From positions 1 to 46,271 of the forward strand of contig PWHG01000071.1 of NCBI GenBank assembly GCA_003554785.1: a DNA stretch of 46,271 nt. Direction: 5' to 3'. Each line of letters starts with the position of its first letter. Position 1 is the stretch's first letter. The DNA comes from Candidatus Falkowiibacteriota bacterium. GTDB lineage: Bacteria; Patescibacteriota; Patescibacteriia; Patescibacteriales; UBA12465. Of the stretch, positions 1 through 46,271 are shown in pieces. The notes below the pieces were generated by a model. The model worked only from the letters and a program-made list of their open reading frames with translations, was not told where the DNA came from and searched no databases. Position numbers and translations under genes: made by a program.

Positions 1-967
1 AAGCACAGAAACTACTAAATTTTAAGGTATAAACTAAATCTGAGAGATCTTTATTTTTAAAATGATTTTTCAACATCATTTCATTTAAACGATATGTTCC
101 CTCTCGGCACGGTACACATTGGCCACAGGATTGCTGGCAATGAAAATCAAGCCAACGCTTAAGTACTTCTTCAGCTACTTTAGCTTTTAGTGGATAAACT
201 GTAATAGAGCCTGAACCCTCTACAGCGTTATTAAGTTGGCTATCTAGTAAAACCTGACCACAGGCATCACCCCCTAATTGTGCAAAGAAGCGACTTTTTG
301 GTAAATTACCAGTGCTTTCAAGTACCTTTTTGGCGCTTAAATCTTCACTTAATTTTACTAAACCAGGATTTTTTACTTGACCACTTATATGATAATAGCG
401 TTTATTTTCATACAAATTTAGAGAAATTCTACCCAGTGAATACCAGGTTTCTACATTATGAATTAAGGTGGGTTGATTATATAAACCAGACTCTCCAGGA
501 TAGGGTGGCTTTAATCTAGGCTTAGCCTCTTTGCTTTCTATTATATTTAGCAAAACACTTTCCTCACCAGCCATGTAATCATCTTTATCTGGTTTGATAA
601 AAAAGCTAAACTTTTTACTGAGCTCTAAAAATTCTTCTTTCTTTAAAATTTCTTTAAATTTATTTTTATTTTTTTTGTAATAATCAGCCCGAATAAAGCA
701 ATATATTTTCTCTACACGATTATAATTAAGATAGTTTAGTGATAAATTTAGACCATGTAAGATAAATTCAAAATGATTGCTTAAAATATAGCCATCTTTG
801 ATTAAATTAGGCTCACCTTCAGCGGCATTGATAATTAAATAAGCATTTTTATTTTTACCTAAAGCTTTTTTAACTGCCTGCCATTTTAAATGCACAGGAA
901 AAGAAGCTCCGCCACGACCACCGAGTTGTGTCTTTTTTATTTTTGCAATTATTTCTTTTTTGGTCAT
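1..967 (-). CDS. nuoF: NuoF/HydB-like NADH-binding flavoprotein (partial, runs off left edge)
   Basis: Start ATG at 967..965; the frame stays open for 322 codons to the window edge, so the C-terminus is missing. Residues 16-24 read GGRGGASFP, the glycine-rich NADH/FMN loop of the 51-kDa complex I family. NAAEGEP (47-53), a GEESVLLN segment and a KPPYP..GL..PT..HNVET segment follow, then an SLBB-like region, SCGQCVPCREG (about 278-288) and SFCA near the edge, which give the four Cys ligands of the N3-type [4Fe-4S] cluster. Family role: oxidises NADH through FMN and passes electrons to FeS partners in complex I or in NAD-linked hydrogenases. Which system applies here cannot be seen, because no nuoE, nuoG or hydrogenase gene is in the window. 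The N-terminus is about 45 residues shorter than usual. It follows the SDR gene by 5 bases and is probably cotranscribed with GAPDH and the SDR. Family assignment is firm; the partner system is unknown. Confidence 0.9.
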   Translation of the reverse strand, partial: MTKKEIIAKIKKTQLGGRGGASFPVHLKWQAVKKALGKNKNAYLIINAAEGEPNLIKDGYILSNHFEFILHGLNLSLNYLNYNRVEKIYCFIRADYYKKNKNKFKEILKKEEFLELSKKFSFFIKPDKDDYMAGEESVLLNIIESKEAKPRLKPPYPGESGLYNQPTLIHNVETWYSLGRISLNLYENKRYYHISGQVKNPGLVKLSEDLSAKKVLESTGNLPKSRFFAQLGGDACGQVLLDSQLNNAVEGSGSITVYPLKAKVAEEVLKRWLDFHCQQSCGQCVPCREGTYRLNEMMLKNHFKNKDLSDLVYTLKFSSFCA

Positions 968-972
968 AGTAT

Positions 973-1716
973 TTATCTCGCTATCCAACCGCCATCAACG
1001 TGAATTATTTGACCAGTTACATATTTAGATTCATCACTGGCTAAATAAAGTGCAGCGGCAGCAATATCCTCTGATTCTCCAGGGTAACCTAATGGTGTAT
1101 TGTTTTTAACCATATTAGAGAAATTTTCATCTTTTAGCACTTCTTCAGTCATTTTGGTTTTAATAAATCCTGGGGCAATCGCGTTAACTCTAATTCCCAG
1201 TGGCGCTAGATCAAGTGAGGCAGCTCTGCTTAACTGCACTACTCCTCCTTTAGAGCTACAATAAGCAAAAGCTGATGCTAAACCAACTGTACCTAAAATT
1301 GAACTTAAGTTAATAATTGAACCCTTTATACCAAGTTCTTTCATTTTTAAAGCCGCTAGTTTAGTGCCGTAAAAAGTTCCACTTAAATTAATATCAATTA
1401 CTCTTTGCCACTCATCATCATCAACTTCCAATATTCCACCCAAGGAGCCAATACCGGCATTGTTAACCATAATATCTAAGCGTCCAAATTTCTCCAGAGC
1501 AGTATTAATTAAATCCTCTACTTCTAATTTTTGACTAACATCACATTTTTTAAAAATAGCACTTTCTGGGTTTAAATCTTTTTCTAGTTTGTTGATGTCA
1601 GAATAAACTAGCTTAGCACCGCTGTTTTCTAAAAATTCAGCGATAGCTAGACCAATTCCACTGGAAGCTCCAGTGACAATAGCAACTTTATTTTCTAATT
1701 TGTTGTTTTTTTCCAT
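973..1716 (-). CDS. SDR-family NAD(P)-dependent oxidoreductase (FabG-like)
   Basis: 247 residues, the usual length for a classical short-chain dehydrogenase. The Rossmann cofactor motif TGASSGIG lies at residues 15-22, NNAG is near 86, the catalytic Ser is in INLSS, and the Tyr-Lys pair is in YCSSK. The C-terminus ends in the HVDGGW segment typical of the FabG/glucose-dehydrogenase-like group. It should reduce or oxidise a carbonyl/alcohol substrate with NAD(H) or NADP(H); the substrate cannot be told from sequence. No fatty acid synthesis genes are nearby, so a FabG role is unsupported. It sits 16 bases after GAPDH and 5 bases before the NuoF-like gene, which suggests a redox-linked operon. 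The start is ATG preceded by TTAAAAAAAAT, with no Shine-Dalgarno. Confidence 0.9.
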   Translation of the reverse strand: MEKNNKLENKVAIVTGASSGIGLAIAEFLENSGAKLVYSDINKLEKDLNPESAIFKKCDVSQKLEVEDLINTALEKFGRLDIMVNNAGIGSLGGILEVDDDEWQRVIDINLSGTFYGTKLAALKMKELGIKGSIINLSSILGTVGLASAFAYCSSKGGVVQLSRAASLDLAPLGIRVNAIAPGFIKTKMTEEVLKDENFSNMVKNNTPLGYPGESEDIAAAALYLASDESKYVTGQIIHVDGGWIAR

Positions 1717-1732
1717 ATTTTTTTTAATTAAT

Positions 1733-2734
1733 TTATAATGATTTTTTAGCTAATTCAACTAATCTTTTAGCATATGCCCATTCATTGTCATACCAGATGA
1801 TAAGTTTTAATAAATTACCATCAACTACACTAGTTAATTGCATATCCACCACTCCGCTATTGGGGTTAGCCACTAAATCGCTAGATACTAGATTATCATT
1901 TGAAACTGCTAAAATACCTTTTAGTTTTTTTTGACTAGCTTTTTTTAAAACCTGATTAACTTTTTCTTTACTAGTTTTCTTATTTAAGACACAAACTAAA
2001 TCACATAATGATACTACCGGAGTTGGTACTCTAACTGAGAGACCATCAAATTTGTTCTCTAAACTAGGAATTGCCTGAGCGGTGGCTTTAGCGGCTCCAG
2101 TGGTTGTTGGTACAATATTTATTGCTGCCGCCCTGGCTCTACGGAAATCTTTATGTGGTGAGTCAACTAAATTTTGGTCAGCCGTATATGAATGAATAGT
2201 GGTCATAAGGGCAGATTTAATACCAAACTTATTCTTAATCACCTCCATAGCTGGGGCTAGACAATTAGTTGTACATGAAGCACATGAAATTAATTTATCG
2301 GCTTTTTTTAATTTCTTGTCATTTACGCCCAAAACTATAGTTTTTATATCATCTTTAGCTGGTGCAGAAAGAATTACTTTTTTAGCTCCAGCTAGTAAAT
2401 GGTCACTAAGGGTTTCCTTAGTTCTAAATACACCACTGCATTCTAGCACCACATCAACTTTTAATTTTTTCCAAGGTAAATCCTTTGGAGTTTTAAGACT
2501 GTAGAGTGGATATTTTTTCTTATCAACTACAAGGTAATTTCCCTGACTTTTAACTTTTCGATTATATATTCCATAACAAGAATCATAGCGCAAAAGTTCA
2601 CTCAATGACTTTGAATCAGCTAAGTCATTTAAAGCCACTACTTCAATTTCTGGAAATTCATCTAGTATAATTTTAAAGGCCGCTCTTCCGATGCGACCAA
2701 AGCCATTAATGGCTAACTTAATTTTTTTGGCCAT
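1733..2734 (-). CDS. gap: Glyceraldehyde-3-phosphate dehydrogenase, type I
   Basis: 333 residues, full length. NGFGRIGR at residues 10-17 is the NAD-binding motif and CASCTTN at 151-157 holds the catalytic Cys154. The C-terminal WYDNEWAYA segment is also present. The enzyme oxidatively phosphorylates glyceraldehyde 3-phosphate to 1,3-bisphosphoglycerate and makes NADH in cytosolic glycolysis. It is the first gene of a presumed gap-SDR-nuoF-like operon and has its own promoter (2767..2775). A terminator hairpin (2791-2816) separates it from ricT. Phosphoglycerate kinase is not adjacent, unlike many bacteria. Enolase and pyruvate kinase lie about 8 kb away in another operon. Confidence 0.97.
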   Translation of the reverse strand: MAKKIKLAINGFGRIGRAAFKIILDEFPEIEVVALNDLADSKSLSELLRYDSCYGIYNRKVKSQGNYLVVDKKKYPLYSLKTPKDLPWKKLKVDVVLECSGVFRTKETLSDHLLAGAKKVILSAPAKDDIKTIVLGVNDKKLKKADKLISCASCTTNCLAPAMEVIKNKFGIKSALMTTIHSYTADQNLVDSPHKDFRRARAAAINIVPTTTGAAKATAQAIPSLENKFDGLSVRVPTPVVSLCDLVCVLNKKTSKEKVNQVLKKASQKKLKGILAVSNDNLVSSDLVANPNSGVVDMQLTSVVDGNLLKLIIWYDNEWAYAKRLVELAKKSL

Positions 2735-2766
2735 AATTTTAAAATTAATTTAATTATTATAGAGCT

Positions 2767-2775
2767 ATTATAGCA
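2767..2775 (-). promoter_or_regulatory. Extended -10 promoter of gap
   Basis: The minus strand reads TGCTATAAT here, a perfect extended -10 element (TG-N-TATAAT). No convincing -35 is visible at 17 bases, as is common when an extended -10 is present. The predicted start is near 2760, giving a leader of about 26 bases before the gap ATG. Confidence 0.6.
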
Positions 2776-2790
2776 TATTTAAAACAAAAT

Positions 2791-2816
2791 AAAAACCTGA
2801 ATTAATTCAGGTTTTT
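2791..2816 (-). terminator. Intrinsic terminator after ricT
   Basis: Perfect hairpin with 11-bp arms around a TTAA loop (aaaaacctgaa/ttcaggttttt) in the 101-bp gap between ricT and gap. The A- and T-rich flanks on both sides would let it work in either direction. It ends the rpsB-tsf-ricT side and isolates the gap promoter. Confidence 0.7.
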
Positions 2817-2835
2817 AAAAAAATTGTATTTAAAT

Positions 2836-3654
2836 TTATCTTTTCTTGGAGTTGTTAATAGAATTATCTTTTGGGTCAACTTCAATTACTACCTTTCCAT
2901 CACCATTTTTACCATCACTAACTAAAACATCAACCGTTTGCTTTAAAACATGATGGCCAATTACTTTTCCTTGGCGTCCATCCACTTTTATTTTTTCACC
3001 AATAGCTGGCAAATTTTTAGATAACTCTTTGTAACCTTCATACTCAAATGACAGACAACACATTAAACGTCCACAAGATCCCGATATCCGATCACTGCCA
3101 CGGTGAACTACTTGCTGACTCTCTGCCATTTCAGAACTAATTGAATTAAATTCATTAATAAATCCCTTGCAGCAAAGTTTTCTACCACATGATCCGCAAT
3201 CTCCACTAATTTTGGCTTCATCACGAGTTCCAATTTGAGTTAATCTAATATTTAAATTAAAATGACCGCTTAAGTCTTTTACAAGTTCTCTAAAATCTAC
3301 ACGACCATCAGAGATAAAAGCGAAATTTAAACGCTTAGCAGAAAAAGAAAATCTTGCATCAATTAATTTCATATCTAAATTATGCTTTTCAATTAATTGT
3401 CTACAAACACTTAAGGCATTATCAATTTTTTCTTGATCATTTATAATTTCCACCTCTTCTTTTTTAGCTGAACGTATAACTTTCTCTAAGTTATTGTCAG
3501 ATTTATCAGTTTCTTCAATGGCGATTATCTTGGCTAACTCTTCCCCGTTTTCAGTTTCTACTACTACCCAGTCTTTTACTTGATAGTTATCTTGGGCAAT
3601 AAAATTATGTACCTTATCCCAAGAAGAAAATTGGGCTTTAACAATATAAAACAT
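2836..3654 (-). CDS. ricT: PSP1-domain protein, RicT/YaaT-like
   Basis: 272 residues. The conserved PSP1 core contains GTRDEAK followed by two cysteine groups: DCGSCGRKLCC (Cys153, 156, 161, 162) and GSCGRLMCC (Cys194, 199, 200). The spacing matches RicT (YaaT) of Bacillus, where these cysteines take part in Fe-S binding within the RicA-RicF-RicT (Y) complex that works with RNase Y on mRNA maturation. RicA and RicF are not seen here, so the role in this organism is inferred from the family only. It lies downstream of tsf behind a hairpin that ends only about ten bases before its ATG, leaving no room for a separate promoter after the hairpin. Its expression probably depends on read-through from rpsB-tsf. 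Confidence 0.85.
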   Translation of the reverse strand: MFYIVKAQFSSWDKVHNFIAQDNYQVKDWVVVETENGEELAKIIAIEETDKSDNNLEKVIRSAKKEEVEIINDQEKIDNALSVCRQLIEKHNLDMKLIDARFSFSAKRLNFAFISDGRVDFRELVKDLSGHFNLNIRLTQIGTRDEAKISGDCGSCGRKLCCKGFINEFNSISSEMAESQQVVHRGSDRISGSCGRLMCCLSFEYEGYKELSKNLPAIGEKIKVDGRQGKVIGHHVLKQTVDVLVSDGKNGDGKVVIEVDPKDNSINNSKKR

Positions 3655-3664
3655 ATATATTTAA

Positions 3665-3700
3665 AATTAACCCCGACAATAATTGATGGCGGGGTTAATT
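3665..3700 (-). terminator. Hairpin between tsf and ricT (terminator or attenuator)
   Basis: Perfect 11-bp arms (aattaaccccg/cggggttaatt) around a 14-base loop. On the minus strand it is followed by a short T-rich run and then, about ten bases on, by the ricT ATG. It may partly terminate after tsf and so lower ricT expression, or act as a processing or translation-control structure. The G/C-rich lower stem is unusual for this AT-rich window. Confidence 0.6.
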
Positions 3701-3717
3701 GAATTTAAAATTATAAA

Positions 3718-4518
3718 TTACTGCAGACTGTATCTTATAAAAGAAACAACATTAACATCACCTAAAATATCTTTAATAGTTTTTTTCTCTTCTTTAATAT
3801 ATTCTTGATTAAGTAAACATATTTCACTAAAGAATTTACCCATTTTGCCTTCAACAATTTTTTCAATTATTTGCTCTGGTTTTCCCTCTTTAATAAGTTG
3901 CTGACGATAAATATCTTTTTCTTTTTCTAGTTCATCTTTATCAACTTCATCGCTTTTTAGATATTTAGGGTTAGTAGCTGCCACTTGCATGGCAATTTCA
4001 AGGGCTAAATCCTCTTTATCAGCTTGATCAAGAGCAACTATAACAGCAATTTTGCCACCCATGTGAGTATAACTAGCTACTGTTTCTCCTTTTACTGAAC
4101 CAAGTTTGCTAATCGTCATCTTTTCTCCAATAGTACCACTTAAATTCTTTAAAGCATCAGCAACTGTAGATCCATCTAAATTAAGTGATAGTAATTTATC
4201 TAAATCATCAACATCTTCTTTTACAGCTAATTCAATAACTTTTTCACCAAATTCTTGAAATTTTTCATTGCGAGCTACAAAATCAGTTTCTGAATTTAAT
4301 TCTAAAATATAAGCTCTTTTATTGTCAGCTGAAACTTTGGTTTTAATAACTCCTTCGTTGGCTTGTCTATCAGCTCTTTTAGCAGCCTTGGAAATTCCTT
4401 TCTGGCGTAAAATTTCTACAGCTTTTTCTAAGTTATTTTCAGCTTCTTCTAGGGCTTTTTTACACTCTACCATACCAGCCCCAGTTCTTTCTCTTAGATT
4501 TTTTATATCCTCCATCAT
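3718..4518 (-). CDS. tsf: Translation elongation factor Ts
   Basis: 266 residues. The N-terminal UBA-like domain carries LRERTGAGMVECKKAL, and the EF-Tu-contacting motif TDFVARN lies at residues 78-84. EF-Ts exchanges GDP for GTP on EF-Tu in the cytosol. The length is close to the common 280-300 residue form, with a single compact core. It follows rpsB by 20 bases, the near-universal rpsB-tsf pair, and shares its promoter. The start could be either of two consecutive ATG codons (4518 or 4515). Confidence 0.97.
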   Translation of the reverse strand: MMEDIKNLRERTGAGMVECKKALEEAENNLEKAVEILRQKGISKAAKRADRQANEGVIKTKVSADNKRAYILELNSETDFVARNEKFQEFGEKVIELAVKEDVDDLDKLLSLNLDGSTVADALKNLSGTIGEKMTISKLGSVKGETVASYTHMGGKIAVIVALDQADKEDLALEIAMQVAATNPKYLKSDEVDKDELEKEKDIYRQQLIKEGKPEQIIEKIVEGKMGKFFSEICLLNQEYIKEEKKTIKDILGDVNVVSFIRYSLQ

Positions 4519-4538
4519 ATATTTATTTAATTTAATTA

Positions 4539-5225
4539 TTAATCTTTCTTTACATTTTGTAAAGATTCTTTAATGCTTTTTAGCAATAATTTGATAGTTT
4601 TAGTTGAATCATCATTGCCGGGGATTGGATAATTTACTAATTCAGGATTAACATTGGTATCACAAATTGCTACTATCGGAATATTTCTTTTGCGGGCTTC
4701 TTTGATAGCTGTTGATTCCTCTTTAATATCCCAAACAAATAAAGCATCTGGAAGTTTTTTAAGCATAGTTAATCCTCCAACTCTATCAGACAATCTTTCA
4801 ATATCTCTTTGGAATTGTAATTGTTCTTTTTTTGTATATTTATCTAGTTTACCACTATCTCTTTTTTCAATTAAATCTAGATATTTTTTAACTGAACGTT
4901 TAATTACTGTAAAATTAGTTATACTTCCACTTAACCATTTCCCTACTACATAAGGATTATTTAGTGAAGTTGCAACATCTTTAAGAGGTTCTTTTACTTG
5001 ATCTTTAGTGCCAACAAACAAAATAGCTTTGTTTTCTTTAATTAAAGTGCTCATAAAATCAAGAGCTTGATTTAACTTGTCTGTACTTTTAGCTAAATCA
5101 ATAATATAAATACCGTTTTTTTCAGTAAATATATATTTTTCCATTTTAGGATGCCACCGACTTTTGCGATGACCAAAGTGCATTCCGGCAGCTAACATAT
5201 CTGCCATAGTTGGTATTTTGTGCAT
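4539..5225 (-). CDS. rpsB: 30S ribosomal protein S2
   Basis: 228 residues. It shows the S2 hallmarks: AGMHFGHRKSRWHPKM near the N-terminus, FVGTKDQVK, WLSGSITNF, and a PIVAICDTNVNPELV..PIPGNDDS segment near the C-terminus. S2 joins the small subunit late, near S1 and the anti-Shine-Dalgarno region of 16S rRNA. It is the first gene of rpsB-tsf. The ATG is preceded by TAAAAAAGAAAAAT, without a clear Shine-Dalgarno. A strong sigma-70-type promoter lies about 116-144 bases upstream, leaving a leader of about 110 bases that could hold autoregulatory structure. Confidence 0.97.
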   Translation of the reverse strand: MHKIPTMADMLAAGMHFGHRKSRWHPKMEKYIFTEKNGIYIIDLAKSTDKLNQALDFMSTLIKENKAILFVGTKDQVKEPLKDVATSLNNPYVVGKWLSGSITNFTVIKRSVKKYLDLIEKRDSGKLDKYTKKEQLQFQRDIERLSDRVGGLTMLKKLPDALFVWDIKEESTAIKEARKRNIPIVAICDTNVNPELVNYPIPGNDDSTKTIKLLLKSIKESLQNVKKD

Positions 5226-5340
5226 ATTTTTCTTTTTTACGTCTGTTCGCTACTATTTATAAAAAATTATAAACAAGAAAAAAAACGAACATGTTGATTA
5301 ATTAATAAAAATCAGGCTTAATCGCCATTTAATACTAAAT

Positions 5341-5369
5341 ATATTAATGTAAATATTAAATTATGTCAA
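5341..5369 (-). promoter_or_regulatory. rpsB-tsf promoter
   Basis: The minus strand reads TTGACA (5369-5364), a 17-base spacer, then TAATAT (5346-5341): a consensus -35, optimal spacing and a near-consensus -10. The predicted start is near 5334, about 110 bases before the rpsB ATG. Confidence 0.75.
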
Positions 5370-5399
5370 TAAAAATTGGCTGTACAATATTAACGGTGG

Positions 5400-5449
5400 T
5401 GGAAAACTAAGAAATTGTTGTAAAATTAGCTTAGAAAGTGAGTTTTCCA
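5400..5449. repeat. Unassigned inverted repeat upstream of the rpsB promoter
   Basis: TGGAAAACT (5400-5408) is perfectly complementary to AGTTTTCCA (5441-5449) across a 32-base loop. CTAAG/CTTAG near the inner edges could extend or compete with the pairing. It has no T-tract on either strand, so it is not an obvious terminator. It could be an RNA structure or a protein-binding site; the function is unknown. Confidence 0.35.
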
Positions 5450-5667
5450 ACTCAAGCTTAAAATTAACCCTATTTCTATTAAAAAAGATATTAATCCTAA
5501 ATTATTTTAAACATAGAAACACAAATAGCTTTATCGGAGTATACTATACATAGGATTTCTAATGAATTTAAAAAATATTAATAATTATATTGCCACAATA
5601 ACTTTAAGCTTTTTACCGTTAATTTAGTTTATTAACTATCACCAGTTTTGACGGGGAGCCTAAAAAT

Positions 5668-7134
5668 TTAATAATGAAAAAATAGTTTCAACTCTTGATT
5701 ATATTCATCTACTAAATCATTGTGCTTTTTAACTATCTCTTGACTATTTTCTGGATCATTTTCTAAGATTAGCTTGTAGTTTTCAATTTCTTCTCGCAAA
5801 TCTTGTAAATTATCAACTTTCATTATTATTGTATCCATTTTTTCATATGATTTCCCTTCATTTTCCAACCTTATCTCCATATTGCCTAAATTATCACTTG
5901 AAAAAGGGTTTGTTGTTAAAGAATCAGCTACCTGAGCTTGACCACTGTCAAGTGATGAAGGCACGACTCCAAAAGGAAAATAATTAGTAGTTTCTACATA
6001 GCAATAACCACTTTGATTTAAAGATAGATCATCTGGACATTTAATTCCTAAGGCGGCATGATTGCTTTCAGGGAAATCTAAAATTGCGGTGCTATAACCT
6101 AGACTCTCTAGCCATAAAATTGATAAAAAACTAGTATCGGTACAAACTCCAGAGTTTAAATAAAGAGTTTCAAAGGGAAAGTTAGCCTTAGGATTTTCTC
6201 TTTTAGCCTTATCGTAATCATAAGGGATGTATTGAATAAAGGCTAATATAAATTCAATTTTTTCATCATTTTCATAGCCTTCTTGGCTGGCTAAGTTAAG
6301 CAATAAATCAAGAACCGCTAAGGTGTCATTGTCACTTTCTTTAATATCAAAGAAAATTTCATAATAAGCTTCTCTTATATCATCTGGTTTTTCATTTTCT
6401 AGATAATATAGTAATTTTTCTTCTTGATTGTAGTCATCAAAGACTTGACTATCAAAACTATACTCTAGAGTGTAGTCTTTTTGATTATAGTGCCAATTAA
6501 ATACTTGGACATTTTCTTTAACTATATTTTTTTCGATTTTTTCTAAATCCTGATTGCTAATTCCTAATCCCAGGTTACGCATAATTGAGAAAGCGTCAGT
6601 TGGACGGCCTAGAAAATAACGTTTGTTGTTATCTGGACTGACATACCAAGCTTCTCCGTTTCTCTCAACTTGCAGCAAGATTTTACCAGCCTGTTTTTGA
6701 GAGAAGTTTTCATCAATTGGTAATTTACCAGGTCCCAGTGGGTTGTAACCCTGAAGGATTTCTTCATAATCACTAAAACCATCACCGTCAGTATCAATAC
6801 TGTCTACATCTAAACCCATGGCAACTTTAAAGGCATCTGGTAGCCCATCACCACTACTATCTTTACCTGATAAATAATCAAGAGAGGCGGGGATTTTAAG
6901 TAGATCCTTGTTTGTAATACCAATTCCCTGCTCACGCATAATTGAAAAAGCATCATTTGGGCGACCCAAAAAACTTCTTTTTTTAGTCTCAGGACTTACA
7001 TACCAAGCTTCTCCATTTTCTTCAACTTGAAGAAGGATTTGCCCGGAAAGTCGAGAAGATAAGTCGCTGGCAAAAAGAAAATAAGGAAATAAAAGAAAAA
7101 TTATGATTAAAAATAAATACTTTAAATTATTCAT
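5668..7134 (-). CDS. Secreted transglutaminase-like protein with two GEAWYVSP repeats and a Ca-binding-type segment
   Basis: 488 residues from ATG 7134. An upstream in-frame start at 7191 would run 65 bases into the previous gene, while 7134 overlaps it by only 8 and begins directly with a signal peptide (MNNLKYLFL..., hydrophobic core, FLFAS). Two repeats of about 50 residues follow (about 31-81 and 150-200), each with GxILLQVE.NGEAWYVSP and FLGRP.DAFSIMR. Between them is a Ca-binding-type acidic region with DSSGDGLPDAF and DTDGDGFSDYEE. The C-terminal half resembles the transglutaminase/cysteine-protease fold: GVCTDTS (Cys331), SNHAALG (His359) and YVETTNYF (Glu381), in the order of a Cys-His-Asp/Glu triad. 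A charged, helical tail closes the protein. It likely acts outside the membrane on surface protein or peptide substrates; the substrate is unknown. Confidence 0.75.
   Translation of the reverse strand: MNNLKYLFLIIIFLLFPYFLFASDLSSRLSGQILLQVEENGEAWYVSPETKKRSFLGRPNDAFSIMREQGIGITNKDLLKIPASLDYLSGKDSSGDGLPDAFKVAMGLDVDSIDTDGDGFSDYEEILQGYNPLGPGKLPIDENFSQKQAGKILLQVERNGEAWYVSPDNNKRYFLGRPTDAFSIMRNLGLGISNQDLEKIEKNIVKENVQVFNWHYNQKDYTLEYSFDSQVFDDYNQEEKLLYYLENEKPDDIREAYYEIFFDIKESDNDTLAVLDLLLNLASQEGYENDEKIEFILAFIQYIPYDYDKAKRENPKANFPFETLYLNSGVCTDTSFLSILWLESLGYSTAILDFPESNHAALGIKCPDDLSLNQSGYCYVETTNYFPFGVVPSSLDSGQAQVADSLTTNPFSSDNLGNMEIRLENEGKSYEKMDTIIMKVDNLQDLREEIENYKLILENDPENSQEIVKKHNDLVDEYNQELKLFFHY
6535..6687 (-). 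repeat. Second copy of the GEAWYVSP surface repeat
   Basis: This encodes residues of about 150-200 of the transglutaminase-like protein. It begins GKILLQVERNGEAWYVSP and ends LGLGISNQDLEKI. Most positions match the first copy, and the DNA is also similar, which points to duplication within the gene. Confidence 0.8.
6892..7044 (-). repeat. First copy of the GEAWYVSP surface repeat
   Basis: This encodes residues of about 31-81, directly after the signal peptide. It begins GQILLQVEENGEAWYVSP and ends QGIGITNKDLLKI. From memory, similar units recur in secreted proteins of candidate-phyla bacteria; their function is not known to me. Confidence 0.8.
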
Positions 7135-7804
7135 AAAGTAAAGTAATGAATAAATCTTCACTTGGTGGTTTTGGTAAATGTGAAACTTCATTTATATGAT
7201 TGATTTTCACATAACCTTTGCTATCAATAATCAACTTTGTTATTGATGACTGAAAAATTTCAAGAGATAAAAAACCAATCACATCAGCATTTAAAACTCC
7301 AGTAACAATTGATTTAATAATATTGCCATGACAAAAAAGAGCCACGCGTTTAGACTTATTTTTTCTATAAATATCCCAAAGTAATCGCCTGCCTTTAACT
7401 TGCATTTTATCTAACTTAGCATCTAATTCCTTGTAATTTTTTAAACGCGTTGGTCGTCTAGTTTCACAAGTGTTGAAATATTTAATGCGATGCCAATTTA
7501 CCCAATCAATTTCATTTAATCTTTTATTGATAATAGTTTTAGTTTTTAACTCCTTGGCAAAAAATTCAGCTGTTTCTTTTGATCTTGTAAATTCACTTGA
7601 ATAAACTTTTTCAATTTCACGTTTAGCTAAGTTTTTAGCTAATAGTTTTGCCTGTTTTATTCCTTCTTTTGATAAAGGCATATTTTTATCACCCAGCTTT
7701 TCTTGTAAACTATAATCAGGATTAGCATGGCGAATTAAATAAACAGTTGTATATGGTTTATTTAAATCAGGTTTTATCTTTGAATAAGGATTTCTATGTT
7801 TCAT
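7127..7804 (-). CDS. Histidine phosphatase family protein (phosphoglycerate-mutase-like)
   Basis: 225 residues. YLIRHANPD near residue 25 holds the catalytic Arg-His of the family (RHAN where RHGE/RHGQ is commoner). SSEFTRSKETAEFF carries the second Arg and FCHGN the second catalytic His. Members remove or move phosphate through a phosphohistidine; the substrate may be a sugar phosphate, nucleotide or phosphoprotein. The change after RH and the extra C-terminal segment do not resemble standard cofactor-dependent phosphoglycerate mutase, so a phosphatase role is more likely. It lies 3 bases after the superoxide dismutase gene and overlaps the start of the transglutaminase-like gene by 8 bases, so all three are one transcription unit. 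Confidence 0.8.
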   Translation of the reverse strand: MKHRNPYSKIKPDLNKPYTTVYLIRHANPDYSLQEKLGDKNMPLSKEGIKQAKLLAKNLAKREIEKVYSSEFTRSKETAEFFAKELKTKTIINKRLNEIDWVNWHRIKYFNTCETRRPTRLKNYKELDAKLDKMQVKGRRLLWDIYRKNKSKRVALFCHGNIIKSIVTGVLNADVIGFLSLEIFQSSITKLIIDSKGYVKINHINEVSHLPKPPSEDLFITLLYE

Positions 7805-7807
7805 AAA

Positions 7808-8404
7808 TTATTTTTCTAAATTTTTTTCAACAAAATCCCAATTAACTAAATTATCTAAAATAGCTTCTACAAATTCAGCTCGTTTGTTTTGATAATCAAG
7901 ATAATAGGCGTGTTCCCAAACATCAATTGCAAATAATGGAGTTAAATCTTTGCTTAAAGGATTATCTGCATTAGCAGTTTTTATAATCCCTAATTTATTT
8001 TCCTTGTTTTTTACCAACCAAGCCCAACCACTACCAAACTGAGCAAGGGCAGATTGAATAAATTCTTCCTTAAAATTTTCAAGAGATGTAAAGTCTTCCT
8101 CAATTTTTGCTAATAATTTAGAACTAATTTCTTTTTTTTCTGGACTAAGTGACTGCCAGAAAAAATCATGATTAAATACTTGAGCCGCATTATTGAAAAT
8201 TGCTTTAAGTTCATCATTGTTGGCAGATTTTTTAATAAGATCTTCTAGAATAAGGCTATTTAACTCGGGTTTTTCTTTAGTTAAATCATTTAACTTATTT
8301 ACATAAGTTTGATGATGCTTGCCGTAATGAAAATCAATAGTTTTTTCCGATATAATAGGCTCAAGTGAATTTTTTTCAAATGGTAATTTTTTAAGTAGCC
8401 ACAT
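7808..8404 (-). CDS. sodB: Superoxide dismutase, Fe type
   Basis: 198 residues, full length. The metal ligands are visible: His26 in DFHYGKHHQTYV, His79 in FNHDFFW, and Asp161 and His165 in DVWEHAYYLDYQ. Gln75 in NNAAQVFNH is the position used by iron enzymes, whereas manganese enzymes use GGH.NH, so iron is the better guess. GSGWAWLV is also present. The enzyme converts superoxide to oxygen and hydrogen peroxide in the cytosol. No catalase gene is visible. It is first in a three-gene unit with the phosphatase and the secreted transglutaminase-like protein. A TATAAT (8434-8439) precedes it. Confidence 0.95.
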   Translation of the reverse strand: MWLLKKLPFEKNSLEPIISEKTIDFHYGKHHQTYVNKLNDLTKEKPELNSLILEDLIKKSANNDELKAIFNNAAQVFNHDFFWQSLSPEKKEISSKLLAKIEEDFTSLENFKEEFIQSALAQFGSGWAWLVKNKENKLGIIKTANADNPLSKDLTPLFAIDVWEHAYYLDYQNKRAEFVEAILDNLVNWDFVEKNLEK

Positions 8405-8433
8405 AAATTTATATTATTATTTTTAATTAATAC

Positions 8434-8439
8434 ATTATA
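8434..8439 (-). promoter_or_regulatory. Candidate -10 element of the sodB unit
   Basis: TATAAT on the minus strand in the 47-bp gap after rlmN, 29 bases before the sodB ATG. No good -35 is visible at 17 bases. No terminator hairpin separates it from rlmN, so read-through from the long upstream operon is possible. Confidence 0.45.
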
Positions 8440-8451
8440 ACAAAATTTAAT

Positions 8452-9453
8452 TTAATTATCTATTTTTGCTAGTTGACCACAAGCAGCTGAAATATCTGAC
8501 CCTAGACTTTCTCTAATTGTAACTTTAACTCCTTTATCACTTAAAACTTTAGCAAAGTCATTTATGGTTTTTTTAGGTGATGGATTATAATTTTCATTAG
8601 AATTGCAAGGAATTAAATTTACCATAAAAAGAGGTCTTTTCATTAAAACTGCTAAATTTTTAGCAATTTCCAAGCTATCATTCACCTTATCTATCATGAT
8701 GTACTCAAACATTACTTGGCGATTAGTTTTAAATATATAATAATCAACCGCTTGCATAATTTCTCTTAGAGAATTAAGCTCCACTGCTTTAGGCATTAAT
8801 TCTTTTCTTAAACTATCATTATAGGCGTGAAGTGAAATCCCTAAATTAACTTGAAACGGTTCTTTAGCTAGTCGCTTAATTTGTTTAGCCAAACCAACTG
8901 TTGAAATTGATATTCGCCTAGCCCCAAAATTGAAGCTTTCTTCATCGTTTAAAAATTTAATTGCTTTTAATACTTCATCATAATTAAGTAGTGGTTCACC
9001 CATTCCCATGAAAACTAGATTATCAATTTTTTTATCTTCTTTTTTTAAGTATCTTGCCCAAAATAGAAATTGTTCAACTATTTCAAAATAATTTAAGTTT
9101 CTTTTAAAACCAATTGAACCGCTAACACAAAATTTACAAGCTAAAGGACAGCCAATTTGAGAAGATACACAAACTGTATGGCGACCATCGCTTTGTCTTA
9201 TAAGCACAGTTTCAACTGATAAATTATCACTAAAACTAATTAAGGCTTTAGTGCTTTTTTTATCACCAGAGTCAACAAGTTTAGCATTAATATAAAGTGG
9301 ACAATTGCTTTCCAGTTTTTCTCTCAGAGCTAATGGAAAAACTGTTACCTCTTGCCAATCTGAAATATAATCAACAAACAAAGCTTTGTTTACTTGTTTA
9401 AAGCGAAACTTTGGTTCATCTTTTAAAATATTTGATAAATTTTTTATATTCAT
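8452..9453 (-). CDS. rlmN: 23S rRNA (adenine-C2)-methyltransferase RlmN
   Basis: 333 residues, radical-SAM. The cluster-binding CxxxCxxC is at Cys102, Cys106 and Cys109 (GCPLACKFC). Cys95 (TVCVSSQ) and the Cys of ACGQL near the C-terminus match the mechanistic cysteines of RlmN. MGMGEPLLNYD, RISISTVG and LGISLHA are family motifs. The family adds a methyl group to C2 of A2503 of 23S rRNA, and in some bacteria A37 of tRNA. It ends the long operon that starts at 21165 and follows the phosphoesterase by 2 bases. The length is a little below the usual 350-380, mainly at the N-terminus. Confidence 0.95.
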   Translation of the reverse strand: MNIKNLSNILKDEPKFRFKQVNKALFVDYISDWQEVTVFPLALREKLESNCPLYINAKLVDSGDKKSTKALISFSDNLSVETVLIRQSDGRHTVCVSSQIGCPLACKFCVSGSIGFKRNLNYFEIVEQFLFWARYLKKEDKKIDNLVFMGMGEPLLNYDEVLKAIKFLNDEESFNFGARRISISTVGLAKQIKRLAKEPFQVNLGISLHAYNDSLRKELMPKAVELNSLREIMQAVDYYIFKTNRQVMFEYIMIDKVNDSLEIAKNLAVLMKRPLFMVNLIPCNSNENYNPSPKKTINDFAKVLSDKGVKVTIRESLGSDISAACGQLAKIDN

Positions 9454-9455
9454 AT

Positions 9456-10538
9456 TTATATATTATTATTTTTTTTCAAGGTAATTTGCACAATTTCTGA
9501 GCGAGTAAAAAGCCTCAGTGGTGGTCCCCAAGTACCAGCTCCGGAGCTAACATTTAGATAAAAGTTATCTTTTTTAAATAAGCCGTAGTCATGACCACTG
9601 TAGAGTAATTTATTAACCAAATTTATAGGAAACATTTGTCCACCATGGCTGTGACCTGATAATTGTAAATCAACACCGATTGACCTTATCTTATCTAAAC
9701 TAATTGGTTCATGCAATAGTAAAATACTAGGTTTGGAAGAAATGCTATCAAATTGTTTTAAAACTGTATTTTTAATATCATAATCAAGATGATGAAAAGA
9801 ATTTAAGCCAATAATTTGCAGACCGTTTTTTTCCAACATTTCATTTTCTAAAACTTTTATTCCATTTCTACCCAGTAGATCATTAACTTGATTTGAGCCA
9901 AGTATTTCATCATGATTACCAAAGGAATAATAAACACCATCTGGAGCCTTGATTTTAAATTCTTCAATATGTAGCCAAGAAAAATCTGATTCCATGCCAT
10001 CAAATAAATCTCCGGTAATAAAAACCGCGCTGGGTTTTAGTCGATTAATTTTTTTAACTAATTTTTCATAAAAATTCATTCGCCAAACTGGACCAAGATG
10101 AAGATCGGAAAAATGAACTATCTTTTTATTTTCCCAATAATTTGGCAAATCTTTAATATAAACAGTAACTTTTCTAGTTTTAATTAAATAAGCAGCTAAA
10201 AATTCATATATTAAAAGCGGAATTAAACAAATAAAAAACCAAAAAACTAAATTATCTATATATTGCTGTAAATTTAAAAAATAAAAAATAAGAAAGAGGA
10301 GTAAGGAATTTAAAATTATTCCTCCCCAGATACCAGAGATGAAATAAATAATTCTAATAAGTAAATTATCTCGCCAAGCAATTAACCAAGAGGCACTAGC
10401 TGATAATAAGAAAAAAGTTAAAACAATTAAGTAAAAATAATCAATATTTAGATAATATTTCCCAATCAAAAACAGCAGTAAATGACCGCTGATAAAGATA
10501 AAAATTGTTATCAGAAAAAAAACTTTTTTCATTGACAT
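9456..10538 (-). CDS. Membrane-anchored calcineurin-like metallophosphoesterase
   Basis: 360 residues. The first 120 hold about four hydrophobic segments (FFLITIFIFISGHLLLFLIG is the first). The cytoplasmic-type catalytic domain follows with the five metal/phosphate motifs in order: HFSDLHLG, GDLFDG, GNHDE, LLHEP and GHSHGGQ. This is the YkuE/YaeI-like group, some of whose members act on lipid-linked phosphates such as UDP-diacylglucosamine; the substrate here is not known. It is part of the 21165-8452 operon, 6 bases after eno and 2 before rlmN. Confidence 0.85.
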   Translation of the reverse strand: MSMKKVFFLITIFIFISGHLLLFLIGKYYLNIDYFYLIVLTFFLLSASASWLIAWRDNLLIRIIYFISGIWGGIILNSLLLFLIFYFLNLQQYIDNLVFWFFICLIPLLIYEFLAAYLIKTRKVTVYIKDLPNYWENKKIVHFSDLHLGPVWRMNFYEKLVKKINRLKPSAVFITGDLFDGMESDFSWLHIEEFKIKAPDGVYYSFGNHDEILGSNQVNDLLGRNGIKVLENEMLEKNGLQIIGLNSFHHLDYDIKNTVLKQFDSISSKPSILLLHEPISLDKIRSIGVDLQLSGHSHGGQMFPINLVNKLLYSGHDYGLFKKDNFYLNVSSGAGTWGPPLRLFTRSEIVQITLKKNNNI

Positions 10539-10544
10539 AAATTT

Positions 10545-11834
10545 CTAAGCAAAAAAAGGAAAATTGGAATATTGAGCTTTTTTACCTAATTCTTTTTCAA
10601 TTACTAATAAACGATTATATTTAGCTGTTCTCTCTCCACGGGCCGGAGCTCCAGTTTTTATTTGCCCTCCACCCATAGCCACAGCAAAATCAGCAATAAA
10701 GCTATCTTCAGTTTCTCCACTGCGATGAGAAATTATATATTTCATTTGTGCTTTTTTAGCTAGTTTAATTGCAGCCATTGTTTCAGTTAAAGTACCAATT
10801 TGATTTAACTTTATAAGCACAGCATTGCTAGCTTTTTCTTCAATTCCTTTTTTGATTAAATTAAGATTAGTGGCATATAAATCATCACCTACTACTTGTA
10901 TTTTAGGATCTAGTTCTTTATTTAAATCTATAAAACCAGTCCAATCATCTTCAGAAAAAGGATCTTCCAAAGATGCTATCGGGTATTTTTTAATTAAATT
11001 TATATAATACTTTTTTAGTTCCTGAGTACTAAGTTTAAGATTTTCTTTTTTTAGATGATATTTATTTTTACTGTAAAACTCACTTGCAGCTGCATCAATT
11101 CCATATTTTATTTGCTCCCCTGGCGTGTAGCCAGCTAAATGACAAGCCTTGTTTAACAGTTCAAAGGGTTCACTATTATCCTTAAATTGAGGAGAAAAAC
11201 CACCTTCATCCCCTAAACCTAGATGATATTTTTTCTTCTTTAAAATTAATTTTAATTGTTGATAAATTTCTACCCCCATTTGCATAGCATTGGAAAAACT
11301 CTTAGCCTTAACAGGTAAAATCATATATTCTTGTATATCACTAGCCCAATTAGCATGACGACCACCATTTAACAAATTTAGCATTGGTACTGGTAATTTA
11401 TAGGCACCATCTTTGCTAGGACTAAAACTAAGCAAGTGATCATAGAGAGGGATATTTTTGTCCTTAGCAGCCGCTTTGCAAACTGCAATAGAAACTGCCA
11501 AAATTGCATTGGCTCCTAAATTCTTTTTATTATCACTGCCATCAAGGTCTATCATAATTTGATCAATTTTTTCCTGATTTTTTACTAACTGACCTTTTAA
11601 TTTTGGAGCAATTTTTTCTTCAATATTTAAAACCGCCTTTTTAACTCCTTTTCCCAAGTAGCGACTACTATCCCCATCTCTTAGCTCTACAGCTTCATAG
11701 CTTCCAGTTGAAGCTCCAGATGGCACATAAGCATAAGCGCTTATATTATTTTCTAAGACTACTTTCACCGCTACTGTTGGCTGAGCTCGAGAATCTAGAA
11801 CTTCAAGAGCTATAATTGATTTTATTTTAGACAT
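10545..11834 (-). CDS. eno: Enolase
   Basis: 429 residues, full length. VLDSRAQPTVAV at the N-terminus, GASTGSYEAVELRDGD, GDEGGFSPQF, SLEDPFSEDDW, VGDDLYATN and the C-terminal SHRSGETED and GAPARGERTAKYN segments cover the Mg and substrate-binding residues. It converts 2-phosphoglycerate to phosphoenolpyruvate. It lies 12 bases after the pyruvate kinase gene, so the two last glycolytic steps are co-expressed. Confidence 0.97.
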   Translation of the reverse strand: MSKIKSIIALEVLDSRAQPTVAVKVVLENNISAYAYVPSGASTGSYEAVELRDGDSSRYLGKGVKKAVLNIEEKIAPKLKGQLVKNQEKIDQIMIDLDGSDNKKNLGANAILAVSIAVCKAAAKDKNIPLYDHLLSFSPSKDGAYKLPVPMLNLLNGGRHANWASDIQEYMILPVKAKSFSNAMQMGVEIYQQLKLILKKKKYHLGLGDEGGFSPQFKDNSEPFELLNKACHLAGYTPGEQIKYGIDAAASEFYSKNKYHLKKENLKLSTQELKKYYINLIKKYPIASLEDPFSEDDWTGFIDLNKELDPKIQVVGDDLYATNLNLIKKGIEEKASNAVLIKLNQIGTLTETMAAIKLAKKAQMKYIISHRSGETEDSFIADFAVAMGGGQIKTGAPARGERTAKYNRLLVIEKELGKKAQYSNFPFFA

Positions 11835-11846
11835 ATATTTTTATAA

Positions 11847-12878
11847 TTAATATTTCATTACATTAGTTTTGTATAAAAAATTAGTAGTTCTATCAATCAC
11901 CTTCTTTAAAATTCTTACTGCCTTGCTAGCATGACTGCCAATAGCAGTTTCATCTGAGAGCATTATCATATCAGCTCCATCTAAGACGGCATTGGCAATA
12001 TCTGACACTTCAGCTCTGGTTGGATGAGAATTATCTATCATAGAGGTCATAACCTGAGTAGCAATTATTGCCGGCTTATCATGCCAATGAGAATGACGAA
12101 CTAAGTTTTTTTGAATAATTGGTAACTCTTCAATTGGCACCTCAATTCCCAGATCCCCTCTGGCAACCATAATTAAATCAGAAGTTTTAATTATTTCATC
12201 AATATTATCCAGCGCCACCCCCCTTTCAATTTTAGATATTATTTTTATTTTTTTATCACCAATTAATTTCTTTAATTTTTTAACATCACTAGCACTTTGC
12301 ACAAAAGAAAGAGCAATATAATCAACCCCAGTTTTTAAACCAAATTCTACATCTTTGATATCTTTTTTAGTTAGCCCACCACCTTTTAGCTCTGTGTTTG
12401 GTAAATTAATGCCGCGATGAGAAGTTAAAAGTCCACCGATTATTACTTTAGCAAATATTACTTTATTTACAATTTTTGTAACTTTCATTTCCATTTCTCC
12501 GTTGGCTAAAAAAATAAGTTCACCAGGTTTTAAATATTTATACAAATCAGGATCATCAATTGGAATTGAATCTCCGATATTGGCAGCTGGTCTGGAAATA
12601 TACTGCAAACTAATTTTTTCATTAACTAGCAATTCTCTGCCTTCTTCTGGCAAATGCCCGATTCTAATTCGTGGTCCTTGAAGATCTTGAATGATTTTTA
12701 TTTTATCTTCTCTACCCTTATTTATTTTTTCTAGGTTTTTCTTAATTTGTCTATACTGGGCAAATGTTGCATGGGAAAAATTTAAGCGAAAAATATTTAC
12801 TCCAGCTTTAACCAGAGACTTCATATCTTTTAAAGACTCAGTTTTTGGACCAATAGTGGCTATGATTTGTGTGGCCAT
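11847..12878 (-). CDS. pyk: Pyruvate kinase lacking the C-terminal domain
   Basis: 343 residues, against about 470-590 usually. The A domain (ATIGPKTES, RLNFSHA, KIERGVALDN, ARGDLGIE, ATQVMTSM, SDETAIGSHA) and the inserted B domain (about residues 70-165) are complete, so all residues for PEP, ADP, Mg and K sites appear present. The frame ends about 20 residues after the SDETA motif, where the C domain (effector binding and tetramer contacts) would begin. There is no sign of a frameshift: the next gene starts 12 bases on. The enzyme should make ATP and pyruvate but cannot be regulated through the usual C-domain fructose-bisphosphate or AMP sites. Confidence 0.92.
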   Translation of the reverse strand: MATQIIATIGPKTESLKDMKSLVKAGVNIFRLNFSHATFAQYRQIKKNLEKINKGREDKIKIIQDLQGPRIRIGHLPEEGRELLVNEKISLQYISRPAANIGDSIPIDDPDLYKYLKPGELIFLANGEMEMKVTKIVNKVIFAKVIIGGLLTSHRGINLPNTELKGGGLTKKDIKDVEFGLKTGVDYIALSFVQSASDVKKLKKLIGDKKIKIISKIERGVALDNIDEIIKTSDLIMVARGDLGIEVPIEELPIIQKNLVRHSHWHDKPAIIATQVMTSMIDNSHPTRAEVSDIANAVLDGADMIMLSDETAIGSHASKAVRILKKVIDRTTNFLYKTNVMKY

Positions 12879-12882
12879 ATAA

Positions 12883-14055
12883 TTATTTTATTACCTTTAA
12901 ATACTTTATTAGATTTTGATAAAATTCTAGATTATTTAAACTTGCCAGTTTTTGACCCAGCGGGTCATTTAAGCGAAACAGGTGATGAAGGAAGGCTTTG
13001 CTATAGTCTCGCAGAACTTTTATATCACTACTTTTATTTATAGCTGAAAAGTCCTCTTGAAAAACTTTATTTTTAATATTTACAGCTTTGTAAAACTCTG
13101 GGCAGGCACCGCTTGAAACATCACTAATCTTACTTTCAAAACCATTAAAGTTTTGGTTGAAATAAAAGAGGCGACCATGGCGACCTTCTCTGGTTGGAAT
13201 TACACAATCAAAGGCATCCCAACCTAGAAAATATGAACGATAAATATCCTCGGGCATACCAACTCCTAGGGCAAAACGTAGTGATTCCTTAGGAGTCACT
13301 AGCGCAGTTTCCCTTAAGACTTCGCTTAAAAAATTTCCATTATTATCAACTGGTCTAGCTCCTAAGCCATAAGCGTCAAAACCGATCTCAACAAGAGCTT
13401 TAGCACAATAGCGTCGCAGATCAACATCTAAACCACCTTGAATTACGGCCAGAAGTAGGGGTCTATCTTTTTCTTTTATCTTTCTTTTTTTTAATTGTTT
13501 TTCAAATTCACACTTGGCTCTTTTTGCCCAATTAATAGTTCTCTCAACAGAAATTTTCATTAATTTTTCATCACTTTCATGTGGTGGGCAATCATCAAGA
13601 CAGACCATTATATCGGTAGCTAAATCAAACTGGATATTTATAGATTTTTCCGCATCAAGTTTATGCATACTACCATCAAGCGGTGATTTAAACTCTACAT
13701 AATCATCAGTAATTTTTCCTTTTATTTTATGGTTATGAAGCAATGAAAAAACTTGAAAACCACCACTATCAGACATCAAGGGTTGATTCCAAGACATAAA
13801 ATTTGAAACTCCACCTGCTTTTCTAATTATTTCAAATTTATGTTGTAAATAAAGATGAAAAGTGTTTACCATCAAAATTTCTGTCTTAGTTTTTCTCACC
13901 TCATCATTATCAGTGGATTTAATAAAAGCTCTAGTGGCGTCGGGTAAAAAAAGTGGTGTGCTTAATTTACCATATTTAGTTGAAAATGAGACTTTTCGAT
14001 ATTTATTATTTTTTTGTAAATTTATTTTTGACACAAAATTATTGTACTCTGCCAT
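12883..14055 (-). CDS. tRNA-guanine transglycosylase family protein without zinc site
   Basis: 390 residues from ATG 14055, which overlaps the upstream gene by 17 bases. A longer frame to 14130 exists but would overlap far more. TGT landmarks are clear: NTFHLYL, SDSGGFQVFSL (Asp96), LDDCPPHES, AVIQGG, FDCVIPTR with the nucleophile Asp283, then YSKAFLHHLF and NNLEFYQ. The family swaps guanine for a 7-deazaguanine in tRNA. The zinc site is gone: the C-x-C-x-x-C ligands are Ser343, Ile345 and Leu348, and the distant His (26 residues further) is Asn374. The preQ1 pocket loop, usually GGLAVGE, reads GLGARPV, and MPVGT reads LPDAT. It is a divergent homologue and queuosine insertion is doubtful. 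It lies 4 bases before pyk. Confidence 0.8.
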   Translation of the reverse strand: MAEYNNFVSKINLQKNNKYRKVSFSTKYGKLSTPLFLPDATRAFIKSTDNDEVRKTKTEILMVNTFHLYLQHKFEIIRKAGGVSNFMSWNQPLMSDSGGFQVFSLLHNHKIKGKITDDYVEFKSPLDGSMHKLDAEKSINIQFDLATDIMVCLDDCPPHESDEKLMKISVERTINWAKRAKCEFEKQLKKRKIKEKDRPLLLAVIQGGLDVDLRRYCAKALVEIGFDAYGLGARPVDNNGNFLSEVLRETALVTPKESLRFALGVGMPEDIYRSYFLGWDAFDCVIPTREGRHGRLFYFNQNFNGFESKISDVSSGACPEFYKAVNIKNKVFQEDFSAINKSSDIKVLRDYSKAFLHHLFRLNDPLGQKLASLNNLEFYQNLIKYLKVIK

Positions 14056-16021
14056 TATTAGTCCAAGCAGCGATTTCATCATCTTCAAGGCGACTAGTTT
14101 TTGGAGAGGTCTTAAAATTAATTTCTCCATCAGTTACTACATCATGAGCAGAAACATTTACTCCTGGAGATATGATTAATATTTTATCTCTATCTTCCTG
14201 GCTGGGTGTAAAACTTAGATTAAATTCCGCATCAGCTCTAGAGCTTGACAGTGCTAAATTATCAATTTCCCATATTACTTGATTATTTGTTTCATTATAA
14301 TTTAGTTGACCAATATCACTTTCTAAACTTTGGTTAAAGTCAACATGCGGTGGCAATTCTAATTTTACTTCTACATCTTTCAATTCATGGAGTGAATTAG
14401 TTAATGTCCAATAAACACGAACGGAGGTTTCTTCATCAACTTCTGGAGGTAGTGGGCCTGAACCAACTGGAATATTGTTATCATCAAAATATCTAATTTC
14501 TTCTTTTAAACTTAGATCACTGTTTATCACCTTTTCAATTGTATTGCTACGATTATCTTCACTTCTTTCAATATCCTCAGTATCTAAACCAAAGCTAAAT
14601 TGAGCCCAACTGTTTATCTTTAAGTCAGAGCCAAAATCTTGTTCCTCATAATCTTTAACTTCTAGGGAAAATTCAATTTCTCCTTTGTCGTCAGGTGAAA
14701 GTTCCTCTAAATCTTCAATTTCATTGGCACTGTAGACTATGACGCTATCAAGAACTCTTCCTTGACTAAGATCATCTAAAAGCGACCAATCAACCATCTC
14801 TCCTTCAATAACTACCATTAAAACTACTTCATTTAATGTTGCCTGACCACGGTTGTGATAGCTCAGCACATAGTCTAGCTTGTCACCAAAATTAATTGAC
14901 TGATCATTGCGATTTTCATTTATCTCAAGGGATAAATCTAGTTCACTTTGCATAATCTCTAACTGCAAACTCTCTTCTTCTATTTTTCTTTGATTACCTT
15001 TTTCATCTTGATGAGATAAGCTAATTAAAATCCTTTCTTCATCATCTACTTTCTCTTCAACTACAAAACTTAAATTAAATTGTAAATCATCTGAATTTTT
15101 AGTTAAATTAGTCAAAGACCAAGTATCTTCTGATAATTTTTCAAAACTAATTTCTGATTCATCTTCATCTTCATCTTCATTTAAGGTAAAGTTCTCTAAA
15201 ATTATATTTTCCGGAAAATTAAATTCAATAATTAAATCTGATAAATGATTGTCAGAAAAATCACTAAAACTTAAATCAACCTCGGCTTCCTGACCTACTA
15301 AAGCGGTATCAAAATAATTTACAGAAAAATCAAAGCCTATATCATCAACTATAGTGTTAGCACTAGCTTCACTGGAAAATTGACTTGAAAAATTAGCTGG
15401 CATGTAACTTATTTGCGCATTTATTGGATTAGCTGAATTAACTCGATTATATATTTTTCCGCTTAACTTAAGTTCTTTTGTTTGCTTGGGCAATAAATCT
15501 TTTAAGTCCCAATAATTAGCTAACTCGGGTTCAATTGAAGACTCAAGCAAAACAAAACCTTCCGGTAACTTTAATTCCAATCCGATGTTTTCTAGGTTAA
15601 CCGATGAGGGATTATGATATACAATTGCATAATCAAACTTCTCTCCAGCCATGATTTTCTCTGGTGCTTCAATTTCAAGTTTAGCTTCCGTGACTGATAA
15701 ATATTGATTAGTGTAGTAATAATAGGCTAAATATGCACCGGCGGCTAAAACAAGAAGAAACAATAAATTTTTTAAAATCAAAAGAATCCAAGATTTGTTT
15801 CTTTTAAAACTTTTACTAGTAACATCCACTAAATTACCTTTTTTATCTTGATAAATCTCTGATAAATTATCATCTATTTCATCTTCCCTGATTTCTTTAT
15901 TAACTGATTTTTCAAAGTCACTTACCTCATTTTCATCTGGTAATGGTCGTTGTGTAAATTTAGCTAGTCCAGATTTAGATTCTTTTTTAGGTTTAAATTT
16001 TTTATCTTTTTTGTCTTTCAT
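14039..16021 (-). CDS. Single-pass membrane protein with repeated DUF11/CARDB-like ectodomains
   Basis: 660 residues. A charged cytoplasmic N-terminus (about 90 residues, Lys-rich then acidic) is followed by one transmembrane helix (about 92-113, LLFLLVLAAGAYLAYYYY). About 540 outside residues form several beta-rich units with the pattern YxxxYHNPSSVxLENIxLxLxLPEGF, of the DUF11/conserved-repeat type. At least four such units can be read, each about 130 residues, with inserted acidic runs (DEDEDESE). It is probably a surface structural or adhesion protein. It lies 13 bases after the DUF4012 gene and overlaps the TGT-family gene by 17 bases. The specific function is not known. Confidence 0.65.
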   Translation of the reverse strand: MKDKKDKKFKPKKESKSGLAKFTQRPLPDENEVSDFEKSVNKEIREDEIDDNLSEIYQDKKGNLVDVTSKSFKRNKSWILLILKNLLFLLVLAAGAYLAYYYYTNQYLSVTEAKLEIEAPEKIMAGEKFDYAIVYHNPSSVNLENIGLELKLPEGFVLLESSIEPELANYWDLKDLLPKQTKELKLSGKIYNRVNSANPINAQISYMPANFSSQFSSEASANTIVDDIGFDFSVNYFDTALVGQEAEVDLSFSDFSDNHLSDLIIEFNFPENIILENFTLNEDEDEDESEISFEKLSEDTWSLTNLTKNSDDLQFNLSFVVEEKVDDEERILISLSHQDEKGNQRKIEEESLQLEIMQSELDLSLEINENRNDQSINFGDKLDYVLSYHNRGQATLNEVVLMVVIEGEMVDWSLLDDLSQGRVLDSVIVYSANEIEDLEELSPDDKGEIEFSLEVKDYEEQDFGSDLKINSWAQFSFGLDTEDIERSEDNRSNTIEKVINSDLSLKEEIRYFDDNNIPVGSGPLPPEVDEETSVRVYWTLTNSLHELKDVEVKLELPPHVDFNQSLESDIGQLNYNETNNQVIWEIDNLALSSSRADAEFNLSFTPSQEDRDKILIISPGVNVSAHDVVTDGEINFKTSPKTSRLEDDEIAAWTNNGRVQ

Positions 16022-16034
16022 AATTTTAAATTTA

Positions 16035-18500
16035 TTATTCTTTTGGTAAGGCTAAAACTGCCCAAAATTTATCACCATCTAATTTATCTTTTATAAGCCA
16101 AGCATCTTTTTGAGTCTCATCTTCTGGATAGCGCCAATGAGCTTGCCAATCACTGGGAAGTCTTAAACGTGAAAAAAAGTCAGTAGTTTTAAGTCCTGGT
16201 TGTTTTTGCACTAAAAGTGAATGAACTGCTGGACGCTTCTGATTGATATCTAAAAGATGGTTAATAAAATCTTGATAATTTCTATCCCTTTTTACTTCTT
16301 CAAAACTAAAGGGTAGCTCATAACGAATTTTAACTACAGAGGTTTCTCCGGGGTCAGTCATAACCCAGTTAGCAAAAACGGTTTTATCTAATTCATTATA
16401 GGTTTGTAAACCACTATCTTGGTCAATCTCGGCTAATTCTTCACTTTCAGCTAATTTAGGATGAACTTCCCAGTCAGTTTCTGGATACTCAAAAAACTTT
16501 CTATCTGGTTGAGAAAAACCACTGGCTTCAATTATTCTACTATTTTCTGGTACATACACTCGTAGCCAATCAACATTTCGCGCACCGGTTAAGGCTTCAT
16601 TTTTTATACCCTGGTGTTTTCGAATAATTGTTAACTCATTTACAATTCTTCCACTTTTTAGTATTTGAGTATCAAGAAATACCTTTTCTTCCATTTTTCT
16701 ATCACTTTTTTGGCCAGCTATATTAGTATGAGTTACCAATAAATAATCATGTGGACTTTCTTTAACCGACCCATCTAAACCCCAGTCTTTTACTAAATTT
16801 TGTAAATTATCATCATTAAAATACAATAATATATTTTTTGCTCGCCAATCTTTTTCCAATAATTCAAGAAGAAGTGGCAAAGTTTGAGCATCAATTTTTT
16901 CTGGCATAACTTCAAGTAATTCTTCCATTAAATCTCCAATAATTTTTTTAGGTTGATTTTCTGGACTGTCAGGATAATTTTTTGCTATTTCAGGATGACT
17001 GAGAGCTAAATTTTCTTTTTCTACAGTTGATTGAATAATTGACCAAAAATTATCAGCATTGATAGTCAGTTCATATTTTGGTAAATAAATAGGACCGGTA
17101 ATTTGCAAAAAACTTTCTAAAACATCGGGAGTAAAGGAAATCACTCCATCTACAGTTGGACCATCGCTTTTTTCATAAAACCACATTAAATTTCTAGCGG
17201 TTTTTGGCCAATCTGGCCACCAGTTGGAATCCCAGAAAAACCAACGAGGATTAACTAACCAAAGTGGTCTAGGAGAACGAATAAATGAACGCATACCGGC
17301 TTCAGTGTCATAGGTGCCACCAGCTGGAACTTCAATATTGTCAATTTCACCTTGTTTAAAATCAATTAAAGCATAACTGCCCATAAACCCACCGGAAGCT
17401 CTCATCTCAGTGTTATTTTGAAATACTAATAAATAGCGACGATTATAGTTATAACCGAGAAACTCTTTTACTTCATCAGCAGTTTGTGATAACGAATTAA
17501 GAGAATTTTCTAAAATCACAAGTTTATCGCGCCAAGCAATAAATTGATCTTGATATTCAAGCGGTAGACTCTTATAATTAATTGAATCTAAATTTGTTTT
17601 TAAATCTTTTAAATTATTCAAAGCTAAGTCACTATAATAATCAAATTCATCAATCCTTTCTAACCAATTTTTTTCTTCCTGATTGATTAATGAATCAATG
17701 GCTAAAGAAAAATTCTCCCCCAACTTAGAACCAGCCTTACCAGCAGCCACAATTTTTTTACTCTCAGCTGCTAACTTAATTTTAGGATTATTTGAAAGTG
17801 AGCCAATATTTAAAAGCCATGATTGAAGATGGGCTAGTTCTTTTTGCGCTGCCTGGAAATCTTTTGAGGCTAGAGAAAAATCCTTTTCCGCTTCACCTAA
17901 ATTTAACTGAGAGGCCTCATTTGTAGCCGTCATTAAATTATCAATGGCAGCCTGGGAATGAACCAAAACCCTATCTTCCAAAGAAGACATATCAATCAAC
18001 TTTAAATAATCTAAAGCTTTAAAAGGTATAACCAAAAGAATTAAAACTAGCAAAAATGATAGAGCGCTTCGATACCAATTTATTTTATAAACATAATCAC
18101 TTTCTTTATCAGACTTTTTTGAGATTTTACTTAAATTAAACTTATCTATTGAATCTTTTACATTATTTACATACTGAGAAAATTCATTTACTTGTTTTTT
18201 AAAAATTAATTTATTTCTAAAAGCAAGAAAAAAACTTTTTAAACTTACTTGGTTTTGCTTTTTTTTATTAAAAAGCGAAACCTTCAGAGAAAAATTAGGT
18301 TTTTTTCTTTTTAAGTTAATTTTTGAAAAATTTAAATTTATTTTTTTAATTTTTCCCCAAAAAGGTTTTGTATTTAATTCAATTTTCTCTTCTTCATCTT
18401 CAGTCTCGCTTTGTTTTTTTCTTAAATCAATCACATAAGGATGAAGAGTTTGATCTTCATTGAATTCAATATCAATTTTTTTATTTTTTCTTTTAGTCAC
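16035..18500 (-). CDS. DUF4012-domain membrane protein
   Basis: 821 residues. The start is GTG at 18500, in a GTGA overlap with the glycosyltransferase stop. A long basic cytoplasmic N-terminus precedes one transmembrane helix (about 144-162, ALSFLLVLILLVIPF). An alpha-helical stretch and then the DUF4012 core follow, marked by QNNTEMRASGGFMGSYALI and AGGTYD. The C-terminal part has a beta-rich domain with RIVNELTIIRKHQG and PGETSVVKIRYELPF. DUF4012 proteins are often found near polysaccharide genes in actinobacteria, chloroflexi and candidate-phyla bacteria. The biochemical role is unknown. Pairing with a GT4 glycosyltransferase supports a part in surface glycan assembly or export. Confidence 0.85.
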   Translation of the reverse strand: MTKRKNKKIDIEFNEDQTLHPYVIDLRKKQSETEDEEEKIELNTKPFWGKIKKINLNFSKINLKRKKPNFSLKVSLFNKKKQNQVSLKSFFLAFRNKLIFKKQVNEFSQYVNNVKDSIDKFNLSKISKKSDKESDYVYKINWYRSALSFLLVLILLVIPFKALDYLKLIDMSSLEDRVLVHSQAAIDNLMTATNEASQLNLGEAEKDFSLASKDFQAAQKELAHLQSWLLNIGSLSNNPKIKLAAESKKIVAAGKAGSKLGENFSLAIDSLINQEEKNWLERIDEFDYYSDLALNNLKDLKTNLDSINYKSLPLEYQDQFIAWRDKLVILENSLNSLSQTADEVKEFLGYNYNRRYLLVFQNNTEMRASGGFMGSYALIDFKQGEIDNIEVPAGGTYDTEAGMRSFIRSPRPLWLVNPRWFFWDSNWWPDWPKTARNLMWFYEKSDGPTVDGVISFTPDVLESFLQITGPIYLPKYELTINADNFWSIIQSTVEKENLALSHPEIAKNYPDSPENQPKKIIGDLMEELLEVMPEKIDAQTLPLLLELLEKDWRAKNILLYFNDDNLQNLVKDWGLDGSVKESPHDYLLVTHTNIAGQKSDRKMEEKVFLDTQILKSGRIVNELTIIRKHQGIKNEALTGARNVDWLRVYVPENSRIIEASGFSQPDRKFFEYPETDWEVHPKLAESEELAEIDQDSGLQTYNELDKTVFANWVMTDPGETSVVKIRYELPFSFEEVKRDRNYQDFINHLLDINQKRPAVHSLLVQKQPGLKTTDFFSRLRLPSDWQAHWRYPEDETQKDAWLIKDKLDGDKFWAVLALPKE

Positions 18501-19717
18501 AATTTTTCTGATTTATTTTTTTCTTTTAAATAATTTTGATATACATCTAAAGTTTCCCGAGCACATTCCCACCAATTAAATTTTTTCACTTTTTCTTTAC
18601 CTAGTTTAACATATTTCTCTCTTAGTTCATTATCATTAACAATTTTTTCAAACTGATTTAGAAAACTATCTTTATTTTTAGGATCAAAGTATAATGCTGA
18701 GTCTCCCAATACCTCAGGTAGAGATGCTTGATTGGAGCTAAAAACTGGACAATTATTTGCCATTGCCTCAAGTGGAGGTAATCCAAAACCCTCATAGAGT
18801 GAAGGAAATACATACAAAAATGCTTCATTATACAAGATTTTAAGCTGAGAATCTGGAACGTAATCAGTAAACACTACTGAACTATTTTTATTATTCTCCT
18901 GCCATAGATTTAAGCGAATAGCTTCTTTTTTAATTTGTCGATAAAAATAATCTTCTTTACCTACTAAAACTAAACGAAAATCACTATATTTTTTTTGAAT
19001 TTGCAAAAATGATTGTAATAAAAAATCTAAATTTTTATGAGGATAGGCGTTACCAACATATAATAAATAGGAACCAACTACATTAAAATTCATTAAAGTT
19101 TCTTCTTTGTCTAGTTTTGCTACAAACAAAGAATCACGATCTTTTTCTAAATTAGCTACTCCTTCATAAATTACTGTAATTTTTTCTTTTTTAATTTTAA
19201 ACTGCTTTATTATATCTTCTTTGGTAAAATTAGATACAGTTATTATTTTTTTCGCTCGATAAAGAGCACTTTTAATTACTAATCGATACATTAAATGTTT
19301 AAACCAATACTTAAAAGTATTTAAAGTAGAGGCTCGTTTTGACGGAAATTTTGTCAAAATCAAATCATGTATAGTTAAAATAAAAGGACAAAAACAAAAT
19401 ATTGGCACATTAAAATGAGGAAAATGTATTAAATCCAGTTTTTCTTTGCCAATTATAAAGGGAAAAACAATCTGTTCTTTAAGGCCATACCAAGAAACAT
19501 CAGCTAATACTTTTTTTACTTGTCTATCTTTAAACTGATGGGGGAAAAATTCGTCATAATTTTGTTTACTCAAAAAAACCACAAATTCAAATTGCCCTTC
19601 CTTATCTATAGCAATAATATTATCAGTTATTTCTTGCACATAACGACCCAAACCCTTTCCTAAAGGACCATAAAAACGAGCATCTATTCCTATTTTAATA
19701 AGATTATTTTTAGACAT
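18497..19717 (-). CDS. Glycosyltransferase family 4 (GT-B fold)
   Basis: 406 residues. The N-terminal half opens with GIDARFYGPLGKGLGRYVQ, the acceptor-side glycine loop. The C-terminal half has LYVGNAYPHKNLDFLL and the EGFGLPPLEAM segment, whose two Glu residues form the nucleotide-sugar-binding E(x7)E motif, then SLPEVLGDSALYFDP. It would transfer a sugar from a nucleotide donor to a lipid- or polymer-linked acceptor at the inner membrane face. The donor and acceptor are not known. It lies 2 bases after the 481-residue membrane protein gene and overlaps DUF4012 by 4 bases (GTGA), so translation is probably coupled. Confidence 0.9.
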   Translation of the reverse strand: MSKNNLIKIGIDARFYGPLGKGLGRYVQEITDNIIAIDKEGQFEFVVFLSKQNYDEFFPHQFKDRQVKKVLADVSWYGLKEQIVFPFIIGKEKLDLIHFPHFNVPIFCFCPFILTIHDLILTKFPSKRASTLNTFKYWFKHLMYRLVIKSALYRAKKIITVSNFTKEDIIKQFKIKKEKITVIYEGVANLEKDRDSLFVAKLDKEETLMNFNVVGSYLLYVGNAYPHKNLDFLLQSFLQIQKKYSDFRLVLVGKEDYFYRQIKKEAIRLNLWQENNKNSSVVFTDYVPDSQLKILYNEAFLYVFPSLYEGFGLPPLEAMANNCPVFSSNQASLPEVLGDSALYFDPKNKDSFLNQFEKIVNDNELREKYVKLGKEKVKKFNWWECARETLDVYQNYLKEKNKSEKL

Positions 19718-19719
19718 AA

Positions 19720-21165
19720 TTATTCATTAACAAATGGTAAATTACTTGGAGCTTCATCTTGATCATCTTTTTCTGATTTTTCAATATCATCTTTACTACC
19801 CTCACTATCTTTAATTTCTTGACTAAAATCAATATCCTCTAAGCTAGTGGGCTCAAAATCAGGGGTTATTGGCAAACCAGAAGGAGCATCGGCTTTTCTT
19901 CCTGGAGCTTTTTGTATCATTGGCGCTCTTACACTGGAATCTAATGGGAAATGCCAAAGAGTTGCAAGTTCTTCAATATTATACAAATCTGGAGTTCTTC
20001 CAGGATATTCAGCTCGACTAACATAATTTTCCATAATGCGATTCTTCCTTTTTATTAATCTTTCCTTTTTAGAAAAATACGCGGTTTTAGTGGCAGTAAC
20101 TGAAAGATCGGGTTTAATACCATTTAAATCCATAGTGGTAAATTGCTTGATGTAACCAACAAAACCATTAACCACCTTAGGTTTATTTAATACTTCTTTT
20201 TTTGCCACATACATAACTCTAATCTTTCCCAAAAAACCTAATTTTGAGGCTTTGTTTTGTATCCCTTCAAGTTGCTTTTTTTGCTTAGGAGTTAAATCCA
20301 TCATGGTTGGTTGTTTTTCTTCTTTTGGCTTATCTTCTATATCTCGCCACAGTTCATAGACCACTTCACTAGCCTCACTAATCCCTTCTACTAAATAATC
20401 AACTACATCCTTTTTAGCTTTAGGTTTTCTGCCCATTACTTTCATGGCTTCTTTCTCACTTTCCTTTACCCAATCAAAACCGGTGGGAATAACAATCAAT
20501 TGAAACCAAAATTGCTCACCAGGACCTAGTGAGCTGTTTAAATCCATAAGTGAAGCCATAGGATCTTTAAATTGAGTTTCACTGGGACCACTGGGATATT
20601 CAAATTCACTATAAACTTTAATTGGATAAGCAAAGTGTTGAGATAAAATAAATTCAGAGCCCCAAATATCATATTCATCATCGGGAAATTTTTGCGGTAC
20701 TGAATTAACATAATCTTCCACCTCAGTAATTTCTGCATCCGGATATTGAGAATAAACTGAAGTTTCAATTAAATTTCTAAATTGAACTGGTGTTCTAATT
20801 AAAAATTGTGTATATCCTTCTAAGCTAACTATTTCATAACTGAAAGATAATTGAAATTCCCCTTGAAACCATTTTTCAAAAAAATTCTGAGTACCATGAG
20901 CACCACCTAAATAAGTAAACATGTTCTCAGTAGCTTTTGGAAATTGTTCATTACCTTGAGGAATATCAATTGCCAATAATATAAAGCGAACACTTTTTTT
21001 AGCCCAATTTTTTCGAATATAACCTAAATAAAGCAATGAAAAACCATACAAATAAACAATTCCAAGAACAATCCAACCAAAATTAATAAAAAATTCCCAA
21101 AGCATTAACTCGGGCGGTAAACTTAAAAAACGATCTATTCGTGAAGTATCAATTATTATTTCCAT
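19720..21165 (-). CDS. Conserved membrane protein of unknown function
   Basis: 481 residues, first gene of the long operon down to rlmN. A hydrophobic stretch at about residues 20-50 gives one or two transmembrane helices, followed by a soluble domain starting RFILLAIDIPQGNEQFPKATENMF. This stretch resembles, from memory, the N-terminal domain that in candidate-phyla bacteria is found fused to or beside VirD4/HerA-like ATPases; no ATPase is present here. A middle acidic-basic linker (about 250-310) and a C-terminal acidic tail rich in Asp, Glu and Ser follow. No catalytic motif could be identified. The neighbouring GT4 and DUF4012 genes suggest an envelope role. Confidence 0.55.
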   Translation of the reverse strand: MEIIIDTSRIDRFLSLPPELMLWEFFINFGWIVLGIVYLYGFSLLYLGYIRKNWAKKSVRFILLAIDIPQGNEQFPKATENMFTYLGGAHGTQNFFEKWFQGEFQLSFSYEIVSLEGYTQFLIRTPVQFRNLIETSVYSQYPDAEITEVEDYVNSVPQKFPDDEYDIWGSEFILSQHFAYPIKVYSEFEYPSGPSETQFKDPMASLMDLNSSLGPGEQFWFQLIVIPTGFDWVKESEKEAMKVMGRKPKAKKDVVDYLVEGISEASEVVYELWRDIEDKPKEEKQPTMMDLTPKQKKQLEGIQNKASKLGFLGKIRVMYVAKKEVLNKPKVVNGFVGYIKQFTTMDLNGIKPDLSVTATKTAYFSKKERLIKRKNRIMENYVSRAEYPGRTPDLYNIEELATLWHFPLDSSVRAPMIQKAPGRKADAPSGLPITPDFEPTSLEDIDFSQEIKDSEGSKDDIEKSEKDDQDEAPSNLPFVNE

Positions 21166-21216
21166 AAGAAGAAAATCCAGCCAAAATGGTTGGTTAATAA
21201 AATTATTTACATTTAC

Positions 21217-21225
21217 ATTTTAACA
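21217..21225 (-). promoter_or_regulatory. Candidate extended -10 for the 21165-8452 operon
   Basis: The minus strand reads TGTTAAAAT (TG-N-TAAAAT) about 52 bases before the ATG at 21165. No good -35 was found. It is the best candidate in the gap between the regulator's terminator and this gene. Confidence 0.35.
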
Positions 21226-21243
21226 TAATTTTAATTAAACAAC

Positions 21244-21277
21244 AAAAAAATCATGAAGTAAAATTCATGATTTTTTT
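21244..21277 (-). terminator. Intrinsic terminator after the sigma-4/HARE-HTH gene
   Basis: Perfect 14-bp arms (aaaaaaatcatgaa/ttcatgattttttt) around a 6-base loop, ending in runs of seven or more T on either strand. It closes the rmlD-rmlA-GT2-regulator unit. Confidence 0.8.
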
Positions 21278-21297
21278 TATATGATTTTAATTTTTAT

Positions 21298-22344
21298 TTA
21301 CTTATCTTCTTGCCATTTTTTTAGAGCGTAAGTACCTCTACCAACTAAAATATAACGATCATCCAATATTAGTTCATTGTGCACCGTAGCGGCATTGGCT
21401 TTTTTATGATCAAAGGCTACTTCATTTATTTTTTTTGCAATTTCAGTAAAATGCATAGGTTTTCCATGATTCTTTAAAACTAAATAAATTTTGTCGTTAA
21501 TAGTTTTAGGTTTAACTTCCTGCCAATCGGCACTTCCCCAGTGACCAAACTTATTTCTTTCCAGATTTTTAATCGCTTGAATCAATGAATATAGAACTTT
21601 ATTTTCATGAATTGTTTCTGCTTTATCATAAAAAGTTTTACTTTTATAAAGTGAAAACAAATTAGTATTTAAACGACTTTTCATTTTTTCTTGATGGCGA
21701 TTATAGCTTTCTAATTTTTTAAGGAAATCTACTAATTCTTCGGTGGTAAAAGTTTTCTTCATTTCTTCAATTTTATTGAGTAAATCATCAGCTAATTCTT
21801 CAAAATGATCAATTTTTTCTTCCTTTACTTTAATTAATGGATTAAATTTATCTGATTTTTCTATAACCTCAAATTCATCTGCTAAAATTTTAGATAATAT
21901 AAAATCATAATTATTGCGATAAGTTTGCTGACTAATTTCCTCCTTAACAATTTTTTTCTTTTCATGCTTAATCTCTAAAGTTAAAACCGTTAAAATATCG
22001 AGTAAAAAATCTTTTCTTAAAAAACCTCCGTGCTCGATTAATAAATCTTTAATGATAGTTTTTAAATTTGTTATATAATTTTCTAGGTCTTCTAATTTTT
22101 TTATCTTCTTTATACTAGCAAATTCAATTTGCCTGACTCTTTCTCTAGTTAATTTATGAAGCTTACCAATACCCTCTAAAGTCTCTCCTTTTTCACCAAG
22201 GAGACCATAACGACGGGTTAAAACATCTTTTTCTCTTTCCATCAAACGAGAAAAAATATCAGTCATTACTTTAACTGAATTTAATTTATCTAATTCTTGT
22301 TCAGGTTTTTCCTGAATAATCTTTTCTAAAATATAATTACTCAT
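21298..22344 (-). CDS. Sigma-70 region 4 plus HARE-HTH regulatory protein
   Basis: 348 residues. Residues of about 34-82 match sigma-70 region 4, with EREKDVLTRRYGLLG followed by TRERVRQIE, the recognition helix of region 4.2. There is no region 2, so this is not a complete sigma factor. A long charged helical middle (about 85-255) follows. The C-terminus (about 270-345) reads as a HARE-HTH winged helix (NDKIYLVLKNHGKPMHFTEIAKKI, split by a short loop, then HNELILDDRYILVGRGTY), the domain shared with the RNA polymerase delta subunit. It probably binds promoter DNA or RNA polymerase. It lies 40 bases after the GT2 gene and may be cotranscribed with the rhamnose genes. Confidence 0.8.
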   Translation of the reverse strand: MSNYILEKIIQEKPEQELDKLNSVKVMTDIFSRLMEREKDVLTRRYGLLGEKGETLEGIGKLHKLTRERVRQIEFASIKKIKKLEDLENYITNLKTIIKDLLIEHGGFLRKDFLLDILTVLTLEIKHEKKKIVKEEISQQTYRNNYDFILSKILADEFEVIEKSDKFNPLIKVKEEKIDHFEELADDLLNKIEEMKKTFTTEELVDFLKKLESYNRHQEKMKSRLNTNLFSLYKSKTFYDKAETIHENKVLYSLIQAIKNLERNKFGHWGSADWQEVKPKTINDKIYLVLKNHGKPMHFTEIAKKINEVAFDHKKANAATVHNELILDDRYILVGRGTYALKKWQEDK

Positions 22345-22384
22345 AGTTTTATAATTTAATTTTATTTAAAACTAAATTATCATA

Positions 22385-23326
22385 TTATCTTTTTTTAGTC
22401 AAGAGCAAATATTGTTTTAATAAAAATTGCTCAAAAAATAGAGAAAAAACAAATATTTTAATAATATTATAAATAACTATAATTTTATTTAAAAAGTTTT
22501 GTCTATGCCAATGTTTTATAAATAAATAATGTTGACCAAAGAAAGACCAGGCTCTTTCTTTTTTTGATCTTTTTTTTCTTTTCTTAAATCTCTCAATTAG
22601 GCTACCACCGCTAACACTTCGGTCGTGATAAAATATAGAATTAGCTACTAATTTAGTTTCTAAATTATTTAGACTTAGTCTATAGGCTAGATCACAGTCT
22701 TCTTTATACATAAAAAAATTTTCATCAAAATAATTTTCTTTTTCCTTTACCTTCTCTAATTGATTTAAATTAAAAAGAGCTACAGCTCCTGTGGGACCTA
22801 AAATTTCATAATTGTCATAAAAACCTTGATCTGTTTCTCCTTGACCTAAATCTTCAAATCTTAAACCAGGTTTAAGCACAATCCCACAAGAATCAATTTT
22901 ATTTTTAAGTTTTTTGTTTTTAAAATCCCAAACTAAAATTTTTGGTGCCAAAGCAGCTACATTAGGAGTATTTTCAACTTCCTTGAGTAGATTTTTTATA
23001 GCTTGTTTATCAATTAAAATATCAGGATTTAGCATTAAAAAATGACTAAAGTTTTGGGCTTTAGCTTTTTTGATTAAGATATTATAGGCTCGAGAAAAAC
23101 CTAAATTTTCAGAAAAATCTAAATATTCAATTTTTTTTCCACCTAGTTCATTTTTTTCTTGAAAAAATTTCCGATTGCTATTATCTTCACCACTATTGTC
23201 ACCCACCATTATTTGACAATTGTGAGAATTTAAAAAATCACTAGCTTCCTTTAAGCTAGTTAAAAATTTGGGCAAATAAGGGTATGAGCTTTTTTTGTAA
23301 ACTAAAAAAGCGATCGCTAATTTCAT
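22385..23326 (-). CDS. Glycosyltransferase family 2
   Basis: 313 residues, GT-A fold. LAIAFLVYKKSS opens the domain. The donor site is visible in VGDNSGEDNS and NLGFSRAYNILI, the metal-binding DxD-like position in LMLNPDILID, and a later YKEDCDLAYRLSL segment. The C-terminus has a hydrophobic stretch (FVFSLFFEQFLL), suggesting membrane contact. The pattern is that of rhamnosyltransferase-like GT2 enzymes. Four bases separate it from rmlA and the operon makes dTDP-rhamnose precursors, so transfer of rhamnose to a surface glycan is a reasonable guess. Confidence 0.85.
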   Translation of the reverse strand: MKLAIAFLVYKKSSYPYLPKFLTSLKEASDFLNSHNCQIMVGDNSGEDNSNRKFFQEKNELGGKKIEYLDFSENLGFSRAYNILIKKAKAQNFSHFLMLNPDILIDKQAIKNLLKEVENTPNVAALAPKILVWDFKNKKLKNKIDSCGIVLKPGLRFEDLGQGETDQGFYDNYEILGPTGAVALFNLNQLEKVKEKENYFDENFFMYKEDCDLAYRLSLNNLETKLVANSIFYHDRSVSGGSLIERFKKRKKRSKKERAWSFFGQHYLFIKHWHRQNFLNKIIVIYNIIKIFVFSLFFEQFLLKQYLLLTKKR

Positions 23327-23330
23327 ATTC

Positions 23331-24056
23331 TTAAATCACTAATTTATCATTTAATTTTTCCTTGGCTAATTTTTGCGCTGTAAACAAACTATCAAAAGTT
23401 CCCGCATCTAACCATTCGCCTTCCACTTTAGCTACAGACAATTTGTCATTTTTTAAATAATGATTATTAATATCAGTAATCTCTAATTCCCCTCTATCAC
23501 TTGGTTTTAAGTTTTTGGCAATATCTACCACTTTACTATCGTAAATATATAAACCAGTTACAGCATAATCACTTAAATACTCTTGAGGTTTTTCAACAAT
23601 TTCTTGGGCTTTCATATTTTCATCAAACTTAACTACACCAAAACGTTTAGGATCACTAACTTTTTTAGCAAATATTTTAGCTCCGGATTTAAAATTATTT
23701 ATATCCTTTGAAAAATCATCAGCAAAAATATTATCACCTAAAACCATAGCCACATTTTCATCATCAATAAAGTTTTCACCGATAATAAATGCTTGAGCTA
23801 AACCTTCTGGCTTATCTTGAATTTCGTAAGTAAATTTAACTCCAAATTGCCTACCACTACCCAATAAATTTAAATAATCACCGGCCCTTTCTGGAGATAC
23901 GATTATAAGGATTTCCTTTATTCCAGCTTTAATTAAAGTGTTTAAAGGATAATATATCATTGGTCGATTATAAATCGGCAATAATTGTTTGCTAGTTATT
24001 TTTGTCAGTGGTCTTAGACGGGTGCCACTGCCACCTGATAAAATAATTCCTCGCAT
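23331..24056 (-). CDS. rmlA: Glucose-1-phosphate thymidylyltransferase (short form)
   Basis: 241 residues from ATG 24056, where MRGIILSGGSGTRLRPLT begins as in all RmlA proteins. An in-frame ATG at 24086 would overlap rmlD and add ten residues with no counterpart, so it was rejected. The nucleotide loop GGSGTRLRPLT, the SKQLLPIYNRPMIYYPL segment, the catalytic VLGDNIF and the EKPQ motif are present. It makes dTDP-glucose from dTTP and glucose 1-phosphate. The usual bacterial enzyme is about 290 residues; here the C-terminal helices of the allosteric dimer interface are missing. It lies 7 bases after rmlD. Confidence 0.93.
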   Translation of the reverse strand: MRGIILSGGSGTRLRPLTKITSKQLLPIYNRPMIYYPLNTLIKAGIKEILIIVSPERAGDYLNLLGSGRQFGVKFTYEIQDKPEGLAQAFIIGENFIDDENVAMVLGDNIFADDFSKDINNFKSGAKIFAKKVSDPKRFGVVKFDENMKAQEIVEKPQEYLSDYAVTGLYIYDSKVVDIAKNLKPSDRGELEITDINNHYLKNDKLSVAKVEGEWLDAGTFDSLFTAQKLAKEKLNDKLVI

Positions 24057-24063
24057 AGTTTTA

Positions 24064-24930
24064 TTAATTCTTTTTATATAATTCATTTAAAGCTAACTTC
24101 CAGGAACGTAGCTTTGGTCGCTTTTTATTAATCAAAATTGAAGATTTAGGGCGTTTTGCTGGACGACTAATTTCAGTAGATTTAACTGGCTTAACTTTAG
24201 GTGATAATTTAAATAATTTAAAAAGATAATTAGCGCCTTGTAACCAAGTCGCTGGACTAGCATTTGTTAAATGATATATCCCAGAATCTGGACGATCATC
24301 AATTAATTTTCTAGTGGCTTGAGCTAAATCAGGACTGTAAGTAAAACAACTCTTTTCTTCATTAACTATTTTAATCTCGCGATTATCTTTAGCTAAATTT
24401 AACATAATATCAAAAAAACTTGGCTTTGCTTCCGCACTATTGGCTTTGGGTCCAAATAATTTTGATGTTCTGATTAAATAATAATTTAAACCTTGTTTAG
24501 CTAAACTTAAAATCTTTTCTTCTCCAGCTAGCTTAGTTTGACCATAACAATTAATTGGATTTGGATGGTCATTTTCTTTAAAACCAGAAAATTCTAGATC
24601 ATCACTACTAAAGACATAGTCTGATGAATAATGAACTAAAACCGCCTCCTTAGCTAAACACCAATTAGCTAAAAACTCCACTAAATCACGATTTAAAGCT
24701 AAAGCTAATTGATATTCCTTATCAGACTTTTCACATAAATCAACATTGTTATAAGCGGCCGCGTTTATAATCATTGACGGCTGACTAGCTTCAAGAGCAG
24801 AGGCAGTGGACGAAATATCAGTCAAATCAAGATCAATTTTATCCCATGCTAATGGCTTTAGATCAGAAAAAGACTGACAAAGAAAAGTTCCTAAATTTCC
24901 ACTAGCTCCTAATATTAATATTTTTTTCAT
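24064..24930 (-). CDS. rmlD: dTDP-4-dehydrorhamnose reductase
   Basis: 288 residues, extended SDR. The cofactor loop GASGNLG is at residues 8-14, INAAAYNNVDLCE follows, the catalytic Ser region is HYSSDYVF and the Tyr-Lys pair is in YGQTKLAGE. It catalyses the last step to dTDP-L-rhamnose. rmlB and rmlC are not in the window. It starts a unit rmlD-rmlA-GT2, probably with the sigma-4/HARE gene. The predicted transcription start falls on the A of the ATG, so the mRNA would be leaderless. Confidence 0.93.
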   Translation of the reverse strand: MKKILILGASGNLGTFLCQSFSDLKPLAWDKIDLDLTDISSTASALEASQPSMIINAAAYNNVDLCEKSDKEYQLALALNRDLVEFLANWCLAKEAVLVHYSSDYVFSSDDLEFSGFKENDHPNPINCYGQTKLAGEEKILSLAKQGLNYYLIRTSKLFGPKANSAEAKPSFFDIMLNLAKDNREIKIVNEEKSCFTYSPDLAQATRKLIDDRPDSGIYHLTNASPATWLQGANYLFKLFKLSPKVKPVKSTEISRPAKRPKSSILINKKRPKLRSWKLALNELYKKN

Positions 24931-24936
24931 ATTTTT

Positions 24937-24965
24937 ATTATAACACTTAAATACAATAAAAACAA
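24937..24965 (-). promoter_or_regulatory. rmlD promoter (leaderless register)
   Basis: The minus strand reads TTGTTT (24965-24960), a 17-base spacer, then TATAAT (24942-24937) with an upstream TG (extended -10, TGTTATAAT). Exactly six bases separate the -10 from the rmlD ATG, placing +1 at 24930, the first base of the start codon. Confidence 0.75.
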
Positions 24966-24992
24966 AAAAGCTTTTTTAAAAAAAGCTTTTTT
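24964..24992 (-). terminator. Terminator after murF
   Basis: Two copies of AAAAAAGCTTTTTT, each self-complementary, together fold into a hairpin with a run of T on the minus strand. It closes the mraZ-murF cluster and abuts the rmlD -35. Confidence 0.65.
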
Positions 24993-25000
24993 AGTCTTTA

Positions 25001-26275
25001 TTAATCTTGCCACTGTTTATCTTGCCTTACTAAATATTTAGCGTCTTTTGAACTTTTTAAGATTGCTTTAGTAATTTTTTCCATTCTAGCACCTTGGCTT
25101 CCTTTAATTAAAACTACATCATCTTCATTTAGCTTTGTTTTTAAAAATTCCGTTAAAGATTGTTGGCTGGAAAATATAATTATTCTATCTTTGGCAACAC
25201 TGCTTTCTTCAAGATCATCTTTTAATTCTTTAATTATATCTCCAAATAATAAAACATAATCTATTTTTGCCTTCTTTATCGCTTTAGCAATTAAACTAAA
25301 GCCAGACTTTTTATAAGCACCAATTTCCAATATATCACCTAAAACCACATATTTTTTAGTTGAAAAATTTAATTTTTCTAAAGTTTTTACTGCCAGACAA
25401 ACCGAAGCTGGTGAAGCATTATAGCTATCATCGATTATATGAGAATTATTTATTCCTTTTAAATAATTCATTCTTCCTGGAGCTAGTGAAAAACTTTTAA
25501 GTTTTTCACCAATATCGACTAAATTCAAATTTGATTTTAAAGCTACTAAACTAGCCGCCAGTATTGCATATAGACCTGAATCATTGATAATTTTTTCAAG
25601 TTGTATGGGAAGAACTGCGCCTTGATAATCTAATTTTACATGAATACCACCAAAATAATCAGATTCCTTGTCTAAGCGATATTTTAAATCTATAAGTTTT
25701 AAATTGGCATCACTACTAAAACCAAAGCTTAAAACTTGGGTTTGAGAGACATCTTTCATAGATAAAACTAAAGGATCGTCATGGTTTAATATAACCATAC
25801 CTGAATTTTTAGTATTTTTAACTAATTTCTGCTTTTCTTCTTTAATATGCTCTAAACTAGAAAAATATTGAAAATGAGAATGACTAACTGCTGTTACCAC
25901 TGCTATATCTGGCTTTACAATTGAACATAAATAATCCATATCACCAGGCCTGTCAATACCCATTTCTAAAATCAATATTTCCGGATATTTTTGTTTGTAA
26001 ATAATAAGTCCAAAAGCAAAAAAAATAATTTTCACCCAGCCGAAAATTGATCGCCCGGGCGATATCCTACCAATTATAGTTAAAGGTAGACCGATCTCAT
26101 TATTATAATTTTTATAATTTGTGTAAACAAAAAAATAATCTTTTAGGATGTGATTAATTGCGTCTTTAGCTCCAGTTTTTCCTACCGAACCGGTAATGGC
26201 AATAACCTTAGGCTGATATCTTTTAAGTATCAACTTAGCTAAAATCTTTAATGTTTTTTGTAATATATTTTTCAT
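25001..26275 (-). CDS. murF: MurF-type Mur ligase lacking the N-terminal UDP-MurNAc domain
   Basis: 424 residues. The central ATPase domain begins almost at once: the P-loop TGSVGKTGAKD is at about residues 28-38, where MurF normally has about 100 residues before it. NYNNEIGLPLTI, LEMGIDRPGDM and AVSHSHFQYF follow, then the C-terminal ligase domain with DDSYNASPAS and VVLGDILEIG. The motifs fit MurF (D-Ala-D-Ala addition to the UDP-MurNAc-tripeptide) better than MurE or MurC. The missing first domain normally holds the UDP, so substrate binding must differ. A hydrophobic stretch (about 76-94, FGWVKIIFFAFGLIIY) may sit on the membrane. Last gene of the division/wall cluster, one base after ftsI. 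Confidence 0.85.
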   Translation of the reverse strand: MKNILQKTLKILAKLILKRYQPKVIAITGSVGKTGAKDAINHILKDYFFVYTNYKNYNNEIGLPLTIIGRISPGRSIFGWVKIIFFAFGLIIYKQKYPEILILEMGIDRPGDMDYLCSIVKPDIAVVTAVSHSHFQYFSSLEHIKEEKQKLVKNTKNSGMVILNHDDPLVLSMKDVSQTQVLSFGFSSDANLKLIDLKYRLDKESDYFGGIHVKLDYQGAVLPIQLEKIINDSGLYAILAASLVALKSNLNLVDIGEKLKSFSLAPGRMNYLKGINNSHIIDDSYNASPASVCLAVKTLEKLNFSTKKYVVLGDILEIGAYKKSGFSLIAKAIKKAKIDYVLLFGDIIKELKDDLEESSVAKDRIIIFSSQQSLTEFLKTKLNEDDVVLIKGSQGARMEKITKAILKSSKDAKYLVRQDKQWQD

Positions 26276-26276
26276 T

Positions 26277-28358
26277 TTAGTAACTTTTTGGGATTTGATA
26301 ATAATTTAATAAAAACTCAGCAATATCTCGCCATAAAGGAGCAGCTGAAGCAGCTGCAAATCTTACACCTTTTGGTTTATCTATTTTAACTAACATAACA
26401 AAGGCTGGATCATCTATGGGAGCTACACCAGTAAATACATGAATATGTTGATCTTCTAGGTAACCACCAGGTCCTGGGATTTGCGCTGTTCCGGTTTTTC
26501 CACCAATATAATAACCTGGGATTTGCGCTTCACTGGCATGCCCTTTACTAACTACATTAGCTAACATAGCTAAACTAGTATTGGCTGCTCTTTGAGAAAT
26601 CACTTGTCTAACTGTCTGAGGTGATGTTTTATGAGAAAAACCATCGGGTTTAACAATTTCTGAGACAATGTAGGGTTTCATTAAAACTCCATTATTAGCT
26701 AATACTTGATAGGACATAAGCATTTGCAGAGGTGTAAGAGCAATTCCTTGACCATAGGAAGCAGTGGCAGCATCAATTTCTCTAATTCTTCTACCAACTA
26801 AATTATCAATATTACCAGCACTTTCAGTGCCTAATTCAATACCAGTTCTTTCACCAAAACCGAAATCTTGTAAATACAGAGCAAAAACTTCAGCTCCAGT
26901 TTGGCGCATAGCAAAAATTGCTCCCGTATTTAAAGATTTATTCAAAACTGTTTTCATGTCAACTATACCATATGGTCCGTGGGTACTATAATCAGAATTT
27001 CTAATTGGCCTTGGCCAACCACTAATTGAAATCTTTCCTTTATCATTATAACTAGTATCAGGAGTAATTTTCTCCTGATCTAGAGCAATTGCCATGGTAA
27101 TAGTTTTAAAAGTCGAGCCAGGCTCAAACTGATATGAGGTGGCTGGATTATTAAAAACTGAAATATCTTCTACTTGACGAAAATTATTAGGATCAAAACT
27201 TGGTTCAGAACACATAGATATTATTTTCCCGGTATCTGGCTCTACAATAATTACTGAGCCACCCTCAGCTTGGTGGTGTTTTACGCTTTCTTTTAATTTT
27301 TGGCAAACATAATGCTGAATACTACGATTAACCGTTAAAACTAGATCACTGCCTGACTCAGGAGCTACATATTCTCGATCATTTACAATTATTGTTCTTC
27401 CTGAACCTCTTTCAGTTTGCAGGTATCCGGAAGAGCCGGAAAGCTCAGTTTCAAAAAATTCTTCTAAACCGTAGCGACCAACATAATCATGTCCATCCAT
27501 TCCTACAAAACCCAATAGATGTGAAGCTAAGCTTGGTTCTGGATAAAAGCGATGTGATGTCATATGAAAGGCAACTCCCTCAATACTCATTACTGCACCA
27601 GTTTCTTTGTCATAAACTCTCTCAAGTCGTCTCTCTAAATCTTTAGCCTCGTAAGTTTTTTCTTCATCACTGAGCAGAAAAGCATATAAAGAAAGTAAAG
27701 TGTCGTCATCAACTTTTCTCATAAAAGGTTCATAAGGATCACCTGGTTTATCTAAAATTAATAAATAATCATCAATTATTTCTTGTTTTCTTTCTAAAAC
27801 TTCGTTTTCAATCTGCAGTTCTCGTAGTTCATAAGCTTCGGGACTGTTGTATTGCGCTTCCATTTGTCTTCTGGCTTCGGCTTTTTTTTCTTGCTTTTCT
27901 TCATCACTTAAATCATCATTATCTTCAATTAAAGCTAAACGATTATTTAATCTTTGTTTAAAAGGTAGTGAAGCTTCTTTTTTGACTTCTTCTACAAGTT
28001 CTTCTTCATCAAAAAATTCATAAAATTTCTTAGCTAAAGCTTCAGGGTCACTTATATTTTTTGGCACAAGATAGATAAATGCAAAATCTTTGTTAGTGGC
28101 AGCTAAAAATAGATTTTGCTGACCACCAAAACTTTCTCTTAAATATATCTTTCCCCTATCAGCTTGCAATTGATTGTATACTTGATGTTGACTATTGGCT
28201 AAACCAGCGTATAAATCATGATTTATAACTTGAAGAGAGAAAAGTCTAATAATTAATAATGCAAATAATAAAAAAATAACCGTTCCCGCAACTCGTAAAC
28301 GATTATTACTAGCTATATACTTCTCCTTTTTAGTTTTTTTATTATAATCTCGCCACAT
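26277..28358 (-). CDS. ftsI: Class B penicillin-binding protein, FtsI/PBP2-like
   Basis: 693 residues from ATG 28358; a TTG three codons upstream is a less likely start. One N-terminal transmembrane helix (FLLFALLIIRLFSLQV), then the dimerisation region with ADRGKIYLRE. Between about residues 100 and 230 lies a long, highly charged helical insertion. The transpeptidase domain carries the active-site STFK (GSTFKTI), SLN (KSLNTGA) and KTGTAQ motifs. It cross-links septal peptidoglycan outside the membrane; there is no glycosyltransferase domain. It lies 32 bases after ftsL and 1 base before murF. Confidence 0.93.
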   Translation of the reverse strand: MWRDYNKKTKKEKYIASNNRLRVAGTVIFLLFALLIIRLFSLQVINHDLYAGLANSQHQVYNQLQADRGKIYLRESFGGQQNLFLAATNKDFAFIYLVPKNISDPEALAKKFYEFFDEEELVEEVKKEASLPFKQRLNNRLALIEDNDDLSDEEKQEKKAEARRQMEAQYNSPEAYELRELQIENEVLERKQEIIDDYLLILDKPGDPYEPFMRKVDDDTLLSLYAFLLSDEEKTYEAKDLERRLERVYDKETGAVMSIEGVAFHMTSHRFYPEPSLASHLLGFVGMDGHDYVGRYGLEEFFETELSGSSGYLQTERGSGRTIIVNDREYVAPESGSDLVLTVNRSIQHYVCQKLKESVKHHQAEGGSVIIVEPDTGKIISMCSEPSFDPNNFRQVEDISVFNNPATSYQFEPGSTFKTITMAIALDQEKITPDTSYNDKGKISISGWPRPIRNSDYSTHGPYGIVDMKTVLNKSLNTGAIFAMRQTGAEVFALYLQDFGFGERTGIELGTESAGNIDNLVGRRIREIDAATASYGQGIALTPLQMLMSYQVLANNGVLMKPYIVSEIVKPDGFSHKTSPQTVRQVISQRAANTSLAMLANVVSKGHASEAQIPGYYIGGKTGTAQIPGPGGYLEDQHIHVFTGVAPIDDPAFVMLVKIDKPKGVRFAAASAAPLWRDIAEFLLNYYQIPKSY

Positions 28359-28390
28359 AAAAAACAAGCATTATTAAATTATCAATCAAT

Positions 28391-28720
28391 TTAGCGACGA
28401 GCCATACTAGATTCCTTAGCACTTAAATGAGTTACATTTTTAACACTCACTAGCTGCAATTCATCAATTTTATATTTAACTTCATTATATGACTTCATCG
28501 CCATTAAATTAGATTCTAAACTTCGATTTTCCTCAGACAGTAAACTTAATTCTCGATTTAGATCTCTAATTACAAAACCTTTTCCAGCCATATCATTGCA
28601 AATGGCTAAATTAGTTCCTCCTATTAAAATAAGTAGAGAAATTAAAACAAAATTAATTTTTTTCCAAGAAATTAAAGTGTATTTCTTTTTACTGATTTTT
28701 TTTGATTTTAAGGCGGTCAT
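28391..28720 (-). CDS. ftsL: FtsL-like small bitopic division protein
   Basis: 109 residues. A basic N-terminus (KSKKISKKK), one transmembrane helix (about 27-43, FVLISLLILIGGTNLAI), then a coiled-coil stretch (LNRELSLLSEENRSLESNL). This is the FtsL/DivIC layout. Sequence conservation in this family is weak, so the call rests mainly on topology and on the position between rsmH and ftsI, where ftsL always lies in the division/wall cluster. It would link the FtsQ-FtsB subcomplex to the septal synthase. Confidence 0.75.
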   Translation of the reverse strand: MTALKSKKISKKKYTLISWKKINFVLISLLILIGGTNLAICNDMAGKGFVIRDLNRELSLLSEENRSLESNLMAMKSYNEVKYKIDELQLVSVKNVTHLSAKESSMARR

Positions 28721-28734
28721 ATTATTTTTAATTA

Positions 28735-29679
28735 TTAATAAATTTTTTCTGCAACTCGTAATTTTGCGCTACGAGACCTAGGATTGTCTTTTTTTTCTTC
28801 ATCAGTGGCTACTAATGGTTTTTTTGTTAATATTTTTAATTTCGGATCCTGACATGTACAAATTAAATCACTGGGCAAACATCTACAATTTCGTGAATTT
28901 TCACGAAAAAAATTTTTCACTATTCTATCTTCACCACTATGAAATGATATGGCTACAATTCTCCCTCCACTTTTAATTAAATCCAAACTTTTAGCTAAGG
29001 CCAAGCGCAAATTATTTAATTCATCATTGGTAGCAATTCTTAAAGCTTGAAAATATACAGTAGCGGGATGAATTCTTTTATTTTTAAAGTTTTTAACAGG
29101 TAATGAACTTTCTATAATCTCCAGTAAGTGTTTGACTCGGGCGATTCTTTTCTTCCTTCTGTAGAAAACAATCGCCCGAGAGACACGATATGCATGGGGA
29201 TCTTCGCCGAAATCCTTGAATATTTTAACTAAATCCTTTAATGAATAATAATTTACAATTTCTATCGTTTTATCAGCCAATTCCTTAGAAAAAGCCATAT
29301 TCAGTGGAGCATCCTTTTTAAATGAAAAACCTCTATCTTCATCTTCTAGCTGGTCAGATGATAAACCTAAGTCAAAAACAATTCCTGAACAAGTATCTTT
29401 TTCAATTCCCTCTTTTTCTGCGATCTCATCTAAATTAGCAAAATTATTTAATACAGTTTTTATACTTAAGTCCTTTTTATCTTTAATTAAATGATCAAAT
29501 TTTTTTTTAGCTTTTACGTCCCATTCAATTGAAAATACTTTTCCTTTTTTTCCAACTAACTTGGCTATTTCTTGACTATAATTACCAGCTCCTAGGGTGC
29601 AATCAATAAAAACTTGTCCGGATTTGGGGTCTAAAAAGTCCAAAACTTCTTTTAACATCACTGGCTTGTGAATTGACAT
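28735..29679 (-). CDS. rsmH: 16S rRNA (cytosine1402-N4)-methyltransferase RsmH
   Basis: 314 residues, full length. HKPVMLKEVLDFL at the N-terminus, the SAM loop DCTLGAGNYSQEI, VFDLGLSSDQLEDEDRGFSF, HPATVYFQALRIATNDEL and SFHSGEDRIVKNFFR are RsmH signatures. It methylates C1402 of 16S rRNA in the decoding site. It lies 10 bases after mraZ and 14 before ftsL, its canonical position. Confidence 0.97.
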   Translation of the reverse strand: MSIHKPVMLKEVLDFLDPKSGQVFIDCTLGAGNYSQEIAKLVGKKGKVFSIEWDVKAKKKFDHLIKDKKDLSIKTVLNNFANLDEIAEKEGIEKDTCSGIVFDLGLSSDQLEDEDRGFSFKKDAPLNMAFSKELADKTIEIVNYYSLKDLVKIFKDFGEDPHAYRVSRAIVFYRRKKRIARVKHLLEIIESSLPVKNFKNKRIHPATVYFQALRIATNDELNNLRLALAKSLDLIKSGGRIVAISFHSGEDRIVKNFFRENSRNCRCLPSDLICTCQDPKLKILTKKPLVATDEEKKDNPRSRSAKLRVAEKIY

Positions 29680-29689
29680 ATATAAATTA

Positions 29690-30121
29690 TTAGATACCTA
29701 ATTCACCTAAAGCCTCGGCAATATCATTACTATTTCTCTCTGCCCTTCCTTTATATTTCTCCCAAGCTTCCTGATCCCAAATTTCTAAATGATTATATAA
29801 ACCAGCCACGACAATTTTTTTCTCTAAACCGGAAAATTTTCTAAGATACTCTGGTAAGGTAATTCTTCCCTGATTGTCAAATTCAACATCCATAGCTCCA
29901 GCTAACATATGTCGAGCAAAAGCTCTAGCTTTAGCTTGACTAATTGGCAGTGAGGCAAACTTTTCAGCAATTTTTTTAAACTGTTCTTTGGAATACAAAA
30001 AAAGACAATCATCTAGTCCTTTAGTGACGACTGCCCCCTTTTTTAAAACACTTCGAAACTTAGCGGGTATCGCTAAGCGTCCTTTGCTATCTAAGATGTG
30101 ATTGTATTCGCCTATAAACAT
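29690..30121 (-). CDS. mraZ: Transcriptional regulator MraZ
   Basis: 143 residues with two SpoVT/AbrB-like halves. The first is F.GEY.H.LDSKGRLAIPAKFR and the second VEFDNQGRITLPEYLRKF; the DSKGR and DNQGR pairs are the DNA-contact positions. MraZ forms a ring and represses its own division/wall operon. Three G-rich pentamers at exact 10-base spacing (30142-30166) lie between the promoter and the ATG, matching the repeat layout of MraZ boxes. It is the first gene of mraZ-rsmH-ftsL-ftsI-murF. Confidence 0.97.
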   Translation of the reverse strand: MFIGEYNHILDSKGRLAIPAKFRSVLKKGAVVTKGLDDCLFLYSKEQFKKIAEKFASLPISQAKARAFARHMLAGAMDVEFDNQGRITLPEYLRKFSGLEKKIVVAGLYNHLEIWDQEAWEKYKGRAERNSNDIAEALGELGI

Positions 30122-30141
30122 AAATTTATATTTATGAAATT

Positions 30142-30166
30142 CCCCTTAATACCCCACTTTTCACCT
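30142..30166 (-). promoter_or_regulatory. Candidate MraZ boxes
   Basis: On the minus strand AGGTG, TGGGG and AGGGG start exactly ten bases apart in the mraZ leader. Known MraZ operators are tandem TGGGN-type pentamers with 5-base spacers, the same period. Their position downstream of the promoter fits autorepression. Confidence 0.6.
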
Positions 30167-30176
30167 TTATAATTTA

Positions 30177-30205
30177 ATTATACACCACTTATGCACTACC
30201 GTCAA
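30177..30205 (-). promoter_or_regulatory. mraZ promoter
   Basis: The minus strand reads TTGACG (30205-30200), a 17-base spacer, then TATAAT (30182-30177). The predicted start is near 30170, with a leader of about 50 bases that carries the candidate MraZ boxes. Confidence 0.8.
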
Positions 30206-30243
30206 CCCTAAATATTGCTTTAAAATAAGCGAAAAAATAAAGA

Positions 30244-30273
30244 AAAAGACTACTTATCCACAAGTAGTCTTTT
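30244..30273 (-). terminator. Intrinsic terminator after tsaB
   Basis: Perfect 12-bp stem (aaaagactactt/aagtagtctttt) around the loop atccac, with T-rich tracts on both sides. It closes the methyltransferase-to-tsaB operon just upstream of the mraZ promoter. Confidence 0.85.
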
Positions 30274-30308
30274 ATTTTTTATATTTTTGAAAATTATTTA
30301 TCCACAGC

Positions 30309-30680
30309 TCATTTTTTCTTTCCTATACTAGCTTCTTTTTCATAATTAGCTTTTACTAACTTTTTGCTTGAGAATTTTTTATTTTTTTGTTCTTTGGTCT
30401 CTGCACTATTTACCGGAATCTGCAGAGAATAAGCAAGAGCATTGGCAGTTAAAACACCAATTCTTAGACCAGTAAAAGTTCCTCCATAATTGTAAACTCT
30501 AATCTCTTTAATATCTTTTAATTTAACATTGGAGCTTTTTAAAAGTTTATCAATACTAAGCAGTAATTTTTCAGCTTGTTTTTTTTTAGCTTTAATTTGT
30601 TTTTTTAAAATCAGCTTATCATCTTTTTTCAGTGACACTTCCAAACTATCAACTAAAGATGTATTTATATATAAAATCAT
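30309..30680 (-). CDS. tsaB: TsaB-like protein, N-terminal half only
   Basis: 123 residues; TsaB is usually about 220-230. It begins [16 protein letters not shown] (an ASKHA-fold strand, normally LAIDTS) and contains YGGTFTGLRIGVLTANALAY, the counterpart of the GPGSFTGLRIG signature. The fold stops soon after residue 95 and a lysine-rich tail follows. TsaB is the scaffold that binds TsaD during t6A37 tRNA modification. The first subdomain, which contains the TsaD-contacting helices, is what remains. The start overlaps the dus stop (ATGA) and a good terminator follows, so this is a settled short form rather than a fresh frameshift, though truncation cannot be excluded. Confidence 0.75.
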   Translation of the reverse strand: MILYINTSLVDSLEVSLKKDDKLILKKQIKAKKKQAEKLLLSIDKLLKSSNVKLKDIKEIRVYNYGGTFTGLRIGVLTANALAYSLQIPVNSAETKEQKNKKFSSKKLVKANYEKEASIGKKK

Positions 30681-31618
30681 ATTTTTAAAATTTCTTTTAA
30701 GTCTGACAAATTGCTAGCATGAACTAATTTTTGTCGGTAAGTGCTAGCCTGGGGAAAATTTTGCATATAATAGCAAAGATGTTTTCTCAGAGCTACTACA
30801 GTATTTTCTCCATATTCTTTTTCCGCTAATTTAGCGTGTTTGATGATGAGTGAAAATAATTGTTTTTTATTTAAATTAATTGGTTTTTCTTTTTTAATTT
30901 CTTCAAAAAGCCAAGGTCGGTTAAGAGCTCCTCTAGCTAAGGCAAGACCATCAGCTTGAGTTTCTTTTAAAGTTTTGTTAGCGATTTCAAGATTGTAAAT
31001 ATTACCATTGGCAATTACCTTCCCTTCAAAAATTTTATTTATTTCTTTAATTACTGAATAATCTATCTCTCCAGTAAATCCTTGCTTTAAGCTACGACCA
31101 TGAACTATAATTGCACTTATATCTAAATCAGCTAAATACTTCACAAACTCAATTGCTGTTGTACCATAAGCTTCTTTTCTAATTTTAATTGAAACCGGCA
31201 AGTCAGTATTGTCAATTACAGCTTTGATAATTTTTCTAGCTCTTTTTTTATCATTCATTAAATCTACACCGGCTGATTGTTTAACAACTTTAGAAACTGG
31301 ACAACCGCAATTAATGTCAATTCCTGCTGGCTTGATTTTTTCACTTACTATTTTAGTGGCTAAAGGAAAATGTTTTTCATCGCCACCAAAAAGTTGCACG
31401 ACATAATTTTTTTCCTTTTTAGATTTTTTAAGAAGCTCAAGAGTTTTATTTTTCTCTTTTTGATTATAATAAAGAGCAGTCGCTGAGGCCATTTCGCTAT
31501 AAACTACATCAGCTCCATAATCTTGGCAAATTTCTCTAAAAACTAGGTTAGTAAATCCGGCTATTGGTGCCAATACTAAAATAGGAGTTTTAAGTTTTAA
31601 CCAAAAATTATTTCTCAT
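30677..31618 (-). CDS. dusB: tRNA-dihydrouridine synthase
   Basis: 313 residues, FMN-dependent TIM barrel. [13 protein letters not shown] opens the barrel, [16 protein letters not shown] contains the catalytic Cys (NxGCP), IKIRKE and [14 protein letters not shown] hold FMN and tRNA contacts, and VIANGNIYN and [10 protein letters not shown] bind the FMN phosphate. It reduces uridines of tRNA to dihydrouridine. The DusB label is the usual one for the single Dus of many bacteria and was not tested further. ATGA overlaps link it to cysS before and tsaB after. Confidence 0.92.
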
Positions 31619-33033
31619 CTTTTCTTTTTAATAATTTGCTCTCCACTTTGTTTGTCCTCTAAAATATAACCTAAACCTTCAACTTCTTTTCTTAAGTTAT
31701 CAGCAGTTTGATAATCTTTATTTTCTCGAGCCAGAGTTCTTTTTTCAAGTAATTGTTTTAAATTTTTAGGCCACTTCTCTTTTTCAATTGTTTGATTTAA
31801 ATAACTACCAGCATTTTTCAAGTCTAAGCCTAAAACTTTATCAAAATCAAGAGCAGTTTTTAACTTATCTTCATCTTTTAGGTCAGATTTTAATAAATTA
31901 AACAAAACCGCTAAGGCTTGAGGTGCATTTAAATCATCATTTATGGCTTTTAGAAACTGAAGTTTAAATTTCTCATCAACTTTGGCTGTTTTTAAATTTT
32001 TATCTTTAATTAAGTCAATTTGCTTATATAATTTATCAAGACTTTCTTGAGCACTTAAAAATGATTCCCTGCTATACTCCATAGGTTTTCGATAATGAAC
32101 TTGCAAGCTAGCTAGGCGATAAGCTAGTGGATTTATGTTTAATTCTTTTATTATTTTTTTTAAGGTTAAAAAATTACCTTCACTTTTAGCCATTTTTTTA
32201 CCACCAACAATATTTAAAAAAGAATTATGTAGCCAATAATTGAAAAATTTCTCTCCAGTGGCAGCCTCGCTTTGAGCAATTTCATTACTATGATGAACAT
32301 TTATGTGGTCAATTCCACCGCAGTGAATATCTCTTTGCTTTTTTAAATACTTTAAACTAAGAGCTGAGCATTCAATATGCCAACCTGGAAAACCAGTGCC
32401 CCAAGGTGAGGACCACTCCATTTGTCTTTGCTTGTCTTTTGGAGAAAATTTCCAAAGGGCAAAATCAGTGGAATTTTTCTTTTCTTGATTTTTTTCAACT
32501 CTAGCCCCTTCTTTTAGATTTTCAAGTGGTAAGTGGCTAAGCTGATTATAGTTTTCAAATTTTGCAGTATTGAAATAAACTCCATCAGATGTTAAATAAG
32601 TGTAGCCTTTTTTTTCTAAAGTTTTTATTAATTCAATTTGTTCATTGATATGATCACTAACTTTACACCAAATATCTGGCTCTTCTATATTTAATGCCTT
32701 TATGTCAGCTACAAAAGCTTTTGTGTAGTAATTTGCAATTTCATAAGCATTTTTCTTTTCTTTTTTAGCTTGTTCTTCTATTTTATCTTCTCCCATGTCC
32801 ATATCACCAGTTAAATGACCGACATCGGTGATATTCATAATATGTTTTACTTTGTAATCATTGTAAAGCAAAACCCTTTTAAGTAGATCTTCAAATAAAT
32901 AAGAGCGCAGGTTGCCAATATGAGCATAGTTATAAACTGTTGGTCCGCAAGTATATAGACCAACTTTAGAAGGGTAAATTTCTTTAAATTTTTCTTTTTG
33001 ACGACTTAATGTATTGTATAAATATATTTCCAT
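31615..33033 (-). CDS. cysS: Cysteinyl-tRNA synthetase
   Basis: 472 residues, full length. [21 protein letters not shown] includes the zinc Cys and the HIGH-type HIGN motif. [15 protein letters not shown] and [19 protein letters not shown] hold the remaining zinc ligands, and KMAKSEGN is the KMSKS-type loop. It charges tRNA-Cys. The stop TGA overlaps the dus ATG, which shows that UGA is read as stop in this genome. Confidence 0.97.
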
Positions 33034-33040
33034 ATTATTT

Positions 33041-33526
33041 TTAATAATTTATATTAATATCTTTAAAATTGCTAACTTCATATAATTGATTATTTTGCTT
33101 TCTTCTGATACTAATTAATCCTGATTTATTGTTTTCTATAAATTCTAAAGAAGCATAAAAAGGAACTTTTTTTCCAGTTTGCCAATCTTTTTCTGTTTGT
33201 AATTTAGAAATATCTACTATATTATTATCTTGCCTATCAACTAAAACCACAAAATAATCACCTTTATCTAACCAAGCACTGGGGATTAAGCCTTTAACTA
33301 AAAATGGGCTGGTAATTAACTCCCCTGAACTAGGATCAATTATTTCAAGAAACAATTCTTCTTCTTTTTCTATTTTATTTTCTTGCACTATTTCTTGTTT
33401 TTCTTCTACTAATTCTTCCTTTACTGGCTCTTGACTATTGCTATCTCTTAACTGTTGAATTCGCAAAATTATAGCACTTAATAATATTATCGCAACTACG
33501 GCTAATAAAAAATTAGTTTTTTTCAT
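33041..33526 (-). CDS. Membrane-anchored protein with Gmad2-like domain
   Basis: 161 residues. An N-terminal signal anchor ([16 protein letters not shown]), then a Glu-rich spacer (about 33-57). The outer domain has [20 protein letters not shown], which resembles the Gmad2 Ig-like domain known from spore-germination and other envelope proteins, and a Lys/Arg-rich C-terminus. Its role is unknown. It is cotranscribed between a nitroreductase and cysS, 7 bases before the latter. Confidence 0.6.
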
Positions 33527-33537
33527 AAAAAATAAAT

Positions 33538-34146
33538 TTAAAAATCAAATTTATCGCGACTACTTATTTTTTCCACCTTAAAGCGACCAGAGGGCTTCTC
33601 ATCTTTTTTTAAATCCTCACTTAAATTATCAATATCTCCAGGAACACCTAAGGCGATAGTAGCAATAATTGAAAAGTCATCGCTAATTTTAAATTTTTCT
33701 TTTAACTTCTCATGATCAAAACCACTCATACCATGAGCTACTAAACCTAGAGCTCTAGCTTGTAGGGCTAAATTTTGCCAAGCCGCACCAGTATCAAACT
33801 TAGCTGTATGATTAACTTTATTGTTCTGGCTAAAATTATTTTTAGCTAAAACAATTAAAAGCGCTCCGGACTTTTTAGCCCAAGACTGATTAAACTCCAC
33901 CAAAGAATCAAGAGTCTCATACCATGCTTTATCATCTTTTAAACTATAGATAAAGCGCCAAGGTTGTTCATTGAAAGCTGATGGGGCAAATCTAGCTGCC
34001 TCTAAAACTGTTAAAACTGCTTCCTCAGTTAAAGCTTCTCCACTTAAGGCTCGAGGAGAAAAACGGTGCCAAAATAAATCTTCAATCTTTTTATCAGGTT
34101 TTCTATAATCTTCTATTGGTAATTGTGAAAAAACATTATTAGACAT
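33538..34146 (-). CDS. Nitroreductase family protein
   Basis: 202 residues. HRFSPRALSGEALTEEAVL and ARFAPSAFNEQPWRF form the FMN-binding N-terminal signature. LIVLAKN, AWQNLALQARALGLVAHGMSG and IATIALGVPGD cover the dimer core. Members are FMN flavoenzymes that reduce nitro, quinone or other substrates with NAD(P)H; the substrate here is not clear. It lies 19 bases after the methyltransferase. Confidence 0.88.
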   Translation of the reverse strand: MSNNVFSQLPIEDYRKPDKKIEDLFWHRFSPRALSGEALTEEAVLTVLEAARFAPSAFNEQPWRFIYSLKDDKAWYETLDSLVEFNQSWAKKSGALLIVLAKNNFSQNNKVNHTAKFDTGAAWQNLALQARALGLVAHGMSGFDHEKLKEKFKISDDFSIIATIALGVPGDIDNLSEDLKKDEKPSGRFKVEKISSRDKFDF

Positions 34147-34165
34147 AAATTTATAAATTAATTTT

Positions 34166-34795
34166 TTATTTAGCTTTTATAACCCCAGCAAATTGCAAAT
34201 ATCTAGTATCAGATAAAAATCCAAAAAAAATAATATTTATAATACTAAACTTCCAGAAATTAAGAGGGTTAATACCTTTTATTTGCAAAACTTCAAAGTT
34301 TAAATTATTAAAGGTTTCAATTAAGCTTTTTTTAGTAAAAAAACGCAAATGGGTTCTATCAAGAATTCCTTCATCTTCATAGTGCCACTGTTTATCAATT
34401 ATTAGTTTTTTTAAATTAAATAAATATCTTACATTAGGCACTGAAAAAACTATTACTCCATTTTTATTTAATTTGCTTTTAAGTTTTTTGAGAAATAAAA
34501 AAGGGTCAACTAAATGTTCAAGTATATCGTTTAAGACAATGCAATCAAAATAATCATCCTCCAGGAAGTCAAGGTGATAATTTACATCACCAATTAATAC
34601 TTTATCTAATTTTTCTCTGGCAACTTTAGCGGCCTTTTCATCTTTTTCTATACCCCAAACTTGTGATTTAAGTTTTTCTTTTAAAACTGCAGAAAAATTT
34701 CCCTGACCACAGCCAATATCTAAAATTCTTTGAGAATTTTTAGGTATAAAGTCAAACATTTCTAAGCGATTTTGTTTATAATATTTATTATCCAT
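34166..34795 (-). CDS. Class I SAM-dependent methyltransferase
   Basis: 209 residues. ILDIGCGQGNFS is the SAM-binding motif I, VWGIEKDEKA the acidic motif II, and CIVLNDILEHLVDP motif IV. RTHLRFFTKKSL matches the methyltransferase group often found in polysaccharide or lipid biosynthesis (methionine biosynthesis MetW/UbiG-like). The acceptor is unknown. It is the first gene of the operon down to tsaB and is divergent from rnhB. Its -10 element places +1 on the ATG itself. Confidence 0.85.
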   Translation of the reverse strand: MDNKYYKQNRLEMFDFIPKNSQRILDIGCGQGNFSAVLKEKLKSQVWGIEKDEKAAKVAREKLDKVLIGDVNYHLDFLEDDYFDCIVLNDILEHLVDPFLFLKKLKSKLNKNGVIVFSVPNVRYLFNLKKLIIDKQWHYEDEGILDRTHLRFFTKKSLIETFNNLNFEVLQIKGINPLNFWKFSIINIIFFGFLSDTRYLQFAGVIKAK

Positions 34796-34801
34796 AACTT
34801 A

Positions 34802-34830
34802 ATAATGCCACAATAAAATACATTTGTAAA
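34802..34830 (-). promoter_or_regulatory. Methyltransferase promoter (leaderless register)
   Basis: The minus strand reads TTTACA (34830-34825), a 17-base spacer, then CATTAT (34807-34802), preceded by TG (extended -10). Six bases separate it from the ATG, so +1 would be 34795. It overlaps the divergent rnhB promoter region. Confidence 0.55.
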
Positions 34831-34838
34831 TTTATTTA

Positions 34839-34847
34839 TGCTATAAT
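34839..34847 (+). promoter_or_regulatory. rnhB extended -10 (leaderless register)
   Basis: TGCTATAAT, a perfect extended -10, ends six bases before the rnhB ATG, so +1 would be 34854, the A of the start codon. No -35 is clear at 17 bases. Confidence 0.65.
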
Positions 34848-34853
34848 TAAAAT

Positions 34854-35495
34854 ATGCTTAATTTGGAAAATGAAAAAAAATTTTTTGCTTTAAATTACAA
34901 AACCGTCGCTGGTGTTGATGAGGCTGGACGCGGACCTCTAGCTGGGCCAGTAGTAGCTGCATGTGTTTTAATAGATGATAAATTCTCTATTGATAGTGAT
35001 GAGTTAAAAATTATAAATGATTCAAAAAAACTAAGTCCTAAAAAAAGACAAGAATTGTTTAAAACTATTAAACAAGAAGCTTTAGCGGTTGAAATTGGAG
35101 TGGTTAACAACCAAATGATTGATAAGATCAATATATTGCAAGCTAGTTTTTTAGCGATGACAAAGGCTATAAATTCATTAAAAAAAGCCCCTCACTACCT
35201 ACTTGTTGATGGGCATTTTAAAATCCCTAAAATTAATGTTAACCAAAGCGCAATTATAAAGGGTGACTCATCAGTTTTCTCTATCGCTGCTGCTTCTATA
35301 ATTGCTAAAGTCAGTCGAGATTGGCTGATGTGTCAATACGATAAAAAATATCCTATATATAACTTTGAAAAACATAAAGGCTACGGCACCAAAGAACATT
35401 TAAAAAAAATAAAGGAATTTGGTCCCTGCCCTATTCACCGCCTTAGCTTTGCTCCTTTTAAAATTAAAAAACCCTTTCGTTTAGAAAGGGTTTAA
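34854..35495 (+). CDS. rnhB: Ribonuclease HII
   Basis: 213 residues. VAGVDEAGRGPLAGPVVAA holds the catalytic Asp-Glu pair and the GR(G/K) 2'-OH-sensing loop. NDSKKLSPKKR, LLVDGHFKIP and AAASIIAKVSRDW supply the other acidic residues (Asp of VDG, and Asp of SRDW). It cleaves RNA of RNA-DNA hybrids and single ribonucleotides in DNA. One of only three plus-strand genes here, divergent from the methyltransferase and convergent with the HAD gene. Its last codons form one strand of a terminator hairpin for the opposite gene. Confidence 0.96.
   Translation: MLNLENEKKFFALNYKTVAGVDEAGRGPLAGPVVAACVLIDDKFSIDSDELKIINDSKKLSPKKRQELFKTIKQEALAVEIGVVNNQMIDKINILQASFLAMTKAINSLKKAPHYLLVDGHFKIPKINVNQSAIIKGDSSVFSIAAASIIAKVSRDWLMCQYDKKYPIYNFEKHKGYGTKEHLKKIKEFGPCPIHRLSFAPFKIKKPFRLERV
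35469..35493 (-). terminator. Terminator of the HAD gene inside the end of rnhB
   Basis: Perfect 10-bp stem (aaaccctttc/gaaagggttt) around a 5-base loop. On the minus strand it is followed by TTTTTTAATTTT, a good U-tract, whereas the plus-strand tract is weak. It lies within the last codons of rnhB and starts a few bases after the stop of the convergent HAD gene. Confidence 0.75.
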
Positions 35496-35497
35496 AT

Positions 35498-36154
35498 TTA
35501 CAACCATTTTTCCATTTCAACTGGAGATTTTAAAATAAATTCTTTTTTTTCTCCAGCTTCAATAAATTCGTTTTTCTCATGCAATCCAGATGAAATTGCC
35601 ACAAAATCAATTACGGGAAAATGGCTTTGAGCCGCTTTTAAGTCAAAGTTAATCGAATCTCCAACAAACAAAGATTCTTCCGGATTGTAACCTTCTTGCC
35701 AAAAAACCTTAAAAACCTCCGGATCAGGTTTAAATAAAGCATTTTGTGGACAAATTATTCTTTTAAAAATACTTAAATCCAAACCCAGTTTATTGGCACT
35801 GACAATAAGGCTGTTTAAATCACGATTGCTTAAAATTGCTAATTCTTTTTTTTCTTTAGCTTTTTTTAAGAAATCATTTACTGAGTCCGGGAGAGGATAT
35901 TCTAACTTCTGATTATTTTCAAGAAAAAGTTCCATAACATACTCTTTTTGAACGTATGTCCAATTTAGTTCTTTGGCTAATTTAGGAAATAAATCTTCAT
36001 GAAAATTTTTGCCCCAACAAGCTCTAAGCAAAGTAAAACTAGGTAGAGAAACTTCAACTTTTTTGGCAGCCTCAATGATACACATAAAGGTTACATAAAC
36101 TGAAAAAACCAGTACGCCATCATAGTCAAAAATCCATAATTTCTTTTCTTTCAT
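35498..36154 (-). CDS. HAD-superfamily phosphatase
   Basis: 218 residues. FDYDGVLV at the N-terminus holds the nucleophile and general acid Asp (normally DxDGTL). LAILSNRD is motif II, the Lys in FKPDPEVF motif III, and FVGDSINFDLKAA motif IV with the Mg-binding Asp. A helical cap lies between motifs I and II, as in phosphoglycolate-phosphatase-like subfamily members. The substrate is unknown. It is a single-gene unit with its own promoter and a terminator inside rnhB. Confidence 0.85.
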   Translation of the reverse strand: MKEKKLWIFDYDGVLVFSVYVTFMCIIEAAKKVEVSLPSFTLLRACWGKNFHEDLFPKLAKELNWTYVQKEYVMELFLENNQKLEYPLPDSVNDFLKKAKEKKELAILSNRDLNSLIVSANKLGLDLSIFKRIICPQNALFKPDPEVFKVFWQEGYNPEESLFVGDSINFDLKAAQSHFPVIDFVAISSGLHEKNEFIEAGEKKEFILKSPVEMEKWL

Positions 36155-36197
36155 GGTTGATGTTTTAAATGAACAACTGATTTGATTTTAGATAAAT

Positions 36198-36225
36198 ACT
36201 ATAGCGTAAATAGAGAATTTGTAAA
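36198..36225 (-). promoter_or_regulatory. Candidate promoter of the HAD gene
   Basis: The minus strand reads TTTACA (36225-36220), a 16-base spacer, then TATAGT (36203-36198). The predicted leader is about 37 bases. Confidence 0.5.
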
Positions 36226-36227
36226 GT

Positions 36228-36253
36228 AAAAAACAAGCAATCGCTTGTTTTTT
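36228..36253 (-). terminator. Intrinsic terminator after hisS
   Basis: Perfect 11-bp stem (aaaaaacaagc/gcttgtttttt) around a 4-base loop, with strong runs of A and T. It closes the single-gene hisS unit. Confidence 0.85.
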
Positions 36254-36266
36254 ATTGTAAAATATT

Positions 36267-37550
36267 TTATTTTAGAATGAATTCTTTTTCTTCACCGCTT
36301 TTCATATCTTTTAGTCTATAGACATTTTTTGCTTTTTCCTTATCTCCAAAAATAATAATTTTATTGTATTTTTGTTTATTGGCTAAATCAAGAGCCTTTT
36401 TTAATTTTTGTGGCTCAAGAGAAAAATAAACATTATTACCATCCCGCCTTAAACTAGCAGCTAATTTTTGTGATTCAAGTAAACTCGCAGAATCCAGTAA
36501 TGGAAAATAAATAAAATTATTTTCATACAAATTATTGGGAATTAAATTCCAAGATTCTAGAAATAATTTTGTAGTCTCATCACCGGGAGCAAAACCTACA
36601 GCCGGAAAACTAGTTGCACCAAAAATTTGCGCTAAACCGTTGTAGCGTCCACCACCAAACATAGCTCGCATATTTTTTGGATTATTATCAAATACTTCAA
36701 ATATTAAGCCATCATAATAATCAAAACCACGAACCAGTGAAGGGTCAAAAACAATTTCTTGACTATAACCTAAATCTTTTAAACTTTTAATCACAAAATC
36801 AACCTCGTCTTTAGCTTCTTTTAATTTTTTTGATGAAGAAATTAGATCTTCAATAACTTTTTTATCATTAGACATTAAAGCTTCAATATCTTTTAACTTA
36901 TCGGCTTTTACATTCAAAGTTTTTAAGCGAGAATAAAATTCATCTTTTGATAATTTATTGTACTTATCCAAAATCCGAAAAAGTTCTTGATTATTTTTAT
37001 CTTCAATTCCAAAAAAAGGCAACATTTCTTCAAGTAATCGGCGATTATTAATTCTTAGGGTAAAGGAATTTTTAGGGGCTTTAAACTCATTCATGATATC
37101 CAGTGATAATTGCAAAATTTCCAAATCTGCCACTTCAGACGAGCTACCAAAAACATCACAATTTAATTGCCAAAATTCCCTATTTCTACCTCTTTGTGGT
37201 CTCTCGTTGCGCATAAAATTGGCAATTGAAAAGAGTTTAAGAGGTTTTGGGCTGGCTGCATACATTTTACTAACCATGCGAGTAACTGATGGGGTCATTT
37301 CTGGACGAATACACAATTCTCTTTTACTAAAATCATAAAAGGTCACCAACTCCTGACCACCAACATCTTCTCCTGACTTAGCTTTATAAAGATCAGCTAA
37401 TTCAACTAAAGGTGTTAAATACTCTCTATAGCCATAACGAATACAAACTTGGCGCCAAGTGTTAAATATATATTGACGAAGTTTAAATTCCTCTGGCAAC
37501 CAGTCATTGGTTCCCTTTGGTGGTTGATTGGATAATATTTTTTTAGCCAT
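36267..37550 (-). CDS. hisS: Histidyl-tRNA synthetase
   Basis: 427 residues from ATG 37550; an in-frame ATG at 37568 adds only MLLFKY, lies upstream of the predicted transcription start and was rejected. PPKGTNDWLPEE opens the class II core, CIRPEMTPSVTRM and FMRNERPQRGRNREFWQLN are motif 2, the HisA motif is RGFDYYDGLIFE, and AVGFAPGDET is motif 3. A C-terminal anticodon-binding domain ends the protein. It charges tRNA-His. It is a single-gene unit divergent from the response regulator. Confidence 0.96.
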   Translation of the reverse strand: MAKKILSNQPPKGTNDWLPEEFKLRQYIFNTWRQVCIRYGYREYLTPLVELADLYKAKSGEDVGGQELVTFYDFSKRELCIRPEMTPSVTRMVSKMYAASPKPLKLFSIANFMRNERPQRGRNREFWQLNCDVFGSSSEVADLEILQLSLDIMNEFKAPKNSFTLRINNRRLLEEMLPFFGIEDKNNQELFRILDKYNKLSKDEFYSRLKTLNVKADKLKDIEALMSNDKKVIEDLISSSKKLKEAKDEVDFVIKSLKDLGYSQEIVFDPSLVRGFDYYDGLIFEVFDNNPKNMRAMFGGGRYNGLAQIFGATSFPAVGFAPGDETTKLFLESWNLIPNNLYENNFIYFPLLDSASLLESQKLAASLRRDGNNVYFSLEPQKLKKALDLANKQKYNKIIIFGDKEKAKNVYRLKDMKSGEEKEFILK

Positions 37551-37558
37551 ATATTTAA

Positions 37559-37567
37559 ATAATAGCA
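37559..37567 (-). promoter_or_regulatory. hisS extended -10 (near-leaderless)
   Basis: The minus strand reads TGCTATTAT, an extended -10, ending eight bases before the hisS ATG; the predicted leader is about two bases. A TTGCTT lies 18 bases upstream as a possible -35. Confidence 0.5.
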
Positions 37568-37637
37568 AGAAAATAGTCTAAAAAGCAAATTTAATTTATT
37601 TTTATCAGCTTTTTAATTATTTGTTATTAAATATTAG

Positions 37638-37654
37638 TATAATTATTTTATAAT
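37638..37654 (+). promoter_or_regulatory. Candidate -10 elements of the response regulator gene
   Basis: Two TATAAT hexamers at 37638-37643 and 37649-37654 precede the ATG at 37672, predicting leaders of about 22 and 11 bases. No convincing -35 is at the right distance from either. Confidence 0.4.
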
Positions 37655-37671
37655 AAATAATAAAAAAAAAT

Positions 37672-38346
37672 ATGCGTATTTTAATTATCGAAGATGATTT
37701 AGAAATTAGCGCCTTTTTAAAAACTGCCCTTAAATCCCAACTATTTGTGGTTGACTGTGCCCATGATGGTGAAAAAGGAGCTTTTTTAGCTCGAACAAAC
37801 CATTATGACTTAATTGTCCTAGACTGTAATTTACCCAAACTAAGCGGAAGTGAGGTTATAAAAGAAATTAGACAAGACAAAAAAACTCCAATATTAGTTC
37901 TAACTGTTAAAGCTTCACTAGAAGACAAACAAGAAATGTTTGAAATGGAGGCTGATGATTATTTAGTCAAACCATTTGTATTTAAAGAATTTATTTTAAG
38001 AGTTAACGCCCTTTTGAGGCGACCAAGAGAAATTGAAGAAAAAAATTTAAAATTTGCTGATATTAATCTAAATTCAAAAACCAAGGAAGTAAAAAGAAAT
38101 AATAAGAAAATCATTTTAACTAACAAAGAATACAATTTATTAGAATTCTTTCTAAAAAGACCCAAGCAAATTCTTTCTCGAAGTGAAATAATGGAGCATG
38201 TCTGGGACATGAATGCTGACCCTTTCTCTAACTCAATTGAAGCCCATTTAATGAATTTGCGAAAAAAATTAAACAAAATTAAGAAAAAAAATTATATCCA
38301 TACCTTAAATGGTCGTGGATATAAACTAGACTTTAGTAAATATTAA
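37672..38346 (+). CDS. OmpR-family response regulator (orphan)
   Basis: 224 residues. The receiver domain shows the acidic pair IEDD (about 7-10), the phosphorylated Asp in LDCNLPKLSG (about 51), the switch Thr in LTVKA and the conserved Lys in VKPF. The winged-helix domain (about 130-222) has LTNKEYNLLEFFLKRP and NSIEAHLMNLRKKLNK, then TLNGRGYKL. A sensor kinase should phosphorylate it, but none is in the window, so its partner is elsewhere. Its target genes are unknown. Its stop overlaps the convergent small membrane protein gene by 14 bases and no terminator hairpin is seen. Confidence 0.92.
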   Translation: MRILIIEDDLEISAFLKTALKSQLFVVDCAHDGEKGAFLARTNHYDLIVLDCNLPKLSGSEVIKEIRQDKKTPILVLTVKASLEDKQEMFEMEADDYLVKPFVFKEFILRVNALLRRPREIEEKNLKFADINLNSKTKEVKRNNKKIILTNKEYNLLEFFLKRPKQILSRSEIMEHVWDMNADPFSNSIEAHLMNLRKKLNKIKKKNYIHTLNGRGYKLDFSKY

Positions 38347-38818
38347 AATAACTTAAAAGAGAAAAAATAAAAAGAATAATTGAAATAATAAAAAAGAAAA
38401 TATTGGATTTCTCTTTGTATTTTAAAAAGAAGAAAGCTAAATAAAGAAAATAAAAAGCCATAAACAAAGACAGGAAAAAACTTAGATTAATAGGAAAATT
38501 AATTGCTTTAAGTGAAAAACTAAAATGAATAAGACTCAAAAAACCTAAACTAATATCTCTTAAGTTATACTTATCTTTGAGTGAAAAATTTGATTTAAAT
38601 AAAAATTGAAAATATAAATATAGCAGTAATACAAGCAATGGTCCAAAAAATGCCACTAAAAAACTAGGGAGTATTAAATTAAGTGAAATAAAATATATAT
38701 TTTCCGGAAAGGATAAATAAAATGGCAAAGCAGTCACTAAGAGCAAAATGGTTATAGAAAAAGCAAACCATTCTCGCTTAAAGAAATTTTTAAAAAATTG
38801 GTTATTTCTACTTTCCAT
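38333..38818 (-). CDS. Small polytopic membrane protein of unknown function
   Basis: 161 residues, very hydrophobic, with about five predicted membrane segments (for example FSITILLLVTALPFYL, LPSFLVAFFGPLLVLLLYLY and IFFFIISIILFIFSLL). No catalytic or binding motif was recognised. It overlaps the start-proximal end of the acetyl-CoA synthetase gene by 11 bases and so is translated in the same unit; its stop overlaps the convergent response regulator gene. Coding is supported by the tight overlap and the strongly hydrophobic pattern. Confidence 0.55.
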   Translation of the reverse strand: MESRNNQFFKNFFKREWFAFSITILLLVTALPFYLSFPENIYFISLNLILPSFLVAFFGPLLVLLLYLYFQFLFKSNFSLKDKYNLRDISLGFLSLIHFSFSLKAINFPINLSFFLSLFMAFYFLYLAFFFLKYKEKSNIFFFIISIILFIFSLLSYFNIY

Positions 38819-40910
38819 AATTAATTAAAATACGTGCATCTAGGGCTTTACAGCCTTTACCTTTTTTAAACAAGGCAATTGGATTAATATCAATTTCTTT
38901 AATATCATAGAAATCATGCATTAAATTACCAACTTTCAACAAACAATCAGCTAAAGCTTCTTTGTCATAAGCTTCTTTTCCACGAATACCATCTAATATT
39001 TTAACTGTCTTTAAAGAATTTATCATCTCATAAGCTGTCGCTTTGCTAAAGGGCTCAACTGCAAAAGCTTTATCTTGCAAAACTTCAACATAAATTCCTC
39101 CCAGCCCCACCATAATCATTGGACCAAGAAGTGGATCTCTAACGGCTCCAATTATCATCTCTAAATTATCAGTCTTTATCATCTCAGTTAGCAAAACTCC
39201 TGATATTTCTGCATCTGGTCTATTGTTTTTTACATCTTTGATTAAATTATTGTAACTTTTACTTAAATCTTTTTTATCTATATCTAATTTTACTCCCCCG
39301 ACTTCTGATTTATGTAAAATATCGCCGGAGACAATTTTAAGTACTAATTTACTAGGAAATTTTTTCATTTCCTTGTTTAGCCCAACGGCGCTCTTAGCTA
39401 ACTGATTTTTTACTACTTTTATATTATAAGCTGATAAGACTTTAAAAGCTTGATCTTCGCTCAGTGCTTCCAATTCTTGAAGCTTTGCATTTTCTAAAAT
39501 ATTTTGTACCAATTTTGTGTTTACTTTATTTATGGTTTCTGATTTTATTTTTATTTTTTTCCTGTTTTTTAGCCAAGTAGAAAAAGCAATCAATGAATTA
39601 GTAGCAGTTTCTGGATATGCGTAACAGGCAATATTTTTTTGGCGCAGGAGTTCTCTACTCTTTTTAGTTAATTTATGACCCATAAAAACCGCTGCGATCT
39701 TTTTATTTGATTTTTTTAAATCAACAACTGTTTGAGCAGTTTTTTCAACTTCAGACATTGATTGTGGAGTGAAAATTACTAAAATTGAATCAACTTTTTT
39801 GTCATTTATTAATTTATCAAATACTAACTTGTATCGATCAGCACTGGCATCACCTAATATGTCAATAGGGTTAGCTAAACTTGCACTAAACGGCAACTCC
39901 TGTGAAAGTTCCTTTAAGTTATTAGATGACAAAATGGCTAGAGGTAGGCTAGAATTTTTTAAACCATCAACAGCTAAAACACCGGGACCACCAGCATTGC
40001 TAACTATGGCAAGTTTACTAAAATTTTCAAAATTATTATTTTTTAAAATTTGCAAATAAGCAAAAATATCAGAAATTTTCTCTGCTTGTATGACATTTGC
40101 TTGTTTAAATAGAGCTTTGTAAGCATTGTTATCGCCAGCTAAGGCGCCAGTATGAGAAGCACTAGCACCAGAACCTTCCTCAGAACTACCTCCCTTCAAT
40201 ACAATTAAAGGTTTATTTTTATCTGATAGCTTTTTAGCAACTTTTATAAAATCAACTGAACTACTTAATTGTTCAGTGTAGAGAGCAATTATATCTGTTT
40301 GTTTGTCATCGGCTAGATAGTTTAATAAATCAACCTCTTCTACACTAGTTTTGTTGCCAATGCTAATAAATTTAGAAAAGCCTAAATTATAATGCTTTGC
40401 TAAATCAATCATAGCTGTACATAGAGCTCCACTTTGTGAGATTAAAGCAATATTACCAACTGATAAATCAGCGCTAGCAAAGCTAGCATTTAAATTATTG
40501 GCTGGATTAATAACTCCTAAACAATTAGGACCAATCAAACTTATATCTTTTTGATAGCAAATATCTTTTATTTCTTCCTCTAAAGCTACATTACCAACTT
40601 CCTTAAAGCCAGCTGAAACTACAATAGCGGCCTTTATGTTTAGTTTAGCTCCTTGTTTTAAAATGTTGGCTACCTTCTCAGCTGGGATAGCAATAATCAT
40701 TAGATCTACATTTTCTTTTATTTCATCTAAATTAGAGTAACATTTAAGGCCCATTAGTCGATTAGCCTTGGGATTAACAGGATAAATTTTGCCAGAAAAA
40801 CCATCGTTTATTAAATTCTTTAAAATATCACTTCCGACTCTATTTTTTTTAGTTGAAGCTCCCACAACCGCGATTGATTTGGGATTAAAAATTTTTGAAA
40901 AATTTTTCAT
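38808..40910 (-). CDS. acdA: Acetate-CoA ligase (ADP-forming), fused alpha-beta
   Basis: 700 residues, both subunits in one chain. The alpha part has a CoA-binding Rossmann domain (SIAVVGASTKKNRVG), LIGPNCLGVINP, and the phosphorylated His in SASHTGALAGD (about residue 257). The beta part, from about 460, is an ATP-grasp domain with LVLKIVSGDILHKSEVGGV and LGGIYVEVLQD. It converts acetyl-CoA, ADP and phosphate to acetate, CoA and ATP, the usual acetate-forming ATP source in many anaerobic archaea and candidate-phyla bacteria. Other acyl-CoAs are possible. It overlaps the UMPH-1-like gene (ATGA) and the small membrane protein gene. Confidence 0.92.
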   Translation of the reverse strand: MKNFSKIFNPKSIAVVGASTKKNRVGSDILKNLINDGFSGKIYPVNPKANRLMGLKCYSNLDEIKENVDLMIIAIPAEKVANILKQGAKLNIKAAIVVSAGFKEVGNVALEEEIKDICYQKDISLIGPNCLGVINPANNLNASFASADLSVGNIALISQSGALCTAMIDLAKHYNLGFSKFISIGNKTSVEEVDLLNYLADDKQTDIIALYTEQLSSSVDFIKVAKKLSDKNKPLIVLKGGSSEEGSGASASHTGALAGDNNAYKALFKQANVIQAEKISDIFAYLQILKNNNFENFSKLAIVSNAGGPGVLAVDGLKNSSLPLAILSSNNLKELSQELPFSASLANPIDILGDASADRYKLVFDKLINDKKVDSILVIFTPQSMSEVEKTAQTVVDLKKSNKKIAAVFMGHKLTKKSRELLRQKNIACYAYPETATNSLIAFSTWLKNRKKIKIKSETINKVNTKLVQNILENAKLQELEALSEDQAFKVLSAYNIKVVKNQLAKSAVGLNKEMKKFPSKLVLKIVSGDILHKSEVGGVKLDIDKKDLSKSYNNLIKDVKNNRPDAEISGVLLTEMIKTDNLEMIIGAVRDPLLGPMIMVGLGGIYVEVLQDKAFAVEPFSKATAYEMINSLKTVKILDGIRGKEAYDKEALADCLLKVGNLMHDFYDIKEIDINPIALFKKGKGCKALDARILINYGK

Positions 40911-41764
40911 AATATAGATTTTAATAATTGATTGACAAAATAAAAACTAGCATCACCAATAATAACTATATCAAATTCTTGACAATAATGCTTTAGATGA
41001 CTTCTGTCATCTTCATTTAAAAATCCAATTTTTAAAACCTCATCATGAGCCATACCATTAGCCATTTTTCCATCACCTAAGCTATCGCCGAGTAAAATAA
41101 CATTTCTTCTTTTTTTAACTTTTTCATAAAAACTAAAGTTTTTTAAAATAGCCTCGTCTTTATTGTAAGGATGAATAATTGGCTTTTCAACAGCTAACAA
41201 ACCTCCTTTTTCATCCCAAAGAAAATTATTAGCCACAATATAAGTATTATTATAAAATAAAGTTCTTTTTTTTAAAAAAATCTCAATACTTTCTCTTCCC
41301 AAACCTCCGGCAGAAAAAATTAAGAGTGGTACAGACTTTTTATTTAATCGTTCAAAAAACTCTTGCCCACCAGGTCGCAGATGAAAATCTGACTCCTTCA
41401 TTGCTTTTTTTACTAAATCTTTTGTAAGTCCAAATTTAATAAGGATAGAAAAATGCTTTTTATACCATTCAAGCATTTTTTCTTTTTTAAAACTCAAAGG
41501 TATTTTAGGATTAATCTCTATTTTATGATAAAAATTAAAAAGACTTTTAGCTTCTTTTTTATAATCTTTATGTAGATAGTTCTTTTCTCTTAGTAGGCCA
41601 ATAATTGAAGGTACTCTTTTACCGTCAACAAAACATTTAGTAATCGTGCGATCAAAATCAGAAATTACTTGCAGGTTTTTAGCTCCTGCTTTTTTAAAAA
41701 TCTTTTTTTGCTTATCAAATTTTTCTGGATCGACAATTACTACCTTACCTTTTTTCATGTTCAT
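40907..41764 (-). CDS. Pyrimidine 5'-nucleotidase-like HAD protein (UMPH-1 family)
   Basis: 285 residues. ISDFDRTIT (Asp36, Asp38) is HAD motif I, then VDGKRVPS, FNFYHKIEINP, LRPGGQEFF, FSAGGLG (motif II), IHPYNKDEAIL (motif III Lys) and LLGDSLGDGKMANG (motif IV), then KIGFLNED. These follow the eukaryotic cytosolic 5'-nucleotidase III (NT5C3/UMPH-1) order closely, which is unusual for a bacterium. Members dephosphorylate CMP and UMP (or 7-methyl-GMP). A nucleotide-salvage role is inferred. The start could be ATG 41764 or 41758. It is first of a three-gene unit with acdA and the small membrane protein. Confidence 0.85.
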   Translation of the reverse strand: MNMKKGKVVIVDPEKFDKQKKIFKKAGAKNLQVISDFDRTITKCFVDGKRVPSIIGLLREKNYLHKDYKKEAKSLFNFYHKIEINPKIPLSFKKEKMLEWYKKHFSILIKFGLTKDLVKKAMKESDFHLRPGGQEFFERLNKKSVPLLIFSAGGLGRESIEIFLKKRTLFYNNTYIVANNFLWDEKGGLLAVEKPIIHPYNKDEAILKNFSFYEKVKKRRNVILLGDSLGDGKMANGMAHDEVLKIGFLNEDDRSHLKHYCQEFDIVIIGDASFYFVNQLLKSIL

Positions 41765-41780
41765 AGTTAAATATTTAAAT

Positions 41781-41828
41781 AAAACCCTAAAACTTTAATC
41801 ATGAATATGATTAAAAAATCAGGGTTTT
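41781..41828 (-). terminator. Terminator after the His/Glu-rich small gene
   Basis: Outer arms aaaaccct/agggtttt enclose an inner 9-bp stem (tttaatcat/atgattaaa) with a GAAT loop. It separates the small acidic gene from the UMPH-1-like gene. Confidence 0.6.
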
Positions 41829-41845
41829 AAGTGATTTAAAGTTAA

Positions 41846-42109
41846 TTATTGTCTAAACTGTTCACCACCTTCTTCTTCACCGTGGTGTTTGTGTTCATCT
41901 TCACCTTCTTCTGAGTGATCTTTTTCTTCATCATGATGATGCTCAGGTTTAGGTTCATGATGACTTGACTCTTCTTGATTAAATTGTGAATCAGGAGCTA
42001 ACTGATCAGTAGTTTCTTCTTCTTGATTCTCCGGATTTGGGTTGTTAGTCTCATCTGATTTTTTTTCTTCAGATTTTTTACCAAATAGGTTTTTTAGAAA
42101 ACTCATCAT
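41846..42109 (-). CDS. Small acidic His/Glu-rich protein
   Basis: 87 residues. After MMSFLKNLFGKK, an amphipathic start that might touch a membrane, the chain is low-complexity: Glu, Asp, Asn and Gln with clusters of His (SSHHEPKPEHHHDEE and DEHKHHGEEE). Such tracts can bind Zn, Ni, Cu or Co. No folded domain is visible. It has its own terminator and a TATAAT (42127-42132) 17 bases before its ATG. Family unknown; a metal-buffer role is only a guess from composition. Confidence 0.6.
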   Translation of the reverse strand: MMSFLKNLFGKKSEEKKSDETNNPNPENQEEETTDQLAPDSQFNQEESSHHEPKPEHHHDEEKDHSEEGEDEHKHHGEEEGGEQFRQ

Positions 42110-42126
42110 AGTTTTTTTCTTAATTT

Positions 42127-42132
42127 ATTATA
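42127..42132 (-). promoter_or_regulatory. Candidate -10 of the His/Glu-rich gene
   Basis: TATAAT on the minus strand, 17 bases before the ATG; predicted leader about 11 bases. The -35 region is poor. Confidence 0.4.
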
Positions 42133-42200
42133 ACTAACAATACTATAGCAGAATTATTTTAAAATTGAAAGCCTTAGCTTATTTTTTTGACTAATATTAA

Positions 42201-43067
42201 TTAATTTTTAAAATATTTCTTTGCTCTTAAAGCCACTAATTTCTCAAATCCAGAAAAACTATGGTCAGCTCCTTTGATTATCTCTGTTTTAATCCTTCTT
42301 GAGTCCAAGTCCTTGCTGAACCAATCAGCAATATGCTCAGCTGGGCGATCTAGATACTTATCTTCATCCCCTAGCAGTACATAAATTGGTATTTTTACTT
42401 TTCTTAAAATCTTTGCCCTTTTTGATTCTTGGCTGTAGCAAAAAATTTCCTCTAAACTGTTTTGACTATATAAACTTAAAAATCTTTGTGCATCTATATA
42501 AATAGGCCAAATATTAAGTGGTAGCAACTCATCTCCCTTTTTATTTTCAACCTGTTTTTTAGAAAATTTATGAGCTTTTTCAAATTGATACTTGCTAGAA
42601 AAATTTAAAACCCCAGCTAAATCACTAATTGGAGATAGCAAAACAACTGCTTTTACCTTTTTATCAGGTTTTTTAGATAAATAGTAAATTGACTTTTGAC
42701 AGCCAGTTGAGTGACCAACAAGAATTATTTTTTTAGGCTTTAACTTTTTCACCCACTGAACTGCTCCACCTATGTCATCTAAACTGTCAGTAAATTTTTC
42801 ATGAGCACTGCCAATGGTTTTAGATTTATACTTCCCTTTTTCTTTAACTTGGCTAAATCTTGATATAATTTCATTTCCACGATTATTAAAAGCAAAAACA
42901 GCCGAGTTCTTCCCAGCTAGTTTTTGATAAAGCTCAGCTTTTCTAAAAACAGAACTACCCAGTCCATGTATAAAAATATATATTGTTTCCGGATTTTTTT
43001 TGCCAATATAAAAGCCAAACAATTCTAATTTCTTAGGTGTTAAAAATTTTACTAGTTCAAATTTCAT
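42201..43067 (-). CDS. Alpha/beta-hydrolase family protein
   Basis: 288 residues. IFIHGLGSSVF is the oxyanion-side HG motif, LVGHSTGCQ the nucleophile elbow with Ser, LLGDEDKYLD the acid (Asp) and GADHSFSG the catalytic His. A helical lid region lies between about 150 and 215. It is a soluble hydrolase, possibly an esterase or lipase-like enzyme; the substrate is unknown. A TG-extended -10 (43074-43082) places +1 on its ATG, so it is probably a leaderless single-gene unit, divergent from the plus-strand gene at 43196. Confidence 0.88.
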   Translation of the reverse strand: MKFELVKFLTPKKLELFGFYIGKKNPETIYIFIHGLGSSVFRKAELYQKLAGKNSAVFAFNNRGNEIISRFSQVKEKGKYKSKTIGSAHEKFTDSLDDIGGAVQWVKKLKPKKIILVGHSTGCQKSIYYLSKKPDKKVKAVVLLSPISDLAGVLNFSSKYQFEKAHKFSKKQVENKKGDELLPLNIWPIYIDAQRFLSLYSQNSLEEIFCYSQESKRAKILRKVKIPIYVLLGDEDKYLDRPAEHIADWFSKDLDSRRIKTEIIKGADHSFSGFEKLVALRAKKYFKN

Positions 43068-43073
43068 ATTTTA

Positions 43074-43082
43074 ATCTTAACA
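43074..43082 (-). promoter_or_regulatory. Hydrolase extended -10 (leaderless register)
   Basis: The minus strand reads TGTTAAGAT, ending six bases before the ATG; +1 would be 43067. TTTAAA at 43102-43097 is a possible -35 with 17-base spacing. Confidence 0.5.
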
Positions 43083-43108
43083 TAAATTTAAGCTTTTTTA
43101 AATTAGCA

Positions 43109-43137
43109 TTGACATAATATAAAATTTATGATATTGT
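43109..43137 (+). promoter_or_regulatory. Strong promoter of the 43196 gene
   Basis: TTGACA (43109-43114), a 17-base spacer, then TATTGT (43132-43137) with an upstream TG at 43129. It combines a consensus -35 and an extended -10. The predicted start is near 43144, leaving a leader of about 52 bases. Confidence 0.75.
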
Positions 43138-43182
43138 TAATCGAAGTACTTTAAAACAAAAAAACAATAAAAATCAAAAAAC

Positions 43183-43189
43183 AGGAGGG
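43183..43189 (+). promoter_or_regulatory. Strong Shine-Dalgarno that decides the start
   Basis: AGGAGGG is the only full-strength Shine-Dalgarno noticed in the window. It abuts an ATG at 43190 (no spacer) and lies six bases before a second in-frame ATG at 43196, which has the optimal distance and is therefore the preferred start. Confidence 0.85.
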
Positions 43190-43195
43190 ATGAAA

Positions 43196-43627
43196 ATGAT
43201 AAAAAAGCAAGTAAATGCAAATTATGAAATTATGGCCACTTTTAAAAATGTTAAATTAAAAGTGCCAAATAAAAATGATAAACATTTGAAGTTTATTGCT
43301 GAGCACCAAATAATTAACGGAAACCAAGAAATTGTTGGTATACCTAATCACTACCGAAGGGGTGATATTTTTGATGGTAACTTTCTTACTAGAAGGTTTT
43401 ATATTGACCCTTCCCTTTTAGGAACAATTATCGTTGCCGACGAGGTAAGGATAGTTTCTAAAATTGACCTAGTTAAGAACCAAGTTTGTTTAATTATTGA
43501 TATAATTAAACAAGACTTAAATGAGATTAAACCACAGTATATTCTTAAATGTGGTTCACCTTTAAAGGGTGAAAACTCATTTCAGATACCAGGAACCGAC
43601 AAGCAGGTTAGCTTCTTGTCGGTGTAA
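43196..43627 (+). CDS. Unknown small protein in a strongly expressed stand-alone cassette
   Basis: 143 residues from ATG 43196, or 145 from 43190. I do not recognise the family. The chain starts basic (MIKKQVNANYE), then alternates short hydrophobic and polar runs that suggest a beta-rich soluble domain: FKNVKLKVPNK, FIAEHQIING, EIVGIPNHYRRGDIF, LGTIIVADEVRIVSKI, NQVCLIIDIIKQ and YILKCGSPLKG. No transmembrane helix, signal peptide or catalytic motif is visible; two Cys are present. The gene has a consensus-like promoter, a leader, an AGGAGGG Shine-Dalgarno and a GC-rich terminator, all stronger than those of its neighbours, so it is probably abundant or regulated separately. It is divergent from the hydrolase. 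Confidence 0.7.
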   Translation: MIKKQVNANYEIMATFKNVKLKVPNKNDKHLKFIAEHQIINGNQEIVGIPNHYRRGDIFDGNFLTRRFYIDPSLLGTIIVADEVRIVSKIDLVKNQVCLIIDIIKQDLNEIKPQYILKCGSPLKGENSFQIPGTDKQVSFLSV

Positions 43628-43633
43628 AAAAAC

Positions 43634-43662
43634 AAAAGCCGCTGCACAATGCAACGGCTTTT
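43634..43662 (+). terminator. Strong intrinsic terminator
   Basis: Stem aaaagccg/cggctttt around a 13-base loop that itself contains TGCA repeats, followed on the plus strand by a run of T (cggctttttttctt). The minus strand also has a T-rich tract, so it may close the convergent esterase/small-ORF unit too. Confidence 0.9.
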
Positions 43663-43684
43663 TTTCTTTATTTAAAATAAATAA

Positions 43685-43804
43685 TTATTTATAACGACTG
43701 ATATTTTTATACATTAAAAATAAATCCACAAAAGCATTCATGAATCGCCCCTTGGTTCCTTCACTAAAACTTTCTTTTAATTTATCACTGAATTTTTTAA
43801 TCAT
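43685..43804 (-). CDS. Possible 39-residue small protein
   Basis: Frame from ATG 43804 to TAA at 43685. The product is basic and amphipathic (starts MIKKFSDKLKESFSEG, ends FLMYKNISRYK), with a likely helix through the middle. Coding evidence is indirect: a TTGTTA-N17-TATAAT promoter at 43834-43862 lies just upstream, the frame fills the gap between the esterase stop and the shared terminator, and the start MIKK is typical. Family unknown; it may be a spurious frame. Confidence 0.4.
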   Translation of the reverse strand: MIKKFSDKLKESFSEGTKGRFMNAFVDLFLMYKNISRYK

Positions 43805-43833
43805 ATTTATTTACAATTTATATTACATTTAAT

Positions 43834-43862
43834 ATTATAACCTATTTAAAAAAAATTAACAA
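43834..43862 (-). promoter_or_regulatory. Candidate promoter of the 39-residue ORF
   Basis: The minus strand reads TTGTTA (43862-43857), a 17-base spacer, then TATAAT (43839-43834). The predicted start near 43827 gives a leader of about 23 bases. Confidence 0.5.
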
Positions 43863-43868
43863 ATTTAT

Positions 43869-45170
43869 CTATTTTATTGAATTTAAGTGCTCTGTATTGC
43901 TAATAAATATTAAGGCGTCATAGCGATCACTGACTATTGTTTCTACATAACTGTGCTTATCATACATAGGATTATAGACTACACCCTTAGCTCGGTGGCC
44001 AATTTTTTCACTTAAGAATTTTGGTAAATTATCATTAAGTAATATATAAAAATTATCTAAGTCCTTTTTGTTTAATATATACTCTAAACTACCTTCCCTA
44101 GCGTTTGGTATCATAAAAGCTCTTTCTGCTTCCTGCCAAGCATGTGAGGCAGTTACTGTTCCGCTGAAAGTAGAGAAACCGACAGCAAAAACTTTATCAT
44201 CATCATATTTTTCTCTAAGTAATTGTCCAATATTTATACTTCCCTTTTCTTTCATATCAGTTGCTCGGGCATCACCAATATGAGTGTTATGTGCCCAGAC
44301 AATTGCTTTTGAGTTTTCTCCATAATAGTTTAATAAATTATTAAACCTATCCTTCATCCCCTCTACTCTCGCATTCCAAGCTCTAGAGTCTGGATATAAA
44401 TTAGCTCGATAATGCATCTCTCCATAAACCACTACTTTAGCGTTTTGAGCAATATTAAAATATTCATAAGTATCTTGACTATTTTCTTTAACAATTTCTA
44501 AAGCCTCTAAAACAGGCTTTTGACAATTATTTTTCTCTTCATATAAATCTTGGATATATGAAGAATAATCATCTTGATAATCTAATAAACAAGTATATAA
44601 ATCTTTTATTTCATCTGCTATTGACTTATCATTATCTCTAAAATAATCAATAACCTCGTCCATAGAATTACTTAAACCATAGACATCCATACCATAAACA
44701 CCCACACGTCTATCTTCCTCTAAATTTAAATTATATTTTCTTAACCATTCAATAAATTCTAAAAACTCATAATTTGCCCACATCCAGGTTGGCCAACGCT
44801 CAAAATTCTCCATTATTTCATAAGCTCCACCCTTAGGGTGAGATAAGTGTTTAACATATAAATTTAATTTGTAAATTGAATCCCAATCACCTTCAACTAA
44901 TATAAAATTAAAGTCATGTTCACTAATTAAACGCTGAGTAATTTTTTTTCTCCAAATATAATAATCAGCTGTACCATGAGAAGTTTCGCCCAACAGAACA
45001 TATGAACTGTTTGATGCCTGTTTTGTTAATTCGTCTAAATCTTCATATTGGTTTAAGGGATGTAAGTCTAAACTTTTATTATTATAATAATAAAAAAAAC
45101 CGGCTAAAGTAAAAGAAGCTAAACCGATAATCAATAATATTAAAATTGTCTTATTTTTTCTCTTTTTCAT
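43869..45170 (-). CDS. Membrane-anchored erythromycin-esterase-like protein
   Basis: 433 residues. An N-terminal anchor (ILILLIIGLASFTLAGFFYYY) puts the rest outside the membrane. The Ere fold is clear: LLGETSHGTADYYIWR with the catalytic His and a Glu-rich metal/water site, ILVEGDWDS, VGVYGMDVYG, VVYGEMHYRAN and IVWAHNTHIGDA. Founding members hydrolyse macrolide lactones, but most homologues, including succinoglycan-associated ones, have other or unknown substrates. A membrane-anchored form in this organism need not give drug resistance. It overlaps the upstream small membrane protein gene by 20 bases. Confidence 0.85.
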   Translation of the reverse strand: MKKRKNKTILILLIIGLASFTLAGFFYYYNNKSLDLHPLNQYEDLDELTKQASNSSYVLLGETSHGTADYYIWRKKITQRLISEHDFNFILVEGDWDSIYKLNLYVKHLSHPKGGAYEIMENFERWPTWMWANYEFLEFIEWLRKYNLNLEEDRRVGVYGMDVYGLSNSMDEVIDYFRDNDKSIADEIKDLYTCLLDYQDDYSSYIQDLYEEKNNCQKPVLEALEIVKENSQDTYEYFNIAQNAKVVVYGEMHYRANLYPDSRAWNARVEGMKDRFNNLLNYYGENSKAIVWAHNTHIGDARATDMKEKGSINIGQLLREKYDDDKVFAVGFSTFSGTVTASHAWQEAERAFMIPNAREGSLEYILNKKDLDNFYILLNDNLPKFLSEKIGHRAKGVVYNPMYDKHSYVETIVSDRYDALIFISNTEHLNSIK

Positions 45171-45540
45171 GATTTAATTTAATTTTACCAATAATATTAA
45201 GACACTTTAAAGCTAAAAATGACCAGACAAGGGTAAATATACCTAAAGAAAGGGCTAAAATTAAGAAGTTGCGAAGAATTAATGACAAACCGACGCTAAT
45301 AAAACCCCAGATAGAAAAAACAATAAAAACTACACCTAAAGCTCCGCCAACTATAGAAAATACTCGCAAAACCATTCTGTATTTACTATTTTCAGAGCAA
45401 TACAGAAAAGAAACAATTCCCCAGACAATAAAGAACAAAGAAAAAACCACAAACCAAAAAGCAAGGGGTAAATAAATTAAAATTAATAAACCTAGTAGTG
45501 AGCCAAAAAAGGAAAATATTTGTAGATGTTTTTTAATCAT
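45151..45540 (-). CDS. Small four-helix membrane protein of unknown function
   Basis: 129 residues with about four membrane segments: LLGLLILIYLPLAFWFVVF, IVGGALGVVFIVFSIWGF and LILALSLGIFTLVWSFLAL are the clearest. A basic C-terminal tail (KLNHEKEKK) follows. No known family was recognised. It overlaps the esterase-like gene by 20 bases, so the two are translated together and may form a pair. Confidence 0.6.
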   Translation of the reverse strand: MIKKHLQIFSFFGSLLGLLILIYLPLAFWFVVFSLFFIVWGIVSFLYCSENSKYRMVLRVFSIVGGALGVVFIVFSIWGFISVGLSLILRNFLILALSLGIFTLVWSFLALKCLNIIGKIKLNHEKEKK

Positions 45541-45547
45541 TATCTAT

Positions 45548-45556
45548 ATTTTAGCA
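45548..45556 (-). promoter_or_regulatory. Extended -10 before the small membrane protein (near-leaderless)
   Basis: The minus strand reads TGCTAAAAT ending seven bases before the ATG at 45540; the predicted leader is about one base. Confidence 0.45.
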
Positions 45557-45570
45557 AAAAAAACATATAA

Positions 45571-46271
45571 TTAAAAGCGACGACGAAGTACACTATAAAC
45601 AGAAACTGGAGTTTTAAAATAAATTATTACTTTTTGACCACCGCCACCACCGTGTGCCTCTAAGATCTCATTATAAGCTAAATCATACATTTCCTTGAGT
45701 CGCCATTTCTTTGAATTATAAGGCGGGCTAATTAACTCTAAGTTGTCATATATTTTTAATGAATTATGAACTTTAAAAGTAACAGCATATTTATCTTTTT
45801 TTATCTTTTTACAACCTGTAACTTGACCACAAAACTCCCAATTTGGAGTACTTTTACTATCTTTAAAGTTTTGCTTGTTATCCTTTTTATTACCAAACAT
45901 TAAACCTTCACTAAAACCTCGATGAACTAACTTTGTTTCAAGTTCTTTGTATAAAAAATTTATTCTCTTTTTTCTCTCCTGTATTTTAGTTTTATTATAA
46001 TGCAAATCAATAGCTTCACGATAGGCACCAACTACATTAGCTAAATAGTATACACTTTTAGCTCGACCTTCTATTTTAAACGCTGAAATCCCAGTCTTTA
46101 TCATCTCCTCAATTCTTTTAATTAAACACATATCAAGGGAGTTAAGTAAGTATGTGCCATTTTTATCTTCACCAACTATCAAAGATTCTTCTTTATTTTT
46201 TGGCTTTATTTCATACTCCCAGCGACAAGGTTGAACACAGTCACCTAAATTAGCGTTGCGAGACAGAAAAT
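45571..46271 (-). CDS. trhP: Peptidase U32 family / TrhP-like tRNA hydroxylation protein (partial at right edge)
   Basis: The frame is open to the window edge, so the N-terminal part is missing; no internal start need be invoked. The visible start reads LSRNANLGDCVQPCRWEYE, the family's conserved Asn and Cys pair, followed by YLLNSLDMCLIKRI and FKIEGRAKSVYY. A C-terminal beta domain (about the last 100 residues) is typical of the collagenase-like U32 group. Members YegQ/TrhP form 5-hydroxyuridine at tRNA position 34 with prephenate and Fe-S; older names call them collagenase-like proteases. Which activity applies is uncertain. The C-terminus has a Gly-rich run (HGGGGGQ). Confidence 0.85.
   Translation of the reverse strand, partial: FLSRNANLGDCVQPCRWEYEIKPKNKEESLIVGEDKNGTYLLNSLDMCLIKRIEEMIKTGISAFKIEGRAKSVYYLANVVGAYREAIDLHYNKTKIQERKKRINFLYKELETKLVHRGFSEGLMFGNKKDNKQNFKDSKSTPNWEFCGQVTGCKKIKKDKYAVTFKVHNSLKIYDNLELISPPYNSKKWRLKEMYDLAYNEILEAHGGGGGQKVIIYFKTPVSVYSVLRRRF

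Follow-up and report, generated by a model that had tools for sequence, protein, structure and literature searches.

When a -10 hexamer lies at positions -12 to -7 relative to an ATG, established promoter anatomy leaves a discriminator of six bases and makes the A of this ATG the first transcribed base. Such an arrangement precedes several genes in the stretch of 46,271 nt that was analyzed here (the window), and it raises the question whether these genes are transcribed into leaderless mRNAs, how common such messages would be, and how their translation would be initiated. The window is contig 45 of a draft genome of 0.91 Mb that is 82% complete. The best match of its RnhB protein among named public genomes was found in Candidatus Falkowbacteria (66%), a lineage within the Patescibacteria group.

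Extended -10 elements in front of start codons

Direct reading of the window verified every coordinate given in the initial annotation for the -10 hexamers of rmlD, a methyltransferase gene, rnhB, and an alpha/beta hydrolase gene, all of which end six bases before the ATG (Table 1). The -35-like hexamers TTGTTT and TTTACA, each 17 bases upstream, and the slightly larger distances at hisS and at the gene starting at 45540 were also read as described. In all four cases, TG was found one base ahead of the hexamer, resulting in an extended -10 element, which had previously been marked for only two of them. The TG matters because the hexamers of the methyltransferase and hydrolase genes, taken alone, agree with TATAAT at only four of six positions, a degree of similarity that readily occurs by chance in AT-rich DNA. 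The genes for RnhB and the methyltransferase share a divergent region of 58 bases (34796-34853) that contains both predicted promoters, and the -35 element of the methyltransferase gene lies close to the -10 element of rnhB.

Table 1. Positions of start codons and predicted promoter elements in the window
Feature	Sequence	Position	Strand	Remarks
rmlD start codon	ATG	24928-24930	-	Predicted +1; direct reading, relatives compared
rmlD extended -10	TGT TATAAT, TGTTATAAT	24937-24945	-	Hexamer 24937-24942, six bases to ATG
rmlD possible -35	TTGTTT	24960-24965	-	17-base spacer; weak, since gap-6 genes show no enrichment of -35 boxes
Methyltransferase start codon	ATG	34793-34795	-	Direct reading
Methyltransferase extended -10	TGG CATTAT, TGGCATTAT	34802-34810	-	Hexamer 34802-34807, 4/6 matches, six bases to ATG
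Methyltransferase -35	TTTACA	34825-34830	-	5/6 matches; 17-base spacer
rnhB extended -10	TGC TATAAT, TGCTATAAT	34839-34847	+	Six bases to ATG; kept in relatives
rnhB start codon	ATG	34854-34856	+	Predicted +1; N-terminus conserved among relatives
Alpha/beta hydrolase start codon	ATG	43065-43067	-	Direct reading
Hydrolase putative extended -10	TGT TAAGAT, TGTTAAGAT	43074-43082	-	Hexamer 43074-43079, 4/6 matches, six bases to ATG
hisS extended -10	TGC TATTAT, TGCTATTAT	37559-37567	-	Eight bases to ATG; two-base leader
Extended -10 of gene starting at 45540	TGC TAAAAT, TGCTAAAAT	45548-45556	-	Seven bases to ATG; one-base leader

The run of four cases had been judged unlikely to arise by chance. 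For the hexamers alone, this did not hold: hexamers with at least four of six matches at a gap of six bases occurred at 4 of the 15 unit heads of the window, which is a chance count (P 0.36). When TGn was additionally demanded, the same 4 of 15 heads yielded a P of about 1e-6, a value that is post hoc. Outside the window, the combination was present at 7 of 232 heads, compared with about 1.25 expected.

Genome-wide occurrence of the six-base register

Genes were called with our own hexamer-based caller, and masked (N), short, or foreign-GC contigs were excluded. The resulting 579 genes comprised 247 unit heads that start with ATG and are divergent or separated by more than 60 bases from the gene upstream, 232 operon-internal genes that also start with ATG (gap of at most 25 bases), and the rest.

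A sharp peak of -10 motifs six bases before the start codons, missing in shuffled sequences, had been predicted, and it was found genome-wide. Hexamers with at least five of six matches were present at gap 6 in 32 of the 247 heads, versus 11.5 at neighbouring gaps (P 5e-7), and scoring with a matrix yielded 25 heads, whereas 300 dinucleotide shuffles had 7.9 +/- 2.7 and never more than 15. Extended -10 elements at gap 6 were found at 11 heads versus 1.3 (P 2e-7), and 7 of the 11 are situated outside the window. The operon-internal genes showed no gap-6 peak, and 0 of 232 had an extended -10 element at this distance. TGn accompanied 7 of the 26 strict gap-6 hexamers but only 3.4% of positions, and because of this enrichment we regard the gap-6 hexamers as promoters and not as AT noise. 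Enrichment of -35 boxes was not observed at the gap-6 genes of this genome. In a pooled sample of the family the gap-6 peak was weaker (extended -10 elements 3 versus 0.75, P 0.04).

The count of loose hexamers in the window would by itself be compatible with a register that arose by chance in AT-rich intergenic DNA and was picked by eye. However, the peak stands out against shuffles, neighbouring gaps, and operon-internal genes, TGn is enriched, and the arrangement is conserved at rnhB and rmlD (see below). A chance origin is thus extremely unlikely, and we rejected it.

The choice of the transcription start after a -10 element varies by 1-3 bases. Therefore, we also considered that the promoters are real, but that transcription starts a few bases upstream or downstream of the A, so that the messages would have short leaders (1-5 bases) or truncated starts. 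The gaps of 6, 7, 8, and 9 bases seen in relatives would agree with this flexibility. In contrast, the peak is located exactly at 6, hexamers with at least five of six matches were at background level at gap 7 (9 versus 11.5), and in all 26 strict gap-6 cases the A follows a T at -1, which makes a good initiator. We regard starts off the A as unlikely.

The positions and the enrichment of the motifs were observed directly, and we infer from them where transcription starts and that the resulting messages are translated without a leader. Candidates with gaps of 6-7 bases were found at 41 heads, of which a sizeable part represents background. After background subtraction, we estimate that 25-30 of the 247 heads, or about 10%, would be leaderless. 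A further 156 heads had a promoter-like site solely at 10-59 bases, with a broad hump near 20-40. Leaderless starts are a real but minor class in this genome, and the initial description of leaderless initiation as common was too strong, because the leaderless heads form a minority.

Conservation in related genomes

The register of rnhB was compared in 29 sequences from the family and the order. A -10 element at a gap of 6-9 bases was found in 22 of them (14 at gap 6, 13 with TGn), while 11% would be expected from shuffles; as the relatives share descent, these counts are not independent trials. When the sequences were aligned on the -10 element, the T-G and TATAAT columns had conservation values of 0.68-1.0, and the flanks mostly 0.32-0.55. 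Within the discriminator, one position, an A, reached 0.86. The -10 element is the sole strongly conserved upstream block, and some relatives do not have a nearby -10 element.

For rmlD, a -10 element at a gap of 5-9 bases was present in 19 of 29 readable sequences, in 9 of them at gap 6. It was found before the ATG in genera in which rmlD heads a unit, but usually not where the gene follows another gene. For the hydrolase gene, the six-base register was not kept in 13 relatives, several of which have a TATAAT 22-30 bases upstream instead. The methyltransferase gene has no orthologues in the family, only remote paralogues.

The prediction that transcription begins at the A of the ATG in all four units thus fared differently. 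It is well founded for rnhB and rmlD, for which leaderless or almost leaderless messages are very probable, judging from conservation across genera, but it is weak for the hydrolase and methyltransferase genes. It may be that only rnhB and rmlD, with their canonical hexamers, are leaderless, and that the other two genes are transcribed from other, leadered promoters. The upstream TATAAT motifs of the hydrolase relatives would fit, as would the fact that CATTAT and TAAGAT match the consensus at just four of six positions; however, both genes have TGn, and the methyltransferase gene also has TTTACA at a 17-base spacer. We consider this restriction a serious possibility that falls somewhat short of an even chance, and it is compatible with our main explanation.

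Start codon context and Shine-Dalgarno motifs

Shine-Dalgarno (SD) tetramers ahead of start codons were at or below background in this genome, in the family, and in the loci analyzed for the class. For the class and the phylum, start contexts were drawn from small loci, not from whole genomes. In the ribosomal-protein loci of 29 genomes of the class, SD motifs were found in 11% of cases versus 20% in the control. Nevertheless, the 3' end of the 16S rRNA reads GAATCACCTCCTTTCT past an insertion, and the anti-SD is intact. This genome and its class within the Patescibacteria have almost no SD motifs, although the 16S rRNA keeps the anti-SD.

The insertion in the 16S rRNA gene comprises about 490 bases near the 3' end (about 2769-3255 of contig C35) and is intron-like. 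The 23S rRNA match spans 4474 bases (9047-13520 of stretch L004), and therefore the 23S rRNA has intron-like insertions as well.

The initial annotation had missed this wider setting, including that a T at -1 marks operon and promoter starts alike. In this genome, T precedes 81% of the start ATGs and 83% of the operon-internal ones, compared with 34% of internal in-frame and 23% of out-of-frame ATGs; two ways of choosing the starts gave the same result. The fraction was 74% in the family and 82% in the ribosomal-protein loci of the 29 class genomes (83% at a GC content of at least 0.42). The rest of the phylum was mixed (T at -1 55%, SD 38%), and other phyla had T at -1 in 30% and SD motifs in 59%. 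T at -1 tends to trade off with SD motifs (Spearman -0.51, P 1e-4, class and phylum sets; -0.36, P 0.07, phylum set alone).

T at -1 of the transcription start is common at sigma-70 promoters, and so the T could be a leftover of promoters or of mutational bias that is not read in translation. However, promoterless operon-internal genes show it just as strongly, internal and out-of-frame ATGs lack it, and it persists in the relatives with the higher GC content. We rejected the promoter by-product because operon-internal genes carry the T, too, and consider an origin from either source very unlikely.

Within the genes of this genome, UAUG is hardly avoided (observed/expected 0.90-0.96). Therefore, U at -1 alone cannot specify a start, and other features must also mark starts, probably a lack of structure.

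The one clear SD case in the window (43176-43198) belongs to a small orphan gene at 43190, where AGGAGG is followed by ATGAAAATG. A second ATG at 43196 has a normal SD spacing. The gene had no Pfam match and is possibly foreign.

The contigs C12 (62 kb, GC 0.51), C9, C84, and C85 have a GC content much above the rest of the draft genome and are probably contamination. In C12, C84, and C85, each tested singly, just 0-30% of starts had a T at -1. Start context may be useful as a binning signal.

The initiator tRNA

Initiation at chloroplast petA involves an extended codon-anticodon interaction, in which U at -1 pairs with A37 of the initiator tRNA. The initiator tRNA gene of the present genome (complement of 7059-7132, contig C39) has an A1 x A72 mismatch and the anticodon loop CCCATAA, and thus A37 is present in this one gene of one genome. 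Matching tRNAs were 96-99% identical in three of four family relatives searched and 92% identical in the fourth. As at petA, U directly precedes AUG at most starts and A37 is available. In the chloroplast the effect concerns a single gene, whereas the U at -1 seen here is a rule that about 80% of genes follow throughout the class. Absence of SD motifs and T at -1 are observations; the pair between U at -1 and A37 (U-AUG) may form, and we would give it slightly less than an even chance.

The tRNA has two further peculiarities: position 33 is a C instead of the near-universal U33, and A29-U41 replaces the first of the three G-C pairs.

Discussion

Taken as a whole, the sequence comparisons make it quite probable that a minority of units has a -10 element placed for leaderless mRNA in an organism with an SD-independent initiation system. 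A sigma-70-type, often extended (TGn) -10 element would drive about 10% of the unit heads, with rnhB and rmlD as the best cases. The six-base discriminator would end at the ATG, and RNA polymerase would begin transcription with its A; a gap of 6 would yield a leaderless mRNA, and gaps of 7-9 leaders of 1-3 bases. The ribosome would accept leaderless mRNAs because the whole initiation system is SD-independent. What would mark leadered and operon-internal starts is an A-rich sequence together with a U that is almost obligatory at -1 and that may make an extra pair with A37. Most likely, SD-free starting would be helped by unstructured A-rich leaders together with this U.

TA-led leaderless genes have been described as lacking an SD motif and carrying TANNNT some 10-12 bases ahead of the start more often than dinucleotide-shuffled sequences do, and they are most frequent in Actinobacteria and Deinococcus-Thermus (Zheng et al. 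2011, PMC3160421). The genes described here are alike in that a -10-like TANNNT occurs near the start, at about -12 to -7, above shuffles and without SD motifs. The register is found at unit heads and not at operon-internal genes, and it is kept between relatives for rnhB and rmlD, but not for the hydrolase gene. They differ in that many have an extended -10 element and that leadered genes also lack SD motifs. The ORF-adjacent -10 motif of Deinococcus-Thermus, in which a fixed spacing drives leaderless mRNA and the -35 element is optional (PMC12340547, 2025), has the same design, but is found at about 30% of ORFs, whereas in the present genome about 10% of the unit heads have it.

SD-less initiation is also known from Bacteroidetes, e.g. 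Prevotella (PMC3155529), and the anti-SD is reported to be sequestered there by bS21 (Jha et al. 2021, cited in PMC9723584). As in Bacteroidetes, the anti-SD is kept in the 16S rRNA and SD motifs are missing from the mRNAs, a likeness that concerns the SD and anti-SD sequences alone; in contrast, U at -1 is the dominant signal here.

In a literature search that covered few subscription papers, we found no report on leaderless genes or on SD and anti-SD in Patescibacteria/CPR, and no description of a class-wide rule for U at -1. Leaderless starts as such are already known from other bacteria, and this bacterium is a new case. The U-AUG rule that holds across the class seems to be a novel form of SD-independent initiation, with a mechanism that we infer. 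A more far-reaching and rather doubtful idea is that the class has swapped the SD code for a one-base extended start codon, U-AUG, which would be read by the initiator tRNA or cut by an RNase to yield leaderless messages; the anti-SD would then be vestigial, and leaderless promoters would be one outlet.

For start codon choice in uncultured, ribosome-reduced bacteria of candidate phyla, U at -1 in about 80% of genes would amount to a simple code, which would help gene-start calling across many genomes. A class that lacks SD sites and retains the anti-SD offers a naturally occurring setting in which to study initiation on SD-free and leaderless messages.
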